Below, piece after piece: positions 1 to 49,548 of a stretch of 49,548 nucleotides of DNA; the stretch's first letter is position 1, and every line of letters begins with the position of its first letter. A program made the position numbers and the translations under genes. Below the pieces are notes generated by a model, which saw only the letters and a program-made list of their open reading frames with translations, did no database searches and was not told the origin of the DNA. This DNA is from an uncultured Bacteroidales bacterium (GTDB lineage Bacteria; Bacteroidota; Bacteroidia; Bacteroidales; FEN-979), in contig CAIQUS010000104.1 in NCBI GenBank assembly GCA_903875045.1, positions 1-49,548 of the forward strand, given 5' to 3'.

Positions 1-189
1 CGATTGTTTATCAACATTTAAAATAATATTTGTTAGCATGTGCTGGATTTCGATAAGCCAAAACAACACCAGCAAACTATCTTGTTAATTACCGCATAAA
101 ACTGTTAATAACGTTAATATTTACAACTGATTAGTTACGAATACCTTAGAATAACCCCGGAGGGAAAAATAGTTGAACGTGTAAAATTT
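1..189. other. AT-rich leader region without a clear gene
   Basis: Bases 1-117 are AT-rich, with stop codons and no recognisable gene. From about 118 the sequence becomes protein-like in the frame of the following ORF. A GGAGGG run at 159-164 is not placed at a useful distance from any in-frame ATG, GTG or TTG. Confidence 0.4.
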
Positions 190-1167
190 ATGGCGCCTAC
201 TGTTGGCTGGCGTATCATCGATGCCTATGCGAAAAATGATGGTGTTTTAATTTATGGCATGGGCAGCGGGAAAGAATCCAAGTACATCAATCAGATATTT
301 AAATCCGGATGCGTAGCAACCACCAGCAACGATGCTGCTGACCAGGCTCAGGCAAACACCTCCTCCGGGGGTGCCTTTGGCGGTTTTGCGAAACTTGGAG
401 GCTCGTTGTCAGGCAAGGATGAAGTGGGTGTCACCCAGGAAAAAGTTGATGAAGGTTTGGACCTTCTGACCTACAATTCATTCGTTTTCTGTTTGCTCAA
501 AGATGGTAAAACAGGTAGTAAAATAACTGAAATTGAAGAAATCAATGATAAAGCCGCCTGTCCGCCCGACATGAAAAAGCCCTTGAAATTCGATGGCAAA
601 TTGTTTACTATATCAAATGTTGACTTTTTAAGTGATAAAACCATTGTGCTCAGCATACAGGACTTTAAGAAAAGTAAATCAGATTACCGTCCGTACATTT
701 ATAAAGGCATGTACCTGATGCACTTTACCCCAAAGGGAGAACTGATTAAAAACTATACTGTAGCGATTGACCAGAAAGGGAAAAAGGGATTTTTCAATCA
801 TTCACCCCTTACTTCCGACATGATTCCGACAACCAGCGCCGTATACGAAAGTGCAGATAAAACCAAACTCAACTGGATCCTGCATATCGTAAAAGCCATT
901 GAAAAAGAATCAAGTTCCGATTGGAATTATTTTGGTGGTACCACAACAGTGACCACCACTTATAGCCCGTTATATTCCATCGAATATGGCAACATCGATG
1001 TAAAAACCCAGAAAGCATCAGATTTTAAAACGCTCGGGGAGGATGAAAACAGGAAATATTATTTGTACCCAAGTAATTATACGCTGTCAACAAAAGACTA
1101 TTTATACTTCTTCAGTGAAACAACAAAAGGAGACAAATTGTTAATTTCCAGATTATCGACAGAATAG
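190..1167 (+). CDS. Hypothetical propeller-like protein, probably missing its N-terminus
   Basis: I do not recognise a named family. The 325-residue product has no signal peptide. It contains hydrophobic/Gly-turn segments such as LMHFTPKGELIKNYTV that look like blades of a beta-propeller. The reading frame stays open upstream to base 118, and that extension (ITPEGKIVERVKF just before the ATG) has the same F/I-TP-x-G-K pattern as the later blade. This suggests that coding sequence once continued upstream. Bases 1-117 are AT-rich with stops in this frame, so no plausible natural start is visible. The annotated ATG is simply the first ATG. The best reading is a 5'-truncated gene or decayed fragment, possibly still expressed. 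A strong terminator follows it. Confidence 0.55.
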   Translation: MAPTVGWRIIDAYAKNDGVLIYGMGSGKESKYINQIFKSGCVATTSNDAADQAQANTSSGGAFGGFAKLGGSLSGKDEVGVTQEKVDEGLDLLTYNSFVFCLLKDGKTGSKITEIEEINDKAACPPDMKKPLKFDGKLFTISNVDFLSDKTIVLSIQDFKKSKSDYRPYIYKGMYLMHFTPKGELIKNYTVAIDQKGKKGFFNHSPLTSDMIPTTSAVYESADKTKLNWILHIVKAIEKESSSDWNYFGGTTTVTTTYSPLYSIEYGNIDVKTQKASDFKTLGEDENRKYYLYPSNYTLSTKDYLYFFSETTKGDKLLISRLSTE

Positions 1168-1196
1168 CCTCTGTTGCAGTAAGGAATGTATTTTTA

Positions 1197-1230
1197 GCGG
1201 GGTTACAAACAAAGTAACCTCGCTTTTTAT
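1197..1230. terminator. Rho-independent terminator
   Basis: A ten-base stem (GCGGGGTTAC with GTAACCTCGC, one wobble pair) closes a 7-base loop. It is followed on + by a T-rich run (TTTTTATTTTT). It lies between the convergent ends of the 190-1167 ORF and the amidohydrolase and clearly serves the + gene. Confidence 0.8.
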
Positions 1231-2867
1231 TTTTGCAAAACACCTTCCCCGGCAATGAAGGTATCCAGCACTTTTACACCAGGAACTTTTTTCACCGGAA
1301 CCTGCATGATATCCTGGTCAAGCACCACAAAATCAGCATCTTTTCCTGCTTCGAGGCTCCCCTTCACCTGTTCCAGAAAATTGGCTTTTGCTGCCCAGAT
1401 GGTGATAGACTTGAGTGCCTCCTCCCGGGTCAGCGCATTGTCCATCATGTATCCACCGGCCGGATAACCATCCGAATCCTGCCTGGCAACCGCAGCATAA
1501 AAAGTGAATAAAGGGGAAATGTTTTCAATCGGGAAATCCGTTCCATTGCAAATCCATCCATTTTGTTTCATGAGGCTTTTATAGGTGTATGCACCTTTGA
1601 TTCTCACCGGACCAAGCCTGTTCTCAGCCCATTTCATATCCGAAGTGGCATGCGTGGCCTGTATAGAAGGGATAACCGAATAATCACCAAAGAAATGCAC
1701 ATCAGCCGGATCAACCACCTGGGCATGTTCAACCCTCCACCGCAAATCGTTTCTGCCTTTTAAAAACTCACCATATATTTTTAAAATCAAACTGTTGGCT
1801 GAATCCCCGATGCAATGAGTGTTCACCTGATAACCATGTTTAAAAGCAACTTTACACAATTCACGTATAGAATCAGGTGGCGTTACTAAAATACCTGAAT
1901 CTGAAGGTTTATCTGAATAGGGAGCCTTTAATTTGGCTGTCCGGCTGCCAAGGCTCCCATCCATATAAATTTTAATTGACCTTACCACCATCCGGTCCGT
2001 TTTAAAGGGTCCCTGTTTAACAAATTCATTCATATTTTTCTGATTCGGTGTAAGCATGGCATACACCTGCATTTTCATGACATCGCTTTTCTGCAATGAA
2101 TCGATGGCCATCACCTGATAATAATCAAGTCCGGCATCGCTCACTGTGGTAAGACCAACAGAGAAACATTGCTGCTCAGCCCTCTTCATCAGGTTAACAA
2201 ACTCCGGTCCCCGGGGGGCCGGAACAACTTCACGCATCAGATCTGCAGCTGTTTCACTCAAAATGCCGGTCAACCTGCCATTTTTTATTTCAACCTGCGC
2301 ATTGCCGAATTGATTATTAACGCCAATCCCGGCTCTTTTGAGCGCATCCTGGTTTGCAAGTACTACATGACCATCCACGCGGATCAACATCACCGGAACA
2401 TCAGGATAAAGGGAGTTCAACTGGCCATTGTCGGGAAAATTCTTCTCCTGCCATAAATTCTGATCCCAACCCCGGCCAACCAGCCATTTCCCGGGAAACC
2501 GGTTTCCTGAGTTCTTTAACCTTTGCAGAACTTCATCGAATGACTTGCAACCCAATAAATCGACATATTGCAATCCTATGGCATATCCGACAAAGTGGCA
2601 ATGGGCATCAATGAACCCCGGATAAATGAATTTTCCTTTCATATCCACCACCCGGGAAGCATTATAATGATCCAATATCGATCTGTTTGTGCCGGTTGCC
2701 CGAATTTTTCCATGGTATATCGCCATAGCCTCGACACGGGTATTCGCAGTATCTACTGTGTAAATTGTTGCATTTGTGATAATTAAGTCAACTTTTTCTT
2801 TCATTTGCAAATTCCCGGTGAATAGCCAGATGGTAAACCATGATGAAAACAGAATGTGATAACTCAT
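1227..2867 (-). CDS. Amidohydrolase family protein (YtcJ-like, Amidohydro_3)
   Basis: This is a metal-dependent hydrolase of the amidohydrolase superfamily (TIM barrel), related to YtcJ and N-substituted formamide deformylases. Substrates of most members are unknown. Visible signatures are the N-terminal composite beta-sandwich segment (VDLIITNATIYTVD), the metal-binding DAHCHF motif near residue 85, a later THCIGDSAN motif, RVEHAQV, and the NGTDFPIE segment carrying the metal-ligand Asp. The length of 546 aa is normal. Residues 1-20 are hydrophobic and related proteins often have a lipoprotein signal there, but no lipobox Cys is present, so export is uncertain. A start at residue 22 (MKEKVD) is possible. 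A -7 element at 2897-2904 supports the longer form. It is a single-gene unit. Confidence 0.88.
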   Translation of the reverse strand: MSYHILFSSWFTIWLFTGNLQMKEKVDLIITNATIYTVDTANTRVEAMAIYHGKIRATGTNRSILDHYNASRVVDMKGKFIYPGFIDAHCHFVGYAIGLQYVDLLGCKSFDEVLQRLKNSGNRFPGKWLVGRGWDQNLWQEKNFPDNGQLNSLYPDVPVMLIRVDGHVVLANQDALKRAGIGVNNQFGNAQVEIKNGRLTGILSETAADLMREVVPAPRGPEFVNLMKRAEQQCFSVGLTTVSDAGLDYYQVMAIDSLQKSDVMKMQVYAMLTPNQKNMNEFVKQGPFKTDRMVVRSIKIYMDGSLGSRTAKLKAPYSDKPSDSGILVTPPDSIRELCKVAFKHGYQVNTHCIGDSANSLILKIYGEFLKGRNDLRWRVEHAQVVDPADVHFFGDYSVIPSIQATHATSDMKWAENRLGPVRIKGAYTYKSLMKQNGWICNGTDFPIENISPLFTFYAAVARQDSDGYPAGGYMMDNALTREEALKSITIWAAKANFLEQVKGSLEAGKDADFVVLDQDIMQVPVKKVPGVKVLDTFIAGEGVLQK

Positions 2868-2896
2868 TTTAAGGTATTGGTTTAAAGATTGTTCAC

Positions 2897-2904
2897 CAAA
2901 AATA
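2897..2904 (-). promoter_or_regulatory. Putative Bacteroidota -7 element for the amidohydrolase
   Basis: Read on the minus strand this is TATTTTTG, matching TAnnTTTG, about 30 bases before the start codon. No convincing TTG -33 element is present at the usual spacing. Confidence 0.4.
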
Positions 2905-2924
2905 GAAACTATTTTTCATAAGAC

Positions 2925-2956
2925 TTGACTTTTGTTAAAATGATTTACTATTTTTG
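2925..2956 (+). promoter_or_regulatory. Putative promoter of the DUF6580 gene
   Basis: TTG at 2925-2927 and TATTTTTG at 2949-2956 are separated by 21 bases, which fits the Bacteroidota TTG/TAnnTTTG promoter. Transcription would begin near 2963, about 17 bases before the ATG. Confidence 0.6.
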
Positions 2957-2979
2957 TAACATCTAAACATAATATATTA

Positions 2980-3540
2980 ATGAAATATAAGTCTATCAAC
3001 CCTAGATTTATTGTAGTTTTCTCAGTTGTTCTTGTTGCAGCCCTTTTGAGGCTGCTGCCGCATTGGCCAAACTTTACGCCGATTGCAGCCATGGCTCTTT
3101 TTGCTGGTACCTATTTCGACAGAAAGCAATTTGCTTTCGCCATTCCGATCGCCGCGATGTTCATAAGCGATCTCGTTATAGGTCTGCATGCCAATATGCC
3201 TGCTGTCTATATGAGTTTTGCCATCACGGTTCTTATTGGTATTGTGATCCGAAAAAAAGTAAATGTGGGATCTGTTGTACTGGCTTCATTTTCATCAGCT
3301 GTTATCTTTTTTCTGATAACAAACTTTTCCGCATGGATCGCCAGTCCCTTCTACCCACAAACTGCAGCAGGTCTTGCTGAATGTTACATTGCAGGCCTGA
3401 TGTTTTTTCGTGATACAACCAACGGATTTTCATTCTTTTTGAATGATGTTCTTGGAACCACCTTTTTCAGTGCGGCATTCTATGGAGCCTTTTATCTGGT
3501 TCAGATGAGGTTCCCGGTTCTGGATAAATCCAGATTCTGA
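2980..3540 (+). CDS. DUF6580 family putative membrane transport protein
   Basis: This is a 186-residue integral membrane protein with about five hydrophobic segments. It begins with a Lys-rich N-terminus and the segment LLPHWPNFTPIAAMALFAG, which is characteristic of DUF6580 proteins. Their overall shape resembles the substrate-binding S components of ECF vitamin transporters. No ECF ATPase or T-component genes are adjacent, and there is no room for a cobalamin riboswitch in the 112-base upstream gap, so the substrate cannot be stated. The gene has its own promoter and terminator and appears monocistronic. The family assignment comes from recognising the N-terminal pattern. A transport role is inferred. 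Confidence 0.7.
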   Translation: MKYKSINPRFIVVFSVVLVAALLRLLPHWPNFTPIAAMALFAGTYFDRKQFAFAIPIAAMFISDLVIGLHANMPAVYMSFAITVLIGIVIRKKVNVGSVVLASFSSAVIFFLITNFSAWIASPFYPQTAAGLAECYIAGLMFFRDTTNGFSFFLNDVLGTTFFSAAFYGAFYLVQMRFPVLDKSRF

Positions 3541-3602
3541 TTGAATAACACATCCCTTTTCCCGGAAAAGGAAATAAATCTGAGACTCGCTTGAATCGTT
3601 TT

Positions 3603-3640
3603 GCACCATTGAAGAAATATTCAATGGTGCTTTATTTTAT
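3603..3640 (+). terminator. Rho-independent terminator upstream of mutL
   Basis: A perfect 11-base inverted repeat, GCACCATTGAA (3603-3613) and TTCAATGGTGC (3620-3630), with a 6-base loop is followed by TTTATTTTATT. It ends the DUF6580 transcript directly in front of mutL. Confidence 0.88.
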
Positions 3641-3644
3641 TGGG

Positions 3645-3652
3645 TACTTTTG
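3645..3652 (+). promoter_or_regulatory. Putative -7 element of mutL
   Basis: TACTTTTG matches TAnnTTTG and ends six bases before the mutL ATG, so the transcript would be nearly or fully leaderless. No TTG -33 element is seen. It is placed immediately after the terminator T-run. Confidence 0.4.
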
Positions 3653-3657
3653 CTAAA

Positions 3658-5508
3658 ATGAGTGATATTATTCGTCTACTGCCTGATTCTGTGGCAAATC
3701 AAATAGCTGCCGGTGAAGTCGTCCAGCGACCTGCTTCTGCTGTCAAGGAATTGTTGGAAAACACTATTGACGCAGGGGCGACAGAAATCAAACTGATAAT
3801 TAAAGACTCAGGCAAACTCTTAATCCAGGTAACAGACAATGGCTGCGGAATGTCGGAACGTGATGCCAGGATGTGTTTTGAGCGCCATGCAACTTCTAAA
3901 ATTCATAAGGCAGATGATCTGCTCGCAATCCGAACAATGGGGTTTCGCGGTGAAGCGCTCGCTTCCATTGCTTCCATTGCCCAGGTTGAACTGAAAACAA
4001 AAAGGCATGAGGATGAGGTTGGTACATCTATCCTGATTGAAGGAACTGAATTTAAAGGTCAGTTTCCTGTAAATTGCCAGAATGGAACCACTGTCAGTGT
4101 GAAAAATTTGTTTTTCAATGTGCCGGCACGAAGAAATTTTCTGAAATCTAATACCCTGGAGTTAAAATACATTATCGAAGCATTTTTCAGGGTGGCACTG
4201 GTAAATCCCGACATTATATTTACTTTTTATAACCAGGATAAAACACTTTTTCATTTACCGTCAGGCAATCTTAAACAACGGATCATCAACCTCTACGGAT
4301 CATATTACTCCAATCGGCTTATCCCGGTGGAACAACAAAGTGCGATGGTCAATATATCCGGATTCATCGGAAAACCTGAATTTGCAAAAAAATCCAGAGG
4401 GGAGCAGTTTTTCTTCACCAATGGAAGATTCATGAAAAGCCCTTATCTCCACCATGCTGTTGAAGGTGCCTTCAGGGAATTGATTCCGGATGATTCGGTC
4501 CCCTCCTACTTCATTTATATGGAGGTTGACCCACAAACCATCGATGTAAATATCCATCCTACCAAAACAGAAATTAACTTCCAGGATATAAAAAGTATTT
4601 ATGCCATTCTGCATGCAGCGGTCAAACAGGCAATCGGCAAATTCAGTCTTTCACCAACGCTTGACTTTGAAACGGAACAAAGCATGAACTTTCCCCCGAT
4701 TCCTGAAAATCAACCCGTCCGGCAACCGGTTATTGCCATTAATCCCGACTATAACCCGTTTGAAAAGAAAACACAACCTCAAACCAGTTTTTCCTTCCCG
4801 CAAAAGCCATCCGCTCCCATACAGGGGTGGCGCGATTTGTATACCACTCAACAACCACCATTGGCTGAAATCATCGAATTTCCGGTTGTAAATAAAAGTA
4901 GTTCAGCGGATTCATGGGAAGCCATCAATGAATTGACTACCAATAGAAAACAAGGAGTTCAGATACAAAATTCATTCATTGTTACCCATTCCCAATCCGG
5001 GATCATCATCATCGATCAGGAAAATGCGCATGAACGGGTGCTGTATGAACGGTTTTTAGATGAAACCAGTAGCGAAACAACTCCAGGACAACGCCAGCTC
5101 ATACCGCAAACAATCACCCTGAGCCCTGATGATGCCCAGTTTTTGAAGGAATGGGATGGTTACTTTCGGACACTTGGCTTCGAAATAGATGATTTTGGCA
5201 ATGGAAGTTTTGTCATTCATGCTATTCCGATGAACCTTGAGACTCCGGACATTGGTAAGTTTATTGAATCACTGCTGGAATCTCTCAAATCCCCGGGACA
5301 ATCTCATAAAATGGATCAAAATCAATTGCTTTCAAAAGCAATGGCAAAAAAACTCTCCATTAAAAGAGGTAAAAAGTTGCACCAGGAGATCATAGATTCT
5401 CTGATTGAAAACCTTTTTGCATGTAAGGTACCCGGATTCTCCCCTGATGGCAAACCAACGATGTGGGTTATATCTTACGATGAACTGAATACGAAATTTA
5501 AAATTTAA
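3658..5508 (+). CDS. mutL: DNA mismatch repair protein MutL
   Basis: MutL links mismatch recognition by MutS to strand removal. The ATG at 3658 is chosen over an in-frame TTG at 3640 because the canonical start IIRLLPDSVANQIAAGEVV follows it directly, giving 616 aa. The N-terminal GHKL ATPase has ELLENTIDAGA (E31, N35), DNGCGM, RHATSKI and GFRGEAL. A proline/glutamine-rich linker separates it from the dimerisation domain. In that domain the metal motif normally written DQHA(x)2E(x)4E reads DQENAHERVLYE (D453 onward), and the usual CPHGRP near the C-terminus reads SPDGKP, so the endonuclease site looks incomplete. It starts a five-gene run through rhomboids to uvrB, with 14 bases to the next ORF. 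Confidence 0.97.
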   Translation: MSDIIRLLPDSVANQIAAGEVVQRPASAVKELLENTIDAGATEIKLIIKDSGKLLIQVTDNGCGMSERDARMCFERHATSKIHKADDLLAIRTMGFRGEALASIASIAQVELKTKRHEDEVGTSILIEGTEFKGQFPVNCQNGTTVSVKNLFFNVPARRNFLKSNTLELKYIIEAFFRVALVNPDIIFTFYNQDKTLFHLPSGNLKQRIINLYGSYYSNRLIPVEQQSAMVNISGFIGKPEFAKKSRGEQFFFTNGRFMKSPYLHHAVEGAFRELIPDDSVPSYFIYMEVDPQTIDVNIHPTKTEINFQDIKSIYAILHAAVKQAIGKFSLSPTLDFETEQSMNFPPIPENQPVRQPVIAINPDYNPFEKKTQPQTSFSFPQKPSAPIQGWRDLYTTQQPPLAEIIEFPVVNKSSSADSWEAINELTTNRKQGVQIQNSFIVTHSQSGIIIIDQENAHERVLYERFLDETSSETTPGQRQLIPQTITLSPDDAQFLKEWDGYFRTLGFEIDDFGNGSFVIHAIPMNLETPDIGKFIESLLESLKSPGQSHKMDQNQLLSKAMAKKLSIKRGKKLHQEIIDSLIENLFACKVPGFSPDGKPTMWVISYDELNTKFKI

Positions 5509-5522
5509 CGGTTAATATACTT

Positions 5523-6356
5523 ATGTCGCAACAATATAGTCCTGCCGGATTCAATCTGTTACCACCCGTAGTTAAAAATTTGTTGATTATCAACGGATTA
5601 TTTTATCTGGCGACTTATACCATGGAATCAACTTTTGGTATCGACCTTGTAAATCTTCTGGGCCTCCATTATTTCCAGTCCGATTTATTCAGCCCTTACC
5701 AGTTTGTATCCTATATGTTTTTACACGGCAGCATTTCTCATGTCGTTATGAATATGTTTGCCCTCTGGATGTTTGGATATCTTCTTGAAAATGTGTGGGG
5801 ATCAAAACGATTTCTGACCTATTACATGGCCACGGGCATTGGTGCGGGAATCGTTCAAACCCTGGTGCATTGGATAGATATTTCATCTGTTCAGGCTGCG
5901 GCTCAAACGTATGCCTCGAATCCGACCCTTGAGGGTTTCATCGCATTTATAAGGCACAATTATCCTAGCTATTACGAAGCAGAAGGAACAGTCAGGACTT
6001 TCATCAATGAATGGTCATTGTCAAGGAATAGCCCCGGATATGTCGGGCAATCTCTGGAATATGTAAATCAGCTGCTGAAGTTGCAGATAGATGTACCTAC
6101 TGTTGGTGCATCCGGGGCAGTCTACGGAATTTTACTTGCATTTGGCATGATGTTCCCAAACATGCTTGTTTATGTTTATTTCTTATTCCCGATAAAAGCC
6201 AAATGGATCGTGATTATTTACGGTGCACTCGAACTGTTCTCCGGCATTTCAAATAACCCGGGCGATAATGTGGCACACTTTGCACATTTGGGGGGAATGA
6301 TTTTTGGTTTCTTTTTGATCATTTACTGGAAGAAAAAAACAGGTTCATACTCATGA
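5523..6356 (+). CDS. Rhomboid family intramembrane serine protease
   Basis: Rhomboids cut transmembrane substrates within the lipid bilayer using a Ser-His dyad. This 277-residue protein has six or more hydrophobic helices. It also has the YMFLHGSISHVVMNMFALW loop/helix typical of the family, the nucleophile motif GASG (Ser197) and the HFAHLGG motif with the catalytic His255. An extra soluble loop of about 70 residues lies between helices 3 and 4 (about residues 115-185), which is common in Bacteroidota members. It overlaps the next rhomboid gene by the ATGA quartet, indicating translational coupling. Substrates are unknown. Confidence 0.93.
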   Translation: MSQQYSPAGFNLLPPVVKNLLIINGLFYLATYTMESTFGIDLVNLLGLHYFQSDLFSPYQFVSYMFLHGSISHVVMNMFALWMFGYLLENVWGSKRFLTYYMATGIGAGIVQTLVHWIDISSVQAAAQTYASNPTLEGFIAFIRHNYPSYYEAEGTVRTFINEWSLSRNSPGYVGQSLEYVNQLLKLQIDVPTVGASGAVYGILLAFGMMFPNMLVYVYFLFPIKAKWIVIIYGALELFSGISNNPGDNVAHFAHLGGMIFGFFLIIYWKKKTGSYS

Positions 6357-7291
6357 TGAATTATAACTACGGACAAAACCAAAACCCTTTTGATGAAATC
6401 AAACGGTTTTTCAGACAAGGATCTGCATTGTCTGTTTTGATCCTGATCAATGTTGGAGTTTGGGTTGGGGTACAGGCATTAAAGGTCATTTTTTTCTTTT
6501 ACAACAGCCCGGATGGCGACGCACTCGATTCGCTTTTGCTCAATTTTCTGGCTCTTCCAGCCTACGTTCCGATGTTGTACCTGAAACCATGGACAATAAT
6601 AACCTACATGTTTTTGCATATTGATATCTGGCATATCCTGTTCAATATGATTTGGTTATATTGGTTTGGCAAAATTTTCCTTGAGTTTCTGCCGTCCCGG
6701 CAACTTGTATTGATCTATTTAACCGGCGGCATCAGCGGAGGCCTCTTCTATATATTTGCGTTTAATATTTTTCCGGTTTTTGAAACGATCATTCCAGCCT
6801 CTTTTGCACTGGGTGCTTCAGCTTCCGTCATGGCCATTGTGACATCCATCGCAGTGTATGTTCCGAATTATACCATCCAACTTTTTCTTTTTGGAAGGCT
6901 TAAAATCATCTATCTTGCCATTATCCTGTTTGTATTTGACTTTTTTATGATTCCTTCAGGGAATGCCGGCGGACACATTGCCCATATCGGTGGGGCTTTG
7001 TTTGGCGCCACGTTCATCCTTCTGTCCCGTGTTTCCAAAACTGCAAGGTTTTCCGGAACTTCTCCTGATTTTTTCAGAAGTTTCTCCAACATATTCCGGA
7101 AAAAATCACAAACATCTCATTCTGCAGGCGGATATTCGTCAAGACCTGTTTCCGATGAGGATTACAACCTTAAAAAAAAGGCCATTCAACAAAAAGTTGA
7201 TACGATCCTTGAAAAAATTTCGAAAGGAGGCTATGATTGTCTCACAAAAGATGAGAAGGAGTTTCTGTTTAAGGCATCTAATAAACGCTGA
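6353..7291 (+). CDS. Rhomboid family protease with C-terminal DUF6576
   Basis: This is a second rhomboid paralogue, 312 aa, whose ATG overlaps the preceding stop codon. The catalytic region reads GASAS around Ser156 where most family members have GxSG. The His motif HIAHIGG (His211) is intact, so the dyad itself is preserved. The YMFLHIDIWHILFNM loop matches other rhomboids. After the last membrane helix there is a cytosolic tail. Its end (KVDTILEKISKGGYDCLT) is the DUF6576 motif found at the C-terminus of many Bacteroidota rhomboids. The start could be 6353 or the adjacent ATG at 6356. The two adjacent rhomboids may act as a pair, which is inference. Confidence 0.9.
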   Translation: MMNYNYGQNQNPFDEIKRFFRQGSALSVLILINVGVWVGVQALKVIFFFYNSPDGDALDSLLLNFLALPAYVPMLYLKPWTIITYMFLHIDIWHILFNMIWLYWFGKIFLEFLPSRQLVLIYLTGGISGGLFYIFAFNIFPVFETIIPASFALGASASVMAIVTSIAVYVPNYTIQLFLFGRLKIIYLAIILFVFDFFMIPSGNAGGHIAHIGGALFGATFILLSRVSKTARFSGTSPDFFRSFSNIFRKKSQTSHSAGGYSSRPVSDEDYNLKKKAIQQKVDTILEKISKGGYDCLTKDEKEFLFKASNKR

Positions 7292-7311
7292 AATAATCTA
7301 AAGGTTTGAGG

Positions 7312-8427
7312 ATGAAAGGCCTGTCAATCCTGAAAAAGAGTCTCTATTTTTTGAATATATGCGCAGTAGCCTGCTTGCTTGCCTCATATCTGGCAGGATA
7401 TGTCAACCCTGAAAAGGTCTGGATACTTGCCTTCTTCGGACTGGCTTATCCCATTTTCCTGATTATTAACCTATTATTTGTTTTTTTCTGGCTGGTTACC
7501 TGGAAACGGTTCATTTTCGTTTCCCTGATCTCGGTTTTATTGGGATTCAACAGTCTGTTGACCATCTATCCAATCAGTTTTTCCAGGCAAAAGGTCTTAT
7601 CATATCCTAAGATAAAGATTGTCAGTTTTAATGTACATTCACTTTACGGAAATCAAAGGGCTGACAGCCAAAAGGAAGTAAAGAGCAAAGTAACGGAGTT
7701 TCTTGCTGATCAAAATGCCGACATTATTTGTGTTCAGGAATTCTATGCGATTGGAGAAGATTTCTCTGAAACATTATCAAAATTCGCCAAATCCATCCAC
7801 CTTAATTATTATTCATTTAAAAACTATCAGGATTTCTTTAATAAACGTAAAATCAATGCAATTGCTACCTTTTCTCGTTTTCCTATCGTGAATTTCGGCT
7901 GTCTCAAACTGCCTGACCGCAGCCACTATGCCATTTTCAGTGACATTGTGATGAACCGTGACACCATTCGCGTATACAACCTTCACCTGGAGTCTATCCG
8001 GTTCGCAAATGATGATTACTCGTTTTATTCACATCTCACTGAACCCGATATTGAAGAAACGACACCCATTAAAGAAGGATCAAAACGCATTCTTTGGAAA
8101 CTTCATAAAGCATTTATTATCAGAGCAAAACAAGTTAATGTTTTGGCCGGGCACATTGCATCATGTCCATATCCGGTGATTTTATCCGGAGATTTCAATG
8201 ATACCCCGTCCTCGTACACATACCACCAATTGACGCGCAGATTGACTGATTCATATATTGAAAGCGGGCATGGCCTGTTTAACAGCACTTATGCAGGAAA
8301 ATTACCCTCCTTTAGAATTGATTATATTCTTCATTCAAAAAAATTTAAATCGGTTTCATATCGAACCTTTGACATAGACATATCCGACCATTATCCCATT
8401 ACAACAACCCTGGTTAAATTACCATAA
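7312..8427 (+). CDS. Membrane-anchored endonuclease/exonuclease/phosphatase family protein
   Basis: The first about 95 residues hold three hydrophobic helices. The rest is an EEP-superfamily (DNase I-like) metal-dependent phosphodiesterase domain. Its signatures are IVSFNVHSLYG, IICVQEF (catalytic Glu), YNLHLES, SGDFNDTPSS (Asp/Asn), RIDYI and ISDHYPI (Asp-His). The ATG at 7312 is preferred over an in-frame TTG six bases earlier. The gene sits 20 bases after the second rhomboid and 11 bases before uvrB, so it is part of the same transcript. The active domain should lie outside the inner membrane. Whether it acts on nucleic acid, phospholipid or sugar phosphate cannot be told from sequence. 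Confidence 0.87.
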   Translation: MKGLSILKKSLYFLNICAVACLLASYLAGYVNPEKVWILAFFGLAYPIFLIINLLFVFFWLVTWKRFIFVSLISVLLGFNSLLTIYPISFSRQKVLSYPKIKIVSFNVHSLYGNQRADSQKEVKSKVTEFLADQNADIICVQEFYAIGEDFSETLSKFAKSIHLNYYSFKNYQDFFNKRKINAIATFSRFPIVNFGCLKLPDRSHYAIFSDIVMNRDTIRVYNLHLESIRFANDDYSFYSHLTEPDIEETTPIKEGSKRILWKLHKAFIIRAKQVNVLAGHIASCPYPVILSGDFNDTPSSYTYHQLTRRLTDSYIESGHGLFNSTYAGKLPSFRIDYILHSKKFKSVSYRTFDIDISDHYPITTTLVKLP

Positions 8428-8438
8428 AATCATTTGCC

Positions 8439-10487
8439 TTGGAATTTAAACTTACATCCGAATTCAAACCTACAGGAGATCAGCCTGAGGCCATAAAACA
8501 ACTTGTTGAGGGCATTCAACGTGGTGATCCCGGACAAGTACTGCTTGGTGTGACCGGTTCAGGGAAGACGTTTACCATTGCCAACGTGGTGCAACAGGTT
8601 CAAAAACCTACACTCGTTCTCAGCCACAATAAAACCCTGGCGGCACAGCTTTACGGTGAATTCAAACAGTTTTTTCCTGACAATGCAGTGGAATTTTTTG
8701 TTTCCTACTATGATTATTACCAACCGGAAGCCTTCATTCCGGTTACCAACACCTACATTGAAAAAGACCTTTCCATCAATGAGGAAATTGAGAAATTGAG
8801 ATTGAGCGCCTCATCTGCCCTTTTATCAGGGCGGCGGGATATCATTGTTGTTTCATCTGTTTCGTGTATTTATGGTATTGGCAACCCTGATGATTTTAGT
8901 CAGAACGTGATACGACTTCAGACCGGTGATCAGATTGGACGGAAAAAATTATTGAATTCGCTTGTGAATAGTCTGTATTCCAGGACTGAAGGTGAATTCA
9001 CCCGTGCCCGGTTCAGGGTGAAAGGGGATTCCATTGATATTTTCCCGGCTTATTTGGACATCGCCTACAGGGTTATCTTCTTTGGCAACGAGGTAGAGAG
9101 CCTTGAGTCATTTGATCCTTTGACAGGACGTAAAATCGAGAAAATGGATCAGATGACGATATACCCTGCAAACATTTTTGTGACCTCACAAGATAAAATG
9201 CGTGAAGCACTTGTTGAAATTCAGGATGACCTGATCAAACAATGCGGATATTTCAGGGAAAACGGAAAAGAACTGGAAGCAAAAAGGTTGGAAGACCGGG
9301 TCAGTTATGACATTGAAATGATGCGGGAACTGGGGTATTGCTCAGGAATTGAAAATTATTCACGGTATTTTGATGGCCGGACCTCCGGTTCGAGGCCATT
9401 CTGTCTGCTGGACTTCTTTCCCGATGATTTTTTAATGGTCATTGATGAAAGTCATGTAAGCATACCGCAGATCAGGGCGATGTTTGGCGGAGATCGTTCA
9501 CGTAAGCAAACCCTTGTTGAGTATGGGTTCAGACTCCCTTCGGCCATGGACAACCGGCCACTGAAGTTTGAAGAATTTGAATCCATGGTGAGGCAAACTG
9601 TGTATGTCAGCGCTACACCGGCCGATTTTGAATTGCAACAGTGTGAGGGAATTGTGGTGGAGCAGGTAATCCGGCCGACCGGGTTGCTGGATCCTTATGT
9701 TGAGGTAAGGCCAAGTTTGCGGCAAATCGATGATCTGCTCGATGAGATCAATCAGCGAATTATAAAACATGAACGTACCCTGGTAACGACCCTCACCAAG
9801 AGAATGGCTGAAGAACTGACCAACTACTTTACAAAGATTGAAATACGATGCCGGTATATCCACTCAGATGTTGACACCCTTGAAAGAGTTGAGATTCTGA
9901 GGGATTTAAGACTGGGCGTATTTGACGTATTGGTTGGTGTGAACCTGCTTCGCGAGGGACTGGATCTTCCTGAAGTCTCGCTGGTTGCCATTCTGGATGC
10001 AGATAAGGAGGGATTTCTCAGATCTGAAAGATCCCTCACCCAAACGGCAGGGCGGGCAGCACGAAATATCAACAGCAAGGTGATCATGTACGCGGATAAG
10101 ATTACTGAATCGATGAAACGGATGATGGCAGAGACAAACCGTCGAAGGGAAAAACAAATTGCCTATAACACCAAAAACAACATCACCCCTACCCAGATTG
10201 TTAAAAGTACGCGTGACATCATGGGGCAAACTGCAGTTGCTGATGGGAACAAGCCGCTACCGGTTCCCTATTATGAAAATGAAAAAATAGATGTGGCTGC
10301 TGACCCTCTTATTAAGTACCTTTCCAGGGAAAAACTTCAAAAACTGATCAGCCGGAACCGTAAAGAAATGGAAGATGCCGTAAAAGCCCTTGATTTTCTG
10401 GAAGCTGCCCGCTTAAGGGATGAAATGAAAGCGTTGCAGGCGATGATTGAAAACCAGGAAGGCGGCAAAGAAAACAAAAAAGGCTGA
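8439..10487 (+). CDS. uvrB: Excinuclease ABC subunit UvrB
   Basis: UvrB is the damage-verifying DNA helicase-like subunit of nucleotide excision repair and works with UvrA and UvrC. The 682-residue product has Walker A GVTGSGKTF (Lys43), the beta-hairpin region with YYDYYQPEAFIP, the DESHVSIPQ motif, the helicase motifs LREGLDLPE and QTAGRAARN, and a C-terminal UVR motif that contacts UvrC. There is no ATG in the right place. Translation appears to begin at TTG 8439, since MEFKLTSEFKPTGDQ aligns with the usual UvrB N-terminus. It ends the mutL transcript and is followed by a bidirectional terminator that includes its stop codon. Confidence 0.97.
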   Translation: MEFKLTSEFKPTGDQPEAIKQLVEGIQRGDPGQVLLGVTGSGKTFTIANVVQQVQKPTLVLSHNKTLAAQLYGEFKQFFPDNAVEFFVSYYDYYQPEAFIPVTNTYIEKDLSINEEIEKLRLSASSALLSGRRDIIVVSSVSCIYGIGNPDDFSQNVIRLQTGDQIGRKKLLNSLVNSLYSRTEGEFTRARFRVKGDSIDIFPAYLDIAYRVIFFGNEVESLESFDPLTGRKIEKMDQMTIYPANIFVTSQDKMREALVEIQDDLIKQCGYFRENGKELEAKRLEDRVSYDIEMMRELGYCSGIENYSRYFDGRTSGSRPFCLLDFFPDDFLMVIDESHVSIPQIRAMFGGDRSRKQTLVEYGFRLPSAMDNRPLKFEEFESMVRQTVYVSATPADFELQQCEGIVVEQVIRPTGLLDPYVEVRPSLRQIDDLLDEINQRIIKHERTLVTTLTKRMAEELTNYFTKIEIRCRYIHSDVDTLERVEILRDLRLGVFDVLVGVNLLREGLDLPEVSLVAILDADKEGFLRSERSLTQTAGRAARNINSKVIMYADKITESMKRMMAETNRRREKQIAYNTKNNITPTQIVKSTRDIMGQTAVADGNKPLPVPYYENEKIDVAADPLIKYLSREKLQKLISRNRKEMEDAVKALDFLEAARLRDEMKALQAMIENQEGGKENKKG

Positions 10488-10512
10488 TTGCCATCGCAAC
10501 CAGCCTTTTTCT
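10477..10512. terminator. Bidirectional rho-independent terminator
   Basis: AAAAAGGCTG (10477-10486) pairs with CAGCCTTTTT (10501-10510) around a 14-base loop. The A-run and T-run make it work in both directions, ending uvrB (+) and the three-domain FKBP gene (-). Confidence 0.85.
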
Positions 10513-10530
10513 CAACCTGAAATCCTCTGA

Positions 10531-11838
10531 TTATTTTACATCCAGCAATTCAACATCGAATACCAGCGTTGAATACGGCGGAATCTGGCCCATATCGCGT
10601 TCTCCGTAAGCAATGGATGAAGGAATAACCAATGTGGCTTTTCCGCCAACATTCATCATGGCAATGCCTTCATCCCAGCCTTTGATCACCTGACCCTTAC
10701 CCAATTCAAATTCGAATGGTTCGTTGCGGTCACGTGATGAATCAAATTTTGTCCCGTTAAGAAGGGTGCCAGTGTAGTGAACTTTCACCTTTTTCCCTGG
10801 GGCTGCCTTCGCACCTGTTCCTTTTACTTTTTCGACATAAATTAGGCCTGTGGCGCTTGGTTTTGCCGTGATCTTGTGGTCAACTAAGTATTTCTTCATA
10901 AGGTCCCCTTCCTGTTTTTTATTGGTTTCGAGTTTAAGAGTCTCTGTTTTCTTTTTATCAGCCTGAGCTTTATCATGATCGGCTTTTGATTGAACATCAA
11001 CAATTTCGAGGTCATAAATAACCGTTGAATAGGGAGGTACCATTGCACCGCGTCCGGTTTCACCAAAAGCAATTCCTGACGGGACAATCAGAGTGGCTTT
11101 GCCACCTTTGACCATCTTTGATACACCTTCCTCAAATCCTGGCGTATCAAATTTTTTCCCGAATTCAAATTCCATTGGTTCACCACGTTCAGATGTAGAG
11201 AAAATTTTCTTTCCATCAACAAGTGATACACTGAAATGGGCCTTCACCCATGAACCGGTATCTATTTTTATGCCTTTTCCAGGTAATGTTTCAACAAAGT
11301 ATAACCCGGAAGGTAAAGGGGAAACTGTTATTTTTTTCTCCTCAATATACTTTTTCAGCGACTCTTCCTCTTTCTTCATCATCGTAACCGGAGAATCAAT
11401 GGAGAGCATCGAAATATAAAAATGAATTACGCTATTACTGTCAATAAAAGCAGGACGAGTTGGTTGACGGAATGTCTTGGTAAACAATGAGTCAGCATTG
11501 ATAATAAAATCGGCACTGTCACCTGGGGATAACATACGGATTCCTTCATAAATATCACCCTTGTATTCTGATGGGGGTAATTGAAACCGTACAGGAGTGG
11601 CCATAGCTGACCTGCTGTTGAAAAGTGTGGAATCTTTGTATTTATAACTCATATTCAGAGAAACCCAATCTCCCTGTTTTGCTTTAAGTGTGTCCTTACT
11701 CACTTTATACAACTTATAATACATGCCTGTTGCCGTTTTATCATAACCAGGATATTTTGAGGAACAAGCCAGCATTGTCAAGGCAACCAACATTACGATG
11801 ACCAATGGATTAACAATCATTTTTTTCATACTTTGCAT
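10531..11838 (-). CDS. FKBP-type peptidyl-prolyl isomerase lipoprotein with three FKBP domains
   Basis: This is an exported prolyl isomerase or chaperone. A lipoprotein signal ends in the lipobox LAC (Cys25), so the protein should be attached to the periplasmic face of a membrane or the outer membrane. Three FKBP-like domains follow. The first (about 40-150) is strongly diverged. The second (about 175-285) carries LPSGLYFVE and GKATLIVPSGIAFGE. The third (about 326-435) has the most complete consensus: VKVHYTGTLLNGTKFDSS, GWDEGIAMM, IPSSIAYGE and IPPYSTLVFDVELL. A Lys/Gln-rich helix of about 40 residues links domains two and three. The start may be the second Met (MKKMIV, three codons in). 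It lies 153 bases downstream of the GldI-like gene on the same strand. Confidence 0.92.
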   Translation of the reverse strand: MQSMKKMIVNPLVIVMLVALTMLACSSKYPGYDKTATGMYYKLYKVSKDTLKAKQGDWVSLNMSYKYKDSTLFNSRSAMATPVRFQLPPSEYKGDIYEGIRMLSPGDSADFIINADSLFTKTFRQPTRPAFIDSNSVIHFYISMLSIDSPVTMMKKEEESLKKYIEEKKITVSPLPSGLYFVETLPGKGIKIDTGSWVKAHFSVSLVDGKKIFSTSERGEPMEFEFGKKFDTPGFEEGVSKMVKGGKATLIVPSGIAFGETGRGAMVPPYSTVIYDLEIVDVQSKADHDKAQADKKKTETLKLETNKKQEGDLMKKYLVDHKITAKPSATGLIYVEKVKGTGAKAAPGKKVKVHYTGTLLNGTKFDSSRDRNEPFEFELGKGQVIKGWDEGIAMMNVGGKATLVIPSSIAYGERDMGQIPPYSTLVFDVELLDVK

Positions 11839-11991
11839 TTTAAAAATTTTGGTTAATAATTATTGAACTAATTTATTTTATTGATACAAAATCACTTTTC
11901 AATCACATAATTTGCACTTTATACATCAGCATTCGTACGGTTATTTGACCGGCAAAGATAGTAAAGTCCTGCTTATCATGAGAGAACGAGT

Positions 11992-12555
11992 TCATTTTTT
12001 TACCGGGTTAATGGCACATAGTTCCACATCGCAAACCAGCGCTGCTCTTGCAGGAATTTTTTCCATATCACCCAGCAGGCCAAATGCCAGGTGAGAAGGC
12101 ACAATCAGCTTTGCCCTGCTGCCTTTCTTCATAAACATGATGCCTTCTTCCAGTCCACTGACAACATTCCTTTTTCCAACTTCAAACGTTAACATGGCAC
12201 CAGAATCGGACATATAAACCAGGTCACCAGTCAAAAGATTCACTTTATACTTAATTGAAACAATGTCACCTGATTTCGCATTTGGTCCGTTCCCTGCTTT
12301 GTAGATCATATACCGTAAGCCAGTCTGGGTTTGAATCATTTCCCATTGATATCGGTGGATAAAATCATCAATCTCCTGATTTTCAGACTGAACAATATGT
12401 TTATTGAGAATAATAACAGAATCTTCCAGCGTTTGTACATTCCTGTCCGATCCGGTTTTTAAAGGTGCTTCAGTACAGGAGATAAAAAAAACCACAGAAA
12501 TAGAAAAGGCCAAATATAAAGGTCTAAAGAAATAAGCGATCCTGAGGGTATTCAA
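11992..12555 (-). CDS. FKBP-type peptidyl-prolyl isomerase lipoprotein, GldI-like
   Basis: The 187-residue protein has a hydrophobic signal ending in FISC (Cys28), an acidic helical linker and one FKBP domain. TGLRYMIYKAGNGP, the LLTGDLVYMSDSG strand, SGLEEGIMFMKKG and VPSHLAFGLLGD are close to the pattern of GldI, a PPIase lipoprotein needed for gliding motility and T9SS function in flavobacteria. It lies one base after the DHH phosphoesterase gene, so the two are co-transcribed. Three T9SS-sorted proteins are in this window, so a role in T9SS cargo folding is plausible. Single-domain FKBP lipoproteins are common, so the specific GldI identity is not certain. Confidence 0.85.
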   Translation of the reverse strand: MNTLRIAYFFRPLYLAFSISVVFFISCTEAPLKTGSDRNVQTLEDSVIILNKHIVQSENQEIDDFIHRYQWEMIQTQTGLRYMIYKAGNGPNAKSGDIVSIKYKVNLLTGDLVYMSDSGAMLTFEVGKRNVVSGLEEGIMFMKKGSRAKLIVPSHLAFGLLGDMEKIPARAALVCDVELCAINPVKK

Positions 12556-12556
12556 C

Positions 12557-13576
12557 TTAGTAAACAGATTTAAGCATTGGTTGGTACTTGGGCAATAATT
12601 GCTTAAACTTCATAATCGTTTCGGCCAGGGTGGTGGTACAATTGGCACCAGCCGCATTGCGATGCCCGCCACCATTAAAATATTCAGATGCCAGGGTATT
12701 AACGGCAAAAGAACCTTTTGACCTGAATGAAACCTTCACAATGCCATCTCGCTCCATGAACAAGGCAGCCAGATTGATGTCCTTGATTGAAAGTGCATAG
12801 TTTACGACCCCTTCAGTATCGCCAATCTGATGATCAAATCGTTCAAGGGCTTCCTTTGACAAAGTAATATATGCCGTATGAAATTCAGGAAGTACAACCA
12901 ATTGATCACTGATGGAATATCCCAATAAGCGCAACCTGCTTTCAGAATAGGTGTCATAAATTAACCGGTGAAGATGCTCACCGTCAATTCCCAACCTGAA
13001 CAACTCGGCCATGATCAGGTATGTTTTAACGTAATTACATGCATAGCTAAGCGAACCTGTATCGGTTATGATTCCTGCGTAGATACATTCGGCGATGTTT
13101 TTATCAAGCAAGGGCAGATCGCCCATTTTCTCAATAAAGTTGTAGATTATCTCCGATGTGGATGAAATCTTTGAAATGGAAATCTGATAAGTAAATTCAT
13201 CCGATGGATTTAAGTGGTGGTCAATGAGCACTTTAATTGCCCTGGATTGCCTGACAAGCGGTGCTGCATCATTCAAACGGCCCAGATTGTTATAGTCTGA
13301 TGCAATAATCAGTTCAGCCCGGTCGATGGCTTTTACACATGCACTCTTATCTGTTGAGAAAACTAAAATTTCATCGTGTCCTTTCATCCACGCGAGGAAA
13401 TCGGGGTATGGATCAGGAATCATGACCTGTACATCATGATTTTTCTTTTTCAGATATGATGCAAGCGCCAGGCTTGATCCAATGGCATCCCCGTCCGGGT
13501 TGGAATGAGAGGTAATCAGAATCCGTAAAGGTTGTGAAATCAGTTCGGAAATAAGGTTAAAGTCAGTATTTTCCAA
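12557..13576 (-). CDS. DHH family phosphoesterase (NrnA-like)
   Basis: This is a 339-residue DHH/DHHA1 protein of the bifunctional oligoribonuclease / pAp phosphatase type. That type degrades RNA dinucleotides to short nanoRNAs and/or dephosphorylates 3'-phosphoadenosine 5'-phosphate. The metal-site motifs are SHSNPDGDAIGSS near residue 25, ASDYNNLGR, the signature IDHHLNP and DTGSLSYA. The DHHA1 substrate motif GGGHRNAAGA is near residue 305. All ligand Asp/His residues appear to be present. The gene is divergent from ndk, with a -7 element on each strand between them, and runs into the GldI-like gene. Confidence 0.92.
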   Translation of the reverse strand: MENTDFNLISELISQPLRILITSHSNPDGDAIGSSLALASYLKKKNHDVQVMIPDPYPDFLAWMKGHDEILVFSTDKSACVKAIDRAELIIASDYNNLGRLNDAAPLVRQSRAIKVLIDHHLNPSDEFTYQISISKISSTSEIIYNFIEKMGDLPLLDKNIAECIYAGIITDTGSLSYACNYVKTYLIMAELFRLGIDGEHLHRLIYDTYSESRLRLLGYSISDQLVVLPEFHTAYITLSKEALERFDHQIGDTEGVVNYALSIKDINLAALFMERDGIVKVSFRSKGSFAVNTLASEYFNGGGHRNAAGANCTTTLAETIMKFKQLLPKYQPMLKSVY

Positions 13577-13598
13577 ATAGTTCGGTTTTTAAGGGGTG

Positions 13599-13606
13599 CA
13601 AAATTA
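13599..13606 (-). promoter_or_regulatory. Putative -7 element for the DHH phosphoesterase operon
   Basis: Minus-strand TAATTTTG followed by CACCCC matches the TAnnTTTG consensus, about 22 bases before the start codon. No -33 TTG is seen at the usual spacing. Confidence 0.45.
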
Positions 13607-13628
13607 AGGATAATTAAAATAAAAATTG

Positions 13629-13636
13629 TAATTTTG
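13629..13636 (+). promoter_or_regulatory. Putative -7 element of ndk
   Basis: TAATTTTG matches TAnnTTTG exactly and would start transcription about 17 bases before the ndk ATG. No clear -33 TTG is present. Confidence 0.5.
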
Positions 13637-13659
13637 TTTGCGCTAAACAATAATCTGAT

Positions 13660-14079
13660 ATGACAGGAACAATTACTTTTACGATGATAAAACCATCAGC
13701 CTTTTCGGCTGGTTATACCGGGAACATCCTTGCAAAAATTGAGGCAGCCGGTTACAAAATAAAAGCCATGAAAAAAATCTCCTTAAGCAAGGAACAGGCC
13801 GGCCACTTTTATGAAATGCATAAAGAAAGGCCGTTTTATGAGGAGTTAACGAATTTTATGTCCTCAGGCCCTATTGTGGCAGCGATACTTGAAAAGGAGA
13901 ATGCTGTTGAATCTTTCAGAAAATTCATCGGTGCAACAGATCCTGCCAAAGCAGATGAGGGTACCATCAGGAAACTCTATGGCAAGAACCTCAGCGAAAA
14001 TGCAGTCCATGGCTCAGATAGCGATGAAAGTGCTCAACGTGAAGCAGGGTTCTTCTTTTCCTTCCTTGAAATGGTCTGA
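13660..14079 (+). CDS. ndk: Nucleoside-diphosphate kinase
   Basis: Ndk transfers the gamma phosphate of ATP to nucleoside diphosphates through a phospho-histidine and balances (d)NTP pools in the cytosol. The 139-aa length is typical. FTMIKPSA near the start is the family N-terminus, the kpn-loop residues and the SGP turn are present, and NAVHGSDS contains the active-site His117. It is transcribed alone from the divergent region shared with the DHH gene and ends at a hairpin terminator that also covers the 3' end of the XRE regulator. Confidence 0.97.
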
Positions 14080-14102
14080 CCGGGCTTGTAAAGGTCTGAA
14101 CT

Positions 14103-14510
14103 TCATTCAGGGTCATATTCCCTGAATGTTTTATCATCGTAGAAAACCACGATTTTCTCAATTTTTCTTTCCGTCCTCTCTCTTTTAACCTGCCGCATTG
14201 GTTTTGGTTCTGGTTTACTTTCCAGGATGTCTGGTGGATCAAACAATGTTGCGGCTGGTTTTGGAGCAAAATCACCTGAACCTGCAATTTCCTCGTTAGG
14301 GTCCATGCCGGAGTCTGATGTGCCATACAATAAATATTCTGCCTTCACATCGGGAAACCGCTTTAATACCTTCATGATAAACTCAAGGCTGGGTTTATTT
14401 CTCCCTGAGATCAAATGTGAGATACCCGATCGCTGAATCCCAATCTCATCAGCAAATTGGGAAGGAGTTAAATTTTTGTTCTTCATTAACTCCAAAATTC
14501 GCTCAATCAT
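14103..14510 (-). CDS. XRE-family helix-turn-helix transcriptional regulator
   Basis: This is a 135-residue DNA-binding protein. Residues 1-60 form a lambda-repressor-type HTH (MIERILELMKNKNLTPSQFA, then the recognition helix RSGISHLISGRNKPS), followed by VKAEYLLYG. The C-terminal half is low complexity (Pro/Lys/Glu) and ends in KIEKIVVFYDDKTFREYDPE, a tail seen in related Bacteroidota regulators. The open frame extends 27 codons further upstream, but that part is not HTH-like and lies upstream of the likely transcription start. ATG at 14510 is therefore chosen. The palindrome arrays further upstream are possible operators for this or another regulator. Confidence 0.83.
   Translation of the reverse strand: MIERILELMKNKNLTPSQFADEIGIQRSGISHLISGRNKPSLEFIMKVLKRFPDVKAEYLLYGTSDSGMDPNEEIAGSGDFAPKPAATLFDPPDILESKPEPKPMRQVKRERTERKIEKIVVFYDDKTFREYDPE
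14104..14134. terminator. Rho-independent terminator after ndk
   Basis: CATTCAGGG (14104-14112) and CCCTGAATG (14120-14128) form a perfect 9-base stem with a 7-base loop. TTTTATC follows on +. The hairpin overlaps the last codons of the convergent XRE gene. Confidence 0.75.
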
Positions 14511-14524
14511 CTTCAAAGTTTTTA

Positions 14525-14559
14525 CAAAAGTAATAATAAATGATGCACCTTGTTGACAA
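14525..14559 (-). promoter_or_regulatory. Putative promoter of the XRE regulator
   Basis: On the minus strand TTG (14559-14557) and TACTTTTG (14532-14525) are 24 bases apart, slightly longer than the usual 17-23. Transcription would start near 14518, which supports the ATG at 14510. Two copies of CTTGATGA at 14560-14567 and 14572-14579 lie just upstream. Confidence 0.5.
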
Positions 14560-14681
14560 CTTGATGATATCTTGATGACAAATGGTAACAATGATGTTTA
14601 ATCCAACCATCACATGATATAAACCATGTAAATTATTAATATTAATTGTTTTAATGAATACTCATCAATCAATTTCGCTTG

Positions 14682-14707
14682 TTTACATTCGTAATTTACA
14701 TTTGTAA
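14682..14707. promoter_or_regulatory. Tandem operator-like palindromes, pair 1
   Basis: TTTACATTCGTAA (14682-14694) and TTTACATTTGTAA (14695-14707) abut directly, a 13-base period. Each is a near-palindrome with half-site TTTAC/GTAA. The arrangement suggests cooperative binding of a dimeric regulator. Confidence 0.45.
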
Positions 14708-15001
14708 TCACTTCAATTATTATTACTTTACCCCTCATCCCCGCCAATTCAGTCATCACCCACACCTTACCAGGCCAAAACCAAACCAGGACCGGCAATG
14801 TTAGAAAGTGAACCAACCAACCCAATCAACCCTGAGGGAACCCGATTTCAAACACAAGAGCCAGAGAAAATGTCTGTCATTCTTTATGGAAAAACTTGTA
14901 ACCAGTAACCATGCTATTTGTTTGAAGGTGGAGCAATCATTGTAGATGTTATTTATTTATTACAATAAAGATCAACGTGTTACAATTCAAATCAACCCTT
15001 G

Positions 15002-15028
15002 TTTACAATTGTAATTACATTTGTAAAC
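15002..15028. promoter_or_regulatory. Tandem operator-like palindromes, pair 2
   Basis: TTTACAATTGTAA (15002-15014), whose core TTACAATTGTAA is a perfect 12-base palindrome, is followed immediately by TTACATTTGTAAAC (15015-15028). The spacing is the same 13 bases as pair 1, which lies about 295 bases away. The pair is close to the 3' end of the subtilisin gene. Confidence 0.5.
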
Positions 15029-15047
15029 AATAAGGATCGGGTATTGA

Positions 15048-16736
15048 TTAATTATTGCACTTGATAATCATCTTATTCAGCAGTAAATCCTGCCCTACCA
15101 CTTTAATCAGATAGTTTCCATTCGGAAGAGATGACAGATCGGGAACGGTTATTTTGTAATCCCCTGCTCCTTCGGTCTTCGTATGCATATAAAATGCAAC
15201 CAGGCCAAGGTTGTCAATGAGATACAAATCAATTTTCTGGGCTGTTTTAGCATTAAGTGACAATGTAAATGTAGTTGCAAAGGGATTTGGATAAATATTC
15301 GGTGCAGGAACAATCTCCTTTTTATCAATATTTACATGTTGCATTGCCTTAATAAAATCCGGAATACCATATCCAAGCAATGAATCGGGATGGGATACCT
15401 GGTTGCCGCTTAACTCGATTGCACGGGTAATTGACAGATTACTCCAGGTAGGTGCAGCCTGCCATAAACATGCTGTCATACCCGCAATAACAGGTGACGA
15501 AAAGGATGTTCCGCTGGCCGACATGATGGTGCCATTTGTTGAGGATACAACCGCCGGCGCCCCCTGGGCGGCAATATTCGGTTTTATGCGCAAAGTCGCC
15601 TCCCCCACTGAACTGAATCCGGCACGGATGCCACTGGCATTCACAGCGGCAACAGCAAGCACTCCAAGGCCATCTGCAGGTGAACTGATACATTTCCATG
15701 GTTTGTCACCTGAATTTCCGGCGCTGCAAACCACAATCATGCCTTTGCTGGCTGCGATATTCGCCCCTCTCGTAGCAGGAGTTGTATGGCCATTCATATC
15801 AGAGCAGGTGTGATTTTGGGCAGCATCATTAAACTCAGTATAACCAAGCGATGAATTGATGATGTCGGCTCCTGCACTGTCCGCAAACTCCGCAGCAGCA
15901 ACCCAATTGTATTCCTCTATAAGAAATTCAGAATTAGAATCTTCTGAGCGAAGCAGCCAATAACTCGCTTTGGGGGCAGTTCCGACAAGCTGGCCCGGAA
16001 TATTTCCCCCCATGGTCGAAAGAACTTCCATCCCATGTTCATTTTCATGATATACGTTGTTCCCGGGTGAAACAAAATCTCTTGTGCCAAGAATTTGATT
16101 GTTAAGTCTTAAGCTATCAAATGCCGGTAGAATATCGACATAACGAAAACCAGCATCCAGCACAGCAATGACCATCCCTTCTCCCTTGTAACCCAGTTTA
16201 TGCAAACTATCGCCATTTAACATGTGTATCTGATTATAAGAAACGCCATAGTCGTAACCTGTATTACCGTTGTAACCACTTTTACTCGACGCCGGGGAAA
16301 AACTGTTATACTGAAGCATCACTTCATCTAACATGAATTTATCATCAGATTTTGAATGTTTTACACGATCAACCTCAGAGCTCTTATATATACGTTTTAC
16401 AAATGGAAATTTCAAAATTGAATCAATTATTGATGGATTAAGGCAATAGATGGTGATTCCGTTAAACCATTTTGACCGTGTCAGTTCAGTCACACTGTAT
16501 TGTTTGACTCTGTTTATATAAGATTGATTTACCGGTAAATCGTTTTGAACAATGGGTATCCCCTGCCGTTGTCTGCGCTCGATTGCCCGGTATGACAGGA
16601 ATTGGGCAGGACTGTTTATCGAATAGATTGAATTGGTCTTATCCATAAACTCGATAAAATACTTCTGGGGGGCGACCTGAGCCAGCGTGGAGAGAGAAAC
16701 CCCGGCCAAAATAAGAATAATAGCTATTTTTTTCAT
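15048..16736 (-). CDS. S8 family serine peptidase with T9SS sorting domain
   Basis: This is a secreted subtilisin-like protease of 562 aa. ATG 16736 is chosen because MKKIAIILILAGVSLSTLAQ is a standard signal peptide. The longer frame from 16856 adds 40 unrelated residues. The catalytic triad is visible as VLDAG (Asp194), NEHGMEV (His234) and SGTSFSSP (Ser411). The propeptide-like region (about 25-170) contains SYRAIERRQRQ, found in many Bacteroidota subtilases. The C-terminus (about 480-562) begins IYPNPF and ends in a short beta-rich domain, the type A T9SS sorting signal. It is therefore exported through T9SS and anchored on the surface or released. Confidence 0.93.
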   Translation of the reverse strand: MKKIAIILILAGVSLSTLAQVAPQKYFIEFMDKTNSIYSINSPAQFLSYRAIERRQRQGIPIVQNDLPVNQSYINRVKQYSVTELTRSKWFNGITIYCLNPSIIDSILKFPFVKRIYKSSEVDRVKHSKSDDKFMLDEVMLQYNSFSPASSKSGYNGNTGYDYGVSYNQIHMLNGDSLHKLGYKGEGMVIAVLDAGFRYVDILPAFDSLRLNNQILGTRDFVSPGNNVYHENEHGMEVLSTMGGNIPGQLVGTAPKASYWLLRSEDSNSEFLIEEYNWVAAAEFADSAGADIINSSLGYTEFNDAAQNHTCSDMNGHTTPATRGANIAASKGMIVVCSAGNSGDKPWKCISSPADGLGVLAVAAVNASGIRAGFSSVGEATLRIKPNIAAQGAPAVVSSTNGTIMSASGTSFSSPVIAGMTACLWQAAPTWSNLSITRAIELSGNQVSHPDSLLGYGIPDFIKAMQHVNIDKKEIVPAPNIYPNPFATTFTLSLNAKTAQKIDLYLIDNLGLVAFYMHTKTEGAGDYKITVPDLSSLPNGNYLIKVVGQDLLLNKMIIKCNN

Positions 16737-16746
16737 TTTTTTTGGA

Positions 16747-16754
16747 TAATTTTG
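16747..16754 (+). promoter_or_regulatory. Putative -7 element of the DUF4301 gene
   Basis: TAATTTTG matches TAnnTTTG and lies 24 bases before the ATG at 16779, in the 42-base divergent gap with the subtilisin gene. It overlaps the in-frame TTG at 16752, so that TTG is unlikely to be the start. Confidence 0.5.
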
Positions 16755-16778
16755 TCTAAAATTACTAAAAAACCTTTT

Positions 16779-18332
16779 ATGTTCAATCAGCAGGATTATA
16801 ATCAAATCGGGACCAAGGGGATTGACATTCACGTCATCCATAAACAAATTGACCATTTCATCACCGGATTTCCCTTCATCCGTCTCGTCAGGCCTGCCAT
16901 TGCAGGAGATGGATTATTAAAGTTTGATGACGAACAACAGCAATTTTACCTGAAGTATTTCGAAAATGTGTTGCCGGCCCTTAAGGTAATTAAGTTTGTT
17001 CCGGCATCTGGTGCTGCCAGCAGAATGTTTAAACATCTTTTTGAATTCAGGGAGCAATATTCTCCGGGTGAAACAGGAATGTCCTTGTTCCTGAAAGACC
17101 AGCGCTTTAACTCAGTATTTTATTTTGTGAACCATATAGAAGAGATTGCTTTTTACAATGATTTGTCGGCGCTGGTAACAAACTTAGGGAGTACCATGGA
17201 TCAACTCATTGAAAAAAAAGACTTTGGCACCATCATCGATCTGGTTTTATCCGAAAATGGGCTGAATTATGCAAATCTGCCAAAGGCTTTACTTAAATTT
17301 CATCAATACAACGAGGGAGCGCGTGCTGCTGCAGAGGAGCACCTGGTTGAAGCAGCTGCCTATACACGGGACCATGGTGGTGTTGCACGCATACATTTTA
17401 CCATTTCACCTGAACATCATGAAAAATTCGTGGAACTATTTGAAAAAGTAAAGAATATCTACGAAACAAGGTTTGATGTGAAATTCGAAATTTCATTCTC
17501 CATTCAGAAACCATCAACAGATACAATTGCGGTAGATGAAACGAATGAACCAGTACGCAACCCTGATGGCTCCCTCCTCTTCCGGCCAGGCGGGCACGGC
17601 GCATTGCTCGAAAATCTGAACGAAATAGACGCCGATCTCATTTTCATTAAAAACATCGACAACATTGTGCCTGACCGCCTAAAACCAACAACTTTCCAAT
17701 ATAAAAAACTAATTGGCGGTTACCTGTTGTTCATTAAGGAGACCATCTCGGAATTTCTGTTTAAATTGAAGGAGCGAAAGCCTCGCAAGGAAGAACTCCA
17801 TGAAATGGCTGAATTTGCCAAAGAGAAGTTATTTCAGGATTTACCAGCGGATTTTGACACGTATCCGCTGAATGAACAGGCAGCGTTTCTTTTTGCACTG
17901 TTAAATCGCCCGATCCGTGTTTGTGGCATGGTAAAAAATGAAGGCGAGCCAGGAGGCGGGCCTTTCTGGGTGATGGGTGATGATAAAAAATTATCCCTTC
18001 AGATCGTAGAATCATCACAGATTGATATGAAGGATCAGACACAAAAAATGATAGTTGATCTGTCAACCCATTTTAACCCGGTCGACCTTGTTTGCAGTAC
18101 CAAAGATTTCGAAGGACAACCATTTGATTTAAAAGAATTTGTAGATGAGAATACTGGATTTATTTCACTCAAATCCAGCGGTGGTAAAACGCTGAAAGCC
18201 CAGGAACTGCCAGGGCTATGGAATGGGGCAATGGCCAAATGGATAACCATTTTCGCGGAAGTCCCTATCATCACTTTTAATCCGGTTAAAACCGTAAACG
18301 ATCTTCTGAGGAATGAACATTTAGCTCATTAA
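16779..18332 (+). CDS. DUF4301 family protein
   Basis: This is a 517-residue soluble protein of the DUF4301 family, found mainly in Bacteroidota. The N-terminus (FNQQDYNQIGTKGIDIHVIH) and the glycine-rich FVPASGAASRMFKHLF near residue 75 are characteristic. The latter resembles the nucleotide-binding loop of nucleotidyltransferase-like folds. FRPGGHGALLENLNE near residue 275 and the segment GEPGGGPFWVMG near 395 are other conserved glycine-rich loops. No experimentally proven function is known to me. A sugar-nucleotidyltransferase-like activity is a guess from fold motifs. ATG 16779 is preferred over TTG 16752. It is 15 bases upstream of the thioredoxin-fold gene. Confidence 0.83.
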   Translation: MFNQQDYNQIGTKGIDIHVIHKQIDHFITGFPFIRLVRPAIAGDGLLKFDDEQQQFYLKYFENVLPALKVIKFVPASGAASRMFKHLFEFREQYSPGETGMSLFLKDQRFNSVFYFVNHIEEIAFYNDLSALVTNLGSTMDQLIEKKDFGTIIDLVLSENGLNYANLPKALLKFHQYNEGARAAAEEHLVEAAAYTRDHGGVARIHFTISPEHHEKFVELFEKVKNIYETRFDVKFEISFSIQKPSTDTIAVDETNEPVRNPDGSLLFRPGGHGALLENLNEIDADLIFIKNIDNIVPDRLKPTTFQYKKLIGGYLLFIKETISEFLFKLKERKPRKEELHEMAEFAKEKLFQDLPADFDTYPLNEQAAFLFALLNRPIRVCGMVKNEGEPGGGPFWVMGDDKKLSLQIVESSQIDMKDQTQKMIVDLSTHFNPVDLVCSTKDFEGQPFDLKEFVDENTGFISLKSSGGKTLKAQELPGLWNGAMAKWITIFAEVPIITFNPVKTVNDLLRNEHLAH

Positions 18333-18347
18333 AATTTCAAATTTATC

Positions 18348-19769
18348 ATGATAAAACTTAAACCGGCGTGGCTGTTTGTTATTTTCAGTGCCCTTACAAT
18401 TGTTGTTTCCGGGCAATCTGGCTATAATATCAAGTTTAAAATCAATGGGTTAAAAGACACAACCTGTTTGATCGCCTATTACTACAGCAATGGGACATAC
18501 ATCAAAGACACATTAAAAGTTGATGCTTCGGGTCGTTGCACCTATAAAGCCCCGGCCGACCTTCCGAAAGGACTTTATGTCCTGGTAATCACGGATAAAC
18601 AATATTTTGATTTTGTAGTCAACAATGACCTGAAGTTCTCGATGGAAACAACAAAGGGTGACCCGATGAATAAAATGATCATCAAAGATTCACCTGAAAA
18701 TGAGTTGTTCTACAAATATCTTCGGTACAACAAGGAAAAGTTCAGTCAGGTTCAGGAACTTGATGATAAAGCGAAACTTGTGGCCGACAAGAAAGACACG
18801 CTGAAGATGTATTCAGAAAAGATCAACAAGATCAATAAAGAGTTGATTGCTTTCAAACTCGGTATTGTTGCAAAATTTCCTGATTCATTTACCGCCTTGA
18901 TGATCAATGCCATGAAAGAGCCGGAAGTTCCGGAAATACCGATCCTTTCAAATGGCCGACCGGACTCAACCTTTGGTTACCGCTATTACAAATCCCATTT
19001 CTGGGATGGCACGGATTTTACGGATGACCGTTTGCTGAGAACACCTGTATTCCACAATAAATTAAAGAAGTACTTTGAGACGGTAGTGGTTCAAAACCCC
19101 GACAGTGTAATTCGGGAGGTTGACATATATATTGAAAAAGCAAGGCCAAATCCGGAGATGTTTAAATATCTCGTATGGTTTACAACTTACCGATATGAAA
19201 ACCCTGAATACATGGGTTTCGATAAGGTTTTCATACACATCGTTGATAAATATTATGTTACAGGCCAAACAACCTGGATTACCAAGTCAGTGAATGACAA
19301 TATTATCAAAAAGGCGAATAAAATCCGCCCGTTGTTAATCGGTGAGAAAGCACCAAATATGATTATGCAGGACACCAGCAATCAATTGGTGTCGATGCAC
19401 AACATCACGGCTGATTTTTTAATGTTACTCTTCTGGGACCCTGATTGCGGCCATTGTGAGAAAGAAATACCCATTATAAAGGAGTTCTACGACCAGAACA
19501 AGGAGAAATATAAATTTGAAATTTTCGCAGTCTGTTCCGATACCTCCCTGGTAAAATGGAAAAATTCAATTAAGAAAAAGAAGATGAACTGGATTAATGT
19601 GGATGGACCACGAACTTTAACGGGGGATTACCACGAACAGTACGATATCATTTCAACCCCGGTCATTTATTTACTTGATAAAAAGAAGGAGATTATTGCA
19701 AAAAAACTTCCGGCTGAAAAAATCGGAGGATTTATCGAAAACTACTATAAATATTCAAAGAAGCCTTAA
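18348..19769 (+). CDS. Exported thioredoxin-fold protein (TlpA/AhpC-TSA-like)
   Basis: The 473-residue protein has a signal peptide (about 1-23, ending VVSGQS). An N-terminal beta domain (about 25-115, DUF4369-like: INGLKDTTCLIAYYYSNGTY) follows. Next is a long helical middle region (about 120-320) resembling DUF5106 proteins. The C-terminal thioredoxin fold starts at IGEKAPN and has the redox motif C367-G-H-C370 in FWDPDCGHCEKEIP and the cis-Pro STPVIYLLD. It should act in the periplasm as a thiol-disulfide reductase or isomerase. Its partner is not evident. It probably shares the transcript of the DUF4301 gene and ends at a very strong terminator. Confidence 0.88.
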   Translation: MIKLKPAWLFVIFSALTIVVSGQSGYNIKFKINGLKDTTCLIAYYYSNGTYIKDTLKVDASGRCTYKAPADLPKGLYVLVITDKQYFDFVVNNDLKFSMETTKGDPMNKMIIKDSPENELFYKYLRYNKEKFSQVQELDDKAKLVADKKDTLKMYSEKINKINKELIAFKLGIVAKFPDSFTALMINAMKEPEVPEIPILSNGRPDSTFGYRYYKSHFWDGTDFTDDRLLRTPVFHNKLKKYFETVVVQNPDSVIREVDIYIEKARPNPEMFKYLVWFTTYRYENPEYMGFDKVFIHIVDKYYVTGQTTWITKSVNDNIIKKANKIRPLLIGEKAPNMIMQDTSNQLVSMHNITADFLMLLFWDPDCGHCEKEIPIIKEFYDQNKEKYKFEIFAVCSDTSLVKWKNSIKKKKMNWINVDGPRTLTGDYHEQYDIISTPVIYLLDKKKEIIAKKLPAEKIGGFIENYYKYSKKP

Positions 19770-19776
19770 AAAAAAT

Positions 19777-19808
19777 GCCGTTTTGCTTAGCAAAACGGCT
19801 TTTTTTTG
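19777..19808. terminator. Bidirectional rho-independent terminator
   Basis: GCCGTTTTGC (19777-19786) pairs with GCAAAACGGC (19790-19799) around a three-base loop. It is preceded by A8 and followed by T8. It separates the + thioredoxin-fold gene from the end of the - thrS-infC-rpmI-rplT transcript. Confidence 0.92.
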
Positions 19809-19824
19809 GGTTTTCCCTTGTATG

Positions 19825-20172
19825 TTAGCTGTTACATTCTTCAACAACGGCTTTAAAAGCTTCGGGGTTGTTCATGGCTAAATCGGCCAGGGTTTTTCTG
19901 TTGAGTGTGATATTTTTCTCAGCAAGTTTTCCAATAAATACGGAATACGACATTCCATATAGCCGCACACCGGCATTGATACGGGTTATCCACAAAGCAC
20001 GGAAATTCCGTTTCTTCGTGCGGCGGTCCCTGTAGGCATAGCTCAACCCTTTTTCTACTGAATTTTTCGCAACGGTAAGGACATTCTTTCTTCTACCGAA
20101 CTGTCCTTTCGCCCGTTTAAGAATTTTTTTCCTTCTCTCTCGCGAGGCGACTGAATTAACTGATCTTGGCAT
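19825..20172 (-). CDS. rplT: 50S ribosomal protein L20
   Basis: L20 is a primary 23S rRNA-binding protein required for early assembly of the large ribosomal subunit. The 115 residues are very basic and match the family throughout: [49 protein letters not shown] and [10 protein letters not shown]. It is the last gene of the thrS-infC-rpmI-rplT cluster, 75 bases after rpmI. In other bacteria L20 can repress translation of this operon by binding its mRNA. A small hairpin (20198-20211) in the rpmI-rplT gap is the only candidate element I see. Confidence 0.98.
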
Positions 20173-20197
20173 GGTTTCTGATTTTTTGCGTTAGCGC

Positions 20198-20211
20198 TCC
20201 CGATTTCGGGA
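20198..20211. other. Small hairpin between rpmI and rplT
   Basis: TCCCGA (20198-20203) and TCGGGA (20206-20211) form a compact palindrome 26 bases upstream of the rplT start codon. No T-run follows on the minus strand. It could be an RNA fold affecting rplT translation or a chance palindrome. Confidence 0.3.
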
Positions 20212-20247
20212 ATCTTTAAAGCTAATCACAAGTTAAACAATGAATAA

Positions 20248-20442
20248 TTAACCCTGGAGCATCTCTTTTACATTGGCTTCATCTGCTTTGTGGACCGTAG
20301 TCGAATACGTAAGATTACGTTTCCGTTTATTGGTTTTCTTGGTCAGAATGTGGCTTTTGTAAGCATGCTTCCGTTTGATTTTACCGGTGCCCGTCAGAGC
20401 GAATCTTTTTTTAGCGCCGGATTTGGTCTTCATTTTTGGCAT
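20248..20442 (-). CDS. rpmI: 50S ribosomal protein L35
   Basis: L35 is a small, highly basic large-subunit protein. The 64-residue product carries the family pattern [18 protein letters not shown], then [15 protein letters not shown]. It sits between infC and rplT in the standard order. The 57-base gap from infC contains an ATTGAATG repeat rather than an obvious Shine-Dalgarno. Confidence 0.98.
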
Positions 20443-20451
20443 GTTACCTTT

Positions 20452-20490
20452 TATTGAATGATTGAATGATTGAATTGTATAATGATTGAA
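20452..20490. repeat. Short ATTGAATG tandem repeat
   Basis: About three imperfect 8-base units (ATTGAATG) are followed by a fourth after a short interruption, in the infC-rpmI gap. Copy-number change here would alter only spacing and would not disrupt a reading frame. Confidence 0.55.
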
Positions 20491-20499
20491 TTAATTTCA

Positions 20500-21054
20500 C
20501 TATTTCTTTGGGGTAATAATCATGATCATGCGTTTGCCTTCGAGACGTGGCAGTTGTTCTATTTTACCAACCTCTACCAGTAACTGGGCAAACTTCAGCA
20601 GGATCAACTCTCCTTGTTCTTTATATATGATTGAACGTCCTTTGAAAAAAACATCCACTTTAACTTTAGCGCCCTCTTTTAAAAACTTGATGGCATGATT
20701 CAACTTGAAATTAAAATCATGTTCATCGGTATTCGGGCCAAGCCGGATCTCTTTGACAATTATCTTAGCAGTTTTGGCCTTCATCTCTTTCTGCTTCTTT
20801 TTAAGCTCGTAGAGAAATTTTTTGTAATCAATCACCTTGCAAACAGGAGGATTTGCTGTAGGTGAAATTTCAACAAGGTCAAGTCCTTTAACCTCTGCAA
20901 TATTCAAAGCCTCGCGTATGTTGTAAATGCCGGGCTCAATATTCTCGCCCACCACACGCACAACCGGTGCCTTTATCCACTGGTTGATATTATAAGGTTC
21001 TTCCTTTTTCCCCGGTTTCGGATACCGTCTCGGGCCGCTAAATTGTGTTACTAT
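20500..21054 (-). CDS. infC: Translation initiation factor IF-3, AUA start
   Basis: IF-3 binds the 30S subunit and rejects non-canonical start codons. Starting at the first common start codon (GTG at 20961) would delete the beginning of the IF3 N-domain. The frame continues upstream without a stop, and residues such as [12 protein letters not shown] are the expected IF3-N start. The only well-placed initiation signal is AGGAGGA (21067-21061), then six bases, then ATA (21054-21052). This gives a 184-aa protein beginning [10 protein letters not shown]. Rare start codons on infC are known from E. coli (AUU), where they allow IF-3 to repress its own synthesis. The same logic would apply here. The C-domain ([17 protein letters not shown] onward) is complete. 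Confidence 0.9.
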
Positions 21055-21060
21055 TGTAAG

Positions 21061-21067
21061 TCCTCCT
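21061..21067 (-). promoter_or_regulatory. Strong Shine-Dalgarno deciding the infC start
   Basis: Minus-strand AGGAGGA lies six bases before ATA 21054-21052. Such a full Shine-Dalgarno is unusual in Bacteroidota and marks ATA as the initiator. Confidence 0.7.
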
Positions 21068-21103
21068 ATATTTGGTTTATATTACCTATTTGCAGGATTT
21101 GCC

Positions 21104-21125
21104 ACCAGGGGTCAAAACCCCTGGT
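21104..21125 (-). other. Hairpin between thrS and infC
   Basis: ACCAGGGGT (21104-21112) and ACCCCTGGT (21117-21125) make a perfect 9-base stem with a tetraloop in the 87-base thrS-infC gap. The minus strand after it is not T-rich, so it is not a normal terminator. An RNA processing or regulatory element of the operon is possible. Confidence 0.5.
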
Positions 21126-21141
21126 TAGGAAAAACCCGACC

Positions 21142-23082
21142 TTATATTTCTCCAAGTTCAACTTTAATCTCTTCCTGAACAAGCCTGACGAAATCTTCAA
21201 TTTTTTGTGGTCCCAGATCTCCCTGCCCATGTTTTCTGACAGAAACTGTTCCTTCGCTCTCTTCACGTTCTCCAACAACGAGCATAAAAGGAATTTTCAT
21301 CAGTTCGGCATCACGAATCTTCTTGCCAGCCTTTTCGTTCCGGTCGTCAATCAGGGTGCGAATTTCGGAATTATTTAGCAAATGTAAAACTTTTTTTGCA
21401 TAATCCTGGTATTTCTCACTGATTGGCAATACAATAGCCTGGTCCGGAGTAAGCCACAACGGAAAATTCCCCGCAGTATGTTCCAATAAAACAGCAACAA
21501 ACCGTTCCATGGAGCCAAATGGAGCCCGATGTATCATCACCGGACGATGTTTCTGGTTATCGTTTCCGATATACTCAAGCTCAAACCGTTCAGGCAGATT
21601 ATAATCAACCTGGATGGTACCAAGCTGCCATTTTCTACCCAAGGCATCTTTCACCATGAAGTCCATTTTAGGACCATAGAAGGCAGCCTCCCCAAGTTCA
21701 ATGACCGTAGTCAAACCACGTTCTTCGGCAACCTCCATAATGGCACGCTCAGCCTTTTCCCAATTTTCGTCAGAACCGATATATTTTTCTTTATTCTCAG
21801 GATCACGTAATGAAATCTGAACAATAAATTCGTTGAATTTCAGGGCTTTAAAAATTAACATTACAATATCCATTACCCCTTTGAATTCATCTTTCACCTG
21901 TTCAGGCATGCAGAAAATGTGTGCATCATCCTGGGTAAATCCGCGAACACGGGTCAAACCATGCAATTCCCCGCTTTGCTCGTAACGGTAGACTGTGCCA
22001 AATTCGGCAATTCTGACAGGCAAATCGCGATATGATCTCGGTTTTACTTTGTAAATTTCGCAATGGTGAGGGCAATTCATCGGTTTCAGAAAAAACTCCT
22101 CTCCTTCAACCGGGGTGGAAATAGGACGGAAAGAACTCTCTCCGTATTTCTGGTAATGGCCTGAGGTTTTGTACAATTCAACATTCCCGATATGAGGACA
22201 CATAACCTGTTCGTATCCAGCCTTTTTTTGAACCTTTTTCAGGAACATTTCAAGACGTTCGCGTAAAGCGGCACCGCGGGGCAGCCATAAAGGAAGACCC
22301 AAACCGACTTTTTGAGAAAAAGCAAACAGTTCAAGCTCTTTGCCTAACTTTCGGTGGTCACGTTTTTTTGCTTCCTCAAGAAAGGTAAGAAATTCATCAA
22401 GTTCCTTTTGTTTCGGAAAAGTAATTCCGTAGATACGTGTAAGTTGCTTGCGTTTTTCATCGCCACGCCAATAGGCCCCTGCGATATTGAGCAGTTTGAT
22501 GGCTTTGATGAAACTGGTGTCTGGGATATGCGGCCCCCGGCACAAATCGGTGAATTTGCCAGACTCATAAAAAGTAATCTGACCATCTTCAAGCCCCTGC
22601 AGCAATTCTATTTTATATTCATCCCCTTTCGTAGTGAAATAATCAATGGCATCGGATTTGGCAACATCCTTCCGGATAAAAGTTTGCTTTTCCTTAGCCA
22701 ATTCAAGGATTTTCTTTTCAATCTTACTGAAATCATCAGACGATATCGTATAATTTCCAAAGTCAATGTCGTAGTAAAATCCGTTCTCAATATCCGGACC
22801 GATGCCAAATTTCACCCCTGGATAGAGTAATTCAATGGCTTCGGCCATCAAATGGGCAGAGGAATGCCACATCGATGCTTTACCTTCAGGATCGCTCCAG
22901 GTGAGCAATCTTATTTTTGAATCTGTTGAAATTGAACGGGTTGCATCCCATATCTCACCATTAACCTGAACGGAAAGTACATTCCGGGCAAGTCCTTCAC
23001 TGATGCTTTTAGCAATATCAACTCCTGTAACTCCTTCAGGATATTGACGAACCGAATTATCGGGCAGGGTAATATTAATCAT
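21142..23082 (-). CDS. thrS: Threonyl-tRNA synthetase
   Basis: ThrS attaches threonine to tRNA-Thr and edits Ser-tRNA-Thr. The 646 residues show the whole class II architecture. A TGS domain (about 1-62) comes first. The editing domain (about 63-225) has [10 protein letters not shown] with its zinc-like His pair and CRGPHIPDT. The catalytic core carries the zinc Cys in [10 protein letters not shown], motif 2 ([20 protein letters not shown]) and motif 3 ([11 protein letters not shown]). A C-terminal anticodon-binding domain completes it. It leads the thrS-infC-rpmI-rplT cluster, and a promoter element lies just upstream. Confidence 0.98.
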
Positions 23083-23108
23083 GTAACAATGCGTGATTTT
23101 AAGGGGTG

Positions 23109-23116
23109 CAAAGGTA
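23109..23116 (-). promoter_or_regulatory. Putative -7 element of the thrS operon
   Basis: Minus-strand TACCTTTG followed by CACCCC fits TAnnTTTG and would give a leader of about 20 bases before the thrS ATG. The same TTTGCACCCC context occurs before the DHH gene. No -33 TTG at the usual spacing is seen. Confidence 0.5.
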
Positions 23117-23127
23117 CAAATTATAAT

Positions 23128-25074
23128 TTAATTCCCCATCACTTTAAATTCTGTCCGCCGGTTATTTGCCCGTCCCAGCTCTGTCGCATTGTCATCAATG
23201 GGCTGATTGAACCCATATCCTGCAAATGACAGACGGGTTTTGGCAATATTATGCTGCACAAGATATTCGACAACCGCATTTGCACGATTTCTTGATAATT
23301 CGAGATTATGCTGGCTGGTGCCGATGTTATCAGTATGTCCACTGATCTCTATGATTAACTTTGGGTTCTTTTGGAGAAGCCCAAGCAGTTTTTGAAGTTC
23401 GGCAACCGATTCATCCTTCAAACTAAATTTGTCGGTATCAAAAAATATATTTTTCAACACCACGGTTTCCCCTATTTTTATTGGCTTCAGCGGAACATTT
23501 TTCACAAAGGGTTTCATTTGGGAATTGAACCCCCTGAGTGAGAAATTATCAGAAAAAAACAGGTATCCGTCTTTTGAAACATTCAGTGCATAGTTTTTCT
23601 CAGTTGGCAACGCGAGTAAAAATTCGCCGGTGAGCATGTCCGATGTTGACTGTGCCACCGTTTTTAGTGTCTCCAGGTCAATCAATTCAAACCGTGCACC
23701 AAGTTTAACTTTTGAATCATCATCGTATACAATACCCTTGAAATAGGTGGTCAGCAATGGTCTGGCCTCTTTGTACAACGGAAATTTGTACACATCCTGA
23801 CGTCCTTTGCCACCAAATTTATCGGAGGAGATATAAGCGACATCCCCATTTGCATTAACAACCAGGGTAATTTCATCCGCAAAGGTGTTGATGGGGTATC
23901 CTAAATTTACCGGCCTTTGCCAGGCTCCGGATAAATCTTTTCTGGCGTAAAAAAGATCCAATTTGCCCATCCCGGGATGTCCTTTGGAGGAGAAGTACAA
24001 GGTCTGGTCGTCGGGATGAATAAATGGTGCCATCTCCTGAGCACTCGTGTTGATTGAGTCGCCCAGGTTAACTGGCGGACTCCATCGTCCATCAGGTTGA
24101 AGTTCTGTTTTCCAGATATCGGAACTTCCTTTGCCACCCGGACGTTTACTGGCGAAATAGAGTGTTTTGCCATCTGAGGAAAAAGATGGCTGCGAATCCC
24201 ACTGAGGCGAATTCACAACAGGACCAAGGTTTTCCGGTTCAGACCATCGCTCACCTACCCTTTCGGCACGGTAAATATCGCAAGTCCCATATCCGTCATC
24301 GCGGTTACAAGCTGCAAAAAACAAATATTTTCCATCCGGGGATATATTCAGGGCGCCCTCGTTGCCATGGGTGTTGATCGGAGGACCAAGGTTTAACGCC
24401 TGTCTCCAAACCGAATCAATGCGATGGGAAATGTAAAACTCTTCCTCAAATTCCTGAGTCGGGTCAATTGTTTGTGCATCACGGGGATTTTTACGCGTAA
24501 AATAGAGACGCTCCTCATCAGCCGAAACCGAATTGATGTATTCATCAAATTGTGTATTAATGCTATCTCCCACGTTCACAGGTGAAAAGGGCACCGGATG
24601 GGTTACCAGCCAAATCGCATAATCACAAGCCCTGAGTTGCTTTTCTGCCTGCTCTCTCTTTGGAGGAGGAAGTTGTTCAAATTCAAGGAACCGCTGATAA
24701 TTCAATCGTGCATCCTGGTATCTGCCTATGCCCCATTGCATATTGCCCAGGATAAAAAACAAGTTCGGGGAAAATGGATTATTTGTTTTTACAGCTGCAT
24801 TATAGGACTCTATCGCTTTGTCAAACTGTTGATTATCCGCTGCAATATCCCCTTGCAGCATATATGCCTCTGTGAATGAAGGATCCTGTTCCAATGCTTT
24901 TTTCAGCTCGGCAAGCGCTTTTTCATAATTCCTTTCCTGGTAGGAATCATACGCCATAAAAAAAAACTTTTCCGCACGTTTATTCTGTGTTGAAAAGCGT
25001 TGTGTCTGGCTGAAACAAATGACAAATGACAAATGACAAATGACAAATGGAAGAAAAAAACGCAGAGGTATCAT
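23128..25074 (-). CDS. TPR / PD40 propeller / OmpA-domain protein (PorE-like architecture)
   Basis: This is a 648-residue exported envelope protein. ATG 25074 is preferred over an upstream ATG (25116) because it overlaps the queE stop as ATGA and starts a clean signal peptide, MIPLRFFLPFVICHLSFVIC. Domains in order: TPR repeats (about 25-95), a PD40/WD40-like propeller (about 160-440, with repeated FAS/FSSDGKTLYFAS strands), a carboxypeptidase-regulatory-like beta-sandwich (about 450-525), and a C-terminal OmpA peptidoglycan-binding domain (about 545-648, EISGHTDNIG and LSRNRANAV). PorE of the T9SS has the same domain order, but other OmpA-family paralogues share it too. The signal peptide is encoded by five copies of a 7-base repeat. 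Confidence 0.9.
   Translation of the reverse strand: MIPLRFFLPFVICHLSFVICFSQTQRFSTQNKRAEKFFFMAYDSYQERNYEKALAELKKALEQDPSFTEAYMLQGDIAADNQQFDKAIESYNAAVKTNNPFSPNLFFILGNMQWGIGRYQDARLNYQRFLEFEQLPPPKREQAEKQLRACDYAIWLVTHPVPFSPVNVGDSINTQFDEYINSVSADEERLYFTRKNPRDAQTIDPTQEFEEEFYISHRIDSVWRQALNLGPPINTHGNEGALNISPDGKYLFFAACNRDDGYGTCDIYRAERVGERWSEPENLGPVVNSPQWDSQPSFSSDGKTLYFASKRPGGKGSSDIWKTELQPDGRWSPPVNLGDSINTSAQEMAPFIHPDDQTLYFSSKGHPGMGKLDLFYARKDLSGAWQRPVNLGYPINTFADEITLVVNANGDVAYISSDKFGGKGRQDVYKFPLYKEARPLLTTYFKGIVYDDDSKVKLGARFELIDLETLKTVAQSTSDMLTGEFLLALPTEKNYALNVSKDGYLFFSDNFSLRGFNSQMKPFVKNVPLKPIKIGETVVLKNIFFDTDKFSLKDESVAELQKLLGLLQKNPKLIIEISGHTDNIGTSQHNLELSRNRANAVVEYLVQHNIAKTRLSFAGYGFNQPIDDNATELGRANNRRTEFKVMGN
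25015..25049 (-). repeat. Heptanucleotide tandem repeat inside a coding region
   Basis: Five perfect copies of ACAAATG (+ strand; CATTTGT in the sense of the gene) encode the hydrophobic core of the signal peptide of the PorE-like protein. The unit is not a multiple of three, so gaining or losing one copy shifts the reading frame. Confidence 0.95.
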
Positions 25075-25655
25075 GGGATGTGCATGTATTTGTGGCTTTG
25101 GAGGGATATCCTCCATTTGGGGTTTGCCATGATATAACGGATTATTTCGGGCATCATTGCTTCACGCCTGCTCCATTCCGGCTGCAGGTAAAGTAAACAT
25201 GATTCTGATACGAGGGGCGAATTATCCTCAGCCCATCGAAAGTCTGTGGTATCCTGAATGATTACCTTCAATTCACTGGCCATGGCAGCAACTTCTTTCA
25301 ATGGAGGAGCATCCCTTTTGGGTGAAACACAAATCCAATCCCAACTTCCGCTGAGTGGCTGCGACCCAGATGTTTCAAGAAAAGTCCGGACACCTTTGCG
25401 TTGCAATTCACTGCACAGGTACTCCAAATTATACAGCAACGGCTCCCCCCCTGTGACAACAATGGCTTTTGCAGGATAAGTGAGCGCATGTTGCACAACC
25501 AGATCCGTGGAAACCGGTGGAAAATTCCCAGCATTCCAGGATTCCTTTACATCACACCATTTGCATCCGACATCACATCCACCTATCCGGATTAAATAGG
25601 CTGCAAGTCCGGTGTTGAATCCTTCGCCCTGGAGCGTATAAAACTCTTCCATCAC
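25071..25655 (-). CDS. queE: 7-carboxy-7-deazaguanine synthase
   Basis: QueE is a radical-SAM enzyme that makes 7-carboxy-7-deazaguanine in queuosine biosynthesis. EFYTLQGEGFNTG and the iron-sulfur motif C27-D-V-G-C31-K-W-C34 are diagnostic, and VVTGGEPLL and LETSGS follow. From GTG 25655 the protein is 194 aa. The frame stays open upstream to 25733, and the added residues LLKEGKVLPVM resemble the usual Bacteroidota N-terminus, so the real start may lie upstream. The only upstream ribosome-site candidate is AGGAGG in the end of folD, followed by CTG 25712. It sits between folD and the PorE-like gene, overlapping the latter. Confidence 0.9.
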   Translation of the reverse strand: MMEEFYTLQGEGFNTGLAAYLIRIGGCDVGCKWCDVKESWNAGNFPPVSTDLVVQHALTYPAKAIVVTGGEPLLYNLEYLCSELQRKGVRTFLETSGSQPLSGSWDWICVSPKRDAPPLKEVAAMASELKVIIQDTTDFRWAEDNSPLVSESCLLYLQPEWSRREAMMPEIIRYIMANPKWRISLQSHKYMHIP

Positions 25656-25708
25656 CGGAAGTACTTTTCCTTCCTTCAGAAGATGATTTGCTGATTGTTC
25701 CGATGATG

Positions 25709-26590
25709 TCAGATGACCTCCTTTTTGGCTGCTTTAAGGGTATTCACGAGCAATGAAACGATGGTCATGGGGCCCACACCGCCCGGAACCGGAGTAATAT
25801 AACTGCATTTACGGGAAACGCGCTCAAAATCGACGTCTCCTTTTAATCTGTAACCCGACTTTGTTTCTGTGGAAGGAATCCGGTGAACCCCGACATCAAT
25901 AACCACAGCATCTTTTTTAACCATGTCTGCGGTCACAAAGCCTAATTTTCCCATTGCGACGATCAGGATGTCTGCCCGGGCAGCAATGGCTGTAATATCC
26001 TTCGAGAAACTATGGCACAGCGTCACAGTAGCATTGCCCGGTGAACTCTTACGCGAAAGCAGGATACTCACAGGTGTTCCCACAATATTGCTGCGCCCAA
26101 GCACGACGACATTTTTCCCCGCCGTCTCAATTTTATACCGGTCAAGCAAGGTGATGATACCAAAAGGAGTGGCAGGCAGGAAGCATGGCTGGTTCAAAAT
26201 CATGTTACCGATATTGACCGGATGGAAGCCATCGATATCCTTGTTCGGATCAATGCGTTCAATTACTTTATGTTCATCGATATGCGGGGGAAGCGGCAAC
26301 TGGACAATGAATCCATGGATATCATTATCGTCATTCAGAAAATCTACCACTTCAAGCAGTTTTTCCTGCGTAATGTTTGCCGGATACCGGTAAACCGAGG
26401 AGATAAAACCTACTTCACGACAGGCTTTCTCTTTGGCCGACACGTATGTCATGCTTGCTGGATCATCCCCTACCAAAACGGCCGCAATATGAGGAGGATC
26501 AAGTCCTTTGTCTAAAAATTGCTCCTTGACCTCTGAGGCAATTTCAATCTTAATCTGTTCGGCAATCAGCTTGCCATCAAGCAGTTTCAT
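25709..26590 (-). CDS. folD: Bifunctional methylenetetrahydrofolate dehydrogenase / methenyl-THF cyclohydrolase
   Basis: FolD interconverts 5,10-methylene-, methenyl- and 10-formyl-tetrahydrofolate for one-carbon supply in the cytosol. The 293-residue protein has the catalytic YVSAKEKACREVG motif (Tyr49, Lys53), the family signatures VQLPLPPHID and PNKDIDGFHP, the NADP-binding GRSNIVGTPVS and the C-terminal PVPGGVGPMTI. The length is standard. It lies 11 bases after ffh on the same strand and its 3' end carries a possible ribosome-binding site for queE. Confidence 0.97.
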   Translation of the reverse strand: MKLLDGKLIAEQIKIEIASEVKEQFLDKGLDPPHIAAVLVGDDPASMTYVSAKEKACREVGFISSVYRYPANITQEKLLEVVDFLNDDNDIHGFIVQLPLPPHIDEHKVIERIDPNKDIDGFHPVNIGNMILNQPCFLPATPFGIITLLDRYKIETAGKNVVVLGRSNIVGTPVSILLSRKSSPGNATVTLCHSFSKDITAIAARADILIVAMGKLGFVTADMVKKDAVVIDVGVHRIPSTETKSGYRLKGDVDFERVSRKCSYITPVPGGVGPMTIVSLLVNTLKAAKKEVI

Positions 26591-26601
26591 TTATGGTGCT
26601 G

Positions 26602-27939
26602 TTAATTCATATTTTTCATGTTCCGCATCACATTGGCCATGTTTTTTCCTTTGTTGGATGTGACCATTTTCATCATTTTGCGGGTATCATCAAATTGCTT
26701 GATCAACCTGTTTACATCCTGAATGCTTGTTCCGGAACCCAGGGCGATGCGTTTGCGCCTGCTGCCATTTAAAACGGCAGGATTTACCCGTTCACCGGGC
26801 GTCATTGAATGAATGATGGCCTCAATACCTTTGAAGGCATTGTCGTCAATTTCAAGGTTTCTGATGGCTTTTCCCATACCAGGTATCATACCCAGCAGGT
26901 CTTTTACATTGCCCATCTTTTTTATCTGCTTGATCTGAGCGAGGAAGTCATTGAAATCAAACTGGTTCTTGGCAATCTTTTTCTGCAGTTTTTGGGCTTC
27001 TTCCTCATCAAATTGCTCCTGCGCCTTTTCTACCAGGGATACGATATCGCCCATGCCCAGAATCCGGTCGGCCATTCGTTCGGGATAGAAAATATCGAGG
27101 GCATCCATTTTTTCGCCAAGACCCACAAATTTAATAGGCTTGTTAACGACTGATTTAATACTCAGTGCTGCACCACCACGGGTGTCCCCGTCTAATTTTG
27201 TCAGAACAACTCCTTCATAATCAAGCCGTTCATTGAATGCTTTGGCAGTATTCACTGCATCCTGTCCCGTCATGGAATCGACCACAAACAGGGTTTCCTG
27301 AGGGTTGAGTGCGCTTTTAATGTTCGCGATCTCGTCCATCATCCGGTCATCAATAGCCAAACGTCCGGCGGTATCGACGATCACCACATTGTAACCTTTC
27401 TCCCGGGCAAAAGCAAGGGAGCGTTTTGCAATTTTAACCGGATCATTGGCGGCATCCTCAGAATAGACCTCCACTTCGATTTGCTGCCCAAGCACCTTTA
27501 ACTGTTCAATAGCCGCTGGACGATAAACATCGCAGGCAACGAGCATCGGCCGTTTTCCCTTCTTGGTTTTGAGGTAATTGGCCAGTTTGGCAGAGAAGGT
27601 GGTTTTTCCGGAGCCCTGCAGCCCTGCTACAAGAATGATCGCAGGTTCACCTTTAATATTAAGTTCTGTTTTCTGACCTCCCATCAGGTTGGTCAGTTCA
27701 TCATGAACGATCTTGACCATCAATTGCCCGGGAGAGACAGCTGTAAGCACATTCTGGCCAAGCGCCTGTTCCTTTACCTGATCGGTGAACTGTTTGGCAA
27801 TTTTAAAACTCACATCGGCATCGAGCAGTGCCTTGCGAACATCTTTAAGTGTTTCTGCAATGTTAATTTCAGTTATATGACCATGGCCTTTCAGAACCTT
27901 GAATGCGCGGTCTAGTTTATCGCTTAACCCTTCAAACAT
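26602..27939 (-). CDS. ffh: Signal recognition particle protein Ffh
   Basis: Ffh is the GTPase of the signal recognition particle. It binds 4.5S RNA and signal sequences and delivers ribosomes to FtsY at the membrane. The 445 residues contain the N-domain, the G-domain with G1 GLQGSGKTTFS, DTAGR and TKLDGDTRGG, and the methionine-rich M-domain ending MVTSNKGKNMANVMRNM. The SRP-RNA helix-turn-helix (GSRRKRIALGSGTS) is intact. It is the first gene of the ffh-folD-queE run. A -7 element is found 141 bases upstream. Confidence 0.98.
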   Translation of the reverse strand: MFEGLSDKLDRAFKVLKGHGHITEINIAETLKDVRKALLDADVSFKIAKQFTDQVKEQALGQNVLTAVSPGQLMVKIVHDELTNLMGGQKTELNIKGEPAIILVAGLQGSGKTTFSAKLANYLKTKKGKRPMLVACDVYRPAAIEQLKVLGQQIEVEVYSEDAANDPVKIAKRSLAFAREKGYNVVIVDTAGRLAIDDRMMDEIANIKSALNPQETLFVVDSMTGQDAVNTAKAFNERLDYEGVVLTKLDGDTRGGAALSIKSVVNKPIKFVGLGEKMDALDIFYPERMADRILGMGDIVSLVEKAQEQFDEEEAQKLQKKIAKNQFDFNDFLAQIKQIKKMGNVKDLLGMIPGMGKAIRNLEIDDNAFKGIEAIIHSMTPGERVNPAVLNGSRRKRIALGSGTSIQDVNRLIKQFDDTRKMMKMVTSNKGKNMANVMRNMKNMN

Positions 27940-27974
27940 ATTGTGCTGCTTTTATTTTTGTATGAATTTAATTG

Positions 27975-28027
27975 GTGGACGAGTGGACAGGTGGACAAGT
28001 GGACGCGTGATGCGTGACGGGTGACGG
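27975..28027. repeat. GTGGACnn / GTGACGG tandem repeat block
   Basis: Four 8-base units beginning GTGGAC (27975, 27983, 27991, 27999) run into one GTGATGC and two GTGACGG units (28007-28027). It is non-coding and G-rich on +. Its position in the 5' leader of ffh means it would be transcribed. Confidence 0.8.
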
Positions 28028-28080
28028 GAGGCAAGCAAAGGGAGTTTTACCATAATCTGTTGTCTGATCTGTTGATTTTG

Positions 28081-28088
28081 CAAAATTA
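28081..28088 (-). promoter_or_regulatory. Putative -7 element of the ffh operon
   Basis: Minus-strand TAATTTTG matches TAnnTTTG, about 141 bases before the ffh ATG. The resulting leader would include the GTGGAC repeat block. No -33 element is obvious. Confidence 0.4.
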
Positions 28089-28221
28089 GCAATTTATATT
28101 GACAGTGATAATGTGGCTTCAGATGGTATTATTTTTAAGTCAAAGATTCAGATCACGATTATAAAAATTGAATTTTGGAGATTTTTTTTCATCAAACCAT
28201 TTTTCACAATGAAAATCGTTG

Positions 28222-28229
28222 TAAGTTTG
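28222..28229 (+). promoter_or_regulatory. Putative -7 element of the T9SS propeller gene
   Basis: TAAGTTTG matches TAnnTTTG and would start transcription about 25 bases before the ATG at 28262. Confidence 0.45.
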
Positions 28230-28261
28230 TATAAATATTTAAACACACAAAAATTGAAATT

Positions 28262-29833
28262 ATGAAGAAAATTTTACTCTCATTCATTGCCATTACGGCA
28301 TTAACCCTGGGTGTTTATGCCCAGTGGGTAGAACAAGCCACCGGATTCACGACAGCAAGCCGGGGGATACGATGTGTTTATGCAGTAAACAGTCAGGTAG
28401 TATGGGCAACCGCTTATGATGGAAGTGGTGGTGCCGCTCCATGTCAGGAGATCACAATTACGACCAACGGAGGAGATTTGTGGACACCCCGCACCATTCC
28501 CGGAGTTGCAGCCCTTGACATTGCAAATATTGTTGCTGTAGACGCCGATAAGGCATGGGTATCTATGTATCCTCCCGGAGCCACTACTACTGGACAGGGA
28601 ATCTACAAAACAACAGATGGAGGTTTAACATGGGCCCGTCAGGCTACTGCAACCTTCAGCAATGGTGCTTCATTTGTAAACGTTGTTTATTTCTGGGATT
28701 CAAATCTCGGATATTGTATGGGTGACCCGATCAATGGCGATTTTGAAATTTACACAACGGATGATGGCGGTACTACCTGGACGATCGTTCCAGGCGGCAA
28801 TATTCCTAATCCGGTTAGCGGAGAATTTGGTGTTGTTGGTTATTATGCCTCCATAGGTGATACAACCTGGTTTGGCACCAACAAAGGACGGATTTACAAA
28901 TCGATTGACAACGGACATAACTGGACAGTTTCTGCCATCAGCGGCTGGTCAGCTAAATACGTTCAGCCATTTTTCCGCAGTGGCAGTGTAGGCATTGGTG
29001 GAGATAGAAGCCAGTCAAGTACAGGAGGAATGGTAAAAACCACTGACGGTGGAACCACCTGGGCTCCAATCGTAACAACTGGTCAGGTTTTCACTAACGA
29101 CATGTCCTATATCCCAGGAACACCCAGCACATGGATTACCACAGGTGCTGCAACCGGAATGACTGGCGTTACCTATTCATTTAATGATGCGGTTACCTGG
29201 AATGACATGAGCGCTACCATCGGCACACAGTTTTTAGGTACCGATTGGGTGAACGATTCAACCGGCTGGGCAGGTGGATTCAATGCAGATGCTACCACCG
29301 GCGGAATGTTTAAATTTGTCGGTTCTTTAAGACAGTGCGATTTCACATCTAATTTAACGGCAGTTGCCCAGGGCGGTACCATTAAATATGACATAACCGT
29401 AGGCGCTCATTCAACTTCAACCGTGAGCTGGGCATTCCAAGGGGGAACTCCGGCAACTTCAACCAACAGACATCCTTCCATTGTTTACAATACAGCCGGT
29501 ACATATAATGTTACCCTGACTGTTACCAACTCATGGGGCGTAACCACAAAAGTAAAGACCGGTTACGTTTATGTAGGTGGTGTTGGCATCAATGAGAATT
29601 CAGCTGCAACTGTTTCTGTATTCCCGAACCCGGTGAAGGATGTTCTTAACATCCAGGGAACTGCGAATATCGAAGAGGTAACTTTCACAAACATGGTTGG
29701 CCAGGTTGTTCTCACCCTGAAAGCTGACAATGCAAATGTAACCATCAACACATCTGATATGAAATCAGGGGTTTATAACCTCAGGATTAAAATGGCAGAT
29801 GGATTTATCAATAAGAAAATTGTGGTGAACTAA
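28262..29833 (+). CDS. Secreted Ycf48-like propeller / PKD protein with T9SS sorting domain
   Basis: This is a 523-residue extracellular protein. A signal peptide ([21 protein letters not shown]) is followed by a propeller of BNR/Ycf48-type repeats (about 25-350) with motifs such as [24 protein letters not shown] and [16 protein letters not shown]-like domain (about 360-435) contains [10 protein letters not shown] and [15 protein letters not shown]. The C-terminal 75 residues form a type A T9SS sorting domain starting [14 protein letters not shown]. The propeller probably binds a ligand or serves as an adhesin. The Asp-box repeats alone do not make it a sialidase. It is monocistronic, with a -7 element upstream and a strong terminator downstream. 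Confidence 0.9.
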
Positions 29834-29850
29834 AAACGTTCATTGATTAC

Positions 29851-29889
29851 AAAAAAGGCTGCCTCATTTTGATGGGGCAGCCTTTTTTT
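29851..29889. terminator. Bidirectional rho-independent terminator
   Basis: GGCTGCCTCA (29857-29866) and TGGGGCAGCC (29873-29882, one wobble) form a GC-rich stem flanked by A6 and T7. It ends both the T9SS propeller gene and nhaA. Confidence 0.9.
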
Positions 29890-29893
29890 ATTA

Positions 29894-31030
29894 TTATTTC
29901 GGTGGAAGCGTTTTCCTCAGCCATAAATAACCAATGATCCCGGCAATGGTGGAGGCAATTAAAACGGCGATTTTTGAATTGTTAACCAGCAAGGCCTGAT
30001 CATAAGCCAGAAGGGTAATGAAAATAGACATGGTAAACCCGATTCCGCCCAAAAAGCCAGCACCTATAATATGTTTCCATTTTAAATCTGTTGGAAGTGC
30101 GCAAAGTCCCAGTGCAACAGCGGCGATCGAAAACATCAGGATACCCAATGGTTTGCCCAGGATCAGCCCAATAAATATCCCGAGGCTGCCCGGCTCTCCC
30201 AGGCTGTGATACCAATCGCTTCCCAGTATGATGCCTGTATTGGCAAGGGCAAACAATGGCAAAATAAAAAAAGCAACAGGCAGATGCAGGAAATGCTGGA
30301 GCCTGAATGACGGTGATTTTTCCCCACCATCCCCAAAGGGGATAGCAAACGCAAGTAAAACACCGGTAATTGTGGCATGGATCCCTGAGTGCAACATAAA
30401 ATACCACATCAGAAATCCTCCGATCAGATACGGGAAAAGCCGATGGATTTTCATTCTGTTAAAAACCAGCAACAGACAGAAAATCCCCATGGCAATCAAC
30501 AGATTCAACCAAATTAGTTCAGAGGTATAAAAAAAAGCTATTATCAGAATGGCACCCAGGTCGTCGATGATGGCCAGGGCCATCAGGAATACTTTCAGAG
30601 AAGCCGGCACCCTGTTTCCGAGCAACGACAGGATACCAATAGCGAAAGCGATGTCGGTTGCCATGGGAATTCCAGCACCGGATTGTGTTTGCAGATTCAT
30701 ATTGAGGGCCAGATAAAGGCTGGCAGGTATCAGCATGCCGCCAAGTGCCCCAAAAATGGGTAAGGATGCATTTCTGAAATCCGACAGTTCACCGGCATAA
30801 ATTTCCCGTTCAAGTTCCAAGCCGATCAGGAGAAAGAAAACCGTCATCAACCCATCGTTGATCCAATGTTGCAAAGAATGGCCTCCGAGCTGGTAGCCCC
30901 AAAGGTTCAGGTATTCAGCTCCCAGGAATGAGTTTGCTGCAAACAAAGAAAATACAGTACAGATGATCAGGATAAGTCCCCCGGATTTTTCACTATTGAA
31001 AAAATCAACAAAAAGTCGGGTCAGTTTCAT
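29894..31030 (-). CDS. nhaA: Na+/H+ antiporter NhaA
   Basis: NhaA exports sodium in exchange for protons across the inner membrane and is activated at alkaline pH in E. coli. The 378-residue protein has about 12 membrane segments. The cation site is complete: ATDIAFA (Asp126) and AIIDDLGA (Asp156, Asp157) correspond to E. coli Asp133 and Asp163/164. FFLLIGLELERE and the C-terminal GFLGGIGFTMSIFI are also family signatures. A minus-strand TACTTTTG at 31108-31101 could be its -7 element. The gene is monocistronic and divergent from the polysaccharide locus. Confidence 0.97.
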   Translation of the reverse strand: MKLTRLFVDFFNSEKSGGLILIICTVFSLFAANSFLGAEYLNLWGYQLGGHSLQHWINDGLMTVFFLLIGLELEREIYAGELSDFRNASLPIFGALGGMLIPASLYLALNMNLQTQSGAGIPMATDIAFAIGILSLLGNRVPASLKVFLMALAIIDDLGAILIIAFFYTSELIWLNLLIAMGIFCLLLVFNRMKIHRLFPYLIGGFLMWYFMLHSGIHATITGVLLAFAIPFGDGGEKSPSFRLQHFLHLPVAFFILPLFALANTGIILGSDWYHSLGEPGSLGIFIGLILGKPLGILMFSIAAVALGLCALPTDLKWKHIIGAGFLGGIGFTMSIFITLLAYDQALLVNNSKIAVLIASTIAGIIGYLWLRKTLPPK

Positions 31031-31100
31031 TTATATGTGTCAGAATTAATTGTTATGGCAATCGTATGAACCCTGGTTTTTAGGTTTATCCGGTTTTAAA

Positions 31101-31108
31101 CAAAAGTA
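31101..31108 (-). promoter_or_regulatory. Putative -7 element of nhaA
   Basis: Minus-strand TACTTTTG fits TAnnTTTG, about 70 bases before the nhaA start. No -33 TTG at normal spacing is visible. Confidence 0.4.
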
Positions 31109-31217
31109 ATACAGAAAATCGGGAAAGAGCGCCTTTTGGAAAGGAATTGAGAATAAAAAAAAATGCGTATATTGCATACCCGATCTGACTATGTTTTTTA
31201 TTACTAAAACCTGAATT

Positions 31218-32027
31218 ATGAAGCCCAAGATTCTTGTCATTGACGATGAGAAGATCATGCAAACCATTCTTGCCTCATCACTTCGCGCAATGGATTTTGA
31301 TGTGGAGGCCGTGGAAAGCGGTGAAAAAGCTTTTGAATGGCTCGAAGAGAACCTTCCGGACCTGGTTATTTGCGACATTCAGATGCAACCGATGGATGGT
31401 TATACCTTTCTTTTGAAATTTCGTGAACGCGCATATACAGCGCTCACACCTGTTATTATGCTTTCAGGCGTTGAAGCCAAAAAAGAGCGGGTGAAATGTT
31501 ACCGAAACGGGGCTCAGGATTTTCTGAGCAAACCATTCAACAAGGAGGAATTGCATGAACTCATTAAGAAAAATCTGAATCCAATCTACTATAAGCATGA
31601 CCAGTATGATGAGGTTCAGCTCATCGGGAAAACCCCTCCGGAGAGAAAAAAGATCCTGGTTATTGATGATGATCAAACAATACGATTGATCCTTGTGAGG
31701 TTTTTATCGAAACAATATGAAGTCGAAGCCAGAGGGGATGGACAATCAGCACTGGAATGGCTTGAAAGAAATACGTGTGACCTTGTAATATGCGATATCG
31801 GTATGACTCCGATCAATGGTTACGAATTTCTTGAGAAATTTCATCAGCGCGGGTACACCAAACACACCCCGGTCATCATGTTATCACAAGAGGAAAAAAC
31901 GGCCGAACGACTGAAGTGTTACCAACTGAGCGCACAGGATTACCTTACAAAACCATTTAATCCTGAAGAGCTTGAAGAGCTGATCAAGAAAAATCTGCTT
32001 CCAAAAATTTATGCCCGTAAGTGGTAG
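31218..32027 (+). CDS. Stand-alone protein with two tandem receiver (REC) domains
   Basis: The 269 residues are two complete response-regulator receiver domains with no output domain. REC1 (about 1-125) has the acidic pair in LVIDDEK, phospho-acceptor Asp53 in LVICDIQM and Lys105 in LSKPF. REC2 (about 145-269) has LVIDDDQ, Asp193 in LVICDIGM and Lys245 in LTKPF. The two are similar throughout (KCYRNGAQDFLSKPFN versus KCYQLSAQDYLTKPFN), indicating an internal duplication. No histidine kinase is adjacent. Lying directly before the priming sugar transferase, which itself starts with a receiver-like domain, it likely controls the polysaccharide pathway through protein-protein contact. That role is inference. 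Confidence 0.9.
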   Translation: MKPKILVIDDEKIMQTILASSLRAMDFDVEAVESGEKAFEWLEENLPDLVICDIQMQPMDGYTFLLKFRERAYTALTPVIMLSGVEAKKERVKCYRNGAQDFLSKPFNKEELHELIKKNLNPIYYKHDQYDEVQLIGKTPPERKKILVIDDDQTIRLILVRFLSKQYEVEARGDGQSALEWLERNTCDLVICDIGMTPINGYEFLEKFHQRGYTKHTPVIMLSQEEKTAERLKCYQLSAQDYLTKPFNPEELEELIKKNLLPKIYARKW

Positions 32028-32088
32028 TTCCAGCAATAAACTCCTATTCCTTTTCTAGAAAATCAGTGATTCTAAATACGTTGAAAAA

Positions 32089-33336
32089 ATGGAAAACAAA
32101 GTATCTATCCTTTACATCGGAGTTTCACCAGTAATGATTGATCATTTCGGTTCGCACAATGAGGTTGATTTTATTGTTCACAGGAATTTACTGGCTGCGA
32201 AAATTTATCTGAAAAAAAACCAAAAGCCCGATGCCATCCTGTGTGATGAGTACCCTTCGGGAGGCAAGGGGTTTGACTTTCATGATGAACTGCGTCAAAA
32301 TCCGGAATTCAATGAAGTGGCATTTATCCTGCTTTCTGATGAATTCCGGCAAAATGTATATAATCTGGCACTTTCAAAAAAAATTGATGATTTTTATATC
32401 CTTCCCGATCCATCGGTAGCAGCGCTGATAGGCCGCGTCAGGTTCCTGAGAGATTATCGGCGGAAATATTCGGTCAAACCTCCATCATTTGCCACAGATA
32501 CCATGGTTAAAATGCCGCGTTCAAAACGTATTTTTGACCTTGTGGTGGCCTGCAGTGCGTTGGTTTTCTTATCACCACTCCTGCTGCTGGTAATTCTTGC
32601 CATCAAATTGGAATCAAAAGGTAGTTTTTATTACAAATCCCCACGCTTCGGACAGAAGAAATTTGATTTTTATAAACTCCGTTCAATGCGTATCGGTGCG
32701 GATAATCAGCTGGATAAACTGGCGAAAGAGAAAAACCAGTATCAGGCTGTGCAAAAACAACCCGATCAAACCATGCTGGAACCCTGCCCGCGGTGTGCAA
32801 AACTGCCGGAAGGACAATTCTGTTCGCCTGTTAAAGATGGTGGGGCATTCAAAATATGTGACTATTGGTTTATCAAACAATCTGAAGCGAAACAAATTGC
32901 CACCTTCACAAAGATATCCAATGATCCGCGTGTGACCAAAGTTGGTAAATTCATCCGGAATACCAGTATTGACGAGTTGCCGCAACTCATTAATGTTATT
33001 AAAGGTGACATGTCTATTGTAGGAAATCGTCCGTTGCCTATCTATGAAGTTGAACATCTATTAACAGACAAAGTCAAAGAAAAGGACAAGGATAATGAAA
33101 ATTCCAGTGAAGATAAAAAAATAGCCATGATGCGTTGTCTTGCACCTGCCGGAATAACAGGTCTTTGGCAGGTTGAACTGAGGGGAAGGGGTGGTGATAT
33201 GTCGGAAGAGGAGCGCAAAAGGTACGATGTTGAATATTACACTGAACACCTTATTGAAGGAAAGTATTCCTTCTGGTATGATTTAGGACTTGTTTTACGG
33301 ACTGCCAAAGCCTTGTTTCAAAAGGATTCAGTTTAG
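32089..33336 (+). CDS. Polyprenyl-phosphate sugar transferase with N-terminal pseudo-receiver and Cys4 insert
   Basis: This is a membrane enzyme expected to transfer the first sugar phosphate to undecaprenyl phosphate. Residues 1-130 have the receiver fold pattern, with Asp53 in ILCDEYPS and a Ser in FILLSD. The N-terminal acidic pair (SILYIGVS instead of a VDD-type motif) and the conserved Lys-Pro (ILPDPS) are lost. A hydrophobic helix (about 146-175) precedes the catalytic domain with SPRFGQKKFDFYKLRSMR, TSIDELPQLINVIKGDMSIVG and APAGITGLWQVELRGRG. An insert of about 50 residues between these contains C233, C236, C245 and C257, a possible zinc knuckle. This is the first biosynthetic step of the locus. 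Confidence 0.92.
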   Translation: MENKVSILYIGVSPVMIDHFGSHNEVDFIVHRNLLAAKIYLKKNQKPDAILCDEYPSGGKGFDFHDELRQNPEFNEVAFILLSDEFRQNVYNLALSKKIDDFYILPDPSVAALIGRVRFLRDYRRKYSVKPPSFATDTMVKMPRSKRIFDLVVACSALVFLSPLLLLVILAIKLESKGSFYYKSPRFGQKKFDFYKLRSMRIGADNQLDKLAKEKNQYQAVQKQPDQTMLEPCPRCAKLPEGQFCSPVKDGGAFKICDYWFIKQSEAKQIATFTKISNDPRVTKVGKFIRNTSIDELPQLINVIKGDMSIVGNRPLPIYEVEHLLTDKVKEKDKDNENSSEDKKIAMMRCLAPAGITGLWQVELRGRGGDMSEEERKRYDVEYYTEHLIEGKYSFWYDLGLVLRTAKALFQKDSV

Positions 33337-33360
33337 TTTAACCCTGCAATAAATTAATTA

Positions 33361-34116
33361 ATGCCCTTGGTCCGTTGCTTTATATCAGGTGTTTTTGTGT
33401 TCCTGTCATGTTGTTATTCGCTTCATGCACAGAAGGATATTAAATTTGATTTAGCCAAAGATGATATACAGGCCAAGTTGCCACCCCTTGAAGTGCTGAT
33501 CGATTCTGCGATCGCCCATGATCCGTATGTAAGTTTCAGAAACAGACAAATTTTTATCAACACCAGCAAACTCCGTGCAGACCAGAAACAGTGGATGCGC
33601 GATATCGGTTTTCAGGCTGATTACAGATATGGCACTTTCGATAATTTTTCCACAAATACCGCTGAAGGACAGAGCCCTGCCACATTTTCAACCACACGCA
33701 GTGAGTCAAAATATGGTGTTGGTGTCTATTTTAAATTTCCGCTATTCGATATCATCAACCGAACCAATCAGGTAAACCTGTCAAAAACGGAGGTAAACCA
33801 GGCACGGGATATGGTTGAAGTGCAATCCTCTGAACTCAGGCAAAAGGTGATCAGGCAATATAATGAACTGGTGGTCAGGCAACGGATCCTGCAAATCAAA
33901 ACGAAATACCTGGAAACATCGAGAATCAACATGTTAATGGTAGAAAAAGAGTTTCTGAATGGTGTGGTACCAGTGAGTGAATATACCCGGATATCTTCCA
34001 TTTGCTCGCAAACTGAATCAGATTATGAATCTGCAAAAATGGATTTTAAAACGGCCTATATGATTCTTGAAGAAATTGTTGGCATGAAATTGCATGTAAT
34101 TTTTAATGCTCCATAG
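33361..34116 (+). CDS. Half-length TolC-like outer-membrane protein
   Basis: The 251-residue product has a signal peptide (ending SLHAQ). A single TolC/OEP-type unit follows: helix PPLEVLIDSAIAHDPYV, a beta segment around QADYRYG to GVGVYFKFPLFD, and a long coiled-coil helix pair (about 140-225) with QVNLSKTEVNQARD and VIRQYNELVVRQRIL. Standard TolC-family proteins have two such repeats in about 430-480 residues, so this has roughly half the length. A hexameric instead of trimeric channel, or a periplasmic adaptor, are possible readings. It lies between the priming transferase and the co-polymerase and no Wza-type protein is present, so it is the likely outer-membrane exit component. Confidence 0.78.
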   Translation: MPLVRCFISGVFVFLSCCYSLHAQKDIKFDLAKDDIQAKLPPLEVLIDSAIAHDPYVSFRNRQIFINTSKLRADQKQWMRDIGFQADYRYGTFDNFSTNTAEGQSPATFSTTRSESKYGVGVYFKFPLFDIINRTNQVNLSKTEVNQARDMVEVQSSELRQKVIRQYNELVVRQRILQIKTKYLETSRINMLMVEKEFLNGVVPVSEYTRISSICSQTESDYESAKMDFKTAYMILEEIVGMKLHVIFNAP

Positions 34117-34120
34117 CCGG

Positions 34121-36847
34121 ATGAATATCATTGACCTGTTAAGACTCATACGCAAACACATTGTATTACTGCTCGTAACCCCGGTAGTGCTAGCTGTTCT
34201 TGTCGCATATCTTACCAGAAAACCCACCTATACCTACTCTTCAGAAACCACACTATATACTGGTATTGCCAGTGGTGGAGGGGTTGAAATGGATAAATCG
34301 CTGAGCTTTTTCGCAACCAATACCGCCTTCGATAACCTGATCAATGTGATCAAATCACGTCAAACTCAGGAAGAGGTAGGAATCAGGTTGCTTGCCCAAC
34401 ATCTGGTACTCGATAAATATGATCAGAAATACCTCTCCAAAGCCTCATTTATCAGGCTGAAACAAATCACACCTGCCTATATATACAAACTCGTTGTTAG
34501 ACATGTCGATAAAACCACAGATGTTGAGGAGAACAAACCACTTGCTGTAAAACCATCTGTCAAGCCACAACAATCGGTCAGTCAAAAGTCATATCATACC
34601 ATAAAACCCGGGGAAACACTTTACCGCATTGCCAAACAATACGGACTCTCTCCTGAGGAATTGAAGGCTATGAATGATTTGTCAGACAACAACATTGAGC
34701 CAGGACAAGTACTTAAGGTAAGTTCGTTCAGCGATGAAATGGAATCGGTACAATCCTCTGATGATACCATATCCGCACCTGACACCCTGAGTTCGCAGGA
34801 TACATTTTCGTTCACAAGACTTGATTCAGCAAGTATCCTTCAATGGTTGCCATCAACAGTCAGTATTGATGCGTATGAACAAACCGTGCAGAACCTGTTG
34901 AACTACATGTCGACCAACGATACCAATTTCATCTATAAATTACTCAATTTCAGTAACCCACACTATTCTGTCAAAGCAATTTCAAGTGTGAACGTACAAC
35001 GCATTGCCAGCAGCGACCTGGTTCGGTTGAAATATGATTCGGATGATCCGGGAATTTGCCAGCAAACCCTTACCTTTTTAACGGCAGTTTGTATCAAGAA
35101 TTTTAAGGGCATCAAGGAGAACCGTTCCGATGCAGTTGTAAAGTATTTTGAATTCCAGGTAAATCAAGCTGCGGGGAGGCTGAAAGTTGCAGAGGATAAA
35201 TTGTTAAAGTTCAATAAGGACAATAACATCATCAACTATTATGAGCAAAGCAAGGCTGTTGCCGTCGTAAAAGAAGACCTGGACGTGACATACAACAACA
35301 TGCGGATCAAACTTGCAGGCACACAAGCGGCTATCACCCGAATTGAAGAGAAACTCAACAGTCAGCAGAAAGTTCAACTCAATAGTTCACAAATCCTTGA
35401 ACAGCGCAACCAGTTGGCCGATATCAGCATGAAAATTGCTGACATTGAACTAATAGGAAATCCTGATTCGATTGATTTGCCAAAACTGACCAAATTGAAA
35501 GCAGAGGCTACCAAACTGAAAGCCAAAATCACCAACTCCATTGGTAAATTGTATAGTTATGGGCACACCACCGATGGCCTGCCACTCAATGGCCTGCTTA
35601 CAGACTGGCTTGCCAATGTGCTCGATTATGAAAACACCAAAGCCGGGCTTCAGGTTTTGGGTGAACGGATAAAAGAATTTCAAAAGCAATATGCCATTTA
35701 TGCACCGGCAGGTGCCAACCTGAAACGCATCGAACGTGAAATCAATGTTTCGGAGCAAGCCTATCTTGAACTATTGCACGGATTGAACCTCGCCAAACTG
35801 AAAATGCAGGATATCGAACTTTCATCGAATATCAAAGCCATTGACCCACCTTTTTTCCCTTTGTCCCCGAATCCAACGAAACGGTCCATGCTTATTGTTG
35901 TTGCAGGTCTCCTGGGCTTTATCCTTGTTTTGGTCACCATCCTGGCCATGGAGTATCTTGACAATACACTCCGAAATCCTAATAAAGCCGCAAAGATCTT
36001 CAATCTTGAATCCGTTGGCGTTTTCCCCAAGATATTTCTGCATGTTGGCAACCTGAATTTCCCGTTTATCGTCAACAGGCTGACGGAGATGATCCTCCAG
36101 CAAATTAATTATTGTACTAACCGGATTTCCGGTAAAAACAAGCCGGATACTATTTTGTTTTTCAGCACGCTAAGCAATGAAGGAAAGACGACCATCATAG
36201 GAAATATCGCTTTAAAGCTTAAAATGCAGGGGAAGAAAGTTCTGGTACTTAACTTTTCACGTGAATCGTTGCGGGAACAAGAAATCTCTCAGCCTGGTTA
36301 TCCGGATCATCCCCATTCAACCTCAACTTCAGGATTGATAAATTCAAATAAACAGGGTTTTTCGTTTAAAAGGCTCCTGGGATATCCTGATACCCGCGTT
36401 GATTACGATAGTCCTTTTCTGCAATCGCCTGAAGAGTATCTTGAACCGGAGGAGTATTTTATTTATCCGGTTGATCAGATTTATTATTCCGCGACTAATT
36501 ACAGGGATCTCATGTTGAGCAGCCCTTTTTCACTCTCATGCGATCCCGAAGTGGTTTTAATTGAGATACCACCGCTGCTCTATTATTCCTATCCTTCGGG
36601 CTTCGTTTCAAAACAAGATGTTGCCGTATTGATAGCCAGGGCAAACAGGGTTTGGACCACTGCCGACAAAGCAGCCCTGGAAACGGTTTCGCAACATACA
36701 GCCAAACCTCCGATGTTTTTGCTCAATGGTGTTGAGATCCCAGTCATTGAAACATTTCTTGGTGAACTGCCCAAACACCGGAACAGGTTGCACAGGATCA
36801 TCAAAAGATTAATCCGTTTCCAGTTTTTTGACCAATACAAACCTTAA
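34121..36847 (+). CDS. Wzz/GumC-type polysaccharide co-polymerase with LysM domain and BY-kinase-like domain
   Basis: This inner-membrane protein of 908 aa is expected to control chain length and export. ATG 34121 (MNIIDLLRLIRKH) is preferred over ATG 34106, which overlaps the previous gene. TM1 is about 13-32. A LysM domain, a peptidoglycan-binding motif, lies inside the periplasmic part at about 156-203 (HTIKPGETLYRIAKQYGLSP). A long coiled coil (about 335-545) and TM2 (about 588-613) follow. The cytosolic end resembles bacterial tyrosine kinases: Walker A STLSNEGKTT (about 681-692) is intact, but the Asp of the second Walker motif is Asn (VLVLNFS), and the IEIPPLL segment has Glu where Asp is usual. 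There is no C-terminal Tyr cluster, so kinase activity is doubtful. Confidence 0.9.
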   Translation: MNIIDLLRLIRKHIVLLLVTPVVLAVLVAYLTRKPTYTYSSETTLYTGIASGGGVEMDKSLSFFATNTAFDNLINVIKSRQTQEEVGIRLLAQHLVLDKYDQKYLSKASFIRLKQITPAYIYKLVVRHVDKTTDVEENKPLAVKPSVKPQQSVSQKSYHTIKPGETLYRIAKQYGLSPEELKAMNDLSDNNIEPGQVLKVSSFSDEMESVQSSDDTISAPDTLSSQDTFSFTRLDSASILQWLPSTVSIDAYEQTVQNLLNYMSTNDTNFIYKLLNFSNPHYSVKAISSVNVQRIASSDLVRLKYDSDDPGICQQTLTFLTAVCIKNFKGIKENRSDAVVKYFEFQVNQAAGRLKVAEDKLLKFNKDNNIINYYEQSKAVAVVKEDLDVTYNNMRIKLAGTQAAITRIEEKLNSQQKVQLNSSQILEQRNQLADISMKIADIELIGNPDSIDLPKLTKLKAEATKLKAKITNSIGKLYSYGHTTDGLPLNGLLTDWLANVLDYENTKAGLQVLGERIKEFQKQYAIYAPAGANLKRIEREINVSEQAYLELLHGLNLAKLKMQDIELSSNIKAIDPPFFPLSPNPTKRSMLIVVAGLLGFILVLVTILAMEYLDNTLRNPNKAAKIFNLESVGVFPKIFLHVGNLNFPFIVNRLTEMILQQINYCTNRISGKNKPDTILFFSTLSNEGKTTIIGNIALKLKMQGKKVLVLNFSRESLREQEISQPGYPDHPHSTSTSGLINSNKQGFSFKRLLGYPDTRVDYDSPFLQSPEEYLEPEEYFIYPVDQIYYSATNYRDLMLSSPFSLSCDPEVVLIEIPPLLYYSYPSGFVSKQDVAVLIARANRVWTTADKAALETVSQHTAKPPMFLLNGVEIPVIETFLGELPKHRNRLHRIIKRLIRFQFFDQYKP

Positions 36848-36857
36848 AACATCTAAT

Positions 36858-38228
36858 TTGAAATCAATTCTCCATAAACTCACCCGCGAAGCAAATTTTT
36901 TATCACTTGTTGCCAATCTGGCTATCGCTTTTTTCGGATTTGCCGGATTTGCTTTACTTGCACGAAGCTATCCGGTTGAGTTGTTTGGACAGTGGGTTTT
37001 GTATATTTCATCCGCCGCATTCATCGAGATGTTCAGATTCGGAATTACCAACACAGCCATCATCCGATATCTTTCGGGTGTTGACCAGGACGACAGGCTC
37101 AAATATGTTGGCTCCAACGGACTCATCGGATTGATCGCCACGATTTTCATCCTTATCATCTTATGGACTATCTATCTGATCTTTCCGCAACCTATTCATC
37201 ATGCAGGATATGGACTGTTTTTCGCATGGTATCCCATCATGGCTTTGATCAATTTACCTCTGAATACGGCATTGGTCATCATGCAGGCCGATCAAAAATT
37301 CGGTAAATTACTGATGATCAAATCTATAAATAGTGGTGGTTTTTTTCTGGTTATCCTTGTGAATTACATTTTCTTCTCCATGAACCTGACCCAACTGGTC
37401 TGGATGCAATTGGGTATCAATGTAATTACATCAACCATCTGTATGGTCAACGGATGGGATGGACTCAGGCATATAAGGAAAGCAACAAAACAGACCAACA
37501 AGGTTTTACTGGATTTTGGCAAATACACCACATTCACGCTCATTGGCACCAACCTCCTTCGCAGCGCCGATACCCTGATCATCAGCCTGAGCCCGCTTGG
37601 AACTGCAGCGGTTGCGCTGTACAGTATTCCACTCAAACTAACTGAATTACAACAAATTCCCCTGAGAAGTTTTGTTGCTACCGCCTTCCCGAAAATGTCA
37701 AAAGCCAGCGTACAAGGCAAAATTGAAGAGGTGAAAGAACTCTTCTATACTTATTCCGGGGCCATGTTCTATCTTTTTATCCTGGCCAGTCTTACGACAT
37801 TTATTTTTGCCGATTTCTTTGTGCTGTTGCTGGGGGGCCGTCAATACCTGGCAACGGATCCCTTTACCGGTGCCAATGCAGTTACCATTATGCGGATATT
37901 TTCCATTTACGGCCTGTTATTACCCATCGACCGGATGACTGGTGTCGGACTGGACAGCATCAACAGGCCAGATAAAAATTTCCAGAAAGTGCTGCTTATG
38001 GTCATTGCCAACGTGATTGGCGACCTTATTGCCGTTTTCGTATTCAAGTCTCTGGAACTTGTTGCGGTCGGGTCTATCCTCTTTACCATCCTCGGCGTAT
38101 GGGTAGGATACTATTTCATTAACCGTCAACTTGATCTTGAATTCCGAAAGATTTTTTCATCCGGCATTGAGTTTTACAGTTCAATGTACAGAAAGTTCAG
38201 GAAATCGAAGTCGAACCCGGCCAGGTAA
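36858..38228 (+). CDS. Polysaccharide flippase (Wzx/MATE-like)
   Basis: This is a multi-spanning membrane protein of about 456 aa with 12-14 hydrophobic helices. It is predicted to flip lipid-linked repeat units across the inner membrane. The N-terminus LTREANFLSLVANLAIAFFGFAGFALLAR and the TAIIRYLSG segment fit the polysaccharide-synthesis flippase family. There is no ATG. Both candidate starts are TTG: 36828, which would overlap the previous gene, and 36858, which begins MKSILHKLTREANF just after the previous stop. The latter is chosen. It pairs with the polymerase gene that follows, indicating a Wzx/Wzy-dependent route. Confidence 0.87.
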   Translation: MKSILHKLTREANFLSLVANLAIAFFGFAGFALLARSYPVELFGQWVLYISSAAFIEMFRFGITNTAIIRYLSGVDQDDRLKYVGSNGLIGLIATIFILIILWTIYLIFPQPIHHAGYGLFFAWYPIMALINLPLNTALVIMQADQKFGKLLMIKSINSGGFFLVILVNYIFFSMNLTQLVWMQLGINVITSTICMVNGWDGLRHIRKATKQTNKVLLDFGKYTTFTLIGTNLLRSADTLIISLSPLGTAAVALYSIPLKLTELQQIPLRSFVATAFPKMSKASVQGKIEEVKELFYTYSGAMFYLFILASLTTFIFADFFVLLLGGRQYLATDPFTGANAVTIMRIFSIYGLLLPIDRMTGVGLDSINRPDKNFQKVLLMVIANVIGDLIAVFVFKSLELVAVGSILFTILGVWVGYYFINRQLDLEFRKIFSSGIEFYSSMYRKFRKSKSNPAR

Positions 38229-38264
38229 ATAACATTCGGATAAACCATCTTACCGACGCAATGC

Positions 38265-39719
38265 ATGCGGAATCAGCATAAACCATTTGAAACCCTTTCA
38301 GGTTCTGACAAATTGGGTTCAAACAGAAATCTTTTAATCATCTTTCTTGCGATTTTTGTTGCTGCCTGGGTCATTGCCAATAAAGGAATAGTTGGCGGGA
38401 TCGGGTTGATGGTACTTCCATTCATTCTCATCTACGGCTATTTTTTTTTCAAAAACCCCATTATTGGCGTATATACCGCAGTTGCCCTCAGTTTTATCAT
38501 CCTGGGCTCAGCCCGGTATATCAAAGGCGTACAAGTAGGCATGGCCATGGATGGAATTCTCTTTCTGACATATATTGCCTTGTTTTTCAATCGTTTTAAG
38601 GAACGGATCCAGTGGGGGCCAGCGAACAAGGATGCAACCATTCTGGCGTTGGTTTGGTTTGGGTTCACCGTTTTGCAGTTCTTTAACCCGGAGGCACGGA
38701 GCAAAGAAGCCTGGTTCGTTGGATTCCGCGGCATTTCACTTTACATGATGCTGTTAATCCCGCTTGTTTTACTTCTGATCAACACCCGTCGCAAACTTGA
38801 TATTTTTCTTTACCTCTGGGCGACATTTTCAATTCTTGTATCCATGAAGGGTATCATGCAGTTAACCATTGGTGTCGATCCTTATGAAAAAGCCTGGCTC
38901 GATGGTGGTGGTGCGGTTACGCATATTTTGTTTGGAAAACTGCGAATCTTTTCATTTTTAAGCGATGCCGGGCAATTTGGCGCCAACCAGGCTTATTCAG
39001 GTGTTGTATTCTCCATCATCGCATTTACGGTCAAAGACAAAAAAATCAGACTCTTTTATCTGACAGCCGCAGTTCTTGGCTTATATGGGATGTTGTTATC
39101 CGGAACCCGGGGTGCCATAAGTATTCCCCTCACAGGATTTTTCCTGTATGCTGTACTGAGAAAAAACCGTTTTGTGATGATTTCAGGCACGGTTTCTCTT
39201 TTGCTGGTCTTCATATTTTTCAAATACACCACTATCGGTCAGGATAATCAACAGATCCGACGAATGCGTTCGGCTTTTGACCCCAACGATGCATCTCTTC
39301 AGGTCCGGCTCGAAAACCAGAAAAAACTAAGTGTTTATCTTTCGTCACGGCCATTTGGCGGAGGGATCGGGCATGCCGGTGTGAAAGCCCAGCGTTTCCT
39401 TCCCAATGCCTTCCTTTCCAATGTGGCCACTGATAGCTGGTATGTACTGATATGGGCTGAAATGGGCGTCGTAGGATTGTTACTTCATCTTTTCATTCTT
39501 TTCTATGTGCTTGGCAAATCATCCTACATGGTTTTATTTAAACTGAAAGACCCCGAAGTCAAAATAAAAATGGCAGCCATGGCCTCCGGAATGTTCGGGG
39601 TTATGGTTGCCTCTTATGGAAATGCAGTTCTTGGCACGATGCCCACCGGGATACTGCTCTATACAGCCATGGCCCTGATGCTGAATGCCAAACATTTCGA
39701 TGAGGAAGCCATGGCCTAA
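38265..39719 (+). CDS. O-antigen ligase/polymerase family protein (Wzy-like)
   Basis: The 484-residue integral membrane protein has about 11 hydrophobic helices and a large extracytoplasmic loop (about residues 200-265, FGKLRIFSFLSDAGQFGANQ). GMLLSGTRGAISIPLTGFFLYAVL is the hallmark core of the Wzy_C / O-antigen ligase family. After it comes a second loop with RSAFDPNDASLQVRLENQ and RPFGGGIGH. In this gene context it should polymerise repeat units in the periplasm under control of the co-polymerase. Wzy and WaaL-type ligases cannot be separated by sequence alone. Confidence 0.9.
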   Translation: MRNQHKPFETLSGSDKLGSNRNLLIIFLAIFVAAWVIANKGIVGGIGLMVLPFILIYGYFFFKNPIIGVYTAVALSFIILGSARYIKGVQVGMAMDGILFLTYIALFFNRFKERIQWGPANKDATILALVWFGFTVLQFFNPEARSKEAWFVGFRGISLYMMLLIPLVLLLINTRRKLDIFLYLWATFSILVSMKGIMQLTIGVDPYEKAWLDGGGAVTHILFGKLRIFSFLSDAGQFGANQAYSGVVFSIIAFTVKDKKIRLFYLTAAVLGLYGMLLSGTRGAISIPLTGFFLYAVLRKNRFVMISGTVSLLLVFIFFKYTTIGQDNQQIRRMRSAFDPNDASLQVRLENQKKLSVYLSSRPFGGGIGHAGVKAQRFLPNAFLSNVATDSWYVLIWAEMGVVGLLLHLFILFYVLGKSSYMVLFKLKDPEVKIKMAAMASGMFGVMVASYGNAVLGTMPTGILLYTAMALMLNAKHFDEEAMA

Positions 39720-39738
39720 AGGAAAAAATATTTTTCCC

Positions 39739-39768
39739 TTTGTTTGCATATATAATTCATTATATTTG
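39739..39768 (+). promoter_or_regulatory. Putative internal promoter of the polysaccharide locus
   Basis: TTTG (39739-39742), an 18-base spacer and TATATTTG (39761-39768) match both elements of the Bacteroidota promoter. Transcription would start near 39775, ahead of the first glycosyltransferase at 39812. A weak GGAAAAA/TTTTTCC hairpin at 39721-39737 precedes it. Confidence 0.65.
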
Positions 39769-39811
39769 TACATCGTGATGCCAGGTTATTCATTTTATAA
39801 GTTAAACGCCT

Positions 39812-40741
39812 ATGAATTATCCGCTTGTTTCAATCATCACTATCAATTTTGATCATCCTGAGGTGACCTGCCAGCTTTTGGCCTCACTTCGCAAGGCAAC
39901 TTATCAGAACTTTGAAATCATTGTCGTTGATAATGCTTCACCAAACGATGACCCGGCCTGTATCAAAGAAACATTCCCGGAAATTATTTTTATTCAAAGT
40001 AAAGAGAACCTTGGATTTGCCGGAGGGAATAATCTTGGCATCAGGATCGCAAAGGGCAAATACATCCTGTTATTGAACAACGATACAGAAGTTGATCCGG
40101 GTTTTCTGGAACCTCTTGTGGCCAAATTTGAAACCAACCCTCAAATCGGAGCAGTCAGCCCTAAAATCAAATTCTTTCATACACCAGATACCATTCAGTT
40201 TGCAGGTATTTCCGAATTTAACCCATATACCATCCGCAACAAAGGGATCGGTTATGGGGAAAAGGATTCGGGACAATTTGAGCTGGATCGCCTCACAGCG
40301 TTCGTTCATGGAGCTGCCATGATGGTTCCCATGGATGTAATACGCAAGGTTGGATTGATGGCCGAATGCTACTTTCTTTATTATGAAGAACATGACTGGG
40401 CTGCCCGGATAAAAAAAGCAGGTTACCAGCTATGGTATGTCCACAATTCAACGGTGCTTCACAAGGAATCGATCTCAACCGGTAAAATAAGTGCCCTGAA
40501 AACCTATTACATGAACCGGTCGCGGCTGTTGTTTTTAAGGAGAAATGTGAGTGGAATCACCTTCCCCCTGGCACTGATGTATCAGTTGCTTGTCTCCATC
40601 CCGAAAAATGCCCTGGTTTTTCTTTTGAAAGGCTATCCCGGACATTTCAAAGCATACTCCAATGCTGTTACCTGGCACATAAAGCATCTTTTATCGAAGG
40701 AGCTCCATTTACAGCCAAATTTTACAATTGACCCAACCTAA
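39812..40741 (+). CDS. Glycosyltransferase family 2 (rhamnosyltransferase-like)
   Basis: This is a soluble GT-A fold enzyme of 309 aa that adds a sugar from a nucleotide donor to the growing repeat unit on the cytosolic face of the membrane. The N-terminal VSIITINFDHPEVTCQLLASL, VVDNASPNDD and LLLNNDTEVDPGFL (metal-binding DxD equivalent in NNDTEVD) are typical. FLYYEEHDWAARIKKAGYQ is the acceptor-side motif of the rhamnosyltransferase-like GT2 group. The C-terminal about 60 residues include a hydrophobic, membrane-associating segment. It follows an internal promoter and is 11 bases from the next GT gene. Confidence 0.92.
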   Translation: MNYPLVSIITINFDHPEVTCQLLASLRKATYQNFEIIVVDNASPNDDPACIKETFPEIIFIQSKENLGFAGGNNLGIRIAKGKYILLLNNDTEVDPGFLEPLVAKFETNPQIGAVSPKIKFFHTPDTIQFAGISEFNPYTIRNKGIGYGEKDSGQFELDRLTAFVHGAAMMVPMDVIRKVGLMAECYFLYYEEHDWAARIKKAGYQLWYVHNSTVLHKESISTGKISALKTYYMNRSRLLFLRRNVSGITFPLALMYQLLVSIPKNALVFLLKGYPGHFKAYSNAVTWHIKHLLSKELHLQPNFTIDPT

Positions 40742-40751
40742 ACCCTGACAG

Positions 40752-41963
40752 ATGAATTCAATGTTATTACAGGCAATCAATGTGATACAACTGGTCGTAT
40801 TCATCCCTTTGGCGCTGGCAGTATTATATATATTCGTATATGCCTTTGCCGGACTATTTTACCGGCAACGCCCCTACCCTGCCAATCCCCGGTTAAAAAA
40901 AATCGCCGTTCTGATACCGGGATACAAGGAAGATGAAGTTATTATTGACGTTGCCCGGCAGGCGCTGGACCAGGATTACCCGCATCAGCTTTTCGATGTG
41001 GTCATTATCGCTGACTCTTTTCAACCTCAAACTATTTCATCCCTTAAGCAATTACCCATCAAGGTCATTGAGGTGAAGTTTGATAAAAGCACCAAGTCAA
41101 AAGCGCTGAACAAAGCGATGGAACAATTGCCCGATGGTTATGACATCGCAGTGGTGCTTGATGCAGATAACGTAATGGCACCTGATTTTTTACAAAAGGT
41201 AAATTCAACCTTTGAGCTCACCTTTTCTGCGGTTCAGGGGCACCGTCAGGCTAAAAATATGGACACATCCCTCGCAGTCCTGGATGCCATCAGTGAAGAG
41301 ATCAACAACCATATCTTCAGGAAAGGCCACCGGGTACTAGGGCTTTCGTCTGCCATTATCGGATCGGGCATGGCTTTCAGGTATGCCTTTTTTAAAGAAA
41401 TGATGTCAACTGTTACCGCCATTGGCGGTTTTGACAAGGAAATTGAGCTCAAAATGCTCAAGGATGGTTATAAAATCGCCTACCTTGATGATGCAGCCGT
41501 GTTCGATGAAAAGGTCCAAAAGGCTGAAGTCTTTACCAATCAGCGCCGCCGCTGGCTTTCAGCCCAGTTAATTTATTTCCAGCGCGATTTTCTATCTGCC
41601 TTAAAATCATTGGTTACCAAAGGAAATATCGACTATTTCGACAAAGCCATCCAGTTTATTCAACCACCACGGATTTTATTATTGGGTTCCGTCCTGCTGC
41701 TGGGAACACTGTTTATGGTGCTAAACCTGTTTATTCTTTACGATATCAACTTCTTTTACATCTGGTTCACTTTGATCATCTTTTGTGTTGCTGCCTTCTT
41801 TTTTTCTATTCCGGCTACATTTTATAATACGACAACATTAAAAGCCATCGGCAGTTTGCCAAAAGGCATGTTACTCATGCTTGGCTCCCTGCTTAAAATC
41901 AAAGGTGCCAATAAACAATTCATTCATACAAAACATACTGCCGGCAAACATACCATCAAGTAG
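40752..41963 (+). CDS. Membrane glycosyltransferase family 2 with QxxRW-type motif
   Basis: The 403-residue protein has an N-terminal membrane helix (about 10-35), a GT-A domain and two to three C-terminal helices (about 300-375). Visible motifs are AVLIPGYKEDEVI, the donor-binding Asp in VVIIADSF, VVLDADNVM (DxD), and the processive-type QRRRW in FTNQRRRWLSAQLIY. This topology resembles cellulose or hyaluronan synthase-like enzymes, which can both polymerise and extrude sugar, though many members only add single sugars. Its acceptor is unknown. It lies in the run of transferases of the locus. Confidence 0.92.
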   Translation: MNSMLLQAINVIQLVVFIPLALAVLYIFVYAFAGLFYRQRPYPANPRLKKIAVLIPGYKEDEVIIDVARQALDQDYPHQLFDVVIIADSFQPQTISSLKQLPIKVIEVKFDKSTKSKALNKAMEQLPDGYDIAVVLDADNVMAPDFLQKVNSTFELTFSAVQGHRQAKNMDTSLAVLDAISEEINNHIFRKGHRVLGLSSAIIGSGMAFRYAFFKEMMSTVTAIGGFDKEIELKMLKDGYKIAYLDDAAVFDEKVQKAEVFTNQRRRWLSAQLIYFQRDFLSALKSLVTKGNIDYFDKAIQFIQPPRILLLGSVLLLGTLFMVLNLFILYDINFFYIWFTLIIFCVAAFFFSIPATFYNTTTLKAIGSLPKGMLLMLGSLLKIKGANKQFIHTKHTAGKHTIK

Positions 41964-41987
41964 TACTGATAACTGAAAAACTAATCT

Positions 41988-43142
41988 ATGAAAATCGGGA
42001 TCGAAGGACAACGGCTTTTTCGCAGCAAAAAACACGGGATGGACATGGTTGCGCTGGAATTGATCCGCAACCTTCAAAAGATTGATCAGAAAAACGAATA
42101 CATCATTTTCATCAAACCAGATGAGGATGATGCCTGTTTGAAAGAGAGCTCCAATTTCAAAATTGTAAAACTCGAAGGCGGATTTTATCCCTTATGGGAA
42201 CAAATTGCCCTGCCAAGGGCTGCCGCAGCTGCAGGGTGCCAGCTGTTGCACTGCACGAGCAATACCGCACCGGTTAACACCTCTATCCCGCTGGTGGTCA
42301 CCCTGCATGATATTATATACATGGAGAGCAGCTATGGAAAGATTCTCAGCGGCAGCGGTACCACCTATCAAAAATTTGGGAACGCTTACAGGAGGTTAAT
42401 TGTGCCCAGGGTCATCAAAAAAAGCCGGAAGATCATTACGGTTTCTCATTTTGAGAAAAATCGCATCGGGGAATTCTTCGGCATGAAAGGGGATTCCCGC
42501 CTGACCGCGGTTTACAACGGTGTAAGTGATTACTTTAAACCTGTTACAGATCAGGCGACCTTGTTGCGGGTCAAACAGAAATATCATCTGCCCGACCATT
42601 ATTTTTTCTTTCTGGGCAATACAGATCCGAAGAAAAACACCCGTGGAACCTTGAAAGCCTATTCCGATTTTCTGAAACAAACCGGCAGTGATATGCGTCT
42701 TGTAATGCTCGATTATGACCGTGCAGAATTGGATAAAATACTGGTTGAAATAGGCGACCAATCTTTGATTGACCGAATTGTACTGACAGGTTATGTAGTC
42801 AATACCGACCTGCCTGCCATTTACAGCCAGTGTGATGTATTTCTCTACCCGTCACTCCGAGAGAGTTTCGGGATACCCATGCTTGAAGCAATGGGCTGCG
42901 GGGCTCCGGTGATAACCTCCACAACCTCCTCCATGCCAGAAGTTTCAGGCGGTGCTGGATTTCTTGTCGACCCGTTTAACCCGACGGAAATCACAGCTGC
43001 CATGATCCAAATAACCGGAAATCGTGATTTGAAAAACCAACTCATTGAAAAAGGATTGGCACAGGCCCCCAAATTTTCATGGAAGGCAATGGCCGAAAAT
43101 GTGTTGGATATATACAAGGAAATCGGATCAAATGTGCAATGA
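41988..43142 (+). CDS. Glycosyltransferase family 4 (GT-B fold)
   Basis: This is a 384-residue retaining glycosyltransferase. The N-terminal half begins MKIGIEGQRLFRSKKHGMD and contains TLHDIIYMES. The C-terminal donor-binding half has FFLGNTDPKKNTRGTLKAY and the family signature FLYPSLRESFGIPMLEAMGCG, including the EX7E glutamates, then PEVSGGAGFLVDP. It likely uses a nucleotide-activated hexose or similar to extend the lipid-linked repeat unit. It ends 22 bases before the next transferase. Confidence 0.94.
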   Translation: MKIGIEGQRLFRSKKHGMDMVALELIRNLQKIDQKNEYIIFIKPDEDDACLKESSNFKIVKLEGGFYPLWEQIALPRAAAAAGCQLLHCTSNTAPVNTSIPLVVTLHDIIYMESSYGKILSGSGTTYQKFGNAYRRLIVPRVIKKSRKIITVSHFEKNRIGEFFGMKGDSRLTAVYNGVSDYFKPVTDQATLLRVKQKYHLPDHYFFFLGNTDPKKNTRGTLKAYSDFLKQTGSDMRLVMLDYDRAELDKILVEIGDQSLIDRIVLTGYVVNTDLPAIYSQCDVFLYPSLRESFGIPMLEAMGCGAPVITSTTSSMPEVSGGAGFLVDPFNPTEITAAMIQITGNRDLKNQLIEKGLAQAPKFSWKAMAENVLDIYKEIGSNVQ

Positions 43143-43164
43143 TGACATTTAAAAACCTGATTAT

Positions 43165-44367
43165 ATGATAAAAGGCCGCGATATCATCGTAATCGGTATT
43201 CAACCATGGGATATCGAAATCGGGAGCAACTGCAAAAACATCGCAGAAGAATTTGCCCGTCATAACCGGGTGTTGTACGTAAATGCACCGCTCGACCGTA
43301 TTACCAGACAAAAAGAGAAAAATACGCCGAAAATTCAAAAACGGATCCGGGTGCAACAGGGAACCGAACCTGATCTGGTTTCACTGAATCAGAATTTATG
43401 GAACCTTTATCCCAAAGGAGTCATTGAATCAATCAATTGGATTAAATCACCCTGGTTATACGACATCCTGAACAAACGAAACAACCGGATACTCGCCAAA
43501 GCCATTCAGTCGGCTATCCAACGGCTGGGATTCAGCAATTTCATATTGTTTAATGACAGTTCCATGTTTTCAGGCCTTTACATGAAAGAGTTGTTGAAAC
43601 CGGCCATTTATGTTTATTACATGCGTGATTATCTCACCAAAAATCCCTACTGGCGCAGGCAAGGTGTCCGGCTGGAACCGGAACTTATCCGCAAAGCAGA
43701 TTTGGTTGTCAATAACTCCACGCTTTATGCCGATTATGGCAGGCAATTCAATAAACACTCTTACATGGTTGGCCAGGGCTGCGATGTAACTCTTTTTAAT
43801 GATACGGACCATGAAATTTTACCGGCGGATGATCTTGGTACAATTCCACATCCTGTGATTGGTTATGTCGGTTTTCTGGCATCACGCAGGCTCGATATCG
43901 GATTGATTGCCAACATTGCCCGACAACGTCCAGGCTGGAGCATTGTACTTGTCGGACCTGAGGATGATGTCTTCAAAGCATCTGAGTTACATTCAATTCC
44001 AAACATCCATTTCCTCGGATCACGTGATTCACAGATTCTTCCAACCTATATCAAAGGATTTGATGTGTGCATGAACCCGCAGTTAGTCAACGATGCAACA
44101 AGAGGAAATTATCCCCGGAAAATAGATGAATACCTTGCCATGGGTAAGCCCACCATCGCTACGGCGACAGAGGCTATGGATTATTTCAGGGACCATACTT
44201 ATCTTGGATCAACGGTTGCGGAGTACATTGCTTTAATTGAACGTGCGCTTGAAGAAGATTCTGCAGAAAAGCAACAGCAGCGCCGCAACTATGCCATCAG
44301 CCACACCTGGGAGAACAACGTACTCGAAATTTACAAATACATTGAACTTGTAGCAGAAAAAAAGTAA
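43165..44367 (+). CDS. Glycosyltransferase (GT-B fold, TuaH-like)
   Basis: The 400-residue protein starts with RDIIVIGIQPWDIEIGSNCKN and VLYVNAPLDR, a pattern seen in TuaH-like transferases of teichuronic acid and exopolysaccharide loci. The C-terminal half contains IGYVGFLASRRLDIGLIANI, IVLVGPED and YPRKIDEYLAMGKPTIAT, which correspond to the donor-binding loops of GT-B enzymes. It is a cytosolic or peripheral membrane enzyme of the repeat-unit assembly. Sugar specificity cannot be read from sequence. Confidence 0.88.
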   Translation: MIKGRDIIVIGIQPWDIEIGSNCKNIAEEFARHNRVLYVNAPLDRITRQKEKNTPKIQKRIRVQQGTEPDLVSLNQNLWNLYPKGVIESINWIKSPWLYDILNKRNNRILAKAIQSAIQRLGFSNFILFNDSSMFSGLYMKELLKPAIYVYYMRDYLTKNPYWRRQGVRLEPELIRKADLVVNNSTLYADYGRQFNKHSYMVGQGCDVTLFNDTDHEILPADDLGTIPHPVIGYVGFLASRRLDIGLIANIARQRPGWSIVLVGPEDDVFKASELHSIPNIHFLGSRDSQILPTYIKGFDVCMNPQLVNDATRGNYPRKIDEYLAMGKPTIATATEAMDYFRDHTYLGSTVAEYIALIERALEEDSAEKQQQRRNYAISHTWENNVLEIYKYIELVAEKK

Positions 44368-44385
44368 CCCGTAAATCTTCAGGTC

Positions 44386-45000
44386 ATGAGCATTGTCAAT
44401 AAAATTAAATCGAATCCGAAACTGAAAAGTTTCATTCTGTGGACTATTTCACCCAGACGGAACCCGCGTCCCCGACTGTGGGTGAGGTGGTTTCTGAACC
44501 CATTTATTCATAAAAAGGGAAAAGGTGCCACCATCCGTGGCAGGTCTAGGATCGATGTTTTCCCATGGAACCGGTTTGAGATCGGTGATTTAACCACTAT
44601 CGAGGATTTTACCACCGTCAACAACGGTTCAGGTGCAGTTATCCTCGGAAACAGGGTGAGGGTTGGCATCGGTTCCGTGGTAATAGGTCCGGTGACAATG
44701 GGAAATGGATCGGGCCTTGGTCAGCATGTTTTTGTGAGCGGGTTCAACCATGGATATAAGGATGCCTCGAAGAATTCAAGTGTCCAGCCTCTTGATCTGA
44801 AACCCGTTGTTATAGAGGATGATGTACATATCGGGGCCAATTCGGTGGTTACGGCAGGTGTAACCATCGGAAAACGCACCCAGATAGGGGCTGGCAGTGT
44901 GGTTACCAAAAGTATTCCTCCTTTTTCCATCGCGGTTGGAAACCCATGCAAAGTCATCAAACGCTTTAACCATCAAACCAACCAATGGGACCGGGTTTAA
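44386..45000 (+). CDS. Hexapeptide-repeat acyltransferase (left-handed beta-helix)
   Basis: The 204-residue protein belongs to the LbH acetyl/acyltransferase group (WbbJ/NodL/CysE-like). Residues about 60-190 are imperfect hexapeptide repeats, for example VRVGIGSVVIGPVTMGNGSG and VHIGANSVVTAGVTIGKRTQ, ending in the usual PPFSIAVGNPCKVIKRF. FVSGFNHGYKD holds the likely catalytic His loop. It probably O-acetylates a sugar of the polysaccharide using acetyl-CoA as a trimer. The N-terminal about 55 residues are basic and unlike the repeats. Confidence 0.92.
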   Translation: MSIVNKIKSNPKLKSFILWTISPRRNPRPRLWVRWFLNPFIHKKGKGATIRGRSRIDVFPWNRFEIGDLTTIEDFTTVNNGSGAVILGNRVRVGIGSVVIGPVTMGNGSGLGQHVFVSGFNHGYKDASKNSSVQPLDLKPVVIEDDVHIGANSVVTAGVTIGKRTQIGAGSVVTKSIPPFSIAVGNPCKVIKRFNHQTNQWDRV

Positions 45001-45036
45001 TATTCAAGAAGAAACTCACTAAAAATCGCTGATATT

Positions 45037-45825
45037 ATGATTAAGAAACTGACAACTTACTCCAAATACTTTTTTGAATATTTAAAGCATGGTGATTACG
45101 ATTCCATCATTAGTTCTGTCCGATATCTGCTTAAAAAGGGATCACATGCCAGTGACCGGACCATTACAACATCCATCGGGACTTTTTTCTGCCGGAAAAA
45201 CACCAACGATTTTCAGTTTGCCAACTACCGCTATGAATGGGGCGTAAAAAAATTCATGCTCGAACACAAAAACGAGTACAATGTATTCATTGATGGCGGT
45301 GCCTGTATCGGAGAGTATTGCATTTTACTGACCAAACTTGGCGTCAGATGCATTGCCTTTGAACCGGTCATTGCCAATTATGATGTACTTAAAAAGAACC
45401 TGGAACTAAATAAAATCACCGACAAAGTCCTTGCCTTTCCTTACGGACTGGGCGACCGTGAAATGGAAGCTCCTTTCCACTTCAATCCTGTGAATACGGG
45501 TGCTTCGCATATCATTCTGGATGGAAAACCAGCCGACTGTTTCGTTGGAATACGCACCCTCGATTCACTGATTCCGATGTTGGGGCTGAAACAATCGGAC
45601 AGGATTATGGTGAAACTCGATGTGGAGTGCATGGAACCGGAGGCCATCCGTGGTGCCGCCGGATTTATCAACAGTTTTCCGAATGTAACCTTCGTGGCCG
45701 AAGATAAACACAGCGGCGATGATCTGATTAAACAGGAATTAATGAACATTGCCGGTTTTGAATTCGGTATCGTTGATTCATTCAATATTTATGCAAAAAA
45801 AGTCATTTCCCCACGGTCAAATTAA
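45037..45825 (+). CDS. FkbM family methyltransferase
   Basis: The 262-residue SAM-dependent methyltransferase has the FkbM-type core: FIDGGACIGEYCILLTKLG (SAM-binding glycine motif), IAFEPVIANYDVLKKNLELN, the GLGDREMEAPFHF strand, MVKLDVECMEPEAIRGA and VTFVAEDKH. It probably methylates a hydroxyl of one sugar of the exopolysaccharide. The N-terminal about 60 residues are helical and specific to this protein. It lies between the acyltransferase and the last GT2 gene, matching a role in decorating the repeat unit. Confidence 0.92.
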   Translation: MIKKLTTYSKYFFEYLKHGDYDSIISSVRYLLKKGSHASDRTITTSIGTFFCRKNTNDFQFANYRYEWGVKKFMLEHKNEYNVFIDGGACIGEYCILLTKLGVRCIAFEPVIANYDVLKKNLELNKITDKVLAFPYGLGDREMEAPFHFNPVNTGASHIILDGKPADCFVGIRTLDSLIPMLGLKQSDRIMVKLDVECMEPEAIRGAAGFINSFPNVTFVAEDKHSGDDLIKQELMNIAGFEFGIVDSFNIYAKKVISPRSN

Positions 45826-45833
45826 CAAATGCC

Positions 45834-47018
45834 ATGCTTGCACTTAAAATCACTTTCTGGGTTCTCCTGTTTATCGTATTTTATGCCTATATCGGCTATG
45901 GAATTCTATTGTATATCCTGATAAAAATCAAGCGATTATTTGGAAAAAGCGGGATTAAACCCGTTGCGGGGTATGAACCCGATGTCACCTTGTTTATAGC
46001 TGCTTATAACGAAAAGGATTTTGTGGCTGCGAAGGTAAAAAACTCACTTGAACTCGATTATCCCATTCAAAAATTGCATCAGGTATGGGTCACCGACGGA
46101 TCTGATGATGGTACACCGGATGTATTGAAACAATATCCTGGCGTCGAGGTTCATCATCTTCCTCAACGCAGCGGAAAGATCGGCGCAATGAACCGCGGGA
46201 TGAAATTTGTAAAAACACCGATCGTCGTATTTTGCGATGCCAACACCATGCTGGGAAGTGAATCAATCAGGCGCATTGTCAATTTATTCAGCAACCCAAA
46301 AGTTGGATGTGTTTCAGGGGAAAAACGTATTTTCAGCAAAGACAAGGACTCAGCTGCCGGAGCAGGTGAAGGGTTGTACTGGAAGTACGAATCGACCCTT
46401 AAAAAATGGGATGCGGAACTATATTCGGTGGTTGGTGCCGCCGGTGAACTCTTCGCCATCCGAACGGAACTTTATCAGGAAGTTGAACGCGACACCCTGC
46501 TCGATGATTTTATCATTTCACTCAGGGTGGCACAAAGCGGTTACACCATACAATATGATCCTGAGGCGTATGCCATTGAAACAGCCTCCGCCAATGTCAA
46601 GGAAGAACTGAAAAGGAAAATCCGGATTTCTGCCGGGGGGATACAATCGGTGGTAAGGTTACGATCGCTGCTCAATGTTTTCAAATATGGAACCCTCTCC
46701 TTTCAGTATATTTCGCATCGTGTATTACGCTGGACTCTGGCGCCGCTATCCCTGCTTTTCATGCTCATTGCAGGATTTGTACTTGCCTTGAATGAAGGTA
46801 TGTTCAACCTTGGCTTATATAGCATGGTTTTCTGGTTGCAAATTATATTCTATCTCGCCGCATTGCTTGGATGGTACCTCGAAAACCGATCCATCAGGCT
46901 GAAATTGCTGTTTGTCCCATATTACTTTTTCATCATGAACCTTTCAGTGTTCCTTGGATTCAAAAGATACCTGAAAAAGTCTCAATCTGTTAACTGGGAG
47001 CGTGCAAAACGAGGATAA
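45834..47018 (+). CDS. Membrane glycosyltransferase family 2
   Basis: This is a 394-residue GT2 with an N-terminal membrane helix (about 5-28), a GT-A domain and three C-terminal helices (about 300-375). The motifs are VTLFIAAYNEKDFV, VWVTDGSDDGT, VVFCDANTML (DxD-like), DDFIISLRVAQSGY and the C-terminal RKIRISAGGIQ that takes the place of QxxRW. The organisation is like IcaA- and cellulose-synthase-type enzymes, but single-sugar transfer is equally possible. It begins eight bases after the FkbM gene, and the beta-helix gene follows 21 bases later. Confidence 0.92.
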   Translation: MLALKITFWVLLFIVFYAYIGYGILLYILIKIKRLFGKSGIKPVAGYEPDVTLFIAAYNEKDFVAAKVKNSLELDYPIQKLHQVWVTDGSDDGTPDVLKQYPGVEVHHLPQRSGKIGAMNRGMKFVKTPIVVFCDANTMLGSESIRRIVNLFSNPKVGCVSGEKRIFSKDKDSAAGAGEGLYWKYESTLKKWDAELYSVVGAAGELFAIRTELYQEVERDTLLDDFIISLRVAQSGYTIQYDPEAYAIETASANVKEELKRKIRISAGGIQSVVRLRSLLNVFKYGTLSFQYISHRVLRWTLAPLSLLFMLIAGFVLALNEGMFNLGLYSMVFWLQIIFYLAALLGWYLENRSIRLKLLFVPYYFFIMNLSVFLGFKRYLKKSQSVNWERAKRG

Positions 47019-47039
47019 ACATTCGTTTGCACCAGTATT

Positions 47040-48728
47040 ATGAAAATAAAGTTATTGTTTTTCATTTCATTTATTTTTGGCTGTTATGCATTGGTTTTTT
47101 CTGGACAAGACAGGAAACCAAGGATCATTGTGAACACCACCACCACATTAATTGATGCAACGGTTGCCCCTTATAATCAAATCCTTCCTGGGGATACGCT
47201 TTTCTTCCAGGCTGGTTTGCGTGAATACCTGCTGATCAGAAATTTTCACGGAGAAACCGGGAACCCGGTGGTTTTTCTCAATCTGAACGGCGCCGTAATT
47301 ATTGATACCGATCACCACTTCGGCATTTCCATGGTAAATTGCCAGTTTATTAAATTTTCCGGAACAGGTTCTGCCGATCATTTTTATGGTTTTAAAATCC
47401 AACGGGTTGAGGCCGGAGGTGCCATGGGAATCGGAGGATTGAGTTCAGATGTTGAAATTGATCATTTTTACATCGAAAATGTTCCGATCGGAGGAATTTA
47501 TGCGAAAACTGATCCTGATTGCTCGTTTGCATCAACCCGCGATAAATTTACCCAGTACAACACCATTATTCACGATAATAATATTGTCGGCGTGGGCAAT
47601 GAAGGGTTGTATATCGGCAACAGCAAGTATTTCGGACAGGTAGTAAACTGTAATGGCGTTGATACACTCCTGCTCCCATCCCTCTTAAATGGGGTAAAAA
47701 TATACAACAATATCATCAGTTATTCAGGATGGGACGGGATTCAGGTAAGTTCTGCCTCAAGCAACTGCCAGATTTATGATAATCTGATCATGTTTGATAG
47801 TCAGGATGAATATTTTGCCCAGATGTCTGGCATTTTACTCGGCGGGGGATCCAAATGCGATTGTTTCAACAACTATATAACCGATGGCAAGGGCAATGGC
47901 ATTGAAAGTCACGGGTTGGGTGGATACCGTGTATTCAACAACATCATCGTGAATGCCGGAAAAACCTTTAAACCCTCCGATAGTAGTCAGATGAAGCATG
48001 GTATCTATGTCACCGATGTTTCGGTTCAGCCTGATTCGTCCTTTTATATCCTGTTCAACGACATTATCAATCCAAAATCCGACGGAATACGATTTTCAAG
48101 TACACATAGCCGCCATAACCTGATCGCTTCCAATGCAATCATCAATCCCGGGAATTTTGAGTATTATGAACACGGGCATACCGGTTTTAAAGGGATTGAT
48201 TCATTTGTGATGATTCCAAATGACTCATCGGAGGTGGCTATAAATAACAACTATTTTTCAAGAACTATTGACAGTGCGGGTTTTTCACCATCAAATTACT
48301 CCCTGCAACCAGGTTCGCCTCTGATTGATGCCGCTTATACTGACCATAAAGGAGTTACCTTCGATTTTTACCACCACGAACGGCCGTTTGGAGGCAGATA
48401 CGATATTGGCGCACATGAGTACAACCCGGCATATCTTGATATCTCTGAAAATAAGTTGCCTTCAGCATTCAAAATGACCCTCTATCCTAACCCGGTACAG
48501 GAAAGGTTTTCGATCCATTTCCAGGTCAATGAACAATCAGCAATCATGCTCGATATATATAACCTTGACGGAAATCCGGCGGAGCGCAGCAATTTGGGAA
48601 ACCTTGAACCAGGGGTCTACACAAAAGAAATCAATGTTGTAAATCTCCCTGATGGCATTTACCTGTACATGCTTCGGGTTGGCAACCAATCTTATTCCGG
48701 AAGATTTGTTAAAATCACCCGGAAGTAA
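47040..48728 (+). CDS. Secreted right-handed beta-helix protein with T9SS sorting domain
   Basis: This is a 562-residue extracellular protein. A signal peptide (ending VFSGQ) is followed by a parallel beta-helix (about 60-430) with repeated Asn ladders, for example YNNIISYSGWDGIQVSSASS and FNNYITDGKGNGIESHG. This fold is used by polysaccharide lyases, pectinases and alginate epimerases. A C-terminal type A T9SS sorting domain starts FKMTLYPNPVQERFSI. As the last gene of the locus it may cut, modify or bind the polymer made upstream. The catalytic residues of known lyase families are not evident to me, so activity is not assigned. Its last 14 bases overlap the convergent HPt-like gene. Confidence 0.9.
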   Translation: MKIKLLFFISFIFGCYALVFSGQDRKPRIIVNTTTTLIDATVAPYNQILPGDTLFFQAGLREYLLIRNFHGETGNPVVFLNLNGAVIIDTDHHFGISMVNCQFIKFSGTGSADHFYGFKIQRVEAGGAMGIGGLSSDVEIDHFYIENVPIGGIYAKTDPDCSFASTRDKFTQYNTIIHDNNIVGVGNEGLYIGNSKYFGQVVNCNGVDTLLLPSLLNGVKIYNNIISYSGWDGIQVSSASSNCQIYDNLIMFDSQDEYFAQMSGILLGGGSKCDCFNNYITDGKGNGIESHGLGGYRVFNNIIVNAGKTFKPSDSSQMKHGIYVTDVSVQPDSSFYILFNDIINPKSDGIRFSSTHSRHNLIASNAIINPGNFEYYEHGHTGFKGIDSFVMIPNDSSEVAINNNYFSRTIDSAGFSPSNYSLQPGSPLIDAAYTDHKGVTFDFYHHERPFGGRYDIGAHEYNPAYLDISENKLPSAFKMTLYPNPVQERFSIHFQVNEQSAIMLDIYNLDGNPAERSNLGNLEPGVYTKEINVVNLPDGIYLYMLRVGNQSYSGRFVKITRK

Positions 48729-49248
48729 ATTCTTTCTTCATCTCCGTCAATTCCTCCAGCAGCAATGCGGCTGCGATTTTCAGTTCTGAGAAAATTTGTG
48801 GAATGTCTTCTGCCATTGACTGCTTTTCCAACTGCTCCAGTTTCAGTGCATGCTCCTCTGATAACGGACCAATGATACCGGACAGAAAGTCCATGAGATT
48901 GCCATTCACCTTGATCCACATATTATTATGCGGGAATTCCTGTTGAAGTTTTTTCAGGGCTTTGGGGAATTCGTGAAGCGAAATGGTGATGATCTCATTG
49001 ATTTTTCGCCTTGCCGTATGCTCAAGGTTTCTTGCCAGAGTATACGAATCAGCCTCATAAACAGCCTGCCCAATTCCTTTTAACCTGTTGGCACTCCACC
49101 GTAAACTACCAAAAGCATGATCTTCTATGTTCTGTGACAAAGCATCGATATTTCCCGGGATCTGAGCACAAGTCATTTCCAGGATTTCCAGAATCAATTC
49201 CTTTTTAAAATCCTGATAACAGTTATCAAATTCTCGTTTATCGATCAT
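48715..49248 (-). CDS. HPt-like helical protein with the phospho-His replaced
   Basis: This is a 177-residue, entirely helical, soluble protein. The segment WSANRLKGIGQAVYEADSYT (about 51-70) followed by LARNLEHTARR aligns with the histidine phosphotransfer (HPt) consensus A-H-x-L-K-G...LGA...A..LE. The phospho-accepting His position is Asn54 here. The remainder (about 85-177) forms further helices without a second HPt motif. It could be a pseudo-HPt that binds receiver domains without passing phosphate. Two receiver-bearing genes start the neighbouring polysaccharide locus, which makes this attractive, but the family call rests on one motif. The gene converges on the beta-helix gene, overlapping by 14 bases. 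Confidence 0.65.
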   Translation of the reverse strand: MIDKREFDNCYQDFKKELILEILEMTCAQIPGNIDALSQNIEDHAFGSLRWSANRLKGIGQAVYEADSYTLARNLEHTARRKINEIITISLHEFPKALKKLQQEFPHNNMWIKVNGNLMDFLSGIIGPLSEEHALKLEQLEKQSMAEDIPQIFSELKIAAALLLEELTEMKKEFTSG

Positions 49249-49410
49249 ACAATCATGTTATTTTTTGATTGATCGCAATCATACCAGGAACGAAACCACA
49301 GGAACTATTGCTGGTTCAACACAACGTTTCAGACCATGTTTGATATCCATCATTGATGAAAAATTCGACCCCTACGGGGCCGTGAATGCCATTCGGGGAC
49401 ATTTATACTA
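49249..49410. other. Non-coding gap and 3' exon side of the group II intron
   Basis: No gene is seen. Near the right end are two small palindromes, CCCC-TAC-GGGG (49369-49379) and GAATG-C-CATTC (49384-49394). They resemble the REP-like hairpins scattered in Bacteroidota intergenic DNA. They lie within 45 bases of the intron 3' end. Confidence 0.4.
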
Positions 49411-49548
49411 ATCGGGTAGGAAGCGGCTCGCGCCGCTGTCCCCCCACACCACCGGGCATACTTGTTAGTACCACGGCGGTTTCTATTAGCTTTTACACCT
49501 TCATTCTTAGATATAACGACAGTAAGCCTTGTCGGGCAAACCAGTTCA
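49411..49548 (-). mobile_element. Group II intron, 3' end only (domains V and VI), continues past the window
   Basis: Read on the minus strand, bases 49483-49448 (GAAACCGCC... to CCCGGTGGT) form the domain V hairpin, with a stem of about seven pairs, an inner stem and a short loop. Domain VI (49445-49411) folds as GGG-GGA-C-AGCGGC, a GCGA loop, GCCGCT-TCC, a TA bulge and CCC. This leaves an unpaired A (49417) seven bases from the 3' end, which ends ..CCCGAT. That is the classical branch-point arrangement. The reverse-transcriptase ORF would lie to the right, upstream on this strand, beyond the window. Its class is undetermined. Confidence 0.8.
49493..49546 (-). CDS. C-terminal end of a group II intron reverse transcriptase/maturase (partial)
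   Basis: Only 17 codons are inside the window: NWFARQGLLSLYLRMKV, then a stop at 49495-49493. The WF..QGL.SL ending is familiar from intron-encoded reverse transcriptases, and the stop lies about ten bases before domain V, as expected for such ORFs. The assignment depends mainly on this position, so it is tentative. Confidence 0.45.
   Translation of the reverse strand, partial: NWFARQGLLSLYLRMKV

Follow-up and report, generated by a model that had tools for sequence, protein, structure and literature searches.

A half-length TolC-like protein in the place of Wza hints at an unrecognised polysaccharide exit route in Bacteroidota

The window analysed here is the entire contig CAIQUS010000104.1 (49,548 nucleotides) of an uncultured Bacteroidales bacterium, and the locus was read within the limits of this contig. 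Positions 31218-48728, in the coordinates as first called, hold 14 open and co-directional genes on the forward (+) strand, which form a Wzx/Wzy-type polysaccharide locus. Domain searches (Pfam and NCBIfam) bore out the gene run that an earlier note had read from the DNA, from a receiver protein (REC) to a β-helix protein. A scan for such loci matched 412, and the counts among relatives rest on the best 80 of these, the named loci. As judged from sequence, the core of REC, phosphoglycosyl transferase (PGT), half-TolC, co-polymerase (PCP), Wzx, and Wzy is deeply conserved.

The last two members of this core are a probable Wzx flippase (36828..38228), which reaches 17.8 bits with the NCBIfam WZX_like model, far below the cut-off, and lies at a conserved position, and a probable Wzy polymerase (38265..39719), matched by PF04932 (Wzy_C) at 44 bits with a cut-off of 31.7. 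The Salinibacter counterpart of the Wzx gene is annotated as an oligosaccharide flippase. The Wzy protein is the sole PF04932 protein of the 14, and this profile cannot separate a polymerase from a ligase. Downstream lie a family 2 glycosyltransferase (39812..40741, PF00535), a membrane glycosyltransferase of family 2 (40752..41963, PF13641; EpsU-like in NCBIfam, below the cut-off), two family 4 glycosyltransferases (41988..43142, PF00534, and 43165..44367, PF13692), a hexapeptide-repeat acyltransferase (44386..45000, PF00132), an FkbM-type methyltransferase (45037..45825; PF05050 at 24.6 bits, cut-off 22.7), and a further membrane glycosyltransferase of family 2 (45834..47018, PF13641). The run ends with an accessory right-handed β-helix protein bearing a T9SS sorting tail (47040..48728, PF13229 and PF18962), the model of which matches 5 of the 80 named loci (best 80 of 412), three of them strongly. 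Pfam matched no efflux pump, adaptor, or porin family among the 14 locus genes.

The first gene encodes REC (31218..32027), a tandem double receiver with no output domain (PF00072 twice). The receiver domains are canonical, with the catalytic phospho-Asp, Ser, and Lys residues present in 68 of 68 aligned domains. The dual receiver described earlier holds for the window, but the relatives mostly carry a single one: among 65 REC genes directly 5′ of the PGT gene (best 80 of 412 loci, a count made without filtering), 64 encode 121-172 aa and one encodes 556 aa. REC proteins long enough to hold two receivers are those of the window's locus, L037 (270 aa), L065 (301 aa), and L128 (272 aa); the filtered REC set (n = 66) comprises ORFs below 310 aa at most seven ORFs from the PCP.

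The adjacent PGT (32089..33336) is a small monotopic enzyme matched by PF02397 (Bac_transf) at 166 bits. Its catalytic DE and RP motifs, which mark an initiating transferase, are kept in 71 of 71 aligned proteins, and a four-Cys insert is present in 68 of the 71. The N-terminal domain is receiver-like and has lost the acid pair and the Lys of REC (alignment, n = 71), in agreement with the initial description of a priming transferase with a pseudo-receiver. REC, PGT, and half-TolC are contiguous in 65/76 cases (best 80 of 412 loci). By analogy, receiver-domain control of the PGT is plausible: the phosphorylated stand-alone REC may switch on the PGT through the degenerate receiver domain of the latter, for which the action of EpsW on EpsZ is a close precedent (PMC12802240). 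As that system is described there, a single-domain response regulator is encoded beside the PGT, as in most relatives of our locus; the window REC, in contrast, is double. EpsZ is described as a large four-helix PGT with a DUF and without the hairpin, whereas the PGT of the locus, from its sequence, is small and fused to a degenerate receiver.

The third gene encodes the half-TolC (33361..34116), which we regard as a candidate outer-membrane exit channel. It consists of an N-terminal helix, read as a signal peptide, and one OEP repeat: in the 251-aa protein, the single domain match spans positions 4-186 of the 187 in the profile PF02321, which is matched in all 76 aligned half-TolCs. The AlphaFold model (pLDDT 87) runs from a helix through a 17-residue strand, a second strand, and a 72-residue helix to a final helix, and thus represents one TolC repeat bearing its β-hairpin. 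In the strands, hydrophobic and polar residues alternate, giving them an amphipathic character, and the aligned half-TolCs share near-invariant residues. Foldseek returned 37 PDB matches at E<=0.001, each over about half of its length, and all are TolC-type outer-membrane factors or entries titled only as P. aeruginosa membrane proteins. A PDB sequence search with the half-TolC profile found TolC only (E 0.013-0.07), aligned to its second repeat. When repeats were sought with the same model, the short proteins gave one and the full-length TolC controls L185 and L186 gave two; the third control, L184, gave one clear repeat only (two of three controls giving two). The protein therefore has the OEP domain and the fold of TolC but one OEP repeat per chain instead of two, and the half-length TolC-like protein of the earlier note is borne out. 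A second half-TolC is absent from every named locus (best 80 of 412).

The half-TolC gene is followed by that of the PCP (34106..36847; alignment to relatives makes an ATG start at 34121 more likely), a PCP-2-type co-polymerase with a LysM insert and a kinase-like P-loop domain without the Tyr tail. In the 913-aa protein, LysM is matched, and the Wzz, GNVR, and CbiA matches fall below their cut-offs. Foldseek places it among the co-polymerases: its best match, at E 1.3e-16, is to one chain of the Wza-Wzc complex, and the matches to Wza-Wzc and Wzc entries span E 1e-16 to 1e-8. The AlphaFold model, of middling confidence (pLDDT 78.6, pTM 0.46), has very long helical arms, and LysM sits between low-confidence linkers. 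The domain belongs to the window PCP as first read, yet it is optional in relatives: Pfam finds it in 13 of 53 aligned PCPs, the window's included, the other 40 lacking it, and by eye it is seen in 21 of 30 closer PCPs.

The P-loop domain had been called a degraded kinase. Among the best 80 of the 412 loci, Walker A is kept in 80/80 PCPs, which argues against plain decay; Glu replaces the Asp of Walker B in 79/80 and Asn that of Walker A′ in 56/80, and the last 30 residues hold 0-2 Tyr, the Tyr-rich tail being gone. With only Walker A intact, the PCP does not qualify as a bacterial tyrosine kinase of the Wzc type, and its P-loop domain may serve as a nucleotide-binding scaffold instead. The BY pseudokinases EcpK and HfsB, which work with a PCP-2, are likewise described as kinase-like partners without catalytic residues or a Tyr tail (PMC12004946); in contrast to them, the P-loop domain of the locus forms one chain with its PCP, and Walker A is retained in 80/80 (best 80 of 412).

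How widely is this arrangement kept? The half-TolC gene lies directly 5′ of the PCP gene in 76 of the 80 named loci (best 80 of 412), and at most 275 bases separate each of the remaining four PCPs from a contig end. The counts exclude L061 (genome G058), a partial PCP match of 402 aa that lacks half-TolC, and L062, L068, and L069, weakly matched in the scan, are ordinary PCP loci. Among 17 fetched loci from distant families of the phylum, 12 have half-TolC adjoining the PCP (the half-TolCs of three of them score only 16-28 bits), and four more have it just 3′ of Wzy. Genomes G144, G262, and G136 were left out of these fetched loci; the PCP model has no match in the fetched stretch of L190, and the ORF calls of L191 and L214 were misled, apparently by high G+C, so that the L214 frames were re-read from stop to stop. 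Short half-TolC frames number at least 17 in at least 16 of 296 phylum-wide genomes, counts that are lower bounds because few candidates were scored per genome. The module occurs in gut Bacteroidales and in isolates of Parabacteroides, Phocaeicola, Bacteroides, Aureispira, and Hymenobacter, and Salinibacter (Rhodothermota) has it rearranged, with half-TolC adjoining Wzy and the PCP on the opposite strand. Among culturable flavobacteria, Flavobacterium frigidimaris (L129) and Polaribacter glomeratus (L125) carry the locus. Thus, the search that the earlier note had proposed finds its first four genes together in many genomes, and a refutation by failure to co-occur does not hold. Judged from gene order, the placement of half-TolC before the PCP is more than chance.

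How does the polymer cross the outer membrane? Pfam detects no Wza (PF02563) among the 14 locus proteins, and the Wza model matches 0/80 relatives' loci (best 80 of 412); this model derives from three sequences and scores long-type Wza less well (12-64 bits). We consider it probable that the locus encodes a Wzx/Wzy pathway for an exopolysaccharide and that half-TolC has there taken the place of the OPX protein Wza, acting as a homo-oligomeric outer-membrane exit. The earlier note had likewise proposed that a short TolC replaced Wza, held to the wall by LysM: the first part agrees with the synteny, half-TolC standing at the position of Wza, but LysM as a wall anchor of the channel is rejected, since the domain is on the PCP and in only 13/53 of the aligned PCPs.

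The absence of Wza and of the Wzb phosphatase, also put forward earlier, stands for Wza among the 14 genes but does not extend to the genome, which elsewhere has three Wza genes and two LMW-phosphatase matches. The polymer might instead exit through such a Wza, with half-TolC in an auxiliary part, perhaps as a spacer in the periplasm or as a PCP helper. Wza is encoded elsewhere in 17/17 named genomes and in 19/19 high-quality phylum-wide genomes with half-TolC or PCP (36/36 together), and Wza in trans therefore keeps an appreciable share of the probability; in Phocaeicola, moreover, the module is directly adjoined by a divergent gene for a long Wza, which has a Wzz-like neighbour to itself. 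Against exit in trans, each of the three Wza genes of the window's own genome is directly followed by its own P-loop PCP, and the fourth P-loop PCP, beyond which no other was found in this genome, is that of the locus and is paired with half-TolC. Phylum-wide, the PCP of this locus type is tied to half-TolC and not to Wza. Outside the window's genome, on the other hand, a pairing of Wza and PCP is seen in only 5 of 10 loci (L205, L206, L208, L212, and L213), with one small ORF between them in L212. Three genomes carry the module without a detectable Wza, G010 (91% complete), G021 (95%), and G049 (79%); these incomplete assemblies are the only such cases among the 61 relatives and 36 genomes searched, and the argument from Wza absence is therefore weak. 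On balance, we regard exit through Wza in trans as unlikely. Contig C14 of the same genome also carries two short Wzz matches, in frames of 360 and 326 aa.

Less likely still is that an O-antigen-like glycan is passed to lipid A or protein with no need for an export channel, half-TolC exporting something else. O-antigen pathways do not require Wza, and the PF04932 match is as compatible with a ligase as with a polymerase. However, it is the single such protein among the 14, the PCP has a P-loop domain, very long helical arms, and a capsule export complex as its best match, and the locus encodes neither pump nor adaptor. Finally, that half-TolC, at half the normal length, is a functionless decayed remnant of a full TolC is very improbable, given the single length class of all 75 complete copies (238-291 aa, median 252; best 80 of 412 loci), the near-invariant residues, the amphipathic strands, and the recurrence of short frames across the phylum.

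For half-TolC as the exit, we propose the following mechanism. Copies of half-TolC would assemble into an outer-membrane β-barrel with a periplasmic α-tunnel; six of them would rebuild the 12-strand barrel of TolC, and eight would match an octameric PCP. The PCP, through its long helical arms, may provide the docking site for this ring, and the polymer made by the PGT, the glycosyltransferases, Wzx, and Wzy would exit through it.

Such an exit would differ from the known ones. The Wza-Wzc systems of group-1 capsule and colanic acid (PMC12881504) have a PGT, Wzx, Wzy, and a PCP in common with the locus, and the modelled PCP of the locus finds its best match in the Wza-Wzc complex. As described there, these systems differ in having Wza, a Tyr tail, and the Walker B Asp, whereas the locus lacks the first two, has Glu in Walker B, and carries half-TolC in the Wza position. 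The composite EpsY-EpsX/Wzp translocon of M. xanthus (PMC9601211, PMC9603273) likewise belongs to a Wzx/Wzy pathway without a Wza helix barrel across the outer membrane. As outlined in these papers, it combines an OPX protein with an 18-strand single-chain barrel, whereas neither a short OPX protein nor an 18-strand porin is found among the 14 genes, where a TolC repeat is the candidate instead. The main text of PMC9601211 does not mention TolC. The outer-membrane factors TolC, OprM, and CusC have the fold and the OEP family in common with half-TolC, but they contain two repeats, whereas half-TolC has one and is encoded with a PCP, not with an adaptor and a pump. The Flavobacterium Wza and Wzz mutants of PMC9950754 concern, as presented, an ordinary Wza locus, and the passages of PMC9197254 on TolC concern type I secretion alone. 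Among the matches listed from the open PMC literature (titles and starts of abstracts), no paper deals with a half-length TolC, or with TolC as a Wzx/Wzy exit.

The chances seem to us about even that these loci represent a fourth kind of polysaccharide outer-membrane exit: an OPX-independent homo-oligomer of a single TolC repeat on a long-armed PCP-2, gated by receivers at the first step, spread across Bacteroidota (human gut commensals included) into Rhodothermota, with half-TolC as a living, unduplicated TolC unit. According to Saidi et al. (PMC9603273), most OPX proteins lack an outer-membrane-spanning helix, and the exit of many polymers is therefore open. If our reading is right, a conserved, OPX-less type of locus, its exit derived from TolC, would extend the known routes of polysaccharide export; it would account for loci in plasmid records that list the PCP as a 'hypothetical protein', and it would provide a natural single-repeat TolC for studying the evolution of the TolC barrel.

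Every gene between positions 31218 and 48728 is open and lies on the + strand, with small gaps between the genes, on a contig that is complete at 49,548 bases in an assembly of 5.96 Mb. In the profile search, the locus begins with a stand-alone receiver protein with two receiver domains (REC, 31218..32027), followed by a phosphoglycosyl transferase (PGT, 32089..33336), a 251-residue protein carrying a single, full OEP domain of the TolC type (half-TolC, 33361..34116), and a 913-residue co-polymerase in which LysM and a P-loop are accompanied by weak Wzz and GNVR matches (PCP, 34106..36847). Also encoded are a probable Wzx, a protein with a Wzy_C match, and five glycosyltransferases, together with a hexapeptide acyltransferase, an FkbM methyltransferase, and a T9SS β-helix protein.

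How widely is this arrangement conserved? The core gene order is kept in most of the loci with strong PCP relatives in the 61 genomes around our own, and 28 of the 29 half-TolC ORFs picked there encode 247–287 residues, the other being cut by a contig end. A scan of named genomes yielded 412 relatives, and our counts on named loci rest on the best 80 of these 412. The PCP lies directly 3′ of a half-TolC in 76 of the 80, and the remaining four PCPs start <275 bases from a contig end. The complete half-TolCs (n=75) are 238–291 residues long (median 252), REC-PGT-half-TolC is uninterrupted in 65/76 loci, and PCP-Wzx-Wzy in 68/80. None of these 80 loci has a second half-TolC, and the Wza model gave no match in them at E≤1e-5. 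Among 296 genomes sampled across the phylum, our own counted in, PCP was found at E≤1e-40 in at least 16, and a short half-TolC frame (232–303 residues) at E≤1e-10 in at least 16. One strong half-TolC match in this search sits in a 406-residue stop-to-stop frame, and the other matches in longer frames (449–620 residues) have E-values of 1.1e-14 and weaker. In 12 of the 17 distant loci that we fetched, half-TolC is directly 5′ of PCP, with scores of just 16–28 bits in three of these (L192–L194), while in four others (L187–L190) it directly follows Wzy instead. Two PGT genes precede half-TolC in loci L034, L070, and L071, and in the latter two each PGT has its own REC.

The observation of the earlier note is real, and stronger than the sequence alone could show, but parts of the mechanism are different. 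The core novelty is the conserved half-TolC–PCP pair, rather than the LysM domain (present in 13/53 PCPs) or the double REC. Our searches of open-access papers turned up no experimental work on this pair.

The AlphaFold model of half-TolC (76 sequences; pLDDT 87.1, pTM 0.66) consists of an N-terminal helix, a helix at 55–81, strands at 82–98 and 108–124, a 72-residue helix at 128–199, and a return helix at 205–240, which is how one TolC repeat is laid out. Foldseek returned 37 PDB matches at E≤0.001, each over about half its length, including TolC, OprM, CusC, VceC, CmeC, SilC, OprN, and similar proteins, with a few titled just as membrane proteins of P. aeruginosa. PF02321 matches 76/76 members, and hydrophobic and polar residues alternate along the strands in the 76 sequences. 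Matched to the half-TolC model, the full-length TolC controls show two repeats in L185 and L186 and one in L184, and the short half-TolCs show one each. Three two-repeat chains make up a TolC channel, so that six half-TolC chains would rebuild the same barrel.

The PCP model (pLDDT 78.6, pTM 0.46) has long helical arms (315–372, 378–450, 458–486, and 494–573) and a P-loop domain, and the arms are flanked by two predicted membrane-spanning helices (19–36 and 593–617). Among solved structures, it is most similar to a chain of the Wza–Wzc complex (E 1.3e-16), with Wzc entries ranking next; in contrast to Wzc, the Tyr tail is missing from the 80 PCP rows. In the same rows, the Walker A motif is invariant (80/80), the Walker B Asp is replaced by Glu in 79/80, and an R.N(R).W...D motif is kept. 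As judged from these sequence features, the P-loop region represents a conserved special form, and not the decay implied by the "degraded kinase domain" of the earlier note.

Could the polymer instead be exported by a Wza encoded elsewhere? Wza is indeed present elsewhere in 17/17 named and 19/19 phylum-wide genomes. However, the three Wza genes of our own genome are each directly 5′ of a PCP with AAA_31, and the Wzz and GNVR searches there detected only these three PCPs, the PCP of the locus, and, on contig C14, a pair of short Wzz frames. Each Wza thus has its partner, and the sole P-loop PCP without Wza is the one accompanied by half-TolC. The Wza–PCP pairing recurs in 5/10 further Wza loci from nine other genomes, and Wza was undetected in G010, G021, and G049 (91, 95, and 79% complete), which all carry the half-TolC–PCP module. 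Export through Wza in trans is therefore the less probable route. The short Wzz-family frames are in tandem (G000:C14:105433-106716), on a contig without a Wza match. In Phocaeicola massiliensis (L220, 10404-17981), a long Wza and a 371-residue neighbour, Wzz-like by eye, are divergent from and adjoin a REC-PGT-half-TolC-PCP module.

Using tblastn, we also found the module in plasmid records of Salinibacter ruber pSR84 (Rhodothermota), Aureispira, and Hymenobacter (L214, L215, and L217), hinting at its transfer, and in those of Parabacteroides distasonis, Bacteroides finegoldii, and Phocaeicola massiliensis, three gut records that are labelled plasmids and may be chromosome pieces. The order REC, PGT, half-TolC, PCP, Wzy is unchanged in Parabacteroides and Phocaeicola. 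In Salinibacter the genes are clustered but rearranged, with half-TolC adjoining Wzy, and PGT and PCP on the opposite strand. The five annotated records name half-TolC a "TolC family protein" and PCP a "hypothetical protein". Upstream of the module in L111 (4787-7066) are a UDP-glucose dehydrogenase and an NAD-dependent epimerase, which suggests a polymer containing uronic acid or pentose; similar upstream genes occur in like Flavobacteriaceae loci, as judged only from ORF size and position.

Finally, we considered the control of PGT. In all 68 stand-alone REC domains, the phospho-Asp is retained along with Ser, Lys, and the second acidic Asp. In the receiver-like domain of PGT, Gly occupies the first acidic position in 71/71, the Lys column holds Lys in just 2/71, and the phospho-Asp position is occupied by Glu (35/71), Asp (24/71), or Asn (7/71). 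This domain is not universal, because the PGT frames of 247–284 residues in the distant loci L193, L195, L196, and L203 leave no room for it. Four Cys residues (233, 236, 245, and 257) in an insert of the PGT catalytic region, present in 68/71 rows, resemble a zinc ribbon. Two hybrid kinases inside the loci have CHASE4, GAF, HisKA, and REC domains, an ORF of >600 residues with a REC match is present in 16 of the best 80 of 412 named loci, and the Hymenobacter locus combines a hybrid kinase with an Hpt protein and a response regulator. Convergent with our locus is an ORF (48715-49248, − strand) that appears Hpt-like by eye and gave no match in the Pfam search; by eye, its expected His is Asn here and His in L035 and L128. 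The control scheme is likely a relay in which a kinase would signal through Hpt and REC to PGT. In PMC10434189, B. thetaiotaomicron BT_0523–BT_0524 is described as a sugar transferase that responds to iron and colitis and has a "cognate response regulator"; it may be a relative of the REC–PGT pair.
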